Source: Sphaerolaimus hirsutus (lineage: Eukaryota > Nematoda > Chromadorea > Monhysterida > Sphaerolaimidae). From it: 64,000 nucleotides of DNA. A program made the position numbers and the translations under genes. The notes below the pieces were generated by a model. It ran no database searches, was not told the origin of the DNA, and saw only the letters and a program-made list of their open reading frames with translations. Each line of letters starts with the position of its first letter. Position 1 is the first letter of the stretch. Positions 1 through 64,000 of this stretch are shown in pieces. Location of the stretch: assembly GCA_964036195.1 (NCBI GenBank), contig OZ038455.1, positions 6,899,855 to 6,963,854 on the forward strand. The letters are read 5' to 3'.

Positions 1-67
1 CTCCGGGCTGATTTTGTTGTGACGAACCGATCAGATTGATGTAATTAGCCACGGCTGGATCGCTTGC
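1..67 (-). CDS. Exon 9 of the unknown minus-strand gene, cut by window edge
   Basis: Acceptor TTTCTAG, then 22 open codons in phase 0 (ASDPAVANYINLIGSSQQ) running off the left edge. Whether the exon or gene ends just outside cannot be seen. Confidence 0.55.
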
Positions 68-3000
68 CTAGAAATATTGTGAAAAATGTGATTTTATTTG
101 ATAAAAGAAACTTGATATTTGCGTAACAGTCTTTGCAAAACCCGTGTAAACATGCGGAAAAATCTGCAAACGAGAAATATCGGAGTTACGACATGAAAAA
201 CAAACAAAATATTTTTGCGCACAAAAAAAATTGCAAATTACATTTCTGCCAAAAAAAATGCCTTTTACTTTTTTAAATCAGTCGCAACACCGTCACTGAA
301 AAAATAAGTTACCACACTGATTTTAAAAAATCAGTTGAAAAAATCAGGCACCAGTCATAAGCCTACCCTAACGTATCACACCTTATCACATGGAATCGGA
401 ATAGAAATAGGACCAATTACACTAAATGCCACAAAACCAATGAAAACAACCACATGTCAATTAGTATTTTTTTAAACGTTAAAAACCTGGACCATCAACG
501 AAAAACAAATGAAAACACAACCACCAAAAAAAAATCGGAACGCACATTGTAAGCCTGCTCATTTCCGTTCTGATAAACCACAACAACTACATCCTCAGGA
601 TTCACAGCGAGATTTTGACGCGGCGACATTTCGTCGGCGACTTTGGAAGGCAAATTCAATCGAAGCGCACCCGCAGAGTCGCGTTTGCGGCTGCGAATTT
701 TTGTTGTTGTTGTTGTTTTTTTTGGGGGGGGGGGGTTGGGGGTCCAATATTTGCGGCGATTTTTCAAGGTGTAGAAAATAGAAAAAAGTGAAGAAATAAA
801 ATTGCTGAAAACAGGCAACTCAAGGTGGTGGTAAAAAAAGTGAAAAAAACGAAGGGGAAGGTACAAAAATCGATGATTTGTCTGTAAAAATCAGGGCAAA
901 ATCGTTCAACATTTTTATCACATAGATTTGCCCGATTTGGGGTGTTAGCAAAAAGTTTCATCTTTTCGTGAGGCCAAAAACGGAATCTCTTAAACATCGA
1001 TTTTTGACCGACCCAAGAAAGCATAAATTTCATAAATTTGAACCCTACCCCCACCCCCCCCAAAAAAAAAAACGAACGAAGAGTAAGCAAAGCGCCATTT
1101 GAGCGGCATGGCTCGCTGCGGCCCCACAGCCTCCGTATAGCGTCTGTACAGCGAACGGATGATACATTCGAACGCGGACTGCGCTGAACTGACGTGCGGC
1201 AGTGACTGCAATTGGGGGGGGGGGGGGTGAAATGAGGGGTCTGGTAGGGGTTAGCCCCCTCCCCTGATTTCTAACTATTTATTTATTTATCTATTCCGCT
1301 CAGCTATCGATATATGCATCCCTAGGCGGAGGTTTGCCGCTCAACTATACAAGTATCTATTTATTTATGTGGAACAAAGTTTGAATTGATTCCCCCCCTG
1401 ACACGTCCTCGCAACATATTTGACATATTCCAAATTTCACCATATTCCACGTTTCAACGCATTCCAAAGTCCCACCTCCAATCTCTCTTCGAAAACGCCG
1501 TAAATGTCCACAGGATGGACGCCGTTCATGGCCTGTTGCATCATGTCGCCCCTCAAAATAAGCTCCGCCCTCTCGCTCGGCCCCAAAGGGGTGCAGAAAA
1601 AATTGTGATTCGTGTCAACGACCCCCCATGCGTAGTTTCTGTGAATCGATATGGACGGCCCCCTGCCCGCTTGGTAGGGAACTCCGGCGCGCAGAAAGTC
1701 TGTGTGAGATGGTATTTAGGCGGGAAATGATTTGAGCTACCCATTGGAAATATTTTTTTTGCAAAGTATTGCCGGTCCAACGGAGAAAGTGTAAATAGTA
1801 GGGCTACCAATCTTCGCTTTTTAAATTGAACGTGAAAAACCGTACGACTTGTCTTCGATGCGTATCACCTAAAACACACGAAGAATCATCATTGTTAAAA
1901 CGTATTTACGTTTATTTGAGAAATACGTTTACTCGAAAAATATGTATACACGTCTACTGAGTAAATACGTTTACGTTTCCCCCGGAAAAATTACCGGTAC
2001 ACATCTTACCGCGTACGTTTAGAAAGTACGCGAGTACAGAAAACGTATTTTATGGGCATTTACAAATGTTGCGCGCGCTTAACTCGAAAGTACATAAACC
2101 TTAAGATCGCACATCAGTTTACTAAGAAATGCTTATCAAGAAAAAACACATATTTCAAGTCTTACAGAGTAAACTCTGATCTATCACGTTTTCTGTGAAA
2201 ACAAATACTTACGTTTTCAGTACTCAACAGTGAGTAAAATAAAAATACTTAACGTTTACGTTTACTTTGAAAAGGTCAATACTTCTAACGACTGAGGCTC
2301 TCTGTGCATGTTTACCCGCTGTGCATGTAGACCCTAATTTTCACACAAAATCGCTCATTTTCATACCATTTTATACATTTTCACCTTCAAAATCACTAGT
2401 TCATGTGTTTTATTGTCTATTTTCAGCTATTTCTTGTAGTATATGTGCTTATATACCCATTTTTAGTAATTTTTCACTTACTTTTAGCGATTTTTCTACC
2501 TTTTTTCCACATTATGAAAAAGCCTATACAATGAACCCCTACGAACCCCCAAACCCCCAAAAAAATTTTTCTAGCTATCTATCCCTCCAGAGGAGCGATT
2601 AGCCATCTATCCAACCCCCTGGAGGGTCAAAGTCTTGAATACTCCTGACATGCACAGCGGGTAAACATGCACAGAGGCACAGGCCCCTTCTAACAACCTG
2701 CAGAGAAGACCAACATACCTTTGGGCGTGATTTCCGAACACCTCACGCATCTGTACCTTACTCTCTTTTCCCCGCACCCTCGACGGGTACTTTTCGTATA
2801 CTCTTCAGACTTTTTAAAGCGGTACCACCCATTGTGGTGCAATCGGGACGGCACCAAAGCCACCATGGACTTTAAAGTTGTTGACGGTACCCATTCTACC
2901 TGAAATTTGGAAATGGAAAAAGGTGGCGAAAAATTAAGGGCTAAATATTGTTTCTCAGAGATGGTGGGCAATTACGGGCTGATTAGGGTTGGCCAATTTT

Positions 3001-6000
3001 TTTATAAAAACGTTTTACAAAAACGTTGTTTTTTTTAAAAAACATGACGTCCGAAATGTCTTTTTTTTTTAAAAACATCGGCCGAAATTTTTAGTACTAA
3101 GCACTAGGTATTTTGCAAAATTTTTGCGCGCAAGCGCGCAATTTCACACACAAATTGACATTGGTGGTTGTTTTCATTGGTTTTGTGGCATTTTTAGTAT
3201 CAAAGTATCCATTTCTATGTGCTACCATGGGTTAATAAGCCATCATATGTTGCTGTACTATATAATATTGAGGTAATGTGCTTCCATGTACCTCCACAGT
3301 GTGTAACTTCACTCCCAAAGTAACAACCTCCTTTTATAACCTTGTTTCATCACTATTCCGTGCCAAACTTTACCTGAAGTCACGAACATTCGACTATAAG
3401 GCGATATACGAACAATATGTCGATGAAAAAGGGATATTTTTGACACAAATCACCACTTATAATGCTATCCCATGGCTCCACAGCCATTATATGGTCATAT
3501 ATAACATCACAGAGTATTGCCACTGTCTGATATACCTATATATGTTGACACAAGGTCATATCTGGGAACTTTAAAAAAAAAGGTTTTTTTTTTTAAAAAA
3601 AACATCGAGTTAAAAAAAAACGTTTTTTTTCCAACCCTACGCGCAAGCGCGCAATTTCACACACAAATTGACATTGGTGGTTGTTTTCATTGGTTTTGTG
3701 GCATTTTTAGTATCAAAGCATCAATTTCTATGTGCTACCACGGGTGAATAAGCCGTCATATGTTGCTGCGGTATATAATATTGAGGTAATGTGCTTCCAT
3801 GTAGGGTTCAAACGGGATTGACTTTTCGGGATCGGGATTGGTTTTTCGAGATTTCGGGATCGGGATTGGCCGGGATTGGGGTCACGGGTAGGGTGTCAAA
3901 AAAATTTTTTTACGGAAAACGGAAAACGGAAAGGTAAAATTTTTTCACTTTACGGAAAACGGAAAACGGAAAGGTAAAAAAAAAATTTCTGCCGGAAAAC
4001 GGAAAACGGAAAGGTAAAAAAATTTCACTCAGCGGAAAACGGAAAACGGAAAGGTAAAAAAAAATTGTCGGCCGGAAAACGGAAAACGGAAAAATGAAAT
4101 GCCGGAAAACGGAAAACGGAAAGCAAAATTTTCACGGAAACGGAAAAAAATAAAGTGAAATTAGCACGGTAATAGACAAATTTGCAGAAGGAAAGCCTGC
4201 ATGCAGTGCATGCTGGTGCTTTGATTGTGGTAGCTGTACATTCTGCAACTATGGATCATGCCTGTAACTTCACTTGTAGTTCAAGCTTAACTGAACCAAC
4301 AAAAAATCATCAAAAAGTAGCCATAGTGGCCATAGGAAAGGAAACACTACGACAATTTCACAGTCTAGAAGCAGTGGGAATCACTGATGACCCCTATGCA
4401 ATTGATGACGACATTGCAGAGGAGATGATAATAAATAGCATAAAATTCAACGACAACAACAAACGATACTATATTGACTGGCCGTAGAAAAGAGAGTATC
4501 AGTGACCTGCCCACGGGAAAAGCAGAAGCCTTGGTGCGGTTTAAATCACTGATAATTCAACAAAGATCCAAACTTATTCGAACAATACCGGAAAGTTTTA
4601 AATGACCAACTAGAAAATGGAATAATTGAGATCTGTGACGACAAAACAGACAACAAGGGGATTCATTACCTGCCACACCAGCCAGTAATCACACCAGGCA
4701 AATCGACATCATGCAGAATCGTGTACGATGGGTCGGCAGGTAAGCCCAGCTTCAACGAGTGCCTTTTTAGAGGACCAATTACAACACCATCAGCACTGGG
4801 CTTATTCCTGAGGTTCAGGGCAGGCAATCTAGCATTAATTGCTGATATTGAAAAGGCATTTTTGCAAATAGGATTGCATGACCAAGCTAGAGACTACACA
4901 TGATTTTTCTGGCTGAAAGATGCTTCAAAACCAGTAACTGAAAATAACTTAATAGTACTTCGTTTGACACGCATACTGTTTGGACTTGTCTGCAGCCCAG
5001 CTATTTTGGGAGCAGTCATAAAATACCATTTAAATGTGACAATAAACAACATGAATGAATATGAAGAAAATGAAGGGGAACAAAACCAGTTGGTGATGAT
5101 AATAAACAACATTTACGTCGATAACTTCATCATGAGTGTCACGAATGAAGTTGAAGCTTTAGAACTATATTACAAAGTCAAAGCTTTATTTAACCAATGT
5201 TCTATGAACATGAGGGAATGGCTGTCAAACTCCAGATCAGTCATGAATGAAATAGCAGAAAACGACAGGAGTCCAAAGGTGAATAAAATTGTTGCAGTAA
5301 TGGGCATGAAATAAAATCACCGAACGGACATGCTGGCAATATCAACACCAAAATTGCAAATTGACAGCATCACAACACCAACCAGAAGAAACTTGAATAA
5401 ATTATTGGTGTCAGCATATGACCCAATTGGGTTCACAGCACCTGTTTCACTGACCCTGAAATCCCAGTTGTCAATGCTGCTCCAAGAGACAAAAACAACA
5501 CAATGGGATGAGCCAATTGAATATAAATACAGATTGGAAAAACAATGGAAAAATGCCAGAAAACTGAAAATCGAGCCAGAAAATGGAAAAATGGCCTGGT
5601 AAAACGGAAACGGAAAGGTAAAAATTTTTCAGCCGGAAAACGGAAAAATGGGCCGGAAAAACGGAAACGGAAAGGTAAAAAATTTTCAGCTGCCGGAAAA
5701 CGGAAAACGGAAAGGTAAAAATTTTTTGGCTGCCGGAAAACGGAAAACGGAAAGGTAAAAATTTTTCGGCTGCCGGAAAACGGAAAACGGAAAGGTAAAA
5801 AATTTTCCTGCGGAAAGGCGGAAACGGAAAACGGAAACGGAAATTTGACACCCTAGTCACGGGATCGGGATTGGCATTTTTTCGGGATCGGGATTGGGGT
5901 CTTGGAATAGAGATTTTGGCCAATGTTCTGGCATCCACAGTTGTTCATAAAGGTGTCAAAACACTGTTGGATGCCAGAAAAGTGGCATAAAATGGAGGCT

Positions 6001-9000
6001 GGGGGTTTGTGTTCACATTTTTGCATGCAAAAATGTAATTTTTTCACTTTTTATTACTTCCACTAATTTTTCCGGGATCGGGATCCCGGACTTTGGAGTT
6101 TCTCGGGATCGGGATCTGAAAATTTTCGGGATCGGGATCGGGACTGCTAAATCCCGGAATTTCATGGGATCCGGGATCGGGATCGGGATCCCGTTTGAAC
6201 CCTACTTCCATGTACCTCCACAGTGTGTAACTTCACTCCCAAAGTAACAACCTCATTCTATAACCTTGTTTCATCACTATTCCGTGCCAAACTTTACCTG
6301 AAGTCACGAACATTTGACTATAAGGCGATATACGAACGTGTCAACAAAAAATGGATATTATATTATATGATATCATTATATTATGGCGCAAATCACAACT
6401 TATAATGCTATCCCATGGCTCAACAGCCATTGTATGATCATATATAACATCACAGAGTATTGCCACTGTCTGATACATATACCTATATATGAAGGGTGTG
6501 CTTCTAAAAGTACCGATCTACAAATTTTTCAAATTTGAGTTAGGATCATTTTTGGGGTCCCCATAACAATGCGCTTCAAAAAAATATATAATATGTGGGG
6601 GGTGCGAAATTCAATTTTGAGATATGGGGGGTCGAAAAAAGCAAAAAAATCGCAAAATACAGTTTTTGAAATTTTAAAGGTACCGATCTACAAGCTTTTT
6701 CAGCTTTTGTATTTTTAAAAGTACCGATCTACACACATTTTTAAAAATTGTACTTCTAAATGTACCGATCTGCACTTTATTTTTTGTGCTTCTAAAAGTA
6801 CCGATGTCAGCTCGGCATCATCAGCAGCAAAAACTCAATTTGTGCTTTTTTACTATGGGTAAAAGTACCGATCTACATCTATCTGATTTTGTGCTTTAAA
6901 AGGTACCGATCTACATGCTATTAGGGTTCAAACGGGATTGACTTTTCGGGATCGGGATCGGGATTCACTTTGAGATTTCGGGATCGGGATCGGGATTGGG
7001 GTTTCGGGATCAGGATCGGGATTGGTATTTTGAGATTTCGGGATCGGGATTGGCATTTTTTCGGGATCGGGATTGGGGTCTAGGGATAGAGATTTTCATC
7101 ACTGTTCTGGCATTCACAGTTGTTCATAAAGGTCTCAAAACACTGTTGGATGCCAGAAGTGACATAAAATGGACGCTGGGGGTTTGCGTACACATTTTTG
7201 CATGCAAGAATGTCATTTTTTTACTTTTTATAATTTTCACTATTTTTTCCGGGATCGGGATCCCGGACTTGGGAGATTCGCGGGATCGGGATCGGGATTT
7301 GAAAGTTTTCGGGATCGCGATCGGGATTGGTATTTTTGGATTTCGGGATCAGGATTGGGATTGGGGTTTCGGGATTGGGATCGGGATCGGGACTGCTAAA
7401 TCCCGGAATTTCACGGGTTCTGGGATCGGGATCCCGTTTGAACCCTACATGCTATTACCAATTTGTTCCTTTAAAATGTACTGTACTACAAAAATACAAT
7501 TCACTAAATGTTATATAGCTAGTGTTATATGTATAAACAATGATTATACCCATGCATGTGGATACCCAATGGTCGAAATACCCATACCCAATACCCATGT
7601 ATGGGTATTGCATACTCAAAACTTTCAATTGCGATTATCTCAAAATCGATTTTCTGTAGATCAGTACTTTTAGAAGCACACCCTTCATATGTTGTCACAA
7701 GGTCATATCTGGGAGCTTTAAAAAAACGTTTTTTTTAAATAAAAAACATCGAGTGAGAAAAACGTTTTTTTTCAACCCTAGCTGACCTGTCATTTGTTGT
7801 GAGATGTTTCATGGCGTCAGCGCCAGCGCCAATGGCTTCATGGCGTGGCGATTACGAACGACGCCAGCGCCATTCCGCCACCGTCGGTAAAATGTTAGGG
7901 CGGGTGGCTGAGCCCACCCCCCCCCCCCACGTTCGCGGTCCTCCGTAAACAAATAGCGCCCCCTGGTCAAAAATCCTGGATCCCTTGATCCCCTTGTTTA
8001 AACCCAACCGCAACCCATACAAACCCAAACATAACACAAAACACACCTTTCCAATAAGCTTATTCCACTTTACGCCACCCCTGCCAATGGCCCACTTTGG
8101 GACCAAATTCATGGGGACCAAATGTCCATCGACCAAACGGCCCGCGCTATTGCTCTCCGGGTGATGTTGTTGGTGTACTTGTTGGCCATGGTGCACATTG
8201 GTCACATCCAGTTCCAGGGGCTCATTCTGGGGGCACTCTCAGACACCGTAAAATGCCCGGCAAAGTGTCAAATGTTTATGTTGACTGTTAAAAGTCATGT
8301 AAAATGTGCTGTAAAATGGCAAACTTCATTGGCCATTTTACAGGGCATTTTACATGACTTTGGACACTATGCATGACACTTGACATGTTGAAGGGCATTT
8401 TACTAAATCTGAGAGTGGCACCAGGTAATTGTCGCAGGTGGACATGTGGGACACTGATGGCCCTGGCTCAGTGCCAGTGTGACATGGGTCTGGGGATAGG
8501 GTTCAAACGATATGACTTTTCGATATCGATATTCAATATTCGATATTTTTTCAAAATTTTCGATATCGATATTCGATATTCGATATTGAAAAATGGTCGA
8601 TATTCGATATTTCGATATTTTCGATATTCGATATTGCGATATGCTTTTGGTATAGCAAGGATATTTCAAGTGGCATATTGTATTTTCATGTGGTTGCACA
8701 CATGTTTAATTATCTCTTTACTGAAATGTGAATGGTACAAGTGATTTTAACAAGCTTTACATCACTCAATGGTAGAAAATAGAAGAAAAACATGATGAAT
8801 CAAAGTGTATCAGACAAATAACAATTGGTAGATATTACAGTTCATCCTTATAACCTAATTGCTTAAGGGCATGTTGCAAAAACAAAGTATATCAGCGTTT
8901 TCTGGCTTCAAATTTAGCACTCCAACAACAATGACATTATAAATACTGTACTTTTACTCATCAAATACAATACTATAAGCACATCAGATCAACCATAAAC

Positions 9001-10129
9001 ATCTCAAAATGAAAATGAAACGTACATTTGGGGACACAATACAGGTTCGATATATCGAAAAAATGGTCGATATTCGATATCGATATTCGATATTTTTTCA
9101 AAATTTTCGATATCGATATTTGATATTCGATATTAAAAAATGGTCGATATCCGATATTCGATATTCGATACGATATATCGTTTGAACCCTATCTGGGGAT
9201 CGGATTTTTACATAAAAGTATATTTTGAACATCTTAAAACAGTGTAAGTTTGACTTGGCAATAGGGATGGCCAGCGCTTTTTTCAAGCGCTTTTTTAAAA
9301 GGGTCCCAGCGCTTTTTTTAAAAAAGAGCGCTGGCAAATTCTTTTGTACCTATGCACTAGGTATTTTGTAATTTTTTTTGCGCGCAAGCGCGCAATTTCA
9401 CCATTACATTACCACTGATGGTTGTTTTCATTGGTTTTGTGTATTTTTAGTGTCATTCTTGCATGCCATCATATAATAATAAGCTGTGATATGTAAGTGC
9501 AGTATATAATATCCAGCCAATGTGGTTCCACATACTTCTACAGTAGGAAACGCCAGTCTCAATGTATTAGCCTTCTGTTATAACCTTATTTAAGCACTAT
9601 TTCATGCCTAACTTCATTTGAACTCACGGACATTTGACAAATAGCAATTTACATAACGAGTCAACATAAAAAGTAGATTTTTGCATAAAACCCCACCTGT
9701 ATTACTATCCCATGGCTCCACAGCCATTCTATGACTATATATCATCACAAGTACTGCCACTTGTTTGACTTTGAACCATATTTGGGAGCTTTCAAGGAAT
9801 GTGATGACATTTTTGAAAAAAAGCGAAAAAAGCGCGTTTTTTAAAAAAGAGCGTTTTTTTTTAAAAGCGGGGCCGTTGAAAAAAAGCGCTTTTTCCATCC
9901 CTACTTGGCAAGTGACCAATTTACGCAAAACGTAACATACAAATTCCTCACCGCTCAAATATTTAAATTTTAGATTCAGTACTATTACTATCAACTCACC
10001 CAGACCATCATTGACCTGAGAACTGCTTGATGCAAAATATCCAATTGTCTCAGCGAAAACTGGCGCATTGCCATAACTTTGTGAGGGTGCACCAATGTAT
10101 TGTTCCCTGACATCGACATCCATTTGCAC
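1..10129 (-). CDS. Unrecognised multi-exon host gene, 3' part beyond window
   Basis: Nine exons on the minus strand, in transcript order 10129-10000, 8489-8422, 8226-8047, 2899-2762, 1868-1841, 1699-1476, 1205-1078, 690-546 and 67-1, have matching phases and consensus splice sites. That chain is the main evidence for a real gene. The product, about 325 residues here, starts before and ends after what is visible. I do not recognise the family. No membrane segment or repeat stands out. The fifth and sixth exons encode the most protein-like stretch, with GVPYQAGRGPSIS and NYAWGVVDTNHNFFC. Intron 2 is an introner; intron 3, about 5.1 kb, is filled with nested transposons. The start codon is not visible; a further 5' exon probably lies above 10129. 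Exon existence is well supported; function is unknown. Confidence 0.7.
546..690 (-). CDS. Exon 8 of the unknown minus-strand gene
   Basis: One base plus 48 codons, completing the phase-2 codon of exon 7. Acceptor TTCGCAG, donor GTGCGT. It encodes RKRDSAGALRLNLPSK and NPEDVVVVVYQNGNEQ. Ends in phase 0. Confidence 0.7.
1078..1205 (-). CDS. Exon 7 of the unknown minus-strand gene
   Basis: Starts in phase 0 after acceptor AATTGCAG and ends in phase 2 before donor GTTCGT. It encodes AFECIIRSLYRRYTEAVGP and a basic continuation. C-runs on the minus strand form the polypyrimidine tract upstream. Confidence 0.7.
1476..1699 (-). CDS. Exon 6 of the unknown minus-strand gene
   Basis: Two bases plus 74 codons, acceptor CACACAG and donor GAGGTGGGA. 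This is the longest and most convincing exon: mixed composition, open throughout, with NYAWGVVDTNHNFFC and NGVHPVDIYGVFEERLE. The overlapping plus-strand frame of 114 codons at 1386-1730 is judged a shadow. Confidence 0.75.
1841..1868 (-). CDS. Exon 5 (28-nt micro-exon) of the unknown minus-strand gene
   Basis: Inferred because exon 4 ends in phase 0 and exon 6 needs an incoming phase 1. This 28-nt segment has acceptor GTTTTAG and donor GGTTTTT and encodes VIRIEDKSY plus one base. It is short, so its reality rests on phase and splice sites alone. Confidence 0.45.
1888..2270. mobile_element. Relic of an element with TACGTTTA / TACTCA words
   Basis: Iterates TACGTTTA, AAATACG and GTACGCG words in opposing orientation at the two ends and starts TTGTTAAAACG, close to the cap of the element at 46635-47137. 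No clean target duplication. It lies in the intron between exons 4 and 5 of the minus-strand gene. No coding potential. Confidence 0.45.
2290..2686. mobile_element. Short inverted-repeat (foldback) element
   Basis: Arms at 2294-2327 and 2649-2682 are inverted copies (GTGCATGTTTACCCGC against GCGGGTAAACATGCAC). CTTCTAAC flanks both sides (2282-2289 and 2687-2694), an 8-bp target duplication as hAT elements make. The interior is AT-rich and non-coding. Confidence 0.7.
2762..2899 (-). CDS. Exon 4 of the unknown minus-strand gene
   Basis: Forty-six codons between acceptor ATTTCAG and donor AGAGTAAGG, phase 0 at both ends. The product is basic, with RLHHNGWYRFKKSEE near the middle. Another frame also looks protein-like for a while but stops early, and only this frame fits the neighbouring exons. 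Confidence 0.6.
2984..3639. mobile_element. hAT-like element, AAAACG word, shared core
   Basis: Begins TAGGGTTGGCC, runs into AAAAACG repeats, contains a core of about 450 bp (GCGCGCAAGCGCGCAATTTC, TTGTTTTCATTGGTTTTGTG, CCATGGCTCCACAGCCATT), returns to inverted AAAACG repeats and ends CCAACCCTA. The same core recurs at 9262-9903, 55686-56363, 40285-40550 and, reversed, at 26603-27289. No matching target duplication is seen, probably because of the partial duplication that follows. A 98-codon frame in the core is not conserved in other copies. Confidence 0.65.
3889..5855. mobile_element. hAT-like element, GGAAAAC word, nested in the GGGATC element
   Basis: Starts TAGGGTGTCAAAAAAATT and ends AATTTGACACCCTA. 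Behind the caps are five to eight iterations of CGGAAAACGGAAAGGTAAA. GTCACGGG is duplicated at 3881-3888 and 5856-5863. The interior is a decayed BEL/Pao pol fragment, either inserted into or captured by the element. Same family as 44328-44975 and 60243-61669. Confidence 0.85.
4173..5602 (+). pseudogene. Decayed BEL/Pao retrotransposon reverse transcriptase fragment
   Basis: Translation in several frames gives BEL/Pao RT landmarks: VYDGSAGKPSFNECLFRGP, then ADIEKAFLQIGL with the first catalytic Asp, DNFIMS near the second catalytic site (the usual YVDD appears as YVDN), and AYDPIGFTAPVSL downstream. The frame is broken by stops, for example after residue 60 of the segment at 4721 and near 5312. 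The fragment has no LTRs, protease or integrase here and ends where the GGAAAAC repeats resume. It cannot encode a working enzyme. Confidence 0.75.
6490..7687. mobile_element. TA-target inverted-repeat element, GTACCGATCTAC word
   Basis: Ends TGAAGGGTGTGCTTCTAAAA and its inverse at 7668-7687, flanked by TA on both sides. The left half repeats AAAAGTACCGATCTACA about seven times. The TA target suggests a Tc1/mariner-type MITE. It is interrupted by the element at 6922-7447. Confidence 0.7.
6922..7447. mobile_element. hAT-like element, GGGATC word, nested in the TA-target element
   Basis: Same caps as 3802-6204 (TAGGGTTCAAACGGG and its inverse) with GGGATCGGGATT arrays. CATGCTAT is duplicated at 6914-6921 and 7448-7455. 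Long open frames here only reflect the repeating word and are not genes. Confidence 0.85.
7781..8046. other. Intron sequence with GCGCCA relic
   Basis: Intron 3 of the minus-strand gene next to exon 3. 7812-7880 holds a few scattered GGCGCCAGCGCC units, probably a remnant of the GCGCCA family. A C-run lies at 7917-7928. No exon recognised. Confidence 0.4.
8047..8226 (-). CDS. Exon 3 of the unknown minus-strand gene
   Basis: Sixty codons in phase 0 at both ends, from the introner acceptor CCCCCAG to donor AAGGTGTGT. It encodes a His/Gln-rich segment (HHGQQVHQQHH) followed by a hydrophobic-basic segment (PKWAIGRGGVKWNKLIGK). No known domain recognised. Confidence 0.7.
8227..8421 (-). mobile_element. 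Introner: inverted-repeat element forming a whole 195-bp intron
   Basis: On the minus strand this reads GTGCCACTCTCAGA at one end and TGAGAGTGCCCCCAG at the other, so the inverted repeats contain both splice sites. Inside are motifs shared with the other copies: TAAAATGCCC, GTGTCAAATG, CATGTAAAATG and a central palindrome around GGCAAAC/GGCCATTTTACAG. The bordering exons fit in phase 0. CTG precedes the donor and CAG ends the acceptor, perhaps a 3-bp CWG target duplication. No coding capacity. Confidence 0.8.
8422..8489 (-). CDS. Exon 2 of the unknown minus-strand gene
   Basis: The exon begins with two bases that complete the phase-1 codon of exon 1 and ends in phase 0 at CTG followed by GTGCCA, the first bases of the introner at 8227-8421. 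It encodes PCHTGTEPGPSVSHMSTCD. Its acceptor, CCCCAG, lies inside the target duplication of the hAT-like element at 8497-9191, so that element now supplies the sequence just upstream of the splice site. Confidence 0.65.
8497..9191. mobile_element. hAT-like element, GATATTC word
   Basis: Starts TAGGGTTCAAACGATAT and ends ATATCGTTTGAACCCTA, with CGATATTCGATATCG arrays at both ends. TCTGGGGA is duplicated at 8489-8496 and 9192-9199. The interior (about 8660-9040) is unique AT-rich DNA without a gene. The insertion sits exactly on the splice acceptor of exon 2 of the minus-strand gene. Confidence 0.9.
9262..9903. mobile_element. hAT-like element, AAAAGCG word, shared core
   Basis: Starts TAGGGATGGCCAGCGC and ends GCGCTTTTTCCATCCCTA. 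CTTGGCAA is duplicated at 9254-9261 and 9904-9911. Its core is that of 2984-3639 at moderate divergence, but the terminal word is AAAAGCG instead of AAAACG. Non-coding. Confidence 0.9.
10000..10129 (-). CDS. Exon 1 (visible) of the unknown minus-strand gene
   Basis: Acceptor CCGCACAG precedes the exon and donor GGTGAGT follows it. The exon has 43 codons plus one base and ends in phase 1. It encodes an acidic, Ser/Gly-rich stretch with QYIGAPSQSYG and ETIGYFASSSSQ. No Met with a convincing start context is seen, so an upstream exon is likely. Confidence 0.65.
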
Positions 10130-11191
10130 CTGTGCGGGGATATAAATTCATTTTGTCACAGGATTTCGAAATCGCAAATTGGTTCACAGATTTGAAATTT
10201 TGACAGCTTTACCCGCCGCCGGGCCAAAATTAGAGCCTTCGGGTTGGCGATGTACAAAAAATATTAGTGATCGATTAAAAAACCCGGATCTCGACAACTT
10301 TGAGCGAAGGTCGATGAAAAGAAGTGTAAAAAATTAACTAACCACGATTTTCGACCAGAGTCAAGTCAATTTTCAATTTCGACAACACCAAGCTCTTTGA
10401 ACCCACAAATTTTGCGGCATTTTTGCACATGCAGACGTGCCCAAACTACATACAATAAAGCTAACTCTTTATCGATTTTGGCCCAGTGCCAACATTTCAC
10501 CTGGACAAAGAAATGTCTCAATCCAAGCATTTTCAATGCGCGCTAGTTATTTGACGAAATGATCACAATTTCACGAAACGTTTCTTCTCATTTGCATAGA
10601 TGGATCAGTCTGTATTCATATTTTTCTCGTTCAAAAAAAATAATACTGACAACGGCATGAGTGTATCCAATTCACACGAAATCTGGAAATTTTGATGGAT
10701 CGCTGTATTGTACTTATGATGACTTGGCCATAATCCTAACTTACCACTTGCGTATTATACGAATGAGCGTTAAAGCTCAAAGTTAGCTCAAAATCGCTAA
10801 AATGTACTCCACTTTGCCAATTCCCACCTTCATAATCGCTCTTTTCGTTTATATACATGGTTATATAGCTAGTGTTAGCCTATTTCATTCATATTGATTT
10901 CGGATTTCGAAATTTTGGCACAGGAGCAAGTCATCATACGGCATGGTTCCCATTTTGATCGGGTCGTGTATAAGTTGGCCCATGTCCAACTTACCTGTTG
11001 CGTATTGTACTTAGAGCGATTTTCCTCCAATTTTCTAACAAAAGCGCTAAAATTTGCCCAATTTTGCCTATCTTCACCTTCATAAACTCTATTTTCGGCT
11101 ATATAAGTGGTTATATACCTTTTTTTAGTTTTTCCCAAACTTGTGATTTTCGTAAAACAATGTTATCCAAAGCTGAAATCTGAGTTGACAC
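10130..11191. repeat. Non-coding region with a diverged direct duplication
   Basis: Two diverged direct copies, about 10737-10878 and 10981-11130, share the order CTTACC, TGCGTATT, GCGATTTT/AATCGCT, CACCTTCATAA and a closing TATATA.GTGGTTATATA. I see no exon, though the first exons of the minus-strand gene could lie here. Confidence 0.4.
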
Positions 11192-11421
11192 TAGGGTTCA
11201 AACGGGATCAGTTTTCCGGACCGGGACCGGGACCAAAAAATTTCTAATGTCGGGACCGGAACCGGGACCGGGACTGGGGTATCGGGACCGGGACTGGGAC
11301 TGGCATTTTTCAATTGTCGGGACCGGGACCGGGACTGGGGTGTCGGACCCGGGACTGGGATTTGTCGGGACCGGGACTGCGACTGGGTCATCGGAAACGG
11401 ATTTTTTGGCCAAAATCAACA
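11192..11421. mobile_element. One-armed hAT-like end, GGGACC word
   Basis: Starts TAGGGTTCAAACGGGATC and continues with GGGACCGGGACTGGGG arrays, then stops near 11400 without a second arm or a target duplication. A truncated member of the GGGACC family seen at 26603-27289 and 59933-61803. Confidence 0.65.
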
Positions 11422-11639
11422 CTTAGAAATCAATAACATCGTAAATTACTACCGCTTGTCTCGTATATCTGTATTTCTTGGCTTTGCGCCAAATATATTT
11501 GTGAAAAAAATTTTATAGGTAGATCTAGGCTTTGTCTTCAAAAATGAATAGAGAAATTTTTTTAGTAATATCCACTTGTTTTAAAGATATTGAAGTTCAC
11601 CGTGTGGCATATTTGTGTAAACTTAAACTGAATTCCACC

Positions 11640-12010
11640 CTCTAGAAAGTGTCCCAATGTTTTCTTGCCTAGATGGCGCACCGCACACTCAAAAGAGTGC
11701 GGGCATTGTTCAAATGCTTTGCGCTTTCCGAATTACTTCGGCCCGTGCACAATTTGAGGCAATTCCGCCATGCATAAAAAGAGTGCAGACATTGTGCAAA
11801 CGCTTTGCGCTTTCCGCCCTTTTCGAATTAATTCTGCCCCTGCACAATTCGAGGCAATTCTGCCATCGTCAAAGTGTTCGAACGTTTCATGTGCGGAATT
11901 GAAATCGAGGGCGGTTCGGACGTTTTTGAATTCCACCCCCGATTTTAATTCCGCCCTTTTGAATTCCGCCCTTGAAAAAGTGTTCGAACTGCAACTGAAA
12001 ATTTGAGTGT
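11640..12010. repeat. Tandem duplication of about 85 bp
   Basis: 11690-11772 and 11776-11866 are related units with AAAGAGTGC, CTTTGCGCTTTCCG, CCTGCACAATT and GAGGCAATTC.GCCAT in order. A third shorter region (11900-11990) repeats GAATTCCGCCC. No gene supported. Confidence 0.45.
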
Positions 12011-12218
12011 ACCGTGCAACAACTAGTCTACGGGCTACGGTTATTTGAAATTCATTGGTCAATACATTCTACCTATTGACATCCGGCATCATAAACTGCA
12101 GTGACACGGCCATTATATTCCGAATTCAAAAACCGGCCGCGGCGCGAGTAAACTTTCCTGTGCACAGTGCGCATTTGAAAATAGTTGAAATGAACTTCCG
12201 AAACTCTTCTCTTTTGAG

Positions 12219-12320
12219 CCTGAAACTGAATCAAGTATAGCTGCGCCAAAAAATGCCGTTGTGAAACGGTCAACCGCAATTGTTAAAAAAAATACGAATG
12301 ATTTCCGGGCAACAGACAAG
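12219..12320 (+). CDS. Possible single plus-strand exon
   Basis: Thirty-four open codons between a pyrimidine-rich acceptor (CTCTTTTGAG) and donor AAGGTGAGA, with a Lys/Asn/Ala-rich product (NAVVKRSTAIVKKN). No partner exon with matching phase was found, because an 11-kb LTR retrotransposon follows. The antisense frame is longer but less protein-like. Confidence 0.25.
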
Positions 12321-12519
12321 GTGAGACATTGGCACGGCCGGAGAATGTTGCGCTTAGGTTTTGCTGTTAAATTTACCAATTTGGTAACGGCGTTGTAGAA
12401 ATAGGGCGACATGCATGTCATTAACTCTACACATCTGATCAGTATCGGAAAAGTGCCAGGAAAATGGTGTTTTTTTACTTTTATGCTATCACTTGTATAC
12501 ATTGCATACAATACAAGGT

Positions 12520-13079
12520 GTAGTATTTTTTTAAATTGGCGTTTACACTGCGAGCTGTGCCAGCAAACTTTTTTCTGTCGGCAATGGACATTTTGTCACA
12601 ACAACGCACAAATTTTACAGAAATCTTGCCTGTGCCGACAAAAAAGCCTCGTTCAACAGAAACCGAACCGACAACAAAAAAGCCTCGTTGGAACTGATGC
12701 AAACCGACAATGGCTGACATGTCATACAAAGTGTCAAAGGTCATGTAAAACGTCCTAAATTAAGTCAAATATGCAGTAATAAAAAAATTGACAATTTACA
12801 GGGCTTTTAGCATGACTTTAGACAATTAATTGTTCACTATCATCCACAAATGATTACACACGTTTGACTGTGGCGCCCTTGGCACCTGGCGCCATGTTTC
12901 TGAATGGTGAAATGGTGACATTGTTTCTGGCGCTTTCCCATGGGAAACAAATCGTCGTCACAATATTGTCGTCACAGAAAAGACGTTCGCAGCTTGTGAC
13001 GGCAACACGACGATGAACCGACACATAATCGACGCGCTCGGCGTCGTTTTTGCTCAATTTGTCGGTTTGGGTCTCGTTA
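12520..13079. mobile_element. Arm of a GTCGGTTTGGGTCTCG inverted-repeat element, with an introner relic
   Basis: Contains GTTTACACTGCGAGC, CGACAAAAAAGCCTCG and TGTCGGTTTGGGTCTCG. The inverse of the last resumes at 24245, so this is one arm of an element split by the LTR retrotransposon. Related sequence is at 29440-29840 and 56910-57060/57490-57780. 12711-12845 is a decayed introner-like segment. Confidence 0.5.
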
Positions 13080-13084
13080 ACGAG

Positions 13085-13873
13085 TTTAAAGTACCTACCT
13101 AGGGTAGAAGTGCCAACTTCCCAACCCTAGTCTATTCTGAAAAAGAGATTTAATTTTGATGGTTTAATTGTGTAAAATTATAAAGTTTTGACTGCATGCT
13201 TTTTAATTACTTTCGGTATTTTAAGAGTAGTTGATTTTAGGTTTTGTTTTGAGTGAAGTTATATTACTGAGTTGAAATTGTAAAAAGAACCAACAAATTT
13301 ATGTAGCAAATCATTATCAAATCCACCAAAGAAAGGCAGTCAAATTGGATGTGAGAAGTGACATTTCGGGCATCATGAGCAGTGGCTCGAATGCCCAGGT
13401 TGTGAGTCCTTTGTAGCTTCACTTCCATCTGCAGGCCTGGTCTTTTGTTACGTACGTTTTTATCTCATCGATGTATTTCTTATTCCAAAAGCAAAACTCC
13501 AAGTGACTGCCGTTTTCTGGTGGTCGGCGCAATTAAGTAAAAACCTATTCACATACAGTATTGCCGAGTATACTGCTGGTGATCACAAAGATTGTGTGGG
13601 TGTGCGCGTCTACAAAATGCAATAACACTCAATCATGCACAGCGAAAAGCGTTTCTAAATACTAAAATATGATGAGACTATCTCCTAGTTTGCGAAGAAA
13701 ACCTACTGTTTGTGTAATGGTAACATTCTTGCAATTAATCACAAAGTTTCGTCTGAAATATCAATTCCATATTTGCTACTTATTATTAGTGTTGGGAAAC
13801 TGGTGTTGGGAAAAATAGATAGAATGAAAAATTGAGGGTGTTTACACTTATTCAGTGTGCTTATACCCTTACA
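13085..13873 (-). repeat. 3' LTR of the minus-strand gag-only element
   Basis: Second copy of the 789-bp LTR. The internal side carries the AGGGGG purine tract (minus strand, about 13875-13885), expected for plus-strand priming. Confidence 0.85.
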
Positions 13874-14166
13874 TGCGGCCCCCTATGCTGTCACAGGTGG
13901 CCTCACCTGTCAACTTAAATGCAAGTTCTACATGGGTACAACAATTTATGAGAAACTATGAGAGAACAGACAAGAATTTAATGAATTATAAAATTACAAC
14001 AGAGTTGTCAAGCAAATATCCATCCCCAAAGCAGTGTGACAAAGCAATAAGCGATTTTGAGCTATGATGTGATAATCCTAATTGGTGCTAATTTTTAGAC
14101 TATTATGGGCTTGTAAGCCTGCTACAGTATCTTGATTGCTAAATTCCTTACAGTGTCTATCAGTTA

Positions 14167-16134
14167 TCAAATGTTGATCACATGTTGTCTGGTAGTATAA
14201 GTATATTCTAAAACCTTAAAATGCACATTGTCCTTGCCATTGATCACCCTGACTTGCCATGCCTCAATTCCAGCTGGGATCAATTGCTTTCCTGGCACCA
14301 GTACCATTGAATGCTGTGGCTTTGAGCTGTTGAAGTAGTTGGCGTGTACTCCAAACATTGTCAATGTGTGCATTGTCAGCTGCTGCAGCTGATTGGTGTC
14401 ACTGGATGCATTGTTGGCACCTGTCCATTTGTGCTCTGTTGTGTTTTGGCTATGTCTGTTTTCTGTGTTTCATATTCTGTGGTAACTCGCTTGGCTGTGG
14501 TGTGACTTTCCAATGTGCAGCGGTTGAAATTCGCGCCACTGTGCCATTTTGTCTTTGTTTCTGCTGTTCTTGGCAATTGGTGAAAACATGCACATACGTG
14601 AAGATACCCCAATTACTGCACTTGAACTGATGGGTTTTTATCCACATCTCTTGATAACATTTCTGGGCTGACACCATCTGTGTCAGTAGTTGTTCAACTG
14701 GGCTGTTGTGCACTCTCCACTGTCTGATCTGCTTTCCTTGTCCATTTGTAAGTATCTTGAATTTCTTCCCTCAGGCATTTTATTCACTGTGATCTTGGGT
14801 TTTGGATTCAGGTGGTCATTCATCATTGATGTAAACGTGATCCAATTTTGTCTGGTCATCTTTGGTCACACGCTGATGTGATCTGGCACAACATTGGGTC
14901 CAAGGCATGGGCCCAATATGTGCCAATTGAACTGGTTGTCGATTTTGGGGAACATGACACTATCTGAAGCCTGCATTGACTTGTTGAAACCTATGAATAT
15001 ATCTAGTATGTCTACTTACTAATACAAAGTAATGATTAATTGATACAATTTTTATAACTTCACAAAAAAAATTGAATACAAAAGATAAGCTACATATTCC
15101 TGAATTTGTACACTCATAAGAAGAACAAAAATATCTTACCCATTTGCAAAATTTGTAAAACAGATAGAAGGTACAAATGTGTTCATGAATTATTAGACTA
15201 GTTTACTAGATTACTGTTACTAGTACAAGAGATAAAGATTAGAATTGACTTCAGTTGATTTTTGTTTAAATAAATATGAATATATTATTTTGATTGTTGG
15301 ATCAAGTGAAGTCTATTCTAAGATGATCACATTACTTAGAAATTTAATTGTTGGTCTGACAAAACTGAGGAGAAATTTAAATGAATATAAAAAGTATATT
15401 ATAATGTGAAATGTGAAAATACTTATGAATATTTCTCCCAGTTTTGTGTATGCACCATTGTGCCTATGGTCTGTGTTTGTTTGTGTTCAATTTGAAAAAG
15501 TGTTTTGAGTTTGGGTGTAGTCACACACCTGACAAATAATCATTTTTCAGCAGCATCTTAGTTTTCCTCACTCTGTTCTATGGTATGATGAATGCTCCAG
15601 TTCTGGTCATTTTTTCAAGCGCTTTCTTTTTTCAGGGTTCTTCTGACCTGGCTGAATCCATTCATGTATGTCATCAGCCAAATGATCCACTGCCCCATTG
15701 TCCTCGGCCATGGTCAGGATTTTTGTGTTATGTAGTTCTTGCTGATGTCTGTGGAAACCACCTGCAAGGTGTTCTTGTATGGAATGTATTGCCACATGAC
15801 TCTTGCTGACTGGTATTTTGACCATGATGTAGTTTACATTCACTCTCAACGCTTGCAGCATATCATACTGTTTTTTTATTCATACCCTCAAGTCTTTTGT
15901 TGGTGCATTCTGTTCAATTGCACTGGAGTATAATAATTCCAGTGAGCCAGGTTCAACGTTGTCTGCTTGTGTTATGGATTGTATTTTGTTACTGTGAGAA
16001 TTGACATCAAATTACACTATTCTTGGTACATGTTTCATGGAGCCATAGTTGCCGATTTTGTATGTGAGAAAACAAGCATTTCACCATTTTATGACATTGG
16101 TCACAAATGGCCCATCACCAGATTAATTCCCATG
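14167..16134 (-). pseudogene. Decayed region 3' of gag, possible protease-linker remnant
   Basis: Short minus-strand open pieces such as 15861-15607 (VNYIMVKIPVSKSHV) and 14373-14167 (GKQLIPAGIEAWQVRV) follow gag in different frames. The second resembles the segment after the protease in the plus-strand element (VVPAGMHVHIVVE). Stops and shifts separate them. I cannot show a protease active site. Confidence 0.35.
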
Positions 16135-17841
16135 CTACTGTGTTTTGTTTGGAATTTCTTCCAGACTCAATCCTGGATTAGTTTCTTTCAGGATTGCCAA
16201 CAGTGCTGGCAGGTCACTTTTGGCCACAGTCAGGTTGTACTCATCCAACTCAGAGTCAGATTCTGGTTCAGTGAATTCAGTGGCATACTTGTGGCTGACC
16301 TGCTGGACTGTTCTCATGGTCTTGTGCTTTGTGGTTAGTTCAGCATTCATGTCAGTTGCCTTCAGATATTTCTCTTTTTGGCGCCTGCCTATTCTGGCAG
16401 CTTCAATGGGCTGCTGTGCTTTGTCCTTTTGTGCTTCCCTTGGCACAAATTGTGGTGAGCGATCTTTGTATCCAATATGCTGGTCCCTGGGCCTGTTGTT
16501 GTTGACCCGGAGATTGTTTTCTGCCCTTACAGACATATCTGGCTTTGGTGGCATTTGCCTTCCAGCAAAGTTAACCTGTGGCATATTTCCGGGCACAGGG
16601 AAGCGCCATTGGTGTGCTGGAATTTCATCCAGCTTCACACCTTGCCCATATGTCCCAAAGCTGTTCACCAGCGTGTTTCTGGGTGCCCAGCCTAAGCCAG
16701 AGCTTCTCATTTTTGTGGCACATTGTTCTAAGCGTTCCAGCATACTCATTAGCAACTGAAAGTCACTTGGTGGCTCCAAGGATTGGATTGATGCCAGCGC
16801 CATCAGCTCATCAGACATACTGCAAAATATCTTTTCTGCAGTTTTCTGTGTAATTTGCTCTGCTGGGGCATTTGGGTTCAACGCGCGCACCATGCGATGC
16901 ACATGGTCCGCATACCTTGTGATTGGTAGATGACCTTGTTTTGCTGCATCTAGTTCTCGCAACATCGCATTTCTTTTTGCTGGGCTATTGAACCTGCGTT
17001 CCATGGCTTGGCACAGTTCATGCCAACTGGTGCGCTGTGCTGGGGACAATTCCTCATAGCACTGCAGTGCTGGCCCAGTCAGGAATGGTGGCAAAAAGTC
17101 ACACATTTCTTCTTCAGTCAGGGCCAAGGATTTTGACAGCGTGACAAAACCCTCTACAAAGATAGCCCAGGATTGATCCGCCTGGCCTGTGAACACATTC
17201 ACCCTGCGTTGCAGGTTTCCTAGGCGCATTTTCCACATCATGGTGTTCACCACATTTTTCCTGGGTTCCACATGTGCCCTTGGGCCACCAGTTGACACAC
17301 TGGCCCATTCCCGTTCAAACTCCGCCCTTATTTGGGCGCGGATTTCATGTGACAAATTAGTGGTAGCCTGCTGCTGCCTATCGCCTATAGGCACAGCATC
17401 AATCTGGATTGGCTGGCCTTGCTCTGGCACAGTTACTGCATAAGTGGTTATGCCCTGCTGGTCATTGCCATCTTGGTATGGTGGCTGCTGTTGCATTTCC
17501 CTAATGATATCCTCAGCAGTTTTCTTGACTGCTTGTCCATGCACTTCCAGTGCTTTCAGCAGCACATCTACCCTCATGTCTGCCATCGTTTCTTGTAGTT
17601 GCTCTCTGATTGCATCTGTTAATGGGAGTGTCTCAAGGAGCACCACCATTGAGTTGTATGACTCTTGTAGTGGTTTCAGATGCCTGTCTTTGTCCCTGTT
17701 TGCCTGAGCAATTAGTTTTACTGCTTCAGTCTCGGTATCTCCCTGGGCACTGTTGGTGCCTCCCCATGCCATTGCACCTGGCTGCTGGACAGTCAGTGCC
17801 CTCTGGGCACCACCTGAATGTGTTGCAGGGTCAGAAGTCAT
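16135..17841 (-). CDS. Retrotransposon Gag (capsid-type) protein, 568 aa
   Basis: Forms the particle that packages retrotransposon RNA. Residues 1-190 are Gln/Ala-rich and helical. About 210-370 resemble the Ty3/gypsy capsid region: QADQSWAIFVEGFVTL, FLPPFLTGPALQCYEEL and WHELCQAMERRFNSP, the last typical of the W..F...L...F pattern in retrotransposon gag. The C-terminal part is basic then acidic, with no CCHC zinc knuckle visible. Compared with family members it is a gag without attached protease. The start is the first Met of the open frame. Belongs to the LTR element 13085-24244. Confidence 0.75.
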   Translation of the reverse strand: MTSDPATHSGGAQRALTVQQPGAMAWGGTNSAQGDTETEAVKLIAQANRDKDRHLKPLQESYNSMVVLLETLPLTDAIREQLQETMADMRVDVLLKALEVHGQAVKKTAEDIIREMQQQPPYQDGNDQQGITTYAVTVPEQGQPIQIDAVPIGDRQQQATTNLSHEIRAQIRAEFEREWASVSTGGPRAHVEPRKNVVNTMMWKMRLGNLQRRVNVFTGQADQSWAIFVEGFVTLSKSLALTEEEMCDFLPPFLTGPALQCYEELSPAQRTSWHELCQAMERRFNSPAKRNAMLRELDAAKQGHLPITRYADHVHRMVRALNPNAPAEQITQKTAEKIFCSMSDELMALASIQSLEPPSDFQLLMSMLERLEQCATKMRSSGLGWAPRNTLVNSFGTYGQGVKLDEIPAHQWRFPVPGNMPQVNFAGRQMPPKPDMSVRAENNLRVNNNRPRDQHIGYKDRSPQFVPREAQKDKAQQPIEAARIGRRQKEKYLKATDMNAELTTKHKTMRTVQQVSHKYATEFTEPESDSELDEYNLTVAKSDLPALLAILKETNPGLSLEEIPNKTQ

Positions 17842-20800
17842 TTCAGAGTTCCCACAGAGTTGTTATAAATTTGTTGTTGAAGTATGGGAAGTTTGATGAA
17901 TTAAGAAATTGTTGATTAAATTATGCAATTTTAAATTTTAGTGCCTAAAATGTGGATAATTTGTGTAAAAAAAAACTGGATAATTTACGAAAATAATATT
18001 AAAATGTTGCGGGAATTACCAAATTAAATGTGTGCCAATGCAAATGTAGAATTTAGCAGCAAGCAGCATCCGCATCCCCTCCCCCAAGGGAAATACCATG
18101 CCCCAGGGTATATAGTAGGGGAAAAAAAAAATATGAAGAAAATTGGACAAAGTGGAGAATAATATACCTAGGAGAGTAAGCATGCAGGGTGAGGGTGTAG
18201 GCAAGCAAATAGAGGAACAATAAATCAAAATTATAATGAAAAGGTCTCTAAATGAGGGGAAAAACCAACTTGGATCTGGGTGTAATCTGGGTGAAAAGTG
18301 GTTGAGGGGGGAAGGTGTGAGACCCAAATACCAAAAATTCAATTTTACAAGATGCAAGGAAATAAAATAAAATATAAAGATTGGAGTGAAAAAATCCCAA
18401 TCCCAAAGTTATAGATTTGAAGGTGTTTTGAGAAAATTTGGAATTTTTGAATTTTGAAAAAAAATTAAGAGTTAAGTTAATTTTATTGACTATTTTACAT
18501 CACTGGATGTACAATTGTAGTGTAGTATCCTATTTAGACCATAAAAAGTGGTTTAAACATGTTTTGTTAGGATGTATCCAAAACTTGATTTTCTCCCAAA
18601 AAGAAAAATAATCCCGGGTCAAACCTGAACTCACTTGTTTCTAAAATCAGAGAAAGTTGTTCCAAATGGGGTCTCCTTTGGTTGAGTTGGGTTTCCAAGG
18701 TGTTTATGGTGTGTTTGAGTGCTGTTTTTACCATTTTTACTACTTTGAATATTTTTGAAAATATTTGTTTCCGCGCAGATTGTTCTCAGCCCAGTGAAAA
18801 ATGATTGAAAATCTTGGATCCTAAAAGGTGCTGAAGCTTACAGAACAGGTTCGTGGGTATACACTGTTTAATTTTGGGTTGTTTTTACTTTTGTTTCTGT
18901 TTGTTTTTGGTGCTTTTGGCACTCTGCCAAATTTGGCCGATTTTGAGAAAATAGTTCTTTCCGCGGAAATTTTTGGGTTTTGCCTATCCCTTCACAATTT
19001 TAACCCACTCACAGATCCTTGGACATTGGTTGTTTAGGTCCTCTGGCTAAAACTCTTGTTGTCTGGACTGGACTGCATTCCATTGCTTGGTGCTGCTGGA
19101 TGATATTGTGATTTTTTGTTTCTCTTGTGTTTCTGCATTGAAATAAAAGAATTATTTGTACCTACCTGCATTTATATGTCTGTCAACTGAAAAGTTGACA
19201 CATGCATATCTACACCTTTGTATTTATTTGTTGCTTGAGTGTGGTATGGAATGTTAAAGGAGGGTTGGTTTTTTATTATTTTAGTCAGAAGTCAAAATTG
19301 AACAAAAAGCTGAAGTTTAATGCCTATCTTTGTTATCTAGCAGTGTGTGAGAATAACTAAATCAATTTTGAGGGGTTTTATCAAAATTAACTCATGCTTT
19401 CAAAACTCAAATCTGAAATGGCATTATTCTAAGGTTTTTTGTTTAAAACTAAGGTTTTTACACAATGTTATTGCTTTTGGTTAATATTTGAAAGCTGTGG
19501 GAGTTGACACAAGCTTTCATGTGTGTATATCCAATTTCTTACCCATCCTCTCTGGTTAGAGCTGCCAGAAGCTCTCTGTGGCCTTTACTAGCTTGTATAG
19601 GGCTACTGGGTCCTGCCTATTGGCCTTTCGCAAGGTGCTAGGGGGTCGACCCTTTAGTTGTGAGTCAATTAAGGTCAATCCAGAGTGTGGCTTGGTAGTA
19701 ATAGCTTAGAGGGGGTGGAAAGAAATAATTATACATACATAATTATAAAATTTACTTTGGCATTGTGTTAAAAGCTTTGAGTTTGATACTGAGTAATTTT
19801 GAAGCTGATTGGAACGTTTGGTTACACACTGGTTGGTTTGCTTTTCTTTTGAGTTTGTTTTGTGGGTCTCAAAAAGGGGTGTACACCTCCCCTCTCGCGA
19901 TTTTTTTTTCTGAGACCTTGAGGATCGAGGTGATCCGATAGCTTTATTCCTTGGGTTTTTAGGTTTAAAATGAGTGGTTAAGTGTCCCTAAAGGGGTTCT
20001 GGTTCCAAAGTTATCCTTAATTTAAGTTTTAACGTTTTTTAGTGTTTTTAGAAAAGTGCGAGTTGCGTTCAAGTTTGCTATAAGTTCGCGTTAAAATATC
20101 ATTTGACATTTACCCAGTTTTAGTTGAGTTTAATTGATGGGGTTTTATTCAAGCATTCCTTCTTTATACAGTTCAAATTGAGGAAAAATTACAGATATGT
20201 TTAAGATGGGGGTTCCACATTTAGAATCTTGTCAACTTATTTGAATGGGTTGAACTACATTTCTTATCAGAAATAAAGTGTGAAATAACAAATGTGAAAA
20301 TACTTAATGCACTGTAAAATGGGTTGACAAATCTGTGCTTATTATGAGTGAGTCACATTATCAACTTTGATAAGAATGTCTTTGTGTAAACATGTAACAG
20401 TTTTCAGGGAAAATTAGAGCTTTTATAAATGCTTCATTGAATGAGTTTTTAAATTCATAAATTTTGGAAAGTGGAATTATTTTGAGGTGATTTTCAAAAT
20501 TGTTTTGAGAAGACTTTTTGAAAACTTTATAAAATTTAAAATGTGTAGATTTTTTTATGATCTAAATACCTAAATATAAATACAATATATTTATTTCAAG
20601 ATTGCCTAGTTTCCAACTGTTCATATTTAAAATCGCCCCCCCATGCTGAAACTTATCTTGTATCTAATTCCATATCCAGGTTCTGCTGTGCAGTATCTAT
20701 CTGGCTGGGTCAGGTTTTCTGGGCGGCCTGTGCAGCTGCTTGGGTCAGGCTGATCTGGTCCTGAGGTGTGATGGCACTTGAGAGCAGTTGCAGCAGGCTG

Positions 20801-23441
20801 CCAAAGTCCCCTGGACAGGCCACATCCCTGGTGGTCCGTTTCTGGTGCTCTGGCACTGTCCACCCCTGTCTGAGCTGAATCGCTTTGGGAAAATTACAAT
20901 GTGTCATGAAGTGAGTATGGGTGTTTTTTATCAGAATGTGAATTTATTGGTAAAATAGGTTAAGAAAGTATTTGGGTTTATGATAAGTTGAATTTATGGG
21001 TGGTAAACATTTTGTTGGAAAGGAAATGTACCTAAATATTTTGACAATTTTTACCCCTTTTACACAGGATTTTGGCCCAGTGGCATCTACTTTCTGTCCA
21101 GTACCACTTGGCAGAAAACTGAGTTCGTTGATGGGAGTTAGTATTTTATTTGTGATTTTGAGTGCTTTAAGTGTGATTTTTTTAAATTGAGTTTACCCGA
21201 ATTTTTACCTGTAAAATGTATCGTTTCACCTGGGTTATCAACTGCTTTTATACCCAATTTTTCCATGACTTACCACTTTTTTAGGCCTTCCACTGTGGTG
21301 ACTGTTGGCAAGCTGCCAACTGTAATGGCACCTGGGACTGAATCCAGCGAGTTGGGCGTTGGGCCCAGGTGAGTGGTGTGGTACAGTGTTTTGGGATTTT
21401 TAGTTAAGTCTTGTTACTGGTTTAAGTGGGTTGGTTGATGGCAGTTTATGTATGTTATGTATTTAGTTTTCTGGTTTACTGTTTTCTGTAAATACTGGAA
21501 TACCTGGGTGTACCATTTGTACAGAAAGTTGTCCTTTTGTAGGTTGACTACTGAGTGGGCTGTATCCATTACCATCCTGGCACAGGACTTGTTCCATTGG
21601 ATTCTGTGACTCTGACTGAAAAAATAGGTTCTAGGTTTTGGGTTATTGCCAAATTTTTTAATGTGTAGTTTAAGGCGTTAATAAACTAACACAAAACACA
21701 AAACGTTCTTCACTCACTGGTTGAGATTTCTGTCTTCTTGGTGCTAGTGTTGCTGTTGGCTATTTACCCTGGCTGTTTCAGACCAGTTGGTGTCATTTTT
21801 TTAGTGTGGACAAAGTGCTAAGTAAAGCAATAATTAGTGGAAGAAAAACATGTGCATTTTCAGTGTCCACCTGCTGTGACTGTGTGGTGATGCCTGACTG
21901 GCACCAGCATCCTGACAGCTTGCCCATTTTTGGTGCCACACCACCATGTAGATCCATCTTTCAGCTGAGCTGTCCTTAGTTTTGCAATCTCACTTTGCAT
22001 CTATCTCACCATGTGTTTGGTTATTTACGTTTTTAACATGTAAAGGACATTTTTTGGTTTGAGAATTTTTCCAGTTTGAGGCACCATGCAGTGGCATGAT
22101 TTCTCTTGTTTAGTGATTAGTGATTTGCTAGTTATATGGGTTATATGTATATTTCTGATTCTAAAGCATTTGTGTTATGCAGCGCGGAAAAGTAAATTGA
22201 ATTGAAAAACGTGTTAACTTTCATACTTTTTGCCATGCTTGGCATTCATACAAAAAGCAACAACTTTGCAGTGTTAGTCCCAACACACTACATCAACTAG
22301 ACAGCAGTTAGGAATGGCCGTAATTCCTGACCCTCCTGCTGGCCTGCTGTCAGGTGGCCACAGGAACCCATCCTGGGTGTGGGCATGTTACATACACCAT
22401 CAACGGTTCGCAGCACAACGGTTTGAGCAGGTGTCAACCACAGCGGATGCACTTGTTGTTGGACTGTGGTACACGCCTCTTCCATGTCGGCAGCATGGGG
22501 GGGACAGCTTCATCAATGGGGCCCTGGCAGTGCATCTGCCACTAGCGCTGAGTGATGCATGCAGGCAAATTCTGCAACCTAGGGACATCAGGATTGCAGG
22601 TGTGCACTGCAATATGAGGCTGTAATAGGCACACCCCATTACCTTGGGTATCACAGCCCTGTTTGCTGAATGTTAGCATTGTGCTGGCAGGTTCTGTCTA
22701 GTGACTTCCCACCAGACATTTCTATCACTAATTAGTTATAATAAAAGGTTAGAATTTCTTACTCGCAATTAAATGTCGCGCAGCATCAATGTAAATACAT
22801 TATAGATTTTACTACAAGTAAAGACTAGTTTTCAGTTGCATGAACAGTGTGAAATAAAACTATTTTACTCGAAAGTGTGCATGCAGTATTTGATTCACTA
22901 TGCGGAAATAAAATGGCACTGCATTTGTGTATATACATACCTAAATATCTGAATTGTTCAGAATGAAAAGTTCCACTCACCTGTATCCTGGCATCATATT
23001 TAGTAGGTCAATGACTGGTGTTGATCAGGCACTGGTCCTCATCCTTCCAACGTTTGAGACAGGAAAAACGATTCTGTGAAACTTCTATTTATTAATTACC
23101 GTTTTTTTGTAAAATATTGTCATTGAACAAGTCTGGTTTCACTTAATTTTTGTTTGACTTAATTTTTAGAGAGAATTGAGAGTTTATTAAGAGTAAACAA
23201 AATGTGTTTAATTTAGAAAAAAAATGGATTTTTGTAAATGTTTCTGCAGACAAAAGGGAAATATACCGGTTCAATTACCTTTTTGTTTGGGCAGTTCTGT
23301 TTTCTCTGTCTTTACTTACCTGTAATTGTAGCCATTACGATTTTGCATTGCCAGAAATTTACAATAGAAATATATATCATTTTTGGACTTTAATACTACA
23401 GAGAAATGGGGGTTCCAACGGTTGTGGAACGAGGTGTTAAT
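17842..23441. other. Long untranslated-looking interior of the minus-strand LTR element
   Basis: About 5.6 kb between primer site and gag. AT-rich stretches alternate with GC-richer patches at 20640-20900, 21840-22000 and 22300-22620. The patches contain short frames (for example AIQLRQGWTVPEHQ on the minus strand at 20627-20907) with no recognisable domain. They might be captured sequence or leader introns. Confidence 0.4.
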
Positions 23442-23452
23442 CAAGGGAGCCA
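23442..23452 (-). other. Primer-binding site of the minus-strand element
   Basis: TGGCTCCCTTG on the minus strand lies three bases inside the 5' LTR. TGG matches the CCA end of a tRNA; the tRNA identity cannot be decided by eye. Confidence 0.5.
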
Positions 23453-23455
23453 TTA

Positions 23456-24244
23456 TTTAAAGTACCTACCTAGGGTAGAAGTGCCAACTTCCCAACCCTA
23501 GTCTATTCTGAAAAAGAGATTTAATTTTGATGGTTTAATTGTGTAAAATTATAAAGTTTTGACTGCATGCTTTTTAATTACTTTCGGTATTTTAAGAGTA
23601 GTTGATTTTAGGTTTTGTTTTGAGTGAAGTTATATTACTGAGTTGAAATTGTAAAAAGAACCAACAAATTTATGTAGCAAATCATTATCAAATCCACCAA
23701 AGAAAGGCAGTCAAATTGGATGTGAGAAGTGACATTTCGGGCATCATGAGCAGTGGCTCGAATGCCCAGGTTGTGAGTCCTTTGTAGCTTCACTTCCATC
23801 TGCAGGCCTGGTCTTTTGTTACGTACGTTTTTATCTCATCGATGTATTTCTTATTCCAAAAGCAAAACTCCAAGTGACTGCCGTTTTCTGGTGGTCGGCG
23901 CAATTAAGTAAAAACCTATTCACATACAGTATTGCCGAGTATACTGCTGGTGATCACAAAGATTGTGTGGGTGTGCGCGTCTACAAAATGCAATAACACT
24001 CAATCATGCACAGCGAAAAGCGTTTCTAAATACTAAAATATGATGAGACTATCTCCTAGTTTGCGAAGAAAACCTACTGTTTGTGTAATGGTAACATTCT
24101 TGCAATTAATCACAAAGTTTCGTCTGAAATATCAATTCCATATTTGCTACTTATTATTAGTGTTGGGAAACTGGTGTTGGGAAAAATAGATAGAATGAAA
24201 AATTGAGGGTGTTTACACTTATTCAGTGTGCTTATACCCTTACA
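23456..24244 (-). repeat. 5' LTR of the minus-strand gag-only element
   Basis: Matches 13085-13873 base for base as far as I could follow. In element orientation it begins TGTAAGGGTATAAGCACAC, with a TATA-like GGGTATAAG near its start, and ends at TTTAAA rather than the usual CA. Confidence 0.85.
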
Positions 24245-24366
24245 ACGAGACCCAAACCGACAAAAACAAAATAAGACAAAAAATGCCCCACATAAGTTCA
24301 AAATAGGGTGGGCGCGCAAGCAAAGGATAATAAAATTTATTTTTAAATATAGGTAAACTCGGAAGC

Positions 24367-25612
24367 ATAGGGGATTTTCGGGGTAGCATTTTAGGGGGGG
24401 GGGGGGGGGGTCCGCCAAAGTTCGCATGGCTATAACTCTGCAACCACTTGGCGAAATTTGACGAAAATTTCACATAATGATGTTTCAGGTCGGGGCGGTA
24501 TTGAAAATCGAATTCAACTTTCTATGACCCCCCTGACCCGAGATAGGGTCGGTCTGAAAAAAGGCACTTTTTTCGGGTGTCGCCTTGAACACGCAAACTT
24601 TGAATGTCAATAACTCCGTTAGTTCACGGCCAATTTGGTTCATTAAACTTCTAAATGAAAAAAAATCCTTGGAGATTCCATTGTTGAGGTCATTTTGGTG
24701 ATGTACAATTGCGGTCATATCGATTTGACCCAATTTCTGAATGCCAAATTTTGAGCAATTCTTTTTATTTGAACATGCTATCATATACTTTAGACAACGA
24801 GAACTCATATAAAACAAAAATGAGTTCAATATCTCTTTCCAATCAAAAGTTATAGCGCATCAAACTTTTCCTCCCATCCACATAAATAACTGCATGAAGA
24901 ACAAAGCATGCAACTTCAAAACTCCATATCTTGACCTTTTCTCAGCCGATTTTCACCAACGAACTCTTAAAATGATCAGAATAACATGGGGATATTGTTT
25001 TTATTATTAGTTTATTTGTATAAATTTTCATTATGATAATTTCATTCAAGAGTCATCATTGTTTTCTTGTATGGGAGAACTTGTGTACGGGAGTACGGGA
25101 GACAATACACAGATAATCTGGGAATAAAAATGATATCTCCATGTCATTCTGATCATTTTAAGTGTTTGTTAAATCTATACTCGTCTAAAGTATATGATAG
25201 CATGTTCAAATACAAAAATTTGCTCAAAATTTGGCATTCAGAAATTGGGTCAAATCAATATGACCGCAACTGTACATCACCAAAATGACCTTAAAAATGG
25301 AATCTCCAAAGATTTTTCTTAATTTTAGAAGTTAAATGAACAAAATTGGCTGTGAAATAACAGAGTTATTGACATTCAAAGTTCGCGTGTTTGGGGCGAC
25401 AGCGAAAAAAATCGAAAATTGTGTCTTTTTTCAGACCCACTCTATCACGGGTCAGGGGGGTCATAGAAAGTTGATTTCGATTTTGAATACCGCCCCGACC
25501 TGAAACCTCATTATGTTAAATTTTGCCAAGTGGTTGCAGAGTTATAGCCATGCGAACTTTGGCGGACCCCCCCCCCTAAAATGCTACCCAGAAAATCCCC
25601 TATTTAATGATG
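24367..25612. mobile_element. Foldback element, 1.25-kb palindrome
   Basis: Both ends read AGGGGATTTTC.GGGTAGC followed by a long G-run, in opposite orientation, and complementarity continues through about 600 bp per arm (AACTCTGCAACCACTTGGC, CAGGTCGGGGCGGTATT, GACCCCCCTGACCCG). No ORF longer than background. Confidence 0.75.
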
Positions 25613-26121
25613 GCAAACCCTCTGGAAAACGTATTTAACTTTTTAAAATGTTTCTTCAAAATGACTTTTCGAATTTAGATTTTTTTCTAAAAGTGGTTTT
25701 CAAATTTTCGAATTTATTTTTCAAATTTTTGAATCTTTTTTAATAGTTTTCGAATTTTCAAATCTTTTTGGTCACTTTTTGAATTTTTTTTCTTAAAATA
25801 ACTGCATTTTTGAATTTTTCTGGTGAACATTAAATACACCATTACATTTTACAGCTTCAAAGCTGTTACCGCAGGTACATCCACACAGTTTGGTTCTGCA
25901 CCTATGGTTGAATTCTTGCAAAATTGACATTTTCATTAAATGAAATATGTATTTTCATCCAAAAACACTTTTCGAATATATGAATTTTCAAATTTTCAAA
26001 TTTTTTGAAAATAAATTGATTTTTATGTATTTTTTTAACCTCATGCTCAAAAATTCCAAACTTTTTTTCAAAAGTTCTAAAAGGTTTTTGAATTTTCGAA
26101 TCTTTTTTTGCCATCGTTAAA
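25603..26121. mobile_element. TA-flanked inverted-repeat element with GAATTTTCGAA words
   Basis: Starts TTTAATGATGGCAAA and ends TTTGCCATCGTTAAA with TA on each side. Both halves iterate TTTTCGAATTTT. Short overlap with the preceding foldback end. Non-coding. Confidence 0.55.
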
Positions 26122-26201
26122 TACCTATAAGCAAAGATAAAAAATCTTATTTTTTTTGTATTTTCTCCTGTCTATTTTTCCAGAGAAATTGAATTATATC
26201 A

Positions 26202-27871
26202 TATTTACTCAAAATACCCCCCTCAAAATGGCTGCAATGAAATTATAAACCCTCCCTCCAGCTATCTATTTTTCCCAGAGGCTGCTCAGCAGGGGTCTTG
26301 TAGATTTGGACCCCTGCGGGGGTTCAGAAAGATAGTAAATTGCTCCTCCGGAGGGATAGATAGCTGAAAAAAATTTGGGGGGGGGGGGTTGGGGGGGGGT
26401 CAATATATAAGCTATTTTGAGGTTTATAAGCTAAAAAAGGGGAAAAATTGCTAAAAATAGGTTAAACATAGCTAAAAATAGGTTAAGAGTAGGTACAAAT
26501 AGGTACAAAGGCACATAAATAGCCAAAAATAGCTGAAAATGTGCAATAAGACATACACATTGATTATCCTGACAGTGAAAATATATAAATAGGTATGAAA
26601 AGTAAGGTTCAAATGGGACCACGGTCCCGGTACATGGTTCGGCAAAAAGTCTAAGAAAAACATAATTTTCAATGACCTGGGTTAAAAGAATTATGTTTTT
26701 TTAATAAAATGTTTTTTCAAAGGTTCCCAAATATAGTTACAATGTGATCAACATAAATATACACGTAGATAAATATGACAGACAAATAGCAGTATCATAC
26801 GATGTCATATATATAGCAATATAATGGCTGTGGAGCCATGTTGTACTATTAAAGTGGTGATTTCTGACAAAAAATCAATTCTAGTTGTTGGTACAAGTGT
26901 GTTGTCTAACTTGTTACTTAAATACATCGATTTTCATCAAATATTCATGACTTCAAGTGAAGATGGGAATGGAATAGTGCTTGAATAATGCTATAAGAAA
27001 AGGTTATTAAGAGAGGGGTCCTTCACACAGTGGAGGTGTGTGGAAAACATTGGCTGGATATCAGTACCAATAGGGTACAAACAAAACCGCGGTCCCGGTT
27101 CGGCAAATCCCAGTCCCGGTCCGGACCCCCCAGTCCCGGTCCGGACCCCCCAGTCCCGGTCCCGGTCCCAACAATTGAAAAAAGCGAGTCCGGGTCCCAG
27201 TCCCGGTCTGACTCCCCAGTCCCGGTCCTGGTCCCGACATTAAAAATTTTCTGGTCCCGGTCTGAGAAACTGGTCCCATTTGAACCCTAATGAAAAGTAG
27301 CGATTTTGAGTGAAAATTAGGGTAAATTTCTCAAAAATCGCTCCAGGATAGATAGATAGCTGGCGATTCTGGGGGGGGGGTTCAGGGGATAGTAGCCAAA
27401 AATTTTGCCTTGGGATAGATAGATAGCTGAGCAGCCTCCGGGATAGATAGATAGCTGGAGCATTAACCTATTTTAAGCTATGTTTCACCTATTTTTAGTG
27501 ATTTACCCTTTTTTTAGCTTCTTAACCTCAAAATAGCCTATATATTGAATGCCCCCAAACCCGCCCCCCCCCCCAAATTTTTTTCAGCTATCTATCCCTC
27601 CAGAGGAATGATTGACTATCTATCTGAACCCCCATGGGGTTCCAAATCTACAAGACTCTACTCTTATACATGGCAGTCATTGTTACATTTTTCTGTATGC
27701 ATACAATCACTTTGTCTGCGTACATGACAGACAACAAATTAGTACTGGGAATTCAAGGAATTTCTGGCGAAATAATAACCCGCCCCAGAAATATCCTCCT
27801 TGAATTTACCCTCCCTCAAAACTGCCACTCTGAAAAAATTACCCCCTGGGGTGTAATTTGAGGAAATACAG
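26202..27871. mobile_element. C-run family element (ACTC-AAATACCCCC cap) with nested insertions
   Basis: Left end TATTTACTCAAAATACCCCC and right end GGGGTGTAATTTGAGGAAAT oppose each other. Inside is a second palindromic layer at about 26265-27650 whose halves carry GATAGATAGCTG and CTATCTATCCCTCCAGAGG in opposite orientation, and inside that the hAT-like element 26603-27289. Confidence 0.5.
26603..27289. mobile_element. hAT-like element, GGGACC word, reversed shared core
   Basis: Starts TAAGGTTCAAATGGGACC and ends GGTCCCATTTGAACCCTA. ATGAAAAG is duplicated at 26595-26602 and 27290-27297. The termini iterate CCCGGTCCCAGT. The interior, read on the minus strand, has the shared core (GATATCCAGCCAATG, CAAGCACTATTCCAT, CTTGAAGTCATGAA) found in the AAAACG and AAAAGCG elements. 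Confidence 0.9.
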
Positions 27872-27905
27872 TATTATATTTTTGGGAGAGATTTTTTGGA
27901 ATTAA

Positions 27906-28329
27906 CATATTTACTCGAATAATTCCCCTGGGGAATTATTTTTTCGTCAGACATTTTTGAGGGGGGAACTATTCAAGGGGGGAATTATTCAAGTGGGGGA
28001 ATTATTATTTCCTCAAAATTTTCAAGTATGTTTCCGCCACACAACGTACACATGTACGTCCAATTTCCATTCATAGTGCATATTCCTTTGCATCCTTACA
28101 CACCGAATGTGCTGCATTTGTATTCAATGAATCAAACGAGGCACTGCTTTTTTGCTTGGTTTGATTTCATCAATTGTCCTTTTAATAAATGTGCATTATT
28201 TATTCTCCGTCATTATGGGGGGGGGTTATTCAAGTGGGGAAATTATTTTTTCCTCACTCGTCTAGCAGGGGGGAATTATTCGAGGGGGGGAATTATTTAA
28301 GTGGGGGGAATTATTGAGTAAATACAGTA
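27906..28329. mobile_element. C-run family element, GAATAATTCCCC word
   Basis: Left ATATTTACTCGAATAATTCC and right GGGGAATTATTGAGTAAATA oppose each other, with GGGGGGAATTATTCAAG units on both sides. A non-autonomous TA-target element of the same cap type as 30541-30971. Non-coding interior. Confidence 0.65.
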
Positions 28330-29440
28330 TCCTTTATTAGACCCCTTTTATCTCGGGACTGTGGGATTATTCAAGGAATTGTCATAGCCCAGACCCCAAA
28401 CCCCAACATACTCGAAGGGCATCAAAATCTGACAATGTACAACAGAATGGGAATGTTCATTTCTATGACATCGCAAAACATATAAGAAACATAGTTTACA
28501 CCCTAATACATTGGAAGAGTGACAAAAAACTAAAATATAAAAAATGAATAGTGAGAATTTTCAAATAGATATTTAATTCCAGCGTTCAAACAGAGATTTA
28601 TTGTTGACAATGAACAATGTTGACAAAAAAATAGAATAACACTCTTCTATTAGAAGAAATACAAAACCATAAAAGTGATTTAGCATCACTTTGATAAAGT
28701 ACTGTATTTCCTCAAATTACCCCGCAAGGTGTTCGTTTGTGGATTTTCCAATTTGTTTGAGCTATCCTTTTAATCTCGTTTCTTTGATTTGCATGAAAGT
28801 TGCGGTGAAAAGTTGTGCATTGCAAAATTTAGTTGGGGGGAATTTCAAAGTGTAAATTTTGTAAATTTTAGTTCCTGCAATGATGTCATTATGATGTTGT
28901 AAAATTCACACTAAGTAAATTTTGCAATGCAGGCATTTTAAAGGAATAGTTCTTTACATAACTTTAAACATCAAACCCTTCCCTTTAAAGTATCATAAAC
29001 CATCTCTTCAAGTGTTTAATAAAAAAGTTCCAAAAAGTGAATTTTTTGTCATCTATCTGTTGGGGAGTGGTGTTTTTTTAAAGAATAAGAGATTTTTTAG
29101 AAATTTTTCTCATTTATCTCACGTTGGTAACACATCCCCAAAATTTTAGATTTATACACCTCCCACAGACAGCTCAGAACTCAGCGGGTGCCGGACCTGC
29201 TGTGGGACACCATAAAATCCAAAAAAAAATTTGCACGATGGGCGACCCACCCTGAGGAGGGTCACCGCGACCCCCCAAATTCATGCAAAGTAGAGGGGGG
29301 TTGCACCAATACCTCCCCCAAGTTTCAGCTTCTGGCGCGCCCTAGAACTGGAGATAGGGTGTCACAAGTAAGATCAAAAATAGGGTGCCGGACGTGACCG
29401 GGAAGGTGTTTAGAAGCAACTGTGCAACTCAGCACCTGTT
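28330..29440. other. No gene seen
   Basis: Unique AT-rich DNA with a lone C-run family cap at 28702-28730. 29160-29400 is GC-richer and gives a 69-codon frame without recognisable features, which I do not call a gene. Confidence 0.4.
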
Positions 29441-29835
29441 GTAAAATTTACTCATTGTCGTCACACAAAAATGAACAAAAAACACGTTCGCAGCTCGTGG
29501 CGACAATCGACAACAAAAATCAGGCTCCCATGACAACATTTATTCTCGTGTGACGACAAGCGCTAATTGCCGCATTGTCGCCAATCAAAACCTTGTGCTC
29601 ACAACAAGATTTTTTCGATCAAAAAAAGCGAACCGACAACGTGAAATTTTTAAAATGCTTATAACTCTGGAACAAAAAGGCCGATTGATCTGAAATTTGG
29701 CATGTGAGTGCACCTAACTAGTGAGTATACTGACCTGTTTTTTCTCGCAGATATGGAACTTTATTCTGGATTTATGGAACTTTTTCACTTTTTGATTTGT
29801 CGGCACATTTTGCAGTGTAAACGCCGCTTTAGTTA
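29440..29835. mobile_element. Relic of the TGTCGGC / GTAAACGCCGC element family
   Basis: Contains ATTGTCGTCACAC, CGTTCGCAGCTCGTGGCG, GAACTTTATTCTGGATTTAT and TGTAAACGCCGCTTTA, shared with 12520-13079 and 56910-57780. One end is clear at 29815-29835. Non-coding. Confidence 0.5.
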
Positions 29836-29983
29836 AGTTCATAATCAACCACTGCAATGACACTATTTTTGGCACCATTTTGAAGGAAGTTTTGGCAACA
29901 TTTTTGATTTAAAAAGCTGCGAGACCTCGGTCACCAACAGTATGATGACCCGCGTAATTTCTTCATGCTGCAATTTTGTAAAT

Positions 29984-30288
29984 ACCATATTTATTCGAAT
30001 AATCCCCCGAACGAATTATTTTTTCATCAGACTTTTTTTGGGGGGACTACTCGAGGGAGGCAATTATTCAAGGGGAGAATTATTACTTCGTCAAATTTTC
30101 AAGCATGTTTCTATCAACTATCATGAAATATGCTTTTTAACAACATAACATGCCATCCGTGTTCAGATTATACACAATAAAGTTGTGATATGCCTAAAGG
30201 GGGGGAATTATTCTAGGAGGGAGGGGTATTTTTTCCTCACTCATCTAACAGGGGGGAATTTTTCAAGTGTGGAGAATTATTCGAGTAA
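29984..30288. mobile_element. C-run family element, GAATAATCCCCC word
   Basis: Left TACCATATTTATTCGAATAA and right TTATTCGAGTAAATACCG oppose each other. Internal runs GGGGGGAATTATTC. About 305 bp, non-coding. Confidence 0.65.
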
Positions 30289-30540
30289 ATACCGCACGAC
30301 TATCTACCGATGGAAATTCTCCCCTAACGCTCCATTCAATTCTACGTTTGATACTGAATGGTGAACATCAGAGAAAAAAACTTAAAAACCAATTCTTCCT
30401 GTTCCGGCATCAGGTTGCAAAAAATACGGTAATATTTTTAAATGCGCCACCATAAAAAAATAACTCGGTTTTTGGAGGTCAAAGGATTACACTGAAGTTC
30501 ATCGACAGACTGTTTGAAAGCCAATGCCGCTTACCGACTA

Positions 30541-30971
30541 CCGTATTTCCTCGAAATACCCCCCCCTTGAAATACCCCCCCTCTCGAGACCACTATGAAA
30601 CAATCACCCCCCCCCCTCGAAATACCCCCCCCCCCAATTGAGTGTAAAGAGAACGTACATGACAAATACGGCAGTTTATGTTCTGCGTAGTGCAGAACAC
30701 ACGTTAAAACAATGTCGGAATCACGTTAGAACAGTGTTTATACCATCTACGTACTAATATTAGTCTACAGAACCTTATAAATGGCAGTTTTTGTTGCATT
30801 TTTCGACGTCTGCGTACGTTTCAGACGACAATTTCGTACTTGGTTTTCAAAAATTTTCTTGTGAAATAATAACCCCCCCCTCGAAATACCCCCCCCCCTC
30901 GTTTAACCCCCCCCCCTCTCGGGACCACTATGAAACAATCACCCCCCGGGGGGTATTTCGAGGAAATACGG
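30541..30971. mobile_element. C-run family element, GAAATACCCCC word, TA target
   Basis: Starts CCGTATTTCCTCGAAATACC and ends GGTATTTCGAGGAAATACGG with TA on each side. Both sides iterate TCGAAATACCCCCCC. No transposase. Confidence 0.75.
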
Positions 30972-31095
30972 TATATAAATGGTTGCGATCTTTTGGTCAC
31001 ACCACACAAGAATTTTAGGGCTCCCTCTCCAGTTTTCTCTACAGCGACAAGTGAGTGAGATATTTTAACATATTTCATCGTTATTGTGTGATAAG

Positions 31096-31402
31096 CAGGG
31101 TTGGCAAAATCTCAGAAAAAAATAAAAATAAAATAGAAAATTAAAGAATAAAATAAAAATAAAATGTAAAATTGAAGAATAAAATAAAAATAAAATACAA
31201 TTTTAATAAGAATAAAATACAATTTTAGTAAAAAGAATTTTACTTAAATCAATCCTGGTCACGAACTAAAATAAAAAATAAAAATAAAATAAAAATAAAA
31301 TGAACAATTGAAGAATAAAATAAAAATAAAATGGAAAATTGAAGAATAAAATAAAAATAAAATACAATTTTAGTAAAAAGAATTTTACTAAAACCAACCC
31401 TG
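31096..31402. mobile_element. hAT-like element, AAATAAA word
   Basis: Starts CAGGGTTGGCAAAATC and ends AAACCAACCCTG with AATAAAATAAAAATAAAAT repeats throughout. GTGATAAG is duplicated at 31088-31095 and 31403-31410. Confidence 0.85.
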
Positions 31403-31410
31403 GTGATAAG

Positions 31411-32268
31411 TAGTGATGTAAAAAGCGCCAGGACTTTGGCGCCATCGGCCAAAAGCGCCATGGCGCTTTTCCATGTACGGCGCCAAGCGCCAGTGGCGCC
31501 ACGCGACTTAAGCGCCGAGCGCCAAAAGCGCCATGGCGCTTTTCTGGGTTGAAGCGCCAAGCGCCAATGGCGCCAGAGGGTGATGGCGCCAAGCGTCAAC
31601 ACATTTTTATATTTACATTTGTAAATGTGTAAATGTCAATTTATGCTTTGAACAGTGTTAATGAATGTTTTACAAGAATTTTCGATGAATAAATTTGAGA
31701 ACAACACTTTGCGAATTTCCAAAGATATTCTTTAAAAAAAATACTCCAGTTTCTTTATACCTTGACGAGTGGTTCCTCCTGGAAGCGTGCCAAGCGTATA
31801 TAACGCATGCGATTTTCGTAAAAAGTTAACAAAATTCATTCCTTTTGTAACATTTTATGGTATTTACAACAATAATTCTTTGAATATTTTTACAAAAATC
31901 ACATGCTTTAATTATAATGGGCACGCTTTCAACACAAGATATAAATGAGTGCTAGTGCAGAGTATCAAGTTCGCAAAGTATAGATTGGTAATTTTGATTA
32001 TTGGTATTTTATAAAAAATGTGTTTAAATTTATAGTTAGTAAGTGAAACTGACATCGTTTTTCACATTTTTGGTGAACCTCTTGGAAACATTACGTTGAC
32101 CGTGTGGCGCTTTTAAAATTGCTAGCGCCAAGCGCCAATGGCGCCACAGCATTATAGCGCCAAGCGCCAAAAGCGCCATGGCGCTTTTCGGGATGATGGC
32201 GCCAAGTGCCAATGGCGCCACAGCAGAATAGCGCCAAGCGCCAGCACGATGGCGCTTTTAGATCACTA
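31411..32268. mobile_element. hAT-like element, GCGCCA word, inserted at the same 8-bp target
   Basis: Starts TAGTGATGTAAAAAGCGCC and ends GGCGCTTTTAGATCACTA. Flanked by GTGATAAG at 31403-31410 and 32269-32276, the same octamer used by its neighbour. The ends iterate GGCGCCAAGCGCC and AAAAGCGCCATGGCGCTTTT. The unique interior (31615-32090) has no gene. Confidence 0.85.
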
Positions 32269-32276
32269 GTGATAAG

Positions 32277-32551
32277 TTTATTATGCTTGGAAGGCATAGT
32301 CATGACAGTGTACCGTATTACCTCGAAAAAACCCCATGGGTTTTTTATTATTTAGCCAGCAATATTTGAGGGGGGAGGGCGGTTAATTCGAGGGGGGGGG
32401 CTTATTCGAGGGGGGTCTATTATTTCGTCAGAAATTTTCGTGAAATTCATAGTGTAGTATCAAATACTACAATAGTAAAGAATACGCTTTTTCATACACA
32501 AAAGCGGTAATAAACTTTACAATATAGGTTATATTGGGGCTAAAATGTACG
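32277..32551. other. C-run family half-element
   Basis: A single cap, CCGTATTACCTCGAAAAAAC at 32314, followed by GGGGG runs. No opposing end before the LTR element. No gene seen. Confidence 0.4.
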
Positions 32552-32925
32552 TCTGTAAACTCGGCAGACATGAAAGGAATCAGTGGTTCGGCCCTTACGT
32601 ACCAATTTTAAATTTCGTTAAAATTGTTAAGTTAATTTTGAATTTGAATGAATGCATTCCAATCGATTCATGGTAAATCTTATTCAATCCGACGTTTTAT
32701 GCGAGAACAGGATAAACTGAACACGCATATTGTCATATGAAAGCAGATAACAAGGTATTTTATTGTAACAGCCCGGACAAATTCCAACAAAAAAGTACGT
32801 ATGTGTGCGTGCGATAGAACAAGGGAAGAACGACCCTGTACACTGTACACCACTAGCGAAATCTGGATCGTTTTGAAAATCTAAAAATTGCTCTGAATAA
32901 CATAAAATGCTCACTATGTTCGTAA

Positions 32926-33227
32926 TGTTGCGGGTGTACCGCAGTGCATTTCCGTGTGATTTCGCAATGTGGGGGCACTTGCCCCATTTGAATTTTGGCA
33001 CCGTTTTGCATGCACTGGTTGACTGCGTCTCACCAGTGCAACCTCACTTAACACAGGGTTATTTAAGTAGGCCTTTTGTTCTGTTCTACCACTCACATCT
33101 ATTTATGTGCTGAGTCAAATGTCTTAACTACCTTCTGTGCTCTATTCACCTAATGAATTATTTGTCAAAGAGTTTTGACATTTCATCTATCAAAAAACTA
33201 ATAAAGTGCAAGAGGCACTTTACAACA
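32926..33227 (+). repeat. 5' LTR of the gag-protease element
   Basis: 302 bp, TG..CA ends. Contains TTATTTAAG (possible TATA box) and AATAAA at 33200-33205. Confidence 0.9.
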
Positions 33228-33444
33228 TGGTGATCGTATCTAATTGTACCTGACTTCTGGACAAAGTCAGGCGCCTGACTCCAGCCCCGCAGCACCCAAC
33301 CGGCACCGCAGCCGGCCGCGACAACCCGTGCGAGCCGCTTGGCGTCTAGACGGCCGGTGGCAACGTTTCGCGGCGGCGGCAGCGGGCCATCCGCCTGTGT
33401 CTTGAACGACTGGGCTGGCAGTGATTGCCGGTGGCCGTTAGCGT

Positions 33445-36400
33445 GTGCGACGCGCAGCGGCACAACGGTGTGCAGTGGGCCGGGCGACCACGGCGCGTGT
33501 CCACACTTGGGTGGATGCCATGACGCACGCGGTGCGCAGCAGAGGGCTGCCTACCGACGAGGAAATGGCAGCACAAGTGGCAGCCGAGGCTGCTGCCGAG
33601 AGAGTGGCGGCGGCGGCACAGGCTGCCCACATTGGTCAATCTCCCGCAGAGTTGCGGATTTTTGTTGACCAGTGTCTGGACCCGACAGACCAAACCGTTA
33701 CCCGATCGGACTTGGTCAATTTAGTGTGCAATTTGTTGGCCCAGCGCCAAGGGGACTGGCCAATGTGCACCTACCCCACCAAATTGAATGACGGGGCTCT
33801 CCGCCGCAAAGCACTTGCCCTCATAAACGCATATGAAAAGTCAAGCAGGGGGGCACCTTTTTTTGTGCTAGTCGACTCTGCAGACGAGGATGATTACAGG
33901 CCGGAGCGGCCTGCCTCGCCAACTTTTCGGAGCCTGGTTGCCTCTCAGGCCGTTGGCCTGGGGGGGAGTGGGGCTCGCGCGCAAGTCAACATGAGCCTCT
34001 CGCGGCACAGCAGTGGGGGCTCGATCGCCACAAACGCGACAAACTACGATCAGTTCACTGCAGCAATCCACGCGCGCGTCGCGGAGCAGGACGCGATAAT
34101 TAAGAAACTACAACAGCAGCTCGTTCAGCAGCAACTGGGGCCCTCGAAGGGCGCCCCGACAGCGGCGTCCCCTGCTGCGGCAAGCAACCCGTGGTCGTGG
34201 ACCAGGGAAGAACGCATCGCCGCCGCCATCGAGGCGGGCCCCTCGCTGATACAGCAAATTGCGGCGTATGTTGATAGGTTCGTCACATCATCGTCTGATG
34301 GGTTGCAAAAGTTGACACCGGCGCTGGCGCTGATTTCCTCGCGCGATCGCATGGGTGTCGGCCAAGTCGCGGCCGCCGCCAGCAAGCAACTGAACTTCGA
34401 CGGCACCCCCACGTGTTCCGCGGGGCCTTTCAAGTTTTGGCTGCACACCACGTGCCTCCAGGCGCTGGGGGTCCCCAACACGCACCAGCAAATGTTCTGG
34501 AACTGCGTGTTTGCGCAATGTCTGAAGGGCGACGCCCACCGGCGCTACATCGCCACGCGCATCGATAAGCGGCACAACATTTTGTACATCCTCGACAAAC
34601 TTGCCGACCTCTACCGCCTTGATCAGCGCATCACATCCGTGACGGACTGGTATCACACCAAGGCCAAGCCCGGCGAGCCGATCGCTGAGCTGTACGCCCA
34701 GTTGTCCGCCAACTTCCACCACATCAGCGACACGATGGCCGACGCCGAGCGCGAGAAAATGATCGGCGATAAGTTGTTCTCCGAAATTGTTTCGCTCGTC
34801 CCGTCGGCGTGCTGGTACATCTGGCATGAAAAGTGGAAACAGGGCGAGGTGTCGCTCGACATGGCGATTTTGAAAATGGACAACGCGCGGCAAGAGTTGA
34901 AGGGCGGGAATCGTTTCGCGCGCTCGGACAACTTCCGCTCGGACAATTTTCGCTCAGACAATTCGGGGGGTCGTTTCCGCCAAAGTGGCCGCCAGAACCG
35001 CGGCAATTGGCAGGTCGAGTCCAAGGCACAGAGCACCTGTGAGGCGCCCCAGGGTGCCAACAGCACCACGCCCAGCGACATGCGCGCACCAAGGGGCGGT
35101 GCCAACTCGACCACATGGTGCACATATTTTCTGCACCCCCGACCGCTTCAGCACGCAGCCTCGGATTGTTTCTTAAACCCGTCATCACCGGCGTACAAAC
35201 CGGAGGTGGCGGAACGTGTTCGAAACGCTCTCGCGCGCAAGGGTGTAAGCGAGGCTGATGCACGCCAAGCCATGATGCGCATGTGCCAGGAGCAGGGCAT
35301 CCCCACGCAGCGCGCCGATTCTCGCCAGCAGGGCGGCCGCCCCAGTCGGGGCCGGCCAGCGCGCTCTACGCAAAAAAACCAGTCGGTCCAGAGCACGCAG
35401 CAGCACAGGGCGGAGCAACCTTTCAGCGGAGAGGACATGGACATGTGGTGTCCGCTCGCGTCCCGGGTCGATGGTGAGGCACCAAAATGCGCCAGCGCAA
35501 CGGTGGCGCTCGACCCAATTGCGTGGATTTTCTTTATGGGACAGCCCATGCGTGGACAAATTGACACGGGCTGTAACATCGGGTTGTTCATCGAGGACTC
35601 GTTGCTCGAGCAAGTGTGGGCCAAAGCAGGGGCCGACCCCCAGGCGGAAAGGGAGAAGTTCAGGCCCTACAACCAGGTGTGTGTGCGCACATCTGGGCGT
35701 GAGATTGATAGCAATTATTTGCGCATCTACGACATGGAAGTGCAGCATCAGGCACCCGATGGTCAGTGGACTTCGGCAACCATCCCCGCAGTGGTAAAAC
35801 TGATGCAGTTCCTCCCTTCATCTGGCCAGCTTTTGATTGGGCGTGCCGCTATTTGGGGCCCATTGAAAATTTTGCATGCAGCAAAGTGTGAACTGGACCG
35901 TTTGGAGGAACACTTCCAGTGTAACAAACATGCACTGTCTACCACGCGCAGCAGCGGCCCAGCAGTGCGCCGAGCCACAGATATCTGCGTGGTGCATAAA
36001 GTGGTAGTGCCAGCAGGGATGCATGTGCACATCGTAGTCGAGACTGAGAAGGGTTGTATTTCACCAGCCCACAATGAGATTGGGCAGCAAATGGCAAATG
36101 CCCCCAACCCCATCACCCATAATGAGCCTGGCCAGCAGCGTGACTGGCCAGAAGGGCTGCAACACATCAGCAAGGCGGCCCATGCCCAGTGCGGCCACAG
36201 CATCGCTAGTAACGTGTTGACAGGCAATCTCAGCCTGGACAGTGACATGGGCGACAAGTTGCCCAGCATTGGCGTATGCAGCCGCAGCAGCAAAGCGGCC
36301 AGCGACCAGCGTGTCATGCAGCAGGAGCTGCACCAGCATAACATGCCAATGGCGGGCATGCTGACTAGGCTGACAAAGGACACAACTCTGCCAAGCCAGG

Positions 36401-36660
36401 ATAACTGCATGGCAATCAAGCCAGATGCAATCATGCCCCCCACGCCACTGGTTCCAATTTGCACATCGCACGGCTTGAAATCCTGTGACTCACATGGCCT
36501 GAGCCCGATGAAAGCCGAGGAGCTTGTGGCTGAGCGCATTCACATTGAGCAGTGTGCAACGACAGCGCCAAGCGGATCGCGCCAACCATGGAGGAATCGC
36601 AAGAAAAAGCGCAAGAAAAAGCGCAAGAAAACCAGTGGGAAAACACAACCCAAGAAGTGA
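33445..36660 (+). CDS. Retrotransposon Gag-protease polyprotein, 1071 aa
   Basis: Residues 1-90 are Ala/Arg-rich; about 210-240 form a Gln-rich coiled coil (KLQQQLVQQQ). A capsid-like helical domain spans about 300-480 (FKFWLHTTCLQALGVP, WNCVFAQCLKGDAHRRY). Next come repeated RSDNF units and RG-rich RNA-binding sequence, then a CX4HX5HX4C zinc motif (WCTYFLHPRPLQHAASDC, about 553-570). A retropepsin-like aspartic protease follows with DTG at 707-709 in GQIDTGCNIGLF. The C-terminal 250 residues are unassigned and end in a Lys/Arg tail. The ORF stops without reverse transcriptase. The true start could be a later Met, for example near 33520. GC-rich codons differ from nearby DNA. Confidence 0.8.
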   Translation: MRRAAAQRCAVGRATTARVHTWVDAMTHAVRSRGLPTDEEMAAQVAAEAAAERVAAAAQAAHIGQSPAELRIFVDQCLDPTDQTVTRSDLVNLVCNLLAQRQGDWPMCTYPTKLNDGALRRKALALINAYEKSSRGAPFFVLVDSADEDDYRPERPASPTFRSLVASQAVGLGGSGARAQVNMSLSRHSSGGSIATNATNYDQFTAAIHARVAEQDAIIKKLQQQLVQQQLGPSKGAPTAASPAAASNPWSWTREERIAAAIEAGPSLIQQIAAYVDRFVTSSSDGLQKLTPALALISSRDRMGVGQVAAAASKQLNFDGTPTCSAGPFKFWLHTTCLQALGVPNTHQQMFWNCVFAQCLKGDAHRRYIATRIDKRHNILYILDKLADLYRLDQRITSVTDWYHTKAKPGEPIAELYAQLSANFHHISDTMADAEREKMIGDKLFSEIVSLVPSACWYIWHEKWKQGEVSLDMAILKMDNARQELKGGNRFARSDNFRSDNFRSDNSGGRFRQSGRQNRGNWQVESKAQSTCEAPQGANSTTPSDMRAPRGGANSTTWCTYFLHPRPLQHAASDCFLNPSSPAYKPEVAERVRNALARKGVSEADARQAMMRMCQEQGIPTQRADSRQQGGRPSRGRPARSTQKNQSVQSTQQHRAEQPFSGEDMDMWCPLASRVDGEAPKCASATVALDPIAWIFFMGQPMRGQIDTGCNIGLFIEDSLLEQVWAKAGADPQAEREKFRPYNQVCVRTSGREIDSNYLRIYDMEVQHQAPDGQWTSATIPAVVKLMQFLPSSGQLLIGRAAIWGPLKILHAAKCELDRLEEHFQCNKHALSTTRSSGPAVRRATDICVVHKVVVPAGMHVHIVVETEKGCISPAHNEIGQQMANAPNPITHNEPGQQRDWPEGLQHISKAAHAQCGHSIASNVLTGNLSLDSDMGDKLPSIGVCSRSSKAASDQRVMQQELHQHNMPMAGMLTRLTKDTTLPSQDNCMAIKPDAIMPPTPLVPICTSHGLKSCDSHGLSPMKAEELVAERIHIEQCATTAPSGSRQPWRNRKKKRKKKRKKTSGKTQPKK

Positions 36661-36765
36661 TTGTGAAATTTTTGTTGTAATATTTAGGGTCTTTTTATGC
36701 AGAAATGTTTTAACCCTTCATTTTTCTTTTTGTCAGTTCCCCTGTAGGGTGAACTTGAGGGGGGC

Positions 36766-37067
36766 TGTTGCGGGTGTACCGCAGTGCATTTCCGTGTGAT
36801 TTCGCAATGTGGGGGCACTTGCCCCATTTGAATTTTGGCACCGTTTTGCATGCACTGGTTGACTGCGTCTCACCAGTGCAACCTCACTTAACACAGGGTT
36901 ATTTAAGTAGGCCTTTTGTTCTGTTCTACCACTCACATCTATTTATGTGCTGAGTCAAATGTCTTAACTACCTTCTGTGCTCTATTCACCTAATAAATTA
37001 TTTGTCAAAGAGTTTTGACATTTCATCTATCAAAAAACTAATAAAGTGCAAGAGGCACTTTACAACA
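36766..37067 (+). repeat. 3' LTR of the gag-protease element
   Basis: Same 302 bp as the 5' LTR apart from one base seen; AATAAA at 37040-37045. Preceded by the AGGGGGGC purine tract. Confidence 0.9.
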
Positions 37068-37145
37068 GTAATAATAAGAAATTATCGTATATTTATCAAG
37101 TGTAGATCTTAAATTCAAATTTCGACGGTTACGTTCACTTTTCTA

Positions 37146-38170
37146 ATTGAAAAATTTGTTGATGGTCATTCCTACGCATGGAATACGAGTGTCAATAACA
37201 ATAAAATTGGGTTAGAATGGCACTTGTATAAAAATTCGTTAGACCATTGACTCGCATAATTTCTGCCGAGTTTACACAAATGAGCGTATAACTGTAGGTG
37301 CAATGCAAATTAGTAGTAATAAATACATCATGTACATTGCGTACATGATGTACATCATTCCGGAAGGGGGGGTATTTCGAGGGAGGGGTTATTACCGTAT
37401 TACCTCGAATTATCCCCCCCTTGAATTGACCCCCCCCCCCTCGAATAAACCCCCCCTCAAAATGGGCTGGGGAAATAATAAACCCCCCCCCCCTCGAAAT
37501 ACCCCCCCCTTCGGAATGATGTACGTCACGTACATAATAAATACGTCATGTATGCAATGTACATGATGTATATTACTGTTAATTTACATTGCAGCTACAC
37601 ATAGACTAGTTTGTGTAGCTATCTACGTTTTTATGTCCAAATATATCCTGTTTGGACACATTTTTACCTGTTTTGGGTATGAAAATGCCTACTATTTACT
37701 ACGGTCCTTACGAAAATTTCTGAGGAAATAATAAAACCCCCCCTCGAATAAACCCCCCCTCAAATTTTGCTGGCGAAATAATAAACCCCCATGGGGGTAT
37801 TTCGAGGTAATACGGTATTTCCCAAGCCCATTTTGAGGGGGGGGGGGTAATTCGAGGGGGGGGGGGGGTTAATTCAAGGGGGGGGGGGGGTTAATTCCAG
37901 GTAATACAGCATTTACTTTTACTCAAAAAATATGTACACTACCATGCAAAAATATGGTTCTTTACTCCGAAAAAGTACATGCACTGGCTGTACTCACTTT
38001 TACATATACTTGAAAGTATTTGAGTACAGAAAATGTATATTTTGAGAACAGATCAGCAACTTTCACTGTTTTGATAGATTGATAACTAGAGCATTTTGGG
38101 TGGAGTAACAACCCAACCCCAATACTAGACCCTCTAAAGACCCGGGGCCAGATTTAATTCTCCCTACATA
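37146..38170. mobile_element. Cluster of C-run family elements
   Basis: 37395-37815 starts CCGTATTACCTCGAATTATC and ends GGTATTTCGAGGTAATACGG with TA flanks. Around and inside it are other C-run and G-run units and a palindromic ATGATGTACATCATTCCGG / CCTTCGGAATGATGTACGTC pair, so it is nested. No gene. Confidence 0.55.
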
Positions 38171-38640
38171 CCGTATTACCTCCAATATAAGGCATCCCTC
38201 TAATATAAGGTACCCTCTAATATAAGGTATAACTTTTGGCTATTTTGAACGCGACGAAATAAATATAAGGTACCCTCTAATATAAGGCATACCGCTAATA
38301 TACGGCACAGATGGCTGCGTGCCAAAACGCGCAAAATCATAAAAACGGTCGCCAAACATGGCGGAAAATGATGAAAATGGTGCCGAAAACCACTGCGATA
38401 TTTAACTCTTCGTCGACTTCTGCCATTTTGAAGTGATACTGTACCACCTATTTCGTACATTCCAATTTGAAAAAATGAATTGTATCGTTGTTCACTGTTG
38501 GTAAAAGTTCTTTAAAATCTGGTGAAAATAATTGAAGGGACCCTCTAATATAAGGTACCCTCTAATATAAGGCATAACTTTTAGCTCGAAAAATCTGACG
38601 AAAACAATATAAGGTATACCTTATATTAGAGGTAATACGG
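38171..38640. mobile_element. TA-target element, TAATATAAGGTACCCTC word
   Basis: Starts CCGTATTACCTCCAATATAA and ends TATATTAGAGGTAATACGG, TA on both sides. Same cap as the C-run families but the word is CTCTAATATAAGGTA, repeated six or more times. The interior has no gene. Confidence 0.75.
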
Positions 38641-38649
38641 TATTTGTAG

Positions 38650-39215
38650 GGTAGGGCGTACGCCCGATAGATTTTTTAAAGTTCAGCCGCATCAACGCAC
38701 ATGCACCGAGAGCAAGGCGGTTTGTAAAATACACGAAACTATCCCTTAAGGTCGCCGATAGTGCAATATGACGTATATCGCTTCGATTTTAGCCCGGAAA
38801 TCACGATTTCGTCATTTCTTGGCCGTCTGCCAATCCGTTTTTTTTATTTTGTCAGGAGGTTACTCGCATAAGTCGCGCTTTTGTACGCTCGTGCATGCAT
38901 TTCTTTCTTGTCGCTGCCCTCATGGTTTCGGTTGAAGGGAATGAACACTAAAAAAGTGACCACCTGACTACAGAAAAGAGCGACTTATCATGTAACCTGC
39001 CCGACAAAATAAAATAAAAAACGAATTGGCCGATGGCCAAGAAATGATGAAATCATGATTTCCGTGCCAAAATCGAAGTGATATACGTCATATTGCAATA
39101 TTGGCGACCTTAAGGGATGGTTTCATATATTTTACAAACCGCCTTGCTCTCGGTGCATGTGCGTCGATGCGGCTGAACTTTAAAAAATCTGTTGGGCGTC
39201 TGCCCTACCCTACAA
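38650..39215. repeat. Palindrome of about 570 bp
   Basis: GTAGGGTAGGGCGTACGCCC at the left is answered by GGGCGTCTGCCCTACCCTAC at the right. Arms of about 260 bp include ACCGAGAGCAAGGCGGTTTG and its inverse. Flanking CAGATTTAATTCTCCCTACA recurs imperfectly. Non-coding. Confidence 0.7.
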
Positions 39216-39261
39216 ATCTGTAGGGAAAATAAAATCTGGCCCGCTGGTGTTCATATACATA

Positions 39262-40286
39262 GACTAGCAGGATTCTCTCCGACCTTCGGTCGGGTTTATC
39301 ATGTTTTACTATACTTTAACAAATAATGGACACTTGTTACCACATCAATTATGAATCCCTTTGAAAATAAAGCCAGCGGGGTCCACCATCTAATTATTTG
39401 CCAGTTTTTCCCATTGCTTTCTATTTCAGCCTATGGTAATGTCATGTCAAAACTGGTGCATTATCTACGCCACATAATAAGACCCCATTATTTGAAAAAT
39501 TGTAAGCACAAGGGGTTCTTTTTAAAATTTATGGTAATGTAGTGACACGATGCAGTGCAAATTACCATCAGCAATATCAGAAACCCCTGTAGTCACTGTA
39601 TCAAAAAACCCACATGGATCATGTCATGATTTGTAATTTGGTATTGTTATTGTTTGTATTGTTGGTACATTACATATTGCTTTTCTAAAAACATGGCTAG
39701 CATGCGGGCAAGCTGAAGTATAAGATATCCAACCACGGGCTCTGTATGGGTTAGATGGAAAAGAATTGAGTGCTTTATTGACTTTGGACTTCTATACCTC
39801 CACTTTTGACTTCCATATCTTATAGTTCAGCTTGCTTGCATGCTAGTCATGTTTTTAGAAAAGCAATATGTAATGTACCAACAATACAAACAATAACAAT
39901 ACCAAATGACAAATCATGACTTGATCCATGTGGGTTTTTTGATACAGTGACTACAGGGGTTTCTGATATTGCTGATGGTAATTTGCACTGCATCGTGTCA
40001 CTACATTACCATAAATTTTAAAAAGAACCCCTTGTGCTTACAATATTTCAAATAATTGGGTCTTATTATGTGGCGTAGATAATGCACACGTTTTGACACT
40101 ACATTACCATAGGCCAAAATAGAAAGCAATGGGAAAAACTGGCAAATAATTAGATGGTGGACCCCGCGGGCTTAATTTTCAAAGGGATTCATAATTGATG
40201 TGGTAACAAGTGTCCATTAGTATTTGTTAAAGTATAGTAAAACATGATAAACCCGACCGAAGGCTGGAGAGAATCCTGCTAGTAAC
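39262..40286. mobile_element. Foldback element, palindrome of about 1 kb
   Basis: ACTAGCAGGATTCTCTCCGA at the left and its near-inverse at the right; arms of about 500 bp match closely, centre near 39770. A small hairpin, GACCTTCGGTC, lies near each tip. A 63-codon frame in one arm is not evidence of a gene. Confidence 0.75.
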
Positions 40287-41470
40287 ATTATGTAAGCACT
40301 ATTCCATGCCCAACTTCACTTCAAGTCATGAACATTTGATGAGAGGCAATATATATATATATATGTAACAAGTTGATATAACAATTTATTATTTGGTAGA
40401 AAACAATACTTATTATGCTTATCGGATCACTGATGGCTCCACAGTAATTCTACTGCTATTTACATAGCATTATAAAGTACTGCCACTTGTCTGAAGTTTG
40501 AAAAATGGGGTCATTGAAAAAACAACATTTTTTCCACCCCTATGCCCATCTACACAAACATCAGCACCCCCAATTTATAGGCAAGTGACAGCAGCAGTAG
40601 TCTTGTGGATTTGGACCCCCACAGAGGTTCGTATAGATAGTAAATTGCTCCTCCAGAGCATAAATACTAAGAATGTTTTTTGGGGTTACAGGGTTTCAAT
40701 AGATCGGCTTTTCAAAGTTTAGAAGGTGAGTGAAATTGAATTGGATATAGGGGCAAAATTTCTCAAAAATACCTCCAAAAATTTCTCAAAGATTTTTGTT
40801 TTGGGTGGGGGGGGTCCAGGGGATGGTACCAAAAAATCATCTCTGGTTTCTTAAAAATAAAAAAACATTCTTAAAAATAAAAAATAAAAAAACGCAAGCA
40901 TCAAACTGTTTAAAAAAAAACCTTGTTTAAAAAAACGCAAGCATCAAACCAATTTTTGAATAAAAAATGTTGTTTAAAAAAACGCAAGCATCAAACCATT
41001 TTTAAACTGGGGTCGTTGAAAAAAAAACAATGTTTGTTCCATCTCTACTGCTGGATAGATGGATAGAGTTGGGCACTTTTTTGGGGTGGGGAAGTGAACC
41101 CACAGGGAGAGTTCAGAGAGTTCAAAGGGTTCAATAGCTGGAGAGTTCAAAGGGGGAAATAACCCCACCCCCTTTACTAGACTGCTCGACAACAGAACAA
41201 AAATTCCATCAACTTTCTACTTGAATGTCACATGACTGCATACACAGTTCACATGAATATTTATGTCTGTGATTATCGAGTCGAGACTAATAAAGATTTC
41301 TATTGGCCAATAAGAAACAGTTTTAATACTCACATAATGTTCAATTGGCATAATGTTCAATTGACTACATTTTCACAATGTTCAATCTTCAGCACCTGTA
41401 TTGATGATCACACTCACATTCTTCCCCACAATGTGCCGCGCGCCCGATTCCTCATTGGGTGGTGTGTGTA
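40287..41470. other. Mosaic of element fragments
   Basis: 40285-40550 matches part of the shared hAT-like core (AAGCACTATTCCATGCCCAAC). 40590-40720 matches the GATAGATAGCTG layer at 26270. 40880-41050 iterates AAAAAACGCAAGCATCAAACC. No gene supported. Confidence 0.45.
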
Positions 41471-41612
41471 GACAGAACACGGTAAAACTCCCGGACCCTG
41501 TAAAATGCCCTTACTTTTATTTTTTATTGGATGTTTGACATTTTACGGGGCACTTTAGATGACTTTTCACACTATGCATGACACTTGACATTTTACAGGG
41601 TGTGGGAATGAC
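41471..41612. mobile_element. Introner-family copy outside a recognised gene
   Basis: GTAAAACTCCCGGACCCTG at the left and CAGGGTGTGGGAATGACAG at the right, with GTAAAATGCCC, GACTTTTCACAC and CATGCATGACAC inside. It reads GT..AG on the plus strand, but I see no exon on either side, so it is a dispersed copy or the mark of an unrecognised gene. Confidence 0.6.
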
Positions 41613-41964
41613 AGTCCATAATGGAATTATTTAGTGTCAACTTTCCATTTTTTGTTTCCGCTTTTTGGAGCCAAAATATCTACCCCACCTTTCAGGGGTC
41701 CGAATAGGGGGGGGGGGGTAGGGTTGGGGAATCGAACCGAACCGAACCGAGAACTGAGCACTATTTTGGAACCGAGAACCGAGAACCGGAACCGACCTTG
41801 AGAACCGAACCGGAACTGAGAACCGGCACTTATACCCGGAACCAAAGTAAATACCCAAAAGAACCAAAATTTTCTAGGAATCTTAAAGTTTTTGAACAGC
41901 GTTTTGTCAACACCTACATCTAAGCCTTTTAACAGCAGCTGAACATCTTGGTGCATGTTCAGAA

Positions 41965-42741
41965 TTGCAAAATTCATCTGTTTGCAAAATGATTCCAACC
42001 AATGTACTTATTCCAACACACAACAGAAGTGATAAACATATCACATTTGACATTGAAGAGTGTATCAATTTACTTAAAACAGTGATTTCAGAATCATATG
42101 TAGTATTTGGTGGAAAGGTTTTTCGACAAAAATCAGGCTTGCCAATGGGCTGTGCTTCAGCACCAAGCATTGCTTGCTGTAGCTTAATGAATCGTGAGCT
42201 GGAATGGTTAATAAAGAATAAAAATAGTGGTAAACAGCTATACCGGTGCTTCAGATATATTGATGATCTCCTACTGTGTTTTGATGCAGATTCTAACCTT
42301 TGCCCACAAAAATGCACTGAAGAAATCTATCCTGCTAATTTGCCACTTAACAGGACTGATGAGAATGGGGATATTACTGCTTTTCTTGATTTGTCAATCA
42401 ACTTTAGAAATTTAGAATGGCAGCTCTATGACAAACGACAGGATTTCAATTTCCAATGTATTACAGCTACCAATTTCCATAGTGCACAAGCGATTTCAGT
42501 TAAAAAGGGTGTATTTTTTGGACATTGGTTACGTACATTACGCTTGAGTTCAAATTGGGATTTGTTTTGCACTGGCATAAGACCAATAATAAGAGGACAC
42601 AAAGCTAATGAATATAATGTAAATGTGCTGTATGAAATAGCTCTGAACTGCACACTAAAATATAGAGAATTATTCTGGAAACTAGGTAAGCATATAAATC
42701 ATGAAACAATGGAAGAGATACGCATTTTAATTGTAGGGTAA
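41965..42741 (+). CDS. Reverse transcriptase-like protein, Penelope-like relative, 258 aa
   Basis: Palm motifs of a reverse transcriptase: KSGLPMGCASAPSIACC at about 56-72 and CFRYIDDLLLCF around 95, with the catalytic DD. Downstream, AFLDLSINF and LYDKRQDFNF match a signature of RT-like ORFs common in invertebrate genomes and related to Penelope-like elements. The segment before KSGLPMG is short, so the fingers and first catalytic Asp (expected upstream, perhaps in FDIEE) are reduced. No GIY-YIG or other endonuclease is visible. The ORF is intact. Family placement is inference. Confidence 0.65.
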   Translation: MQNSSVCKMIPTNVLIPTHNRSDKHITFDIEECINLLKTVISESYVVFGGKVFRQKSGLPMGCASAPSIACCSLMNRELEWLIKNKNSGKQLYRCFRYIDDLLLCFDADSNLCPQKCTEEIYPANLPLNRTDENGDITAFLDLSINFRNLEWQLYDKRQDFNFQCITATNFHSAQAISVKKGVFFGHWLRTLRLSSNWDLFCTGIRPIIRGHKANEYNVNVLYEIALNCTLKYRELFWKLGKHINHETMEEIRILIVG

Positions 42742-42991
42742 TTCACATATTAATTACCCTGAGCATCAAGTTAAGATTTTGGCGGTAAATTTGAAAATCG
42801 CGCGGGCACGCACACTGATAAGGGCTTCTCCACTTCACATTATTATGCCAAAAATTGGCGACAAACGCCCATACGACGAGATTTCTTCAAACACCTGCAC
42901 GGAAATGTCATCCACAAACACCACGCCTACCGCCGCCGGTCGAGCCCCTGTAAGTCTGTTTGTTTGTAGGTTAAGTCAGTATGTAGGGTAA
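42742..42991 (+). other. Small open frame after the RT ORF
   Basis: A 70-codon frame at 42779-42991 lies 37 bp past the RT stop, basic at the start (NLKIARARTLIRASP) and Ser/Thr-rich later. It may be coding or chance. Confidence 0.2.
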
Positions 42992-43524
42992 GTAGGTTTA
43001 GGCAAAATTAAGTAGTAGGGTGCTGAGCACTGATGAGACCCTGGCACCCAAACCGGAAAAATCCCCTGTCTGTTCAAAAGGGTCGAAACAGGGTAATATG
43101 TCTGGAGGTGCTTGGGAGTGCACCATGTGATATTTCCAGACATTTTTCACTCTTTTTGACTTGCTTCGCTTCTAGGGTTATGTTAATTTAGCCGTATTTA
43201 ATCTAAATTTCCTTTATTACACATGTAAACATTATTGTTTGTCTTGTATATTGTTTTTCTATTGTTCAGCTGATTATTACCCGTCTTGTATATTGTTTTT
43301 CTATTGTTCAGCTGATTTTTACCCGATACCCGGTTATTTTATCACCTGGAACCAAAATTTTGATCATTTGAGAACCGAACCGGAACCAAGTTTAAGAAGC
43401 GAACCGAGAACCGGAACCGAAAATTTTCAGGAACCGAGAACCGATACCCGAACCGAATTCTTTTGGAACCGAGAACCGGAACCGAAAATTTTGAAATTCC
43501 CAACCCTAGGGGGGGGGGGGGGGG

Positions 43525-45897
43525 TTCGGTAAACATTACCCAAGATAGCATGCCTTGACTATGGCGAGCATCAATTTTGCTAAATCCACGAGCAAAATCC
43601 AGACAGTAGAAAGCGAGTGAATTAGTAGGTCATGGCTGTAGCGTGTAGCGTGTAACATAGCGTGTAACTTTCAAAGCTGTTACGAAACTACCTTTATTCA
43701 CAGGATGCACGTGCAAATTAAAAGTGTCCGCATTCTGTGTGAAATCATTCACAAATCGGGTACAATGACCCTATGAACTTCGCGCCTCCTATCTTTTGCA
43801 TTGGGCATACTTTACATGTGGCATACTTTGCGTGCAGTTCACTCAGAAATATATAGGTTTATTGATCGCAAAATTCATCTGTTTGCAAAATGATTCCAAC
43901 CAATGTACTTACACATGTAAACGTTATTGTTTGTCTTGTATATTGTTTTTCTATTGTTCAGCCGATTATTACATGTCTTGTATATTGTTTTTCTATTGTT
44001 CTGCTGATTTTTACCCGATACCCGGTTATTTTATCACCCGGAACCAAAATTTTAATAATTTGAGAAGCGAACTGGAACCGAGTTTAAGAAGCGAACCGAG
44101 AACCGGAACCGAAAATTTTCAGGAACCGAGAACCGATACCCGAACCGAAATCTTTTGGAACCGAGAACCGGAACCGAAAATTTTGAAATTCCCAACCCTA
44201 GGGGGGGGGGGGGGGTTCGGTAAACATTACCCAAGATAGCATGCCTTGACTATGGCGAGCATCAATTTTGCTAAATCCACGAGCAAAATCCAGACAGTAG
44301 AAAGCGAGTGAGTTAGTAGGTCACGGCTAGGGTGTCAAATTTCCGTTTTCCGTTTTCTGTTTCCGTTTTCCGCAGGCAAATTTTTTCCGTTTTCCGTTCC
44401 GTTTTCCGGCTGCTGAAATTTTTTTTCCGTTTTCCGTTCCGTTTTCCGGCAACTTTTTTTTCCGTTTCCGTTTTTCCGGCTCATATTCCGTTTTCCGGCT
44501 AATATTTCAGTTTTTCCGCCTTTTTCCGTTTTCCGCCTCAATTTTCAGTTTTTCCGCTTTTTTTTCCATTTTCCGCCTCAATTTTCCATTTTTCCGCCTC
44601 ATTTTACCTTTTTTTGGCTCAACTTTCTGTTTTCTGATCAGCCAAACTGTTTAAAATTCATGCAGATTGTGAATGATGTAAAAAAATTCTGTTTCCAGCA
44701 AAATTACTGCAAATTTTGTCCACTTCCAGCAAAATATCAGCAAAGATTATCCATTTTCCGGCAAAATTGCAGCAAGTTTTTCCATTTCTGTGCAAATTTG
44801 ATTTTTCCGTTTCCGTTTTTCCGGCCTCTTTTTCCGTTTTCCGGCCGCTGAAAATTTGTTTCCGTTTCCGTTTTCCGCCAAGTGCAAATTTTTTTCCGTT
44901 TTCCGTTCCGTTTTCCGGCCGCTGAAAATTTTTTTCCGTTTCCGTTTTCCGTAAAAATTTTTTTTTGACACCCTAGTCACGGCTGTAGCGTGTAGCGTGT
45001 AACATAGCGTGTAACTTTCAAAGCTGTTACGAAACTACCTTTATTCACAGGATGCACGTGCAAATTAAAAGTGTCCGCATTCTGTGTGAAATCATTCACA
45101 AATCGGGTACAATGACCCTATGAACTTCGCGCCTCCTATCTTTTGCATTGGGCATACTTTACATGTGGCATACTTTGCGTGCAGTTCACTCAGAAATATA
45201 TAGGTTTATTGATCGCAAAATTCATCTGTTTGCAAAATGATTCCAACCAATGTACTTACACATGTAAACGTTATTGTTTGTCTTGTATATTGTTTTTCTA
45301 TTGTTCAGCCGATTATTACACGTCTTGTATATTGTTTTTCTATTGTTCAGCTGATTTTTACCCGATACCCGGTTATTTTATCACCCGGAACCAAAATTTT
45401 GATCATTTGAGAACCGAACCGGAACCGAGTTTAAGAAGCGAACCGAGAACCGGAACCGAAAATTTTCAGGAACCGAGAACCAATACCCGAACCGAAATCT
45501 TTTGGAACCGAGAACCGGAACCGAAAATTTTGAAATTCCCAACCCTAGGGGGGGGGGTTCGGTAAACATTACCCAAGATAGCATGCCTTGACTATGGCGA
45601 GCATCAATTTTGCTAAATCCACGAGCAAAATCCAGACAGTAGAAAGCGAGTGAGTTAGTAGGTCACGGCTGTAGCGTGTAGCGTGTAACATAGCGTGTAA
45701 CTTTTGAAGCTGTTACGAAACTACCTTTATTCACAGGATGCACGTGCAAATTAAAAGTGTCCGCATTCTATGTCAAATCATTCACAAATCGGGTACAATG
45801 ACCCTATGAACTTCGTGCCTCCTATCTTTTGCATTGGGCATACTTTACATGTGGCATACTTTGCGTGCAGGTCACTCAGAAATATATAGGTTTATTG
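43525..45897. repeat. Tandem duplication, three units of about 690 bp
   Basis: TTCGGTAAACATTACCC begins units at 43525, 44216 and 45558. Each complete unit joins flanking sequence to a right-end piece of the GAACCGA element lacking the left cap and the RT ORF. The third is cut at about 45897. Unit 2 is longer because it contains the insertion 44328-44975. Confidence 0.8.
44328..44975. mobile_element. hAT-like element, GGAAAAC word, with empty sites next door
   Basis: Starts TAGGGTGTCAAATTTCCG and ends TTTTTTGACACCCTA; arrays of TTTTCCGTTTTCCG. GTCACGGC is duplicated at 44320-44327 and 44976-44983. Units 1 and 3 of the tandem array show the unoccupied site (TAGGTCAYGGCTGTAGCG). Confidence 0.9.
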
Positions 45898-46634
45898 ATA
45901 GTAAATCACTCCTCTGGAGGGATAGATAACTGAAAAAACTTGTTGGAGGGGTTGCGAGGGGGGTCGTGGGGGTTCAATATATAGGCTTTTCCAAGATATA
46001 GAAGGAAAAAACGGAGACAAATTGTTAAAAATAGGTCAATTAGGTTAAATTTAAGTCAAAAATTGCTTAATATAAGTGAAAAATGGCTCAAGATAGGTAA
46101 ATATATAGGTAAGGTGGGTGTCACCAATCCAATAATTATTTTGTTTCATGTAAAAATGAGCTTACAATAAGCAACAGGCTACATGAAATAGTGATTTTGT
46201 AGGTGAAAATCACCATGAGCATGAAAAGCGCTCTGAAAATGAGTGATTTTGAGTGAAAATTAGGGAAAAATTTGCCAAAAATCGCGCCGGATAGATAAAT
46301 AGCTGGCGAATGGGGGGGGGGGGGAAGTGGGATATTAGCGAAAATTTTTGCCTCAGGATTGATAGATAACTGAGCGGCCCCACGGATAGATAGATAGCTG
46401 GAGCGGTAACCCCCCCCCCCCCATACTGAACCCCTGCTAACAACTGTTATAGGTATTCATTTTGTTTCTAAGATTTTAAATGTTGTATTGTATGTGTATT
46501 GCTGAAGAAATGAATTGATGTTGGGCACTTTGTACATATCCATTCAGCCTGCAAAGTGTAAGCCCACAATATCACTTGTAATCAAACTCAAGTAGTAGAG
46601 ACTCATCAAAACTGATCAATAAGGAGGTCCACTG
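45898..46634. other. GATAGATAGCTG-layer fragment and spacer
   Basis: 45898-46440 has CTCCTCTGGAGGGATAGATA at the left and GGATAGATAGATAGCTGGAG at the right, a copy of the layer at 26270. The rest is spacer upstream of the collagen gene. No gene. Confidence 0.45.
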
Positions 46635-47137
46635 CAGAGTTGTTAAAAGTACCAAACTTTTTTCAAAGTATACATAAATGTAAAGTATTTATTTTTTACT
46701 CACCCCCTAAGTACAGAAAACGTAAAGTAAAATTTTTTACTTTTACTCATGGGTAAACATGAGTAAAATACTTTTCCCCCTACAAAACGTAAAAGTGAGT
46801 ATTTTTTCAGAATTTTACCCCAATTTTAACTCAATCACCAATTTTCATACCTTTTGGACAAATTTTACCTTCAAATTCACTAGTTTGTGTGTTTTGTTCC
46901 TATTTTCAGCAATTTTGCTTTTTTTGTTTTTTTTTCTCCTTTCTTCCCCATCTATGCGTTGAGAAAACCTATAACAAAGCCTATCTGAAATATGTTTCCT
47001 GTAGTCAAGTACTTTAAAAAGTATACGTTAAAGTGAGTACAGGTACTTTTTCCAAAGTAGGTATACAAAAACATATTTACTCAGTACTTGAGTATACATA
47101 CTTTTTGAGTAAACGTAAATACGTATTCACAACTATG
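46635..47137. mobile_element. hAT-like element just upstream of the collagen start codon
   Basis: Starts CAGAGTTGTTAAAAGTACC and ends GTATTCACAACTATG. The near-octamers GTCCACTG (46627-46634) and GTCCACCG (47138-47145) flank it. The word is AAAGTATAC / TACTCA. It ends 31 bp before the collagen ATG, so the collagen's promoter or 5' UTR must lie in it or beyond it. Confidence 0.75.
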
Positions 47138-47168
47138 GTCCACCGCAGACATCAGCACCCACTGAACC

Positions 47169-47445
47169 ATGGGCTGTGGACATCAGCTGACCCAACTGGC
47201 CGCATGCGTATGCGTGCTGTCCAGCGTGGTTGCCCTGTCTGCCATATTCGCATTCCTGCACACAACAACAACACAACAACAGCTCTACAACAAAGTGGCA
47301 GCCATTCGCATGGAGTTGAGTGGTGATATGCTCCAGTTTGAACTCGATGCTCAACTACTGTGGGAGGATATGTACATCGTGAAGGTTGAAGAAGGCAGGC
47401 AGATGGGTGCGAAGAGACTCAGGAGACAGGCACAGCCGCAGTGCA
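47169..47445 (+). CDS. Collagen exon 1: signal/TM and N-terminal domain
   Basis: Starts at ATG in ACCATGG context, ends TGCA before donor GTAGGT, phase 1. Contains the hydrophobic segment, a predicted helix ([20 protein letters not shown]) and the basic RLRRQ site. Confidence 0.85.
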
Positions 47446-50405
47446 GTAGGTTGCATGGGTTGTTGGCAGATTTGGGGAAATTTCATCACTGTTTTGTTCA
47501 GAGATGTATCCAGGATTTTTGAGGGGTTGGGGGCTGTTTATTTACGGAGCCCAGTGAACGGGGGAAAAGATTTCCAATGAAACATTGAACAGGGGCAAAC
47601 TTTGAAAAATGTGTATGAAAAGTTGCATTTCCCAGGATTTTTTCGGGCTGCAGCCCCCACCATCCCCCCTGGATATGTCCTTGGTTTTGTTATGTACCAT
47701 CATTGTGCACATTCTGGAAACAAAAAAATGATATTGTGTGTATTTCTTTTCTAGAGATTTGTCAGTTATTTTCAGCCATTTCTTTTGTGTATAAGTGAGG
47801 CTCATCCCCTATCATGTAAAATGACCTCAAAAGTGTAACAATTGGTGTAAAATAAAAAATGTTGAGTACGGTGTAAAAAGTCATCTAAAATGTCAAATGT
47901 CATGGAAAGTGTAGTAAGTCATGTATGATGTAAAATTTTATTTTATCAGATTTTAACATACATTAGCACTTTTCATGACAAAGTTCTCAAAAGTTTGGGG
48001 TGCCACCTGTTGCCAGATCTGGGGGCAGTCCCAAGCCCTGTAAAGTGTAAAGTAAAGTGTCAAATGTAAAGTAAAGTGTCAAGTCAAATGTCAAATGTAA
48101 AGTAAAGTGTCAAGTGTCAAGTCAAATGTCAAATGTAAAGTAAAGTGTCAGATGTAAAGTCAAATGTAAAGTAAAGTGTCAATTGTCATGACAAACGATA
48201 AATATACACGAAAAACGAAAAAATAATAAGAAGAAAGTCACGAAATCCGTGTGAAACGGATTCCGACATAGATAGTATTGTGTTGGATGGCGATGGCGAA
48301 CCAAGAATTTCAACTTATCGGCCGCAGCAGAATTTGGGGCAGAAAACGTAGAATTTTTCAAACAACACGATTTTCGATTTTTTGTAACAGCGCAATGCAT
48401 TGATACTCGTTCATTTATGTCTGAAGCGACATTTCGAAACGCCACGATTTTTAATATTAAAACTGTTGATTTGGATCGCAGACCTTATATAAACTTGGCA
48501 CGCTTCCAATTCACTATTGTATACAGTGGAGTAATGTACGAACGAGAATTAAAGGCGCAGCATTTGCATTCGCGTCAGCGATAATGACTGCGGAATGTGA
48601 TTAACCATTAGTTGACACACATATGTCAACTGATTTCTAAACAGTATACAAACAGGCCTATACAAAAACCTTTTTGGGAAGCTGCCAAGTTTATATGCGG
48701 GTTATCCAGGAAAATTATCCATATGGGAACTTGGCAGCTCACCAAAACAGCCATTTGGATAAACCGCTTTGTACACATACATCCCATACATGTGTCAACT
48801 AGTGTGTTGGCCGGCATGAGCGACCATCTCCGGTCGCTAATTCGTATTCCGGGGCCATAATCGGTGACGCGGACGGAAATCCCGCATCTTTTACTCTCCT
48901 TCGTACGATATCCAATTGTATCCACAAATATCCAATACAAACTTTGAGTTGGGTTCAGTTCCATACGTGACCCGATCGGTTCCCGTTGATTTTGGATACA
49001 TACCACATTTATGATCTGGAACATGCCAATATACGATATTGCGGATTCACGATACCGCTGACATATTTACACTATCCATATCGTAATACATTTCATGCGG
49101 ATCTTGTGAATTTCACAAGTATATTTTTCTTTTTTCTTTAATATTTTATGTTTTTCATCACAATTGACATTTGACTTTACATTTGACACTTTACTTTACA
49201 TTTGACTTTGCATTTGACACTTTACTTGACATTTGACTTTACATTTGACATTTGACTTTACATTTGACACTTTACTTTACACTTTACTTTACATTTGACA
49301 CTTTACTTTACAATTTACACGGCTTGGGATTGGCACCTGGTGCCCACCTTAACCATAATAAATGTCAACTGCAATGTCAATTACCTCATTTGGCAGCCTG
49401 CGACGAGCAGAACCGGTGCCCACGTGGAGCAGCAGGTCTCTCAGGTCTAGCTGGAGATGATGGAGAGCCAGGTGCATCAGGTAAAAGAGGTTCACCTGGT
49501 GAAAAGGGAGTTGCCTTCCCCCCAATGGAAATGCCTGATCAGGGCTGCAAGGAGTGCTCCGCTGGACCCAGGGGTCTGCCAGGCAACAGGGGCACTCCTG
49601 GAGAAGTTGGCAGTGGTGGCCAGCCAGGCAATGCTGGAAATCCTGGCAATCCAGGCAGAAAGGGATACACTGGACCAGCTGGGCCATCTGGTGAGAATGG
49701 CTCCCCTGGGAAGAATGGAGAGAAGGTTTGTTGGTTATCGATTTGTGAATATGAAATACAAGGGATAGCAGGTTCCAGCCTGTATATATTTTGTAGTTAG
49801 GATATTAGTCTATGTTCTGTGTCAAAAATTTCATTCTCCAGTCATGATTGACTTAAAACTTGTACTGGCAGTTTAGGCAATATACAACCTACTGTCACAC
49901 TTATCTGATAACTCTATGGCCAATGAACAACCTAACAACCCAATCCACAGGGAAATGATGGCTGCGGTGGCACAAAGGGTGGTAAGGGTGATGCTGGACC
50001 TGATGGGACACCAGGTGCCACTCCCAGAACCTGTAAAGTGCCCTGTAAAATGCCAAATGTCATGCAAAGTGTCAAAAGTCATGTAAATGCGCTGCAAAAT
50101 GGAAACCGTGTTGCCATTTTGCAGGGAATTTTACATGACTTTTGACACTTTGCATCACATTTGACATTTTACAGAGCACTTTACAGGGTCTGGGACTGCC
50201 CCCTGGTAAACGTGGCCAGCCAGGCCAACTGATACAGGCTGGAAATCTGGGCAATCCAGGACTTCCTGGCAGCCTGGGTGAGCAGGGAGATGAGGGTGAA
50301 GCAGGACAACCAGGAAAGAAAGGATTCTCTGGTAGGGGTGGACCTCCAGGACCACCAGGTGAAGATGCAAGCTACTGTGCCTGTCCAAGGAGGACAAATT
50401 CTTGA
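47169..50405 (+). CDS. Nematode-type cuticle collagen, about 289 aa, four exons
   Basis: Secreted structural protein of the body-wall cuticle. Exons 47169-47445, 49397-49725, 49951-50014 and 50206-50405 give about 289 codons, the usual size for this family (290-330). N terminus: membrane/signal segment ([21 protein letters not shown] region), then the conserved cuticle-collagen N-terminal domain ending in the basic cleavage site KRLRR. Cys clusters (QC.C....C) precede the Gly-X-Y blocks, which are split by a non-collagenous Cys-containing stretch ([10 protein letters not shown]), and the tail reads [10 protein letters not shown]. Introns 1 and 2 are canonical. Intron 3 is an introner; continuous Gly-X-Y requires a GT..TG boundary. 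A hAT-like element ends 31 bp upstream, and CCGCAG just before the ATG could be a trans-splice acceptor. Confidence 0.85.
48276..48584 (+). CDS. Orphan open frame inside the long introner-family element
   Basis: 102 sense codons from an in-frame TAG to TAA; the first Met is internal. Composition is protein-like: [21 protein letters not shown] and [17 protein letters not shown] do not recognise it. It could be a transposase remnant, an exon of a captured gene, or chance. It lacks DDE-type or other motifs I can identify. Confidence 0.35.
   Translation, partial: YCVGWRWRTKNFNLSAAAEFGAENVEFFKQHDFRFFVTAQCIDTRSFMSEATFRNATIFNIKTVDLDRRPYINLARFQFTIVYSGVMYERELKAQHLHSRQR
48605..48815. repeat. Small palindromic element
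   Basis: GTTGACACACATATGTCAAC near 48611 and TACATGTGTCAACTAGTGTG near 48788 oppose each other, and GAAGCTGCCAAGTTTATAT is answered by ATGGGAACTTGGCAGCTC. Nested in the long introner-family element. Confidence 0.5.
49397..49725 (+). CDS. Collagen exon 2: Cys cluster and first Gly-X-Y blocks
   Basis: Acceptor TTTGGCAG, donor AAGGTTTGT. Two bases plus 109 codons. Gly-X-Y repeats are interrupted once by a Cys-bearing linker, then continue as [19 protein letters not shown]. Confidence 0.9.
49951..50014 (+). CDS. Collagen exon 3
   Basis: Acceptor CATCCACAG-type (AATCCACAG), 21 codons plus G. Encodes [20 protein letters not shown] and stops at CCAG before the introner. All triplets start with Gly. 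Confidence 0.8.
50015..50205 (+). mobile_element. Introner forming collagen intron 3 (191 bp), apparent GT..TG ends
   Basis: Starts GTGCCACTCCCAGAACCTG and ends GGGTCTGGGACTGCCCCCTG. Contains GTAAAATGCC, GTGTCAAAAGTCATGTAAA and the central palindrome. Removing exactly this segment restores Gly-X-Y phase. The obvious AG (TTTACAG at 50186) leaves the next exon out of frame with a stop. The homologous copies at 62850-63075 and 8227-8421 end CCCCCAG, so this copy has T where they have A. Confidence 0.75.
50206..50405 (+). CDS. Collagen exon 4: last Gly-X-Y blocks and Cys tail
   Basis: Two bases complete a Gly codon, then GQPGQ..., [19 protein letters not shown] and [19 protein letters not shown] to the TGA stop. 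The Cys tail is typical of cuticle collagens. No AATAAA is seen close after the stop. Confidence 0.85.
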
Positions 50406-51474
50406 GTTTGAACTAGGGCTGCAATACACTAGGGTTTTTACTACATTTAAGAAAATATTATGGATTTTGCTGGATGTATTTATTTATTTAAATTTGATAA
50501 AATTGAATGCTTCCCATTTCATCATGTTGAGGTGTAAATAATGTCTAAATGTCGACAAGTCCACAAAATGTGATTTTGAGTAAATCGCATTTTAAGTTTC
50601 AAACCCAATTCCAGGCCCGTGGTACGTGTCCAATTTGGCCTTTTCATGCTTTCCATTAAGTTCCATATGTTGACAAAAAAGTGTCAAATTTTCAGCCCCT
50701 AATCCCAACGTATATGTGAAAAATGGGGTGTCCATAAAATTCCATTCGGTCAGAGCAAAACTGTTTTTGGGAGGGAAATGGACTTGTCGCCTTCTTGCAG
50801 GCAAGAACATTTTTGTTCCCGCCCGCGTTGCGCCTCCCTTATGGGAAATTTATGCGCTTCTCGACTTTTAGAAATCGGTGCCCATAGTGGACTTATCACA
50901 TTTCTTGCGTTTTTTTCACATAAAAAAAGGAAGCGGAGGATGGACTTGTCGCCTTTTAGCCCAAAACTAAGTGGAGTTGTCGACTTCTTGCCCAATTTTT
51001 TTGCATTTTTCCCCAAAAATGTCAAATTGGCACTATGCCATATGGGCATGTGAGGTCAAAAAATTTATGGAAAATGATGAAAAATGTGCGGAAGTAGCCC
51101 CAGATGACGTTTCCGGGCCTAACTCGAAATTTTCATATTTTGGACTTGTCGACTTTTAGAATTGGACGCCTCAATTATAAACTTCTCTTTATTTACTCCA
51201 ATGAACTTACAATCGATTGTACAAGCATGTATTCGAAAAAAATTCGCATCTTTCGTAAAATTGTTATGTTGTTGCCTGAGTTGCTAAACTCGACTTACAT
51301 GAAACGAATCAGTTTTGTTTGACTTATGTTTCCCTTCGCTGAGCGTCGACTGAGGCGGAACATAAGTTCCGACTACCGATTAAAATTAAAATAAAAATAG
51401 AAAAAGTGTTCGCTGGTCCATCGGTTGACTATAGTTTCCGTCTCGTCTGTTACTTGGCTTGGGTTGCGCGCGGG
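50406..51474. repeat. Inverted-repeat element with GGACTTGTCG units
   Basis: TGTCGACAAGTCCACAAAATG at 50552 and its near-inverse at 51136-51156 bound the segment 50552-51156. GGACTTRTCGMCTTYTTGC recurs at about 50780, 50890, 50941, 50972 and 51142. No gene. 51157-51474 is unassigned. Confidence 0.5.
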
Positions 51475-51935
51475 AAAGTGAAATTAGATAAGTGAACGTC
51501 ACCATCGAAATTTGAATTAAAGATCTACACTTTATATATATATACGATAATTTCTTATTATTACGAACATAGTGAGCATTTTATGTTATTCAGAGCAATT
51601 TTTAGATTTTCAAAACGATCCAGATTTCGCTAGTGGTGTACAGTGTACAGGGTCGTTCTTCCCTTGTTCTATCGCACGCACACATACGTACTTTTTTGTT
51701 GGAATTTGTCCGGACTGTTACAATAAAATACCTTGTTATCTGCTTTCATATGACAATATGCGTGTCCAGTTTATCCTGTTCTCGCATAAAACGTCGGATT
51801 GAATAAGATTTACCATGAATCGATTGGAATGCATTCATTAAAATTCAAAATTAACTTAACAATTTTAACGAAATTAAAAATTGGTACGGAAGGGCCGAAT
51901 CACTGATTCCTTTCATGTCTGCCGAGTTTAACAAC
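51475..51935. repeat. Inverted, uninterrupted copy of the repeat at 32552-37145
   Basis: Reverse-complements 32552-32925 joined to 37068-37145 and therefore preserves the pre-insertion site of the LTR element (TTATTATTACGAACATAG at 51555). Contains a 76-codon frame with the same relic peptide as the other copy. Confidence 0.75.
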
Positions 51936-52535
51936 CGAATTCGCGTTTGCATTGCGCATTTTATTTACCTATTTTTTATTTTTGGCCGAATTCCAAAAAT
52001 GACGTCATGCATGGGTTACGGTCAGCAGAATTGACTGGCATAAAGTAACCCGAGTTTACCTGTTTATTCGAAAGAAAAAGATTCATTTCACGTCTCACTT
52101 CACTTCTCATTTCACTTCGCTTTTATGCGGAATTGGCCCAGATGTTACATTATAACATTGAAGAACATCGCCATGGAGAAGAGCATCTTCAAAACGAAAA
52201 AAATAACCCCAAAATACATACAAATCGCTGGCCATAAATCAGCGGCAGCGCCAGTGAATAACCATTTTCACATTTTGCCGAACAGGCGCGCGGGTAAATA
52301 ACTAATCACTTTTTCATTATCATTGGACAAAGAATTGCCCATTTTTCTCTAAGTAGTAGTCCATTACTTTTGAAACGCAAGTTAGTCATATAGATTAACA
52401 TAACGACACGTGTTTAAATATCTATCGGGAAGCAAAACAGAATTGAAAAACGTTAGTGCGGGAAAGTTGCTTTCGGGGACGAACGCGATAACGATAGCCA
52501 GAGAACTTTGTTCGGCCGTATTTTACACTGCCGCG
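51936..52535. other. No gene seen
   Basis: 52080-52145 has TCTCACTTCACTTCTCATTTC and GGAATTGGCCCAG, one end of the MITE family at 54160-54325. The rest is unassigned. Confidence 0.4.
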
Positions 52536-52543
52536 CTACGAGT

Positions 52544-53713
52544 AGTGATGGAAAAGCCACCGGGAAAAATGGCACTGGCACCGGCAGGGCACCTCCAAAA
52601 AAATGGCACCGCACTGGTGCTGGTGCCCCAGTGCTAGTGATGTAAAAGCGCCATGGCGCTGGCGCTTGGCGCTAGCGCCAAAGCAAAAAGCGCCATGGCG
52701 CTTTTGGCGCTTGGCGCCTTTTTGCCGTGGTGCCATTGGCGCTTAACGCCGTTATCTAGAAAAGCGCCATGGCGCTTTTGGCGCTTGGCGCTATAATGTT
52801 GTGGCGCCATTGGCGCTTGGCGCTAGCAATTTTAAAAGCGCCAAAAAAGCGCCACAGAAGCAATATCAATTTCTTCAAGACATCCATCAAAAATGACTGT
52901 CAAATCAATCCATTGTCAGTTTTGACGATTTACTATACATTTTAAAATGGTAAATACCGTATTTCCCTGAAATGCCCCTGTTTATTATTTCACCAGCCAA
53001 ATTTGAGGGCATGAATTCTAGGGGGACTATTATTCTGTGGTTCATTTTTATTGGTATACGCGGCGGACATCACACTTAGTAGGAAAACCTACAATAACCC
53101 ATCTGAATAATGAGCCAAAACTTAAACATTTTTTTCATCATAATATTTTGTTTTTACTATGAAATAATTAATTGCGAAATTTATAACAAAATTTGATTCA
53201 TAAAATTATGGTAGGTTTTTGTACTAGGTGTGCTGTCCGCCAAGTATATTATATTTTTATTATTTCGTTAGTGTTATCATGGAACTTCATGCTTAATGCA
53301 AGCGAATAATAAAATAATGTAACATGTGTATTTATACAGCATTTCTAGGAGGTATTTTGCTGGGCGAGGGGTCACTCAGATATTGGATGGTTTCAAGGGG
53401 TGGAGATTTCAATTCTAGGAAATATGGCACATATTTTTGTGAAAATCTATGATCAATCAGTCTATCAGATGGATGATGCTAAATTACCATACAGAGTGTG
53501 CAGTTGGTAGATTTTACCGTTTTAGGTACATTTCACAACGTAGCAAGATTTTACACATTTTTTGGCGCTGGCGCTTTTTGCGCTTGGCGCCATAATCCAC
53601 TGGCGACATTGGCGCTTGGCGCTTCAATCCAGAAAAGCGCCATGGCGCTTTTGGCGCTTGGCGCCAAAACCCTGGCGGTTTTCACATCACTACCCGGTGC
53701 CTTTTCATCACTA
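52544..53713. mobile_element. hAT-like element, GGCACCGGCAC word, host of a nested copy
   Basis: Starts TAGTGATGGAAAAGCC and ends CTTTTCATCACTA. GCTACGAG (52536-52543) and GCTACGGG (53714-53721) are near-identical flanks. Its own word, GGCACTGGCACCGG, is mostly at the left because 52635-53692 is inserted in it. Confidence 0.7.
52635..53692. mobile_element. hAT-like element, GCGCCA word, nested
   Basis: Starts TAGTGATGTAAAAGCGCC and ends GCGGTTTTCACATCACTA. CCCAGTGC (52627-52634) and CCCGGTGC (53693-53700) flank it with one difference. Arrays of GGCGCTTGGCGC. A C-run cap (CCGTATTTCCCTGAAATGCC, 52966) lies in the interior. Confidence 0.8.
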
Positions 53714-53721
53714 GCTACGGG

Positions 53722-55016
53722 ACGGTCTGTGTAAACGTATTTAGGTACATATTGTATGCAGTATTTATGCACCCTTGGAGGCTGGAGCTGGGCCTGGAAA
53801 CAGCCATTCGTTTTTATAGTCACCATTTTATCTGGAAAAACTTATTGTTTGTTTTTCATTATCAGAAATGTATTTAGATAGGCACGTATTCTCATTAGAA
53901 TATGATATTTAAATTTGGCTTTTAGTCTCCGAAATTCTTTTTGACACTGCTGTCATTCGCCATTTTTCAGATAGGTAAGTAACTTTTTTCATGTTCTGCC
54001 AAATTTTTTCGAGGTGTTACGTTACAGATTTATCAAGTGTCAATTCAATTGATGATTCATAACATCTGATCTCAAAATATTTAGAACCAAATCAATGTAC
54101 AGAAGCTATTAAATAACAGCGCTAGCTGAGATTCTTTATCCATTTGGCACAATTCCAACAGCGGCCAGTTCCGCAAATGGAGAAGTGAGAAGTAAAACGG
54201 CAAAAGCGAAGTGAATTGATAAGTAAAATGGCAAACGCTCAGTGAAATTACTTATTATTTTTATTATTTTACTTAGCCTTTGCCATTTGACTTCTCACTT
54301 CATCACTTGTGGAACTGGCCCCAGTTTTCGACCGCTCTTCTATTTACTTGGTGGCCCAAAAGAATTTAAAAAAGTGTACCTTCTATTGGAGACCCGCCGT
54401 TTTATTAGAAGAAATACGGTAACTAATTTCAATCATTATGCATTGACTTCACTGTGGGATAATTTAGCACGGAATTTATCACATATAAATATCTTTTTTC
54501 ATGAAATTTTCGTCTTCTAATTCTGTAACAATCTCTAATACAAGAGCGCCGTTCTATTTTTTCGTCAACTTCTTTACCTAGAATTTACATTTTTCAGTGT
54601 ATACCGCATGGCGCATGCATTTTTATGTACGCGACACACTATTGAATGCTTTTTCAAAAGTGTAAAAAGGCCCTGTGCAATAAATTTTACGCTTTCCCAG
54701 TACCCGGGTATTTTGGCTGGGAAAGCATAACAAAGCGTACTTTCGTAAAAGCGCAAGCGTAAGTGCAAGTACAAATACCCAAACAACCGAGTATTTTGGG
54801 CAAGCGTAAATACGCTTTTGCAACTCTGTCCGATACATGCCTCTGCTCGTATCTATCTATTTCTCTATGCCGCATTTTGTGCAATAACTTGGCATCCAAA
54901 CATCGAAATCGATGTAAATAGGTAAAATAGATCGAAAACATGGTCAATGCATACACGCAACGATTGCCCAGCGACAAGTTGCGGGCGAGAATTTGGTTGG
55001 GCTGAAAATGGCGGAA
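53722..55016. mobile_element. Spacer with a MITE and element relics
   Basis: 54160-54325 is a short inverted-repeat element (GCCAGTTCCGCAAATGG / CTTGTGGAACTGGCC, with GAAGTGAGAAGT inside). 54640-54835 carries TACGCTTTCCCAGTACCCGG and related words. 54375-54425 has a lone TAGAAGAAATACGGTA end. No exon seen. Confidence 0.45.
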
Positions 55017-55121
55017 TCGTTGGGCACGATCGAGCGGCGCGCGCTGGGCCGCGTGGCCCGTCTGGGCGAGCTGTACAGCGTGTACGACGACTCGTTCTGC
55101 GGCCGCGGCGCCTTCCCCCAG
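55017..55121 (+). CDS. SNTX-like exon 1
   Basis: Thirty-five codons from ATG at 55017, ending CCCCAG before GCGGCA, a GC-type donor inside the introner end. GC-rich. Carries the ALGR..LGELY landmark. Confidence 0.7.
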
Positions 55122-58100
55122 GCGGCACTCCCGCACCCTGGCAAATGCAATTGCTACATGTAGAATGTCATGCAAGGTGAAAAGAGTGATACGCCCTGGA
55201 AAATGACAAACTTGTTTGCCATTTTAAGGGTCATTTACGGCATCACCAAAATTACAAGGTGAAAGGGTGAATTCCGTCTCGACGAAGTTGAAATATTATA
55301 CAGAAGAATGCTTAGAGATATCCATCCCTAAAATTGACGTGTTGAAAGCAGTAACTGATATCTATATCGTGTACACAATTTATCCAAAAGCTCCTGTACT
55401 TTAGTTCTCGAGACAAATTTGAGGTATATCAATATTTCACAATTTGTTGGTAACATTTTTCATTTGAAGTGTCGACACAGAGCGAAATAATGATGTAAAG
55501 TGCATATCTCGAGAACCACTGGAGCTTTTTGGACGCGAATCGCGCGCGATATAGATATCGGTTAGTGCTTTCAACATAGGGATTGATATATCTAAGCGTT
55601 CTTGTGCACCTATTTGGATTTTGTGGAGACTGAATTTGTCGTTTCGCATTTTTTTCCATATGATGTAAATGGCACTCCTCTTGACTAGGGATGGCCAGGG
55701 TTTTTTTCAAAGGTAAAAAAAGGTAAAAAACGTTTTATTAAAAAACCCGACAATCGAAACCGTTTTTTTTTAAACCTTCGCCAAAAGTTTTATACTAAGC
55801 ACTAGGTATTTTCCAATTTTTTTGCGCGCAAGCGTGCAATTTCACCTGCACTTTACTATTTGTGGTGGTTTTCATTGGTTCGAAGCATTTTTAGTCTAAA
55901 AGCTTCCATTTGTTTGTGCTAGTATGTCATAATAAGCCATGATATGCTAGTGTAGTATATAATATACAGCCGATGTGCCTCCACATAGTTTTACAGTGTG
56001 AAACACCACTGCCAATGTGTTAGCCTTCTATTGTAACCGAATTTGAACACTATTCCATGGCCAACTACACTTGAAGTCACGAACATTCGACAAAAGCCGA
56101 TATATGCAATTAGTCGACATAGAACGGATATTTTTGACAGAAATCACCACTTATAATGCTATCCCATGGCTCTTCAGCCATTCTATGGCTATATATAACA
56201 TCACAAAGTACTGTCATCTGTCTTTACCTATACATGTTGACTGATGGCCATATCTGGGAGCTTTTGAAAAAACCAGTTTTTTTCAAAATAAAACCCTACT
56301 TTGAAAAAAACGGTTAAAAAAAACAACCCTGTCGTTGAAAAAAAACTTTTTCGGCCATGTCTACTCTTGACACTTTGCAATTTGCATCACATTAGACATT
56401 TCACATGGCATTTTACAGGGTCTGGGAGTGCCCACAGGCTGTACCTTCGCAAATCGTGGACACGTTCAATACGGACACGACGTATGTGTACAGCGATAGA
56501 ATCAGCGAGAAGTTCAACACGCTCAAGGTCGAGGGCGAGCTTAAGGTTGGTTATATCTATGTGACAAGTCAAGTGGTGATGTTTCAGTGAGTGATGTTAA
56601 AAGCGAAACTGGAAATTCTCTCCCAGACCTTCGGTCCGCTTTTGCGGTATTCTGCACTTTCTTCACAATATTGTCTGTATAAAAACGCCAAACCGACCGC
56701 AAAAACAACGCAAACCTGATCGCGAAATGCGGTCGCAAACCTCCTGTTGTAGTGCTATTTTTATAGTTTTACATGGATTTTTACAGATATTGATTATGGA
56801 TAGAAAGGCATTTTGTAGTAGGCCTTGTATTGCTTCACCCATGTATCATTCATTGATGATACTCCCTACTCTTTTCATGGTGGGATAGAAACAGTAAAGC
56901 AGTGTTTACATAGTTTCGTGTGCCGACAAAAACATTTAGTGAGAAAGTTCCATAATTCTGGAATAAAGTTCCATATCTGCAAGAAAAAGCAGTGAAGTTT
57001 GCTTACTAGTTAAGTGTACACACATTCCCATTTGCAGGTAATTTGAGCATGTTGTTCAAGACTTAAGCCGAGATTAGAGCTCAGCGTGATTTAGACGTAA
57101 AATGACATGTAAAATGATGTTGTAAAATAAATTACATGAGTGTGGATAATGCTATGGGTCTACAATTTTCTAAGGAAAATATATGAATCTATACCTTAAT
57201 CATGTCCAATACAGAGTGTTGTCAGCCACAGCTAGAGCGAACTGAAAAATTCAATTTTTATCATTGATCAGGGAACAAAATTTACATTGCACGTCAATGG
57301 TTGCGTCTGCATGCACTCTGTGGCTGATGACACTCAGTATTGGACACGATTAAGGTACTAATTCATATCTTATCCTTAGACAATTGTAGACCTGTAGCAT
57401 GATGCACACTTATGCAATTAATTTTACAATGTAATTTTACGTGTCATTTTATGTCAAATTACCGCTGAGCTGTAATCTCCGCTTTATAGGCATTTGAAAA
57501 CAAATTTCAGTTGTCGGTTCGGTTTATGTTTTGAAAAGGAACCGACAACTTAAATTTTCAATTCTGAATGAAATTTTCATATTCCTTTTCAAATGCTTAT
57601 AAACATTCGGCAAATCGGCAAAGCTTATAATTATCTGCAAATCGGCATGTGTGTAGACTTGATTAGCGAGTACACTCCACTGAAGTTTCTTGCAGACAAG
57701 GAACTTTATTCTGGAATTAATGAACTTTCCCACTTGATTTTTTTGTCGGCAGACAAGACCGTATAACCGACCCTTTAAAGAATTTTCTTTCAGCTGAGCA
57801 TTCTGTCTGGCTTGGTTTCGGTGTCCGGGCATGGCGAGTACTTGAAGACATCAAAGGACACCGATCGCGAGGCCAGTGTGTCACTGGTGTCACACATGAA
57901 AACGAAGGTGTGTGATTTCAATTATAGGTAGAGTTACATACCTAATTACTGTATTACCTTGAATACACCCCCCCTTGAATAAACCCCTCCCTCAAACCCC
58001 CCCTCTTGAATGATGTACGTCATGTATGCAGTGTATTTACATGATGCATTTTTTGATGCCAGTTAGCATCGCAGACACACATATACCCTAAATCCTAGAA

Positions 58101-61100
58101 TAAGGACCCCAGGGACGAGATTTAATTCTCACATAATGCACCCTACGTGCATGTAATGCAGAGTTGTTAAAAGGTGGGTAAGTTTACTGGCAAAATACGC
58201 GTATGTGAGTACGCGGTAAATACATTCACATATACTTTTCAAAAAAATACTGTACGCACTTGTACGCGCGCACTTTCAAAGCATACGCGTACGGAAAATG
58301 TATTTCTGAAAATTCAATGCGGGACATATTTATAAAGTAACTACACTGCTATGAAGTGACTGCAGTTGACATCTATCTTGCGCCAAATGGCCGCATATAT
58401 ACGAAGCAAAATTTTTTTGGCGCTGGCGCTTGGCGCCAATATCCTCTGGCGCCATTGGCGCTTGGCGCCGTGGTCTAGAAAAGCGCCATGGCGCTTTTGG
58501 CGCTTGGCGCCATTTTGCTCTGGCGCCATTGGTGCTTGGCTTGGCGCTGGGGTTCGGAAAAGCGCCATGGCGCTTTTCCTACCCTTAGCGCCATTTCCAA
58601 TGGCGCCAGAGCAAAATGTCGCCAAGCGCCAGCGCCAGGCATTTTGTTCCTGGCGCCTGTCAAAAACAGCGCCAAGCGCCAAAAGCGCCATGGCGCTTTT
58701 CATGGGCATGGCGCCAAGCGCCAATGGCGCCACAGGAAAATAGCGCCAAGTGCCAAAAGCGCCATGGCGCTTTTACATCACTAGTCGCTGCTGTAGGCTA
58801 ATATTCTTTTGTATTTTTGTTTGTATCGTTTTCATCCAGAGGGGGGAGTTTTTCAGGAAGGGGGAGTTATTCAAAGGGAGGGTTATTTTTTCATCACCAC
58901 GCCAACAGGGGCGAGTTATTCAAGGGGGAGTTATTTGAGGGGGACTTATTCGAGGAGTTGCGGTATATAACTCACTAAACTACAAAAATAGTTGATCCCG
59001 TAGGTATATAAATACCGTATTTCTTCTAATAGAAGAGTGCCACACTATTTTGTTCGTTAACTTTTTTACCTGCCGTTCTATTGAAGGTGCCGCTCTACTG
59101 GAGGCTACCATTCTTCGTTTTCACCAACTTTTTTACACATTTTTCATTTGAAGACTGTTTTATTTTTATGACTCTTGAGCCACATTTTAATATCTCAGCA
59201 TCAATTTGTAATTTAATATCAATATTTGAATGCCTTGAGCATTCTCACCATCCATTTCGATGTTTGTATTTATTTTGACACGCTTCCAACATAAAATCTA
59301 CCTGCCGTTCTATTGGAGGTGCCGTACTATTGGAGGCTGCCATTCTATTGTTTTTGTGAGTGCAAAAAAGAGTCAAAACCTGCCGTTCTATTGGAGGTGC
59401 CCTTCTATTGAATGTATGCTGTTCCATTAGAAGAAATACCGTATTTACACAAAATACCTACCCACTTTTCAGTACGAAAGTATAAACCTGACGAAAGAAA
59501 ATGTGCAAAAATTGTCGACGGAAACGGTGCTGAACTTGCCCTCGGCCACGCACATCGTGATCGGGCAGCAGTGGGGCGCCTGCGCCGTGGCCACTATCAG
59601 CTGCTCGGCCAAGGGCAAGGAGGAACACAAAAATGTTGCCGCTCAGCTCAAGGTTCATTTGTTTGGTTTCCATATATTTTTGTCCGCACTGTGGTTTGTG
59701 TTGATTTTAGGTTACCGAGGGGATTTATTTTTCCACAGTGGAAAGTTCTGAGCAGGGTGGTTATTATCTGCACAGTAGTGTATATAAGTAACTTAGTTCA
59801 AACGTAACACAGTCATTGTTTTTAACGTGTGTCCTGCATTACACAGATCACAAACTGCAGTTTTTGGTGATTTGATTATGTTTACACTGATTTCGGGTTG
59901 GGGTATTTCTAGGGAGGGAGGGGGGGGGGGGGTAGAGTTCAAACGGGACTGCGGTCCGGGTACATGGTTCGGTGAAATGTCGGACAGTCCCAGTCCTGGT
60001 CCCGGAATTTTTCAGTGGTCCCGGCAAGAGATGGAAAATATTGTAAGAGAAAGCGAATACATTGATAGTGGTGTTTTACAGTGGAAATACTGTGTGTGTG
60101 TGTGTGTGGAAGCACATTGGCTGGATATTTTTTCCCGCACAGCTTATTTTTACATGGTCCCGGTACATGGTTTGGTAAAAAGTCAGGACTGTGGTGGTCC
60201 AGGTCCCAGTCCCAGTCCCAACACCCCAGTCTCGGTCCCGACTAGGGTGTCAACGGAAATTTTTTAGCGGAAAACAGAAACGGAAACAAAATTTTTTGCA
60301 CTTGCAGGAAAATGGAAATGGGAATGGTAAATTTTTTGCACTTGCCAGAAAACGGAAAACAGAAAAATGAAAGGCTGGAAAACGGAAATGGTAAAATTTG
60401 CTGAAATTATGCTGGAAACAGAAAAAAAGTGCAGAAATTTATCTGGAAATAAAAAATTTGCAGAAATCTTGCTAGAAAAAAAAGTCACATATTACCAGTC
60501 ACCGTATTACCTTGAAATACCCCCAGGGGGTTTATTATTTCGCCAGCAAAATTTGAGGGGGGGATAATTCGAGGGGGGGGGGGGTTATTCGAGGGGGGTC
60601 TATTATTTCGCCAGAAATTTTCGGAAATTCCCCGTACGCGGACGTAGAAAAATCGAACAATTACATTGATGTACAGTCGTCCCCGGGTTAACGGTTCCCC
60701 CGGTTATAGGGTTCCCCGGGTTAATGGGTGAAGTTGTGAAAAGCAGGGACACGTGGGAAGTAAATTCCCCGGATTGAGGGTTTCCCCGCATTCTCGGTTA
60801 TCGGGTGGGATTTCTGAAAATATCCTTCATTTTCAAATACAAAACGGCTTCAGTTATAGGGTATTTTAGCATTGAATAAAACCTTTATTTACAAGACTTC
60901 CTAAAAACTTCATAAATCTGATGAAATACACATTCCGCACAGCAAATTATATCATCGCGCAATTGACAAAACATAAATCTTTAATCTGGATAGATTGAAT
61001 TGTGTGAGTGAAATCAAATGTGATTGAAATGATTGTGAAGCCATGCGCCAGCACCATGGCGCTTCTCTATTACACCCCCGGTTATCGGGTTCCCCGCATT

Positions 61101-63754
61101 ATCGGGTGAGATTTTGAAAATTTCACATCACCCGATAACCCGGGGATGACTGTATATGTGTTTATACGCATATATAACTGTATATACACAAAAACCCTTC
61201 CCTAACGTCACATGGTCATCAGTTTTAACGTGTGTTCTGCATTGTACAGATCACAAACTGCGGTATTTGTCATGTACGTTCACGTTACACTCAATCTTAG
61301 GGGGGTATTTCGAGGGGGGTGTTTATTATTTCCTCAGCCGAAATTTAGGGGGGGTATTTCGAGGGGGGGTTAATTCAAGGGGGGGGGGGTTAATTCGAGG
61401 TAATACGGTAATTGAGAACCTGCAGGTTTACCAGTTTGGCTGAAACAGAAAACAGAAAATTTAGCTGGAAAATGAAAAAAAGCTGCAAAAACAGACAATT
61501 GAGCCGCAAAATGGAAAAAAGGCGGAAAAACTGAAAATTTAGCCAGAAATCGGAAAATAAGCCAGAAAAACGGAAACGGAAACAGAAAAAAATTTGCAGC
61601 CAGAAAATGGTAACGGAAATCGATTTGCCTGCGGAAAGCGGAAATGGAAAATGGAAAGTTGACAACCTAGTCCGACATTTGAAAAAAGCCAGTTCCATTG
61701 CTGGTTCAGACACCCCAGTCCCAGTCCTGGTCCCAGTCCCGGCATGAAAAATATCTCGTCCCGGTCCCGGTCCCGGTCCAATAAACTGGTCCCGTTCGAA
61801 CGAGGGGGGTGGTTATTGATTCATAGTGGGCATTTTGAGTGGGTATTACTGGGGGGTATTTCTAGGGGGGGGGGGGGTCGGTATTTTGAGAAAAGCATTA
61901 AAAATCTCTAAACATTCCAGGCGAAGCTAGGCTGGCTAGACGTGAGCGGCTCGGGCGACGGTCAATACAAGGAGAGCGAAAAGAGCGAGCAGAAAGACTA
62001 CAAGCTCAAGTTCAACGTGGACGCGTTGCCCGGCGTCGACGACCTGCCCACGTCCGTCGAGGAGGCGGTCGAGTTTATGAGAAAACTGCCCAGCCTCATG
62101 CTGGCGGCCAACCAGGGCAAGGGCACCGTGCTGTCGTACACGCTCGTGCCACTCGCGGCCCTGAAACCGGAGATCGACGCACTGGTCGGTGTTTGAGGTT
62201 TTCGGGTAGTGATGTAAAAGCGCCATGGCGCTTGGCGCTTTTCTGCTGTGGTGTTATTGGCACTTGGCGCCATGCCCATGAAAAGCGCCATGGCGCTTTT
62301 GGCGCTTGGCGCTACTTTTGACCGCAGCCAGGAACAAAATGTCTGGCGCTGACGCTTGGCGCTAGCGCCGAAACAAAAAGCGCCATGGTGCTTCTGGCGC
62401 TTGGCGTCATTTTGCTCTGGCGCCAGTGGCGCTTGGCGATAGGGGTCGGCAAAGCGCCATGGCGCTTTTGGCGCTGGGCGCCAATGTTCTGGCGCTTTTC
62501 ACACCACTATTTTAGGGTAAAGGACAATGATAAAAATGCGATGCTTATTAGTGTGGGTCTGTCTGAGGTGCAGTAAGTCGGAACATCTTCTTAAATTTCG
62601 GAGTAAAATGATTGAGTAAATAGTGAAAAGCCAATTTTAAGACGTTCCTTGGAGACGAGCTCTCGGAGTCTCTCACACTCGAAATCAGTGTCTCAGGCTT
62701 CACTGGATCGGATCATCCATCGCATAGAAGACACATTTATCGAGGAGGTGGAGAAAATGTTCGACGAGCTGCAGGAGTCCCTGCGAATGGTCAACGACAT
62801 GCACGCGGACCTGGAGGCGAGTGATTTCTGCGTGTCCGACCAGGACCAGGTGGCAGTGCCAAGCCCTGTAAAGTGTAAAGTAAAGTGTCAAATGTAAAGT
62901 CAAATGCAAAGTAAAGTGTCAAATGTAAAGACAAATGCATAGTAAACTGTCAATTGTCATGCAAAGTTCAGTAATGAAATCTTCTCTTTTTTGTTTTGAT
63001 TGACACTTAACTTTGCATTTGACTTTACATTTGACACTTTACTTTACACTTTACAGGGCTTGGCAATGCCCCCAGATACGCGTGCGCAACCGAGTGCGAG
63101 CCATTCGCCAGGCGCAGATTTTGAAGAAAGCCGAAATCAGGTGCGAATTTCTCAGGTTGCCAAGTGACGTGAAAAGTAAAGCGAAAACTAGAGTATAAAA
63201 AGACATTATGTAAAATATAATAGGTAACAGGGGAATTAAGGAAAGTTCGGCGTTGTAATTTATGTCAAAGTAAGCCCATATACACAATTCCACATGTTTA
63301 TTGTGTTAAAAGATAATTAGTTTATTTCAATTGGTTTAGCGTAGTGATGGAATGGCGCCATGGCGCTGGCGCCATTTGAGGGCGCCAAAGGGCGCCGCGC
63401 CATGGCGCCATTGGCGCTTGGCGCCCTTTTTCTGTGGCGCCCTTGGCGCCTGGCGCCCACATTCTGAAAGGCGCCATGGCGCCCTTGGCGCTTGGCGCCC
63501 TTTTTCCGTGGCGCTCTTGGCGCCTGGCGCCCTGCTTTAGAAGGGCGCCAAAAAGGCGCCAGCATGGTTTCACAGTGAGTGCTGTGTAAACGAAAAAAAA
63601 AGAAAAACGCATCCGTGGATGATCTAAATTCGCCAGAAAAATGGACGGAGTGGTGTCAGTGGGTGGAAATCTTTCGTCCAACGGTTCATCAGATCTGTCT
63701 GACGGATCAGAAGACAAGAATGATGGACCGTCTAAATTGCAAAATCATAAATAA
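55017..63754 (+). CDS. SNTX-domain (stonustoxin/neoverrucotoxin-like) protein gene, eight exons
   Basis: About 368 residues in eight exons: 55017-55121, 56438-56545, 57794-57907, 59473-59652, 61921-62184, 62697-62849, 63076-63140 and 63637-63754. All phases fit; exons 1-6 are phase 0. Landmarks of the SNTX N-terminal domain, a perforin-like fold, appear in order: ALGRVARLGELY (exon 1), SGLVSVSGHGEYL (exon 3), ATHIVIGQQWG (exon 4), LPSLM and SYTLVPLAAL (exon 5). Exon 6 is a charged helix. The longer fish toxins continue with thioredoxin-like and PRY-SPRY regions; these are absent. Most homologues are non-venom cellular proteins, so toxicity should not be assumed. No signal peptide. Introns 1 and 6 are introners; intron 4 holds transposons nested four deep. 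Intron 1 uses a GC donor. Confidence 0.7.
55262..55675. repeat. Foldback segment inside the introner
   Basis: CTTAGAGATATCCATCCCTA and GTTGAAAGCAGTAACTGATA at the left are answered by ATCGGTTAGTGCTTTCAAC and TAGGGATTGATATATCTAAG at the right. Non-coding. Confidence 0.6.
55686..56363. mobile_element. hAT-like element with shared core and AAAAACGG-type ends
   Basis: Starts TAGGGATGGCCAGGG and ends TTTTTCGGCCATGTCTA. CTCTTGAC is duplicated at 55678-55685 and 56364-56371. Core as in 9262-9903 (GCGCGCAAGCGTGCAATTTC, CCATGGCTCTTCAGCCATT). Confidence 0.9.
56438..56545 (+). CDS. SNTX-like exon 2
   Basis: Thirty-six codons, acceptor CCCACAG at the introner's edge, donor AAGGTTGGT. Phase 0 at both ends. 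Encodes alternating beta-type sequence (TYVYSDRISEKFNTLK). Confidence 0.7.
56546..57793 (+). mobile_element. SNTX-like intron 2 with a 420-bp palindrome
   Basis: 57064-57485 is a near-palindrome: CCGAGATTAGAGCTCAGCG against CGCTGAGCTGTAATCTCCG, and TCTACAATTTTCTAAGG against its inverse. Outside it, 56910-57060 and 57490-57780 are the two arms of the TGTCGGC / GGAACTTTATTCTGG family, so the palindrome is nested in that element. Confidence 0.65.
57794..57907 (+). CDS. SNTX-like exon 3
   Basis: Thirty-eight codons, acceptor TTCTTTCAG, donor AAGGTGTGT. Carries SGLVSVSGHGEYL, the best family landmark. Confidence 0.8.
57908..59472 (+). mobile_element. SNTX-like intron 3 with several elements
   Basis: Contains C-run pieces (57945-58010, 58830-58965), an AGAGTTGTTAAAAGG left end (58159), a left-truncated GCGCCA hAT-like element (about 58405-58783, ending TTTTACATCACTA) and a TA-target element at 59015-59441. 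Confidence 0.6.
59015..59441. mobile_element. TA-target element, TTCTATTGGAGGTGCC word
   Basis: Starts CCGTATTTCTTCTAATAGAA and ends CATTAGAAGAAATACCG with TA flanks. The word CCGTTCTATTGGAGGTGCC is repeated four times. It ends 31 bp before exon 4 of the SNTX-like gene. Confidence 0.75.
59473..59652 (+). CDS. SNTX-like exon 4
   Basis: Sixty codons, acceptor CTTTTCAG, donor AAGGTTCAT. Phase 0. Carries LPSATHIVIGQQWGA. Confidence 0.8.
60501..61409. mobile_element. C-run TA-target element, third layer
   Basis: Left ACCGTATTACCTTGAAATAC and right TTAATTCGAGGTAATACGGT oppose each other, with GGGGGGTTATTCGAGG runs. Contains the element at 60674-61152. Confidence 0.65.
60674..61152. mobile_element. 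Tigger/pogo-like MITE, innermost layer
   Basis: Starts CAGTCGTCCCCGGGTTAACG and ends CGATAACCCGGGGATGACTG, TA on each side. The ends resemble known Tigger (pogo) termini. The interior iterates GGTTCCCCGGGTTA and ATCGGGTGAGATT. No transposase ORF. Confidence 0.8.
61921..62184 (+). CDS. SNTX-like exon 5
   Basis: Eighty-eight codons, acceptor ACATTCCAG, donor CTGGTCGGT (weak). If not spliced there, the frame stops at 62195-62197. Phase 0 continuity with exon 6 favours splicing. GC-rich; carries EEAVEFMRKLPSLM and SYTLVPLAAL. Confidence 0.75.
62207..62509. mobile_element. hAT-like element, GCGCCA word, in SNTX-like intron 5
   Basis: Starts TAGTGATGTAAAAGCGCC and ends GGCGCTTTTCACACCACTA. TTTTCGGG (62199-62206) and TTTTAGGG (62510-62517) flank it. 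It begins 22 bp after the exon 5 donor. Confidence 0.8.
62697..62849 (+). CDS. SNTX-like exon 6
   Basis: Fifty-one codons, acceptor GTGTCTCAG. It ends GACCAG directly before the introner GTGGCA. Acidic amphipathic helix (IEEVEKMFDELQESLRMV). Confidence 0.75.
62850..63075 (+). mobile_element. Introner forming SNTX-like intron 6 (226 bp)
   Basis: Starts GTGGCAGTGCCAAGCCCTG and ends CAGGGCTTGGCAATGCCCCC plus AG. Arms iterate GTAAAGTGTCAAATGTAAAG; the right arm is their inverse. Canonical GT and AG sit at the extreme ends and the flanking exons fit in phase 0. Confidence 0.9.
63076..63140 (+). CDS. SNTX-like exon 7
   Basis: Sixty-five bases, phase 0 in and phase 2 out, donor CAGGTGCGA. Strongly basic helix (RVRNRVRAIRQAQILKKAE). 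Confidence 0.6.
63342..63580. mobile_element. hAT-like element, GGCGCCA word, in SNTX-like intron 7
   Basis: Starts TAGTGATGGAATGGCGCC; arrays of GGCGCCCTTGGCGCC. The right end, near CATGGTTTCACAGTGA, is diverged and no matching octamer was found. Confidence 0.6.
63637..63754 (+). CDS. SNTX-like exon 8, C-terminal, tentative
   Basis: Acceptor TTCGCCAG; one base completes the phase-2 codon of exon 7, then a Ser/Asp/Gly-rich tail (NLSSNGSSDLSDGSEDK) to TAA at 63752. AATAAA overlaps the stop. The antisense frame is also open and low-complexity, so confidence is moderate. Confidence 0.45.
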
Positions 63755-63755
63755 A
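63750..63755 (+). terminator. Poly(A) signal AATAAA overlapping the stop codon
   Basis: AATAAA shares bases with the TAA of the tentative last SNTX-like exon. A 3' UTR this short would be unusual but not unknown in nematodes. Confidence 0.35.
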
Positions 63756-64000
63756 CGGATTTAAATCGTTGCAATTAGGAAACATTGTTTGGAAAGGTCT
63801 ATTTGTAATGAATGGATTGTTGTCAAATGACAATTTCCATTGCGTTTGAATTCATCATGTGGATTTTATTCAAAAAAATTTTTGTTGCTAGCCTTGTTTT
63901 TGTTCATTAGATCCTGGAGAACGCGAATTAAGAAGTGAATGCGCGTACAATGGGTCTGTAGAAACATTTTTAGCACACGCATGGTGTTGTAGGCACCTTT
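63755..64000. other. No gene seen at the right edge
   Basis: Unique AT-rich sequence; too short to judge. Confidence 0.4.

What the first reader, a model, noticed from the sequence alone, without database searches (positions are those of the whole stretch)
8227..63075. Introners: one transposon family builds introns in all three host genes
At 8227-8421 (minus), 50015-50205 (plus) and 62850-63075 (plus), with an interrupted fourth at 55122-56437, an inverted-repeat element exactly fills an intron. The left end is GTGSCASTSCC, the right end GGSASTGCCCCCAG, and internal words (GTAAARTGTCAAATG) are shared. Seen: identical architecture and phase-compatible exons at each. Known: introners in algae, some protists and tunicates arise from DNA transposons that carry splice sites. 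Inference: an active intron-generating family in a nematode-like animal. CWG flanks each copy and may be a short target duplication that supplies the AG.
Basis: partly seen in the sequence, partly recalled or inferred. Interest (0 to 1): 0.92.

Follow-up and report, generated by a model that had tools for sequence, protein, structure and literature searches.

The report
Jumping DNA that becomes introns
In a worm-like animal genome, a small jumping DNA element sits inside the protein-coding parts of many genes and seems to be cut out of the message so exactly that the protein is unharmed, and nearly half of the well-identified cases break the usual rule for how introns end.

Summary
The elements are real, and the introner reading holds in outline, with corrections. 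They belong to an inverted-repeat MITE family found across the 348 Mb genome (1,493 perfect 20-base copies of one end), flanked by CAG or CTG as in NuwaI transposons. Of 52 further copies tested, 32 lie in coding sequence by homology or a codon test. In 20 loci recognised by homology, removing the element plus about one CWG restores the protein, and the element brings in-frame stops in 20 of 20. The GT end is 5' in 19 of 21 recognised loci (E2 included) and 22 of 22 automatic calls. So exonic copies most likely act as introns: the element supplies GT, the right CWG the 3' end.

Corrections: E1 is not shown to lie in a gene; E2 ends in CTG, not CAG; a fifth copy (48019-49339) was missed; the host is nematode-like but unnamed.

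The surprise: 8 of 19 recognised sense copies end in TG, while 9 ordinary acceptors read here are AG and human TG sites are reported never to work alone. There was no RNA evidence and no comparison with intron-less relatives.

The parts
8227..8421 (-). Copy E1 (195 bp with its right CAG); left flank CTG, right flank CAG on the minus strand. Host gene not shown.
48019..49339 (-). Fifth copy, about 1.3 kb between its CTG flanks, GT end on the right; probably inside an intron of the collagen gene, not an intron by itself.
47166..47519 (+). Open frame holding the probable collagen N-terminal exon (weak Col_cuticle_N match, E 0.007, below the curated cut-off).
49249..49797 (+). Open frame holding a collagen Gly-X-Y exon, followed by an ordinary intron ending ...CCACAG at about 49949.
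50015..50205 (+). Copy E2, which interrupts the collagen exon between ...GDAGPDGTPG and KRGQPG...; begins GTGCC and ends CCCCCTG (GT-TG).
50206..50405 (+). Collagen 3' exon with stop codon; the codon split by E2 starts in the exon before it.
55122..56437 (+). Copy E4, interrupted by other sequence; begins GCGGC and ends CCCACAG. Host exon has a weak MACPF_SNTX match (E 0.041, below cut-off).
62643..62849 (+). Exon before E3; coding frame, family unknown.
62850..63075 (+). Copy E3 (GT...CAG, 226 bp) of a diverged subfamily (66% to the E2-group consensus).

Best explanation
The elements are a non-autonomous, nearly palindromic DNA transposon (MITE) of NuwaI type (PHIS/PIF-Harbinger superfamily, CWG target duplication) that acts as an introner. 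It inserts at C-W-G, often in coding exons. In the sense orientation its first bases GTGCC after the left CWG give a CWG|GT donor, and the second CWG copy gives the intron's last three bases, so removal of element plus one CWG leaves the reading frame and usually every codon intact. Shown from sequence: copies, ends, flanks, exact restoration of conserved proteins, in-frame stops in the copies, orientation bias. Inferred: removal happens in RNA by the spliceosome; the hairpin brings the two ends together and hides inner splice-like words; and where the right copy is CTG, the TG end serves as 3' splice site.
For: Genome-wide family: 883 CAG and 610 CTG perfect right ends, 655 CAG and 561 CTG perfect left ends, 0 for the reversed-pattern control in each of the four. 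CAG or CTG flush on both sides in 38 of 52 copies. Exact restoration: no gap at the junction in alignments to solved relatives for peroxidase, NEK7 kinase, NPAS PAS domain, cation efflux (weak, E 0.002), bicarbonate transporter, TRAP1 and FGAM synthase; Pfam domains run across the junction for innexin, MFS, AMP-binding, HSP90 and GATase_5, SDR and VWA. In-frame stops in 20 of 20 recognised copies. The exact join scores better than joins off by 1 or 2 bases in 38 of 52 (expected 17; p 5e-9). Orientation is GT-first in 22 of 22 automatic calls (p 5e-7) and 19 of 21 recognised loci. Flank GC is at least 50% in 26 of 38 and 17 of 20 copies against 12.5% of random windows. The two reverse-oriented recognised cases (L046, L089) both keep CAG on the coding-strand right side and a GTAAA word 18 bases in, which would be an in-frame GT-AG solution.
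Against: No transcript data. 8 of 19 recognised sense copies end in TG, which human introns are reported not to use constitutively; TG-ended copies are as diverged from the consensus as CAG-ended ones (0.943 against 0.942), so they are not simply newer. Inner words such as TTTACAG look like good acceptors and would shift the frame, so they must be ignored somehow. In some TG copies an in-frame AG lies downstream (L036 +6, E2 and L038 +18), so a shortened protein is possible there. The exact join was not the best in 14 of 52, and 20 of 52 copies are neither recognised nor pass the coding test. 14 of 52 lack a clean CAG or CTG on one side. Below the threshold the codon test is unreliable: it picks the wrong strand for the recognised L040 and L078. 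No DNA from relatives shows the empty site. The transposase that moves the family was not found.
Confidence: 0.82

Rival explanations
1. The copies in exons are cut out of DNA in the soma (an IES-like or developmental excision using the CWG ends), not spliced from RNA.
For: Exact CWG-to-CWG restoration whether the right end is CAG or CTG; two recognised copies are in the wrong orientation for GT; TG-ended copies are as diverged as AG-ended ones.
Against: A DNA mechanism gives no reason for GT-first orientation in 22 of 22 automatic calls and 19 of 21 recognised loci. Right ends favour CAG over CTG (883 to 610, p 2e-12) more than left ends do (655 to 561).
Confidence: 0.07
2. The exonic copies are ordinary recent insertions that damage the genes: pseudogenes, silent duplicates or alleles segregating in the sequenced animal.
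For: MITEs are abundant here; a few host loci have near-identical duplicates (L040/L085, L045/L061); TG-ended copies lack a standard acceptor.
Against: Copies nearest E2 are about 10% apart from each other, which is old for unfiltered recent alleles; host exons are conserved genes with open frames on both sides; two Patched-like paralogues share the insertion at the same site, and their left exons differ by 13 synonymous and 4 non-synonymous codons (over 32 codons to the right the figures are 6 and 10, but that stretch may run past the exon). Orientation bias would not arise.
Confidence: 0.07
3. Pre-existing introns were invaded by the MITE, which then came to fill them.
For: The copy at 48019-49339 does seem to lie inside an intron.
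Against: In 17 of 20 recognised loci the host protein is restored by removing exactly element plus 3 bases, and in the other 3 by one base more or less, so no remnant of an older intron is seen. Seven ordinary introns read in two myosin genes are not copies, and the TIR profile has no hit in those two loci.
Confidence: 0.04

Closest known systems
Introners as surveyed by Gozashti et al. 2022 (PMC9860276)
   Same: Similar introns in unrelated genes, sequence shared to the splice edge, TIRs and TSDs, TSD supplying part of the splice signal, enrichment in genes.
   Different: Among animals and land plants they report two groups, both animals, and a word search of the main text gave no hit for nematod or Harbinger. 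Here the target duplication is CWG and many copies would end in TG. In the parts read, their families show rare GC or GA donors; TG acceptors are not mentioned there.
NuwaI transposons, PHIS superfamily (PMC4482050)
   Same: CWG target duplication, TIRs, mainly animals.
   Different: Most autonomous NuwaI candidates carry a DDE and a Myb/SANT gene; none was found here with these TIRs. No role as introns is given in the passages read.
Non-canonical introner elements of Amoebophrya (PMC7789003)
   Same: Inverted repeats that form a hairpin at the intron ends, direct repeats at exon borders, many ends that break GT-AG.
   Different: A dinoflagellate; its ends vary widely, whereas here GT is kept at the donor and mainly A or T varies at the acceptor (passages).
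TG 3' splice sites in human introns (PMC2374985)
   Same: A U2 intron can end in TG.
   Different: There TG is used only beside an AG site and is stated not to work constitutively (outline and passages); here TG copies have no partner AG at the edge.
Non-GT/AG introns of tunicates with changed U2AF (PMC13326754)
   Same: An animal lineage in which introns escape the AG rule; introners are named there as a possible source of weak splice sites.
   Different: Ordinary introns read here are GT-AG; U2AF was not examined here (abstract start and passages).

Membership tests
Introner | Many introns in unrelated genes alike up to both splice edges | tested here: met
   Recognised host genes are unrelated (peroxidase, NEK, PAS, innexin, TRAP1, FGAM synthase and others); copies align end to end, mean pairwise identity 0.90 in the E2 sample.
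Introner | Insertion into coding sequence that becomes a new intron with the protein preserved | tested here: met
   No gap at the junction in protein alignments; in-frame stops in 20 of 20 copies; 38 of 52 best at the exact join. Intron birth is inferred from sequence.
Introner | Copies are spliced out of transcripts | not testable with these tools
   No RNA data held.
Introner | Intron absent at that position in relatives | not tested
   No relatives of this genome are held; only proteins were compared.
Introner | TIR and/or TSD signs of DNA transposition | tested here: met
   TIRs GTGCCACTCCCAG and GGGGCAGTCCCAG; CAG or CTG on both sides in 38 of 52.
NuwaI (PHIS superfamily) MITE | CWG target duplication | tested here: met
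   38 of 52 have CAG or CTG on both sides. The two W bases differ in 12 of those 38 (9 CTG/CAG, 3 CAG/CTG in GT-first orientation), so it is not a strict duplicate.
NuwaI (PHIS superfamily) MITE | Autonomous partner with DDE and Myb/SANT genes and the same TIRs | tested here: inconclusive
   The abundant DDE_Tnp_4 family found has other ends (GGCCCCACGCACACTAG) and no hit to this TIR profile in 6 of 6 loci read. The search was not exhaustive.
Canonical GT-AG spliceosomal intron | AG at the 3' end | tested here: not met
   8 of 19 recognised sense copies, and 11 of 22 automatic calls, end in CTG or TTG. The other 11 recognised copies end in AG (three with the edge moved by one base); of the other 11 automatic end in CAG and one (L052) has a moved edge.

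The most novel reading that the evidence does not exclude
The family has seeded an animal genome with a large class of constitutive GT-TG introns (or introns removed without need of AG at all), in which the hairpin of the transposon, not the AG dinucleotide, defines the 3' edge. Both CAG and CTG target copies would then work, which doubles the sites where a CWG-targeting transposon can enter an exon unharmed. This could be by altered U2AF, or by a non-spliceosomal cut at the hairpin base.
Probability: 0.4. Interest if true: 0.92.

Novelty: new variant of a known kind. Interest (0 to 1): 0.78.

Why it matters
Introners are the best known source of mass intron gain, and the 2022 survey found them in only two animal groups. 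A nematode-like animal with a simple, countable family would let intron birth be studied in a multicellular ecdysozoan. The family also poses a sharp question about splicing: the same element enters CAG and CTG targets, giving natural AG and TG endings in conserved genes. That makes the need for AG at the 3' splice site directly testable in one genome.

Tried and rejected
Long-ORF test across junctions: rejected, because long open frames are common by chance here. Autonomous partner by DDE_Tnp_4: a different transposon family. Myosin genes as a place to find element introns: none found in the two genes read; used as ordinary-intron control (seven introns with both ends read by eye, all GT-AG, plus two further acceptors, both AG). 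Translation through the element: rejected, in-frame stops in 20 of 20. Hairpin kept by selection in exonic copies: not supported, paired fraction 0.950 in 34 copies counted as exonic and 0.954 in 22 others; the excess of compensated double changes (93 against 25.5 in shuffles) may come from subfamilies. PDB look-ups for the E3 protein and the chitin-synthase-like L084: nothing useful. The first pairing of ends in sample 2 took inner repeats for ends and was redone. L045 (duplicate L061) scored slightly better reversed (9.5 against 8.8) and failed the margin, so it is counted neither way.

Rows dropped before counts: L001 (the window copy itself), L008 (same place as L003), L060 (ends not paired), L005, L007 and L056 (orientation unclear), L061, L079 and L085 (duplicates of L045, L074 and L040); E4 was left out of frame tests. 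For one search I gave 149 of the 184 open-frame pieces listed. One search names families but not members, so the assignment of those hits to L004, L036, L040, L043, L044, L053, L058, L059 and L064 is by my reading and, for L036, L043, L053 and L059, later single searches; an attractin-domain hit (E 3e-11) was not placed.

Full report
What is in the window. They have two related ends: a GT end (GTGCCACTCCCAG in most young copies) and a GG end (GGGGCAGTCCCAG). Just outside both ends of these five lies CAG or CTG. E2 and E3 are near-perfect palindromes; E2 as RNA folds at -123.3 kcal/mol, z -17.7. E2 interrupts a collagen with Gly-X-Y on both sides, and its removal rejoins the frame. E3 also rejoins an open frame. 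E1 has no shown host gene. The fifth copy probably lies inside an intron of the collagen gene.

The family. The window lies in a 348 Mb, 762-contig genome. A first look found 3,942 candidates for E2 and 2,344 for E1. Exact counts of 20-base ends are whole-genome: right end with CAG 883, with CTG 610; left end with CAG 655, with CTG 561; the reversed-pattern control gave 0 each time. Each pattern fits one sequence form of the end only, so left and right counts are not the same set of copies. In 20 random 10 kb regions (200 kb) 14 pairs of ends were found, which extrapolates roughly to 24,000 in the genome; one of the 14 (L015) has a clear coding call (p 0.003). The CWG flanks match NuwaI of the PHIS superfamily (PMC4482050, passages). 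A transposase with these ends was not found; an abundant DDE_Tnp_4 family has other ends.

Copies lie in coding exons. Of 38 and 20 with paired ends, 26 and 17 have flank GC of 50% or more, against 12.5% of random windows (p 2e-15 and 3e-13). Pfam found An_peroxidase, Patched, sterol-sensing, bicarbonate transporter, DHC_N1, attractin, cuticlin C-terminal, cation efflux, PAS and LRR domains beside the elements (149 of 184 open-frame pieces). With the element and one CWG removed, the proteins align to solved structures without a gap at the junction: peroxidase, NEK7, NPAS, cation efflux (weak), bicarbonate transporter, TRAP1, FGAM synthase. Cyclin B matched on one side only. Innexin, MFS, AMP-binding, HSP90 and GATase_5 domains run across junctions, TPR units lie on both sides of one, and SDR and VWA domains run across two more. 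L084 looks like chitin synthase, but its Pfam matches are weak and below cut-off. These are similarity-picked samples, not a random sample of the family.

Tests of exactness. Using codon preferences from the 20 recognised loci, each left out in turn, the exact join beats joins shifted by 1 or 2 bases in 38 of 52 copies; chance would give 17 (p 5e-9). Some of the 14 misses have edges that differ by one base (L059, L077, L080). Counting recognised loci and automatic passes together, 32 of 52 are coding (20 recognised, 22 passes, 10 in both); the other 20 are undecided. In all 20 recognised loci the element brings stop codons in frame, so it must be removed before translation. In 17 of 20 the removed piece is exactly element plus 3 bases, in the other 3 one base more or less.

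Orientation. All 22 copies passing a fixed threshold have the GT end on the 5' side of the coding strand (p 5e-7); the Patched paralogues L058 and L064 are counted separately there. In the recognised set with E2, 19 are GT-first and 2 (L046, L089) are reversed; with the paralogues counted once, 18 to 2, p 4e-4. Both reversed ones keep CAG at the coding-strand right edge and carry GTAAA 18 bases inside, so a GT-AG splice adding six residues is possible. Orientation dependence is what RNA splicing predicts and what DNA excision does not.

The 3' end. Among the 19 recognised sense copies, the right edge is CAG in 11 (L004, L040, L043, L044, L050, L059, L074, L077, L078, L080, L087) and CTG or TTG in 8 (E2, L036, L038, L053, L058, L063, L064, L084). 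Among the 22 automatic calls it is CAG 10, CTG 10, TTG 1 and a moved edge 1. Ordinary introns in two myosin genes, seven with both ends read by eye and two further acceptors, are GT-AG, and none is an element. CTG-ended and CAG-ended copies are equally diverged from the consensus, 0.943 (9 copies) and 0.942 (12 copies). Two Patched-like paralogues 176 kb apart both carry a CTG-ended copy at the same site; their elements are 95% alike and their left exons differ by 13 synonymous and 4 non-synonymous codons; over the 32 codons to the right the figures are 6 and 10, a stretch that may run past the exon. So TG-ended copies seem to be tolerated for long. Some selection for AG may still exist: across the genome CAG is 59% at right ends and 54% at left ends (883 of 1,493 and 655 of 1,216; difference z about 2.8, worked by hand). 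In humans TG sites are reported only beside AG sites and as unable to act alone (PMC2374985, passages). Downstream in-frame AGs exist for some TG copies but not others; L002, a coding call without homology, has no AG in the first 53 bases after the edge.

Mechanism. Most likely the copies in exons act as introns: target CWG, donor from the element, acceptor from the second CWG. The hairpin may bring both ends together and hide inner words such as GTAAA and TTTACAG; this is inference, and no sign that the stem is better kept in exonic copies was found. The differing W bases of the two target copies (12 of 38) point to a mismatch repaired at random during insertion; this too is inference.

Host. 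The nematode names among the peroxidase relatives are Trichostrongylus (60% identity over 79% of the query) and Panagrolaimus (51%); the top hit (58%) is unnamed and a coral is also in the list. Cuticlin and cuticle-collagen-like domains are present, the latter weak.

What is in print. Of the library searched, 67 papers hold a word beginning 'introner' (40 listed), 16 hold it with 'nematode' (15 listed) and 1 with 'Harbinger'. I read parts 1-3 of 7 of PMC9860276 and passages of it and of PMC9169325, PMC4482050, PMC7789003, PMC2374985 (with its outline) and PMC13326754. None of what I read describes this family or introners in nematodes. A later survey of introners that I recall, which included horizontal transfer, did not appear in the listing, so an earlier report cannot be excluded.

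Noticed in passing
G000 genome-wide; loci L029-L034: A DDE_Tnp_4 (Harbinger-like) transposon with ends GGCCCCACGCACACTAG is present in very many copies; six read are 97-99% alike, with an apparent intron in the transposase (4-5 TGA inside the match). Probably recent.
   Followed up: partly
CWG flanks of the family, L002-L089: The middle base of the CWG pair differs between left and right in 12 of 38 copies with CAG or CTG on both sides, more than about 6% divergence would suggest; perhaps a mismatch made at insertion.
   Followed up: partly
window 39324-40219 and 38642-39217: Two long inverted repeats (405 bp arms 96% and 207 bp arms 90% complementary) of unknown kind.
   Followed up: no
window 33442-36660 (+): A 1072-aa open frame in a GC-rich stretch that looks, by eye, like a gag-type retroelement protein; not searched.
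   Followed up: no
window 41899-42738 (+): Reverse transcriptase fragment (RVT_1, E 5e-6, just under cut-off).
   Followed up: no
L058 and L064: Patched-like paralogues share a CTG-ended element; the element (95% alike) looks less diverged than synonymous sites of the left exon, which hints at conversion or constraint.
   Followed up: partly
L019 8142-8533, 9763-9920; L082: Some copies have ATG or CAT instead of CAG or CTG on both sides, so the target rule is not absolute.
   Followed up: no
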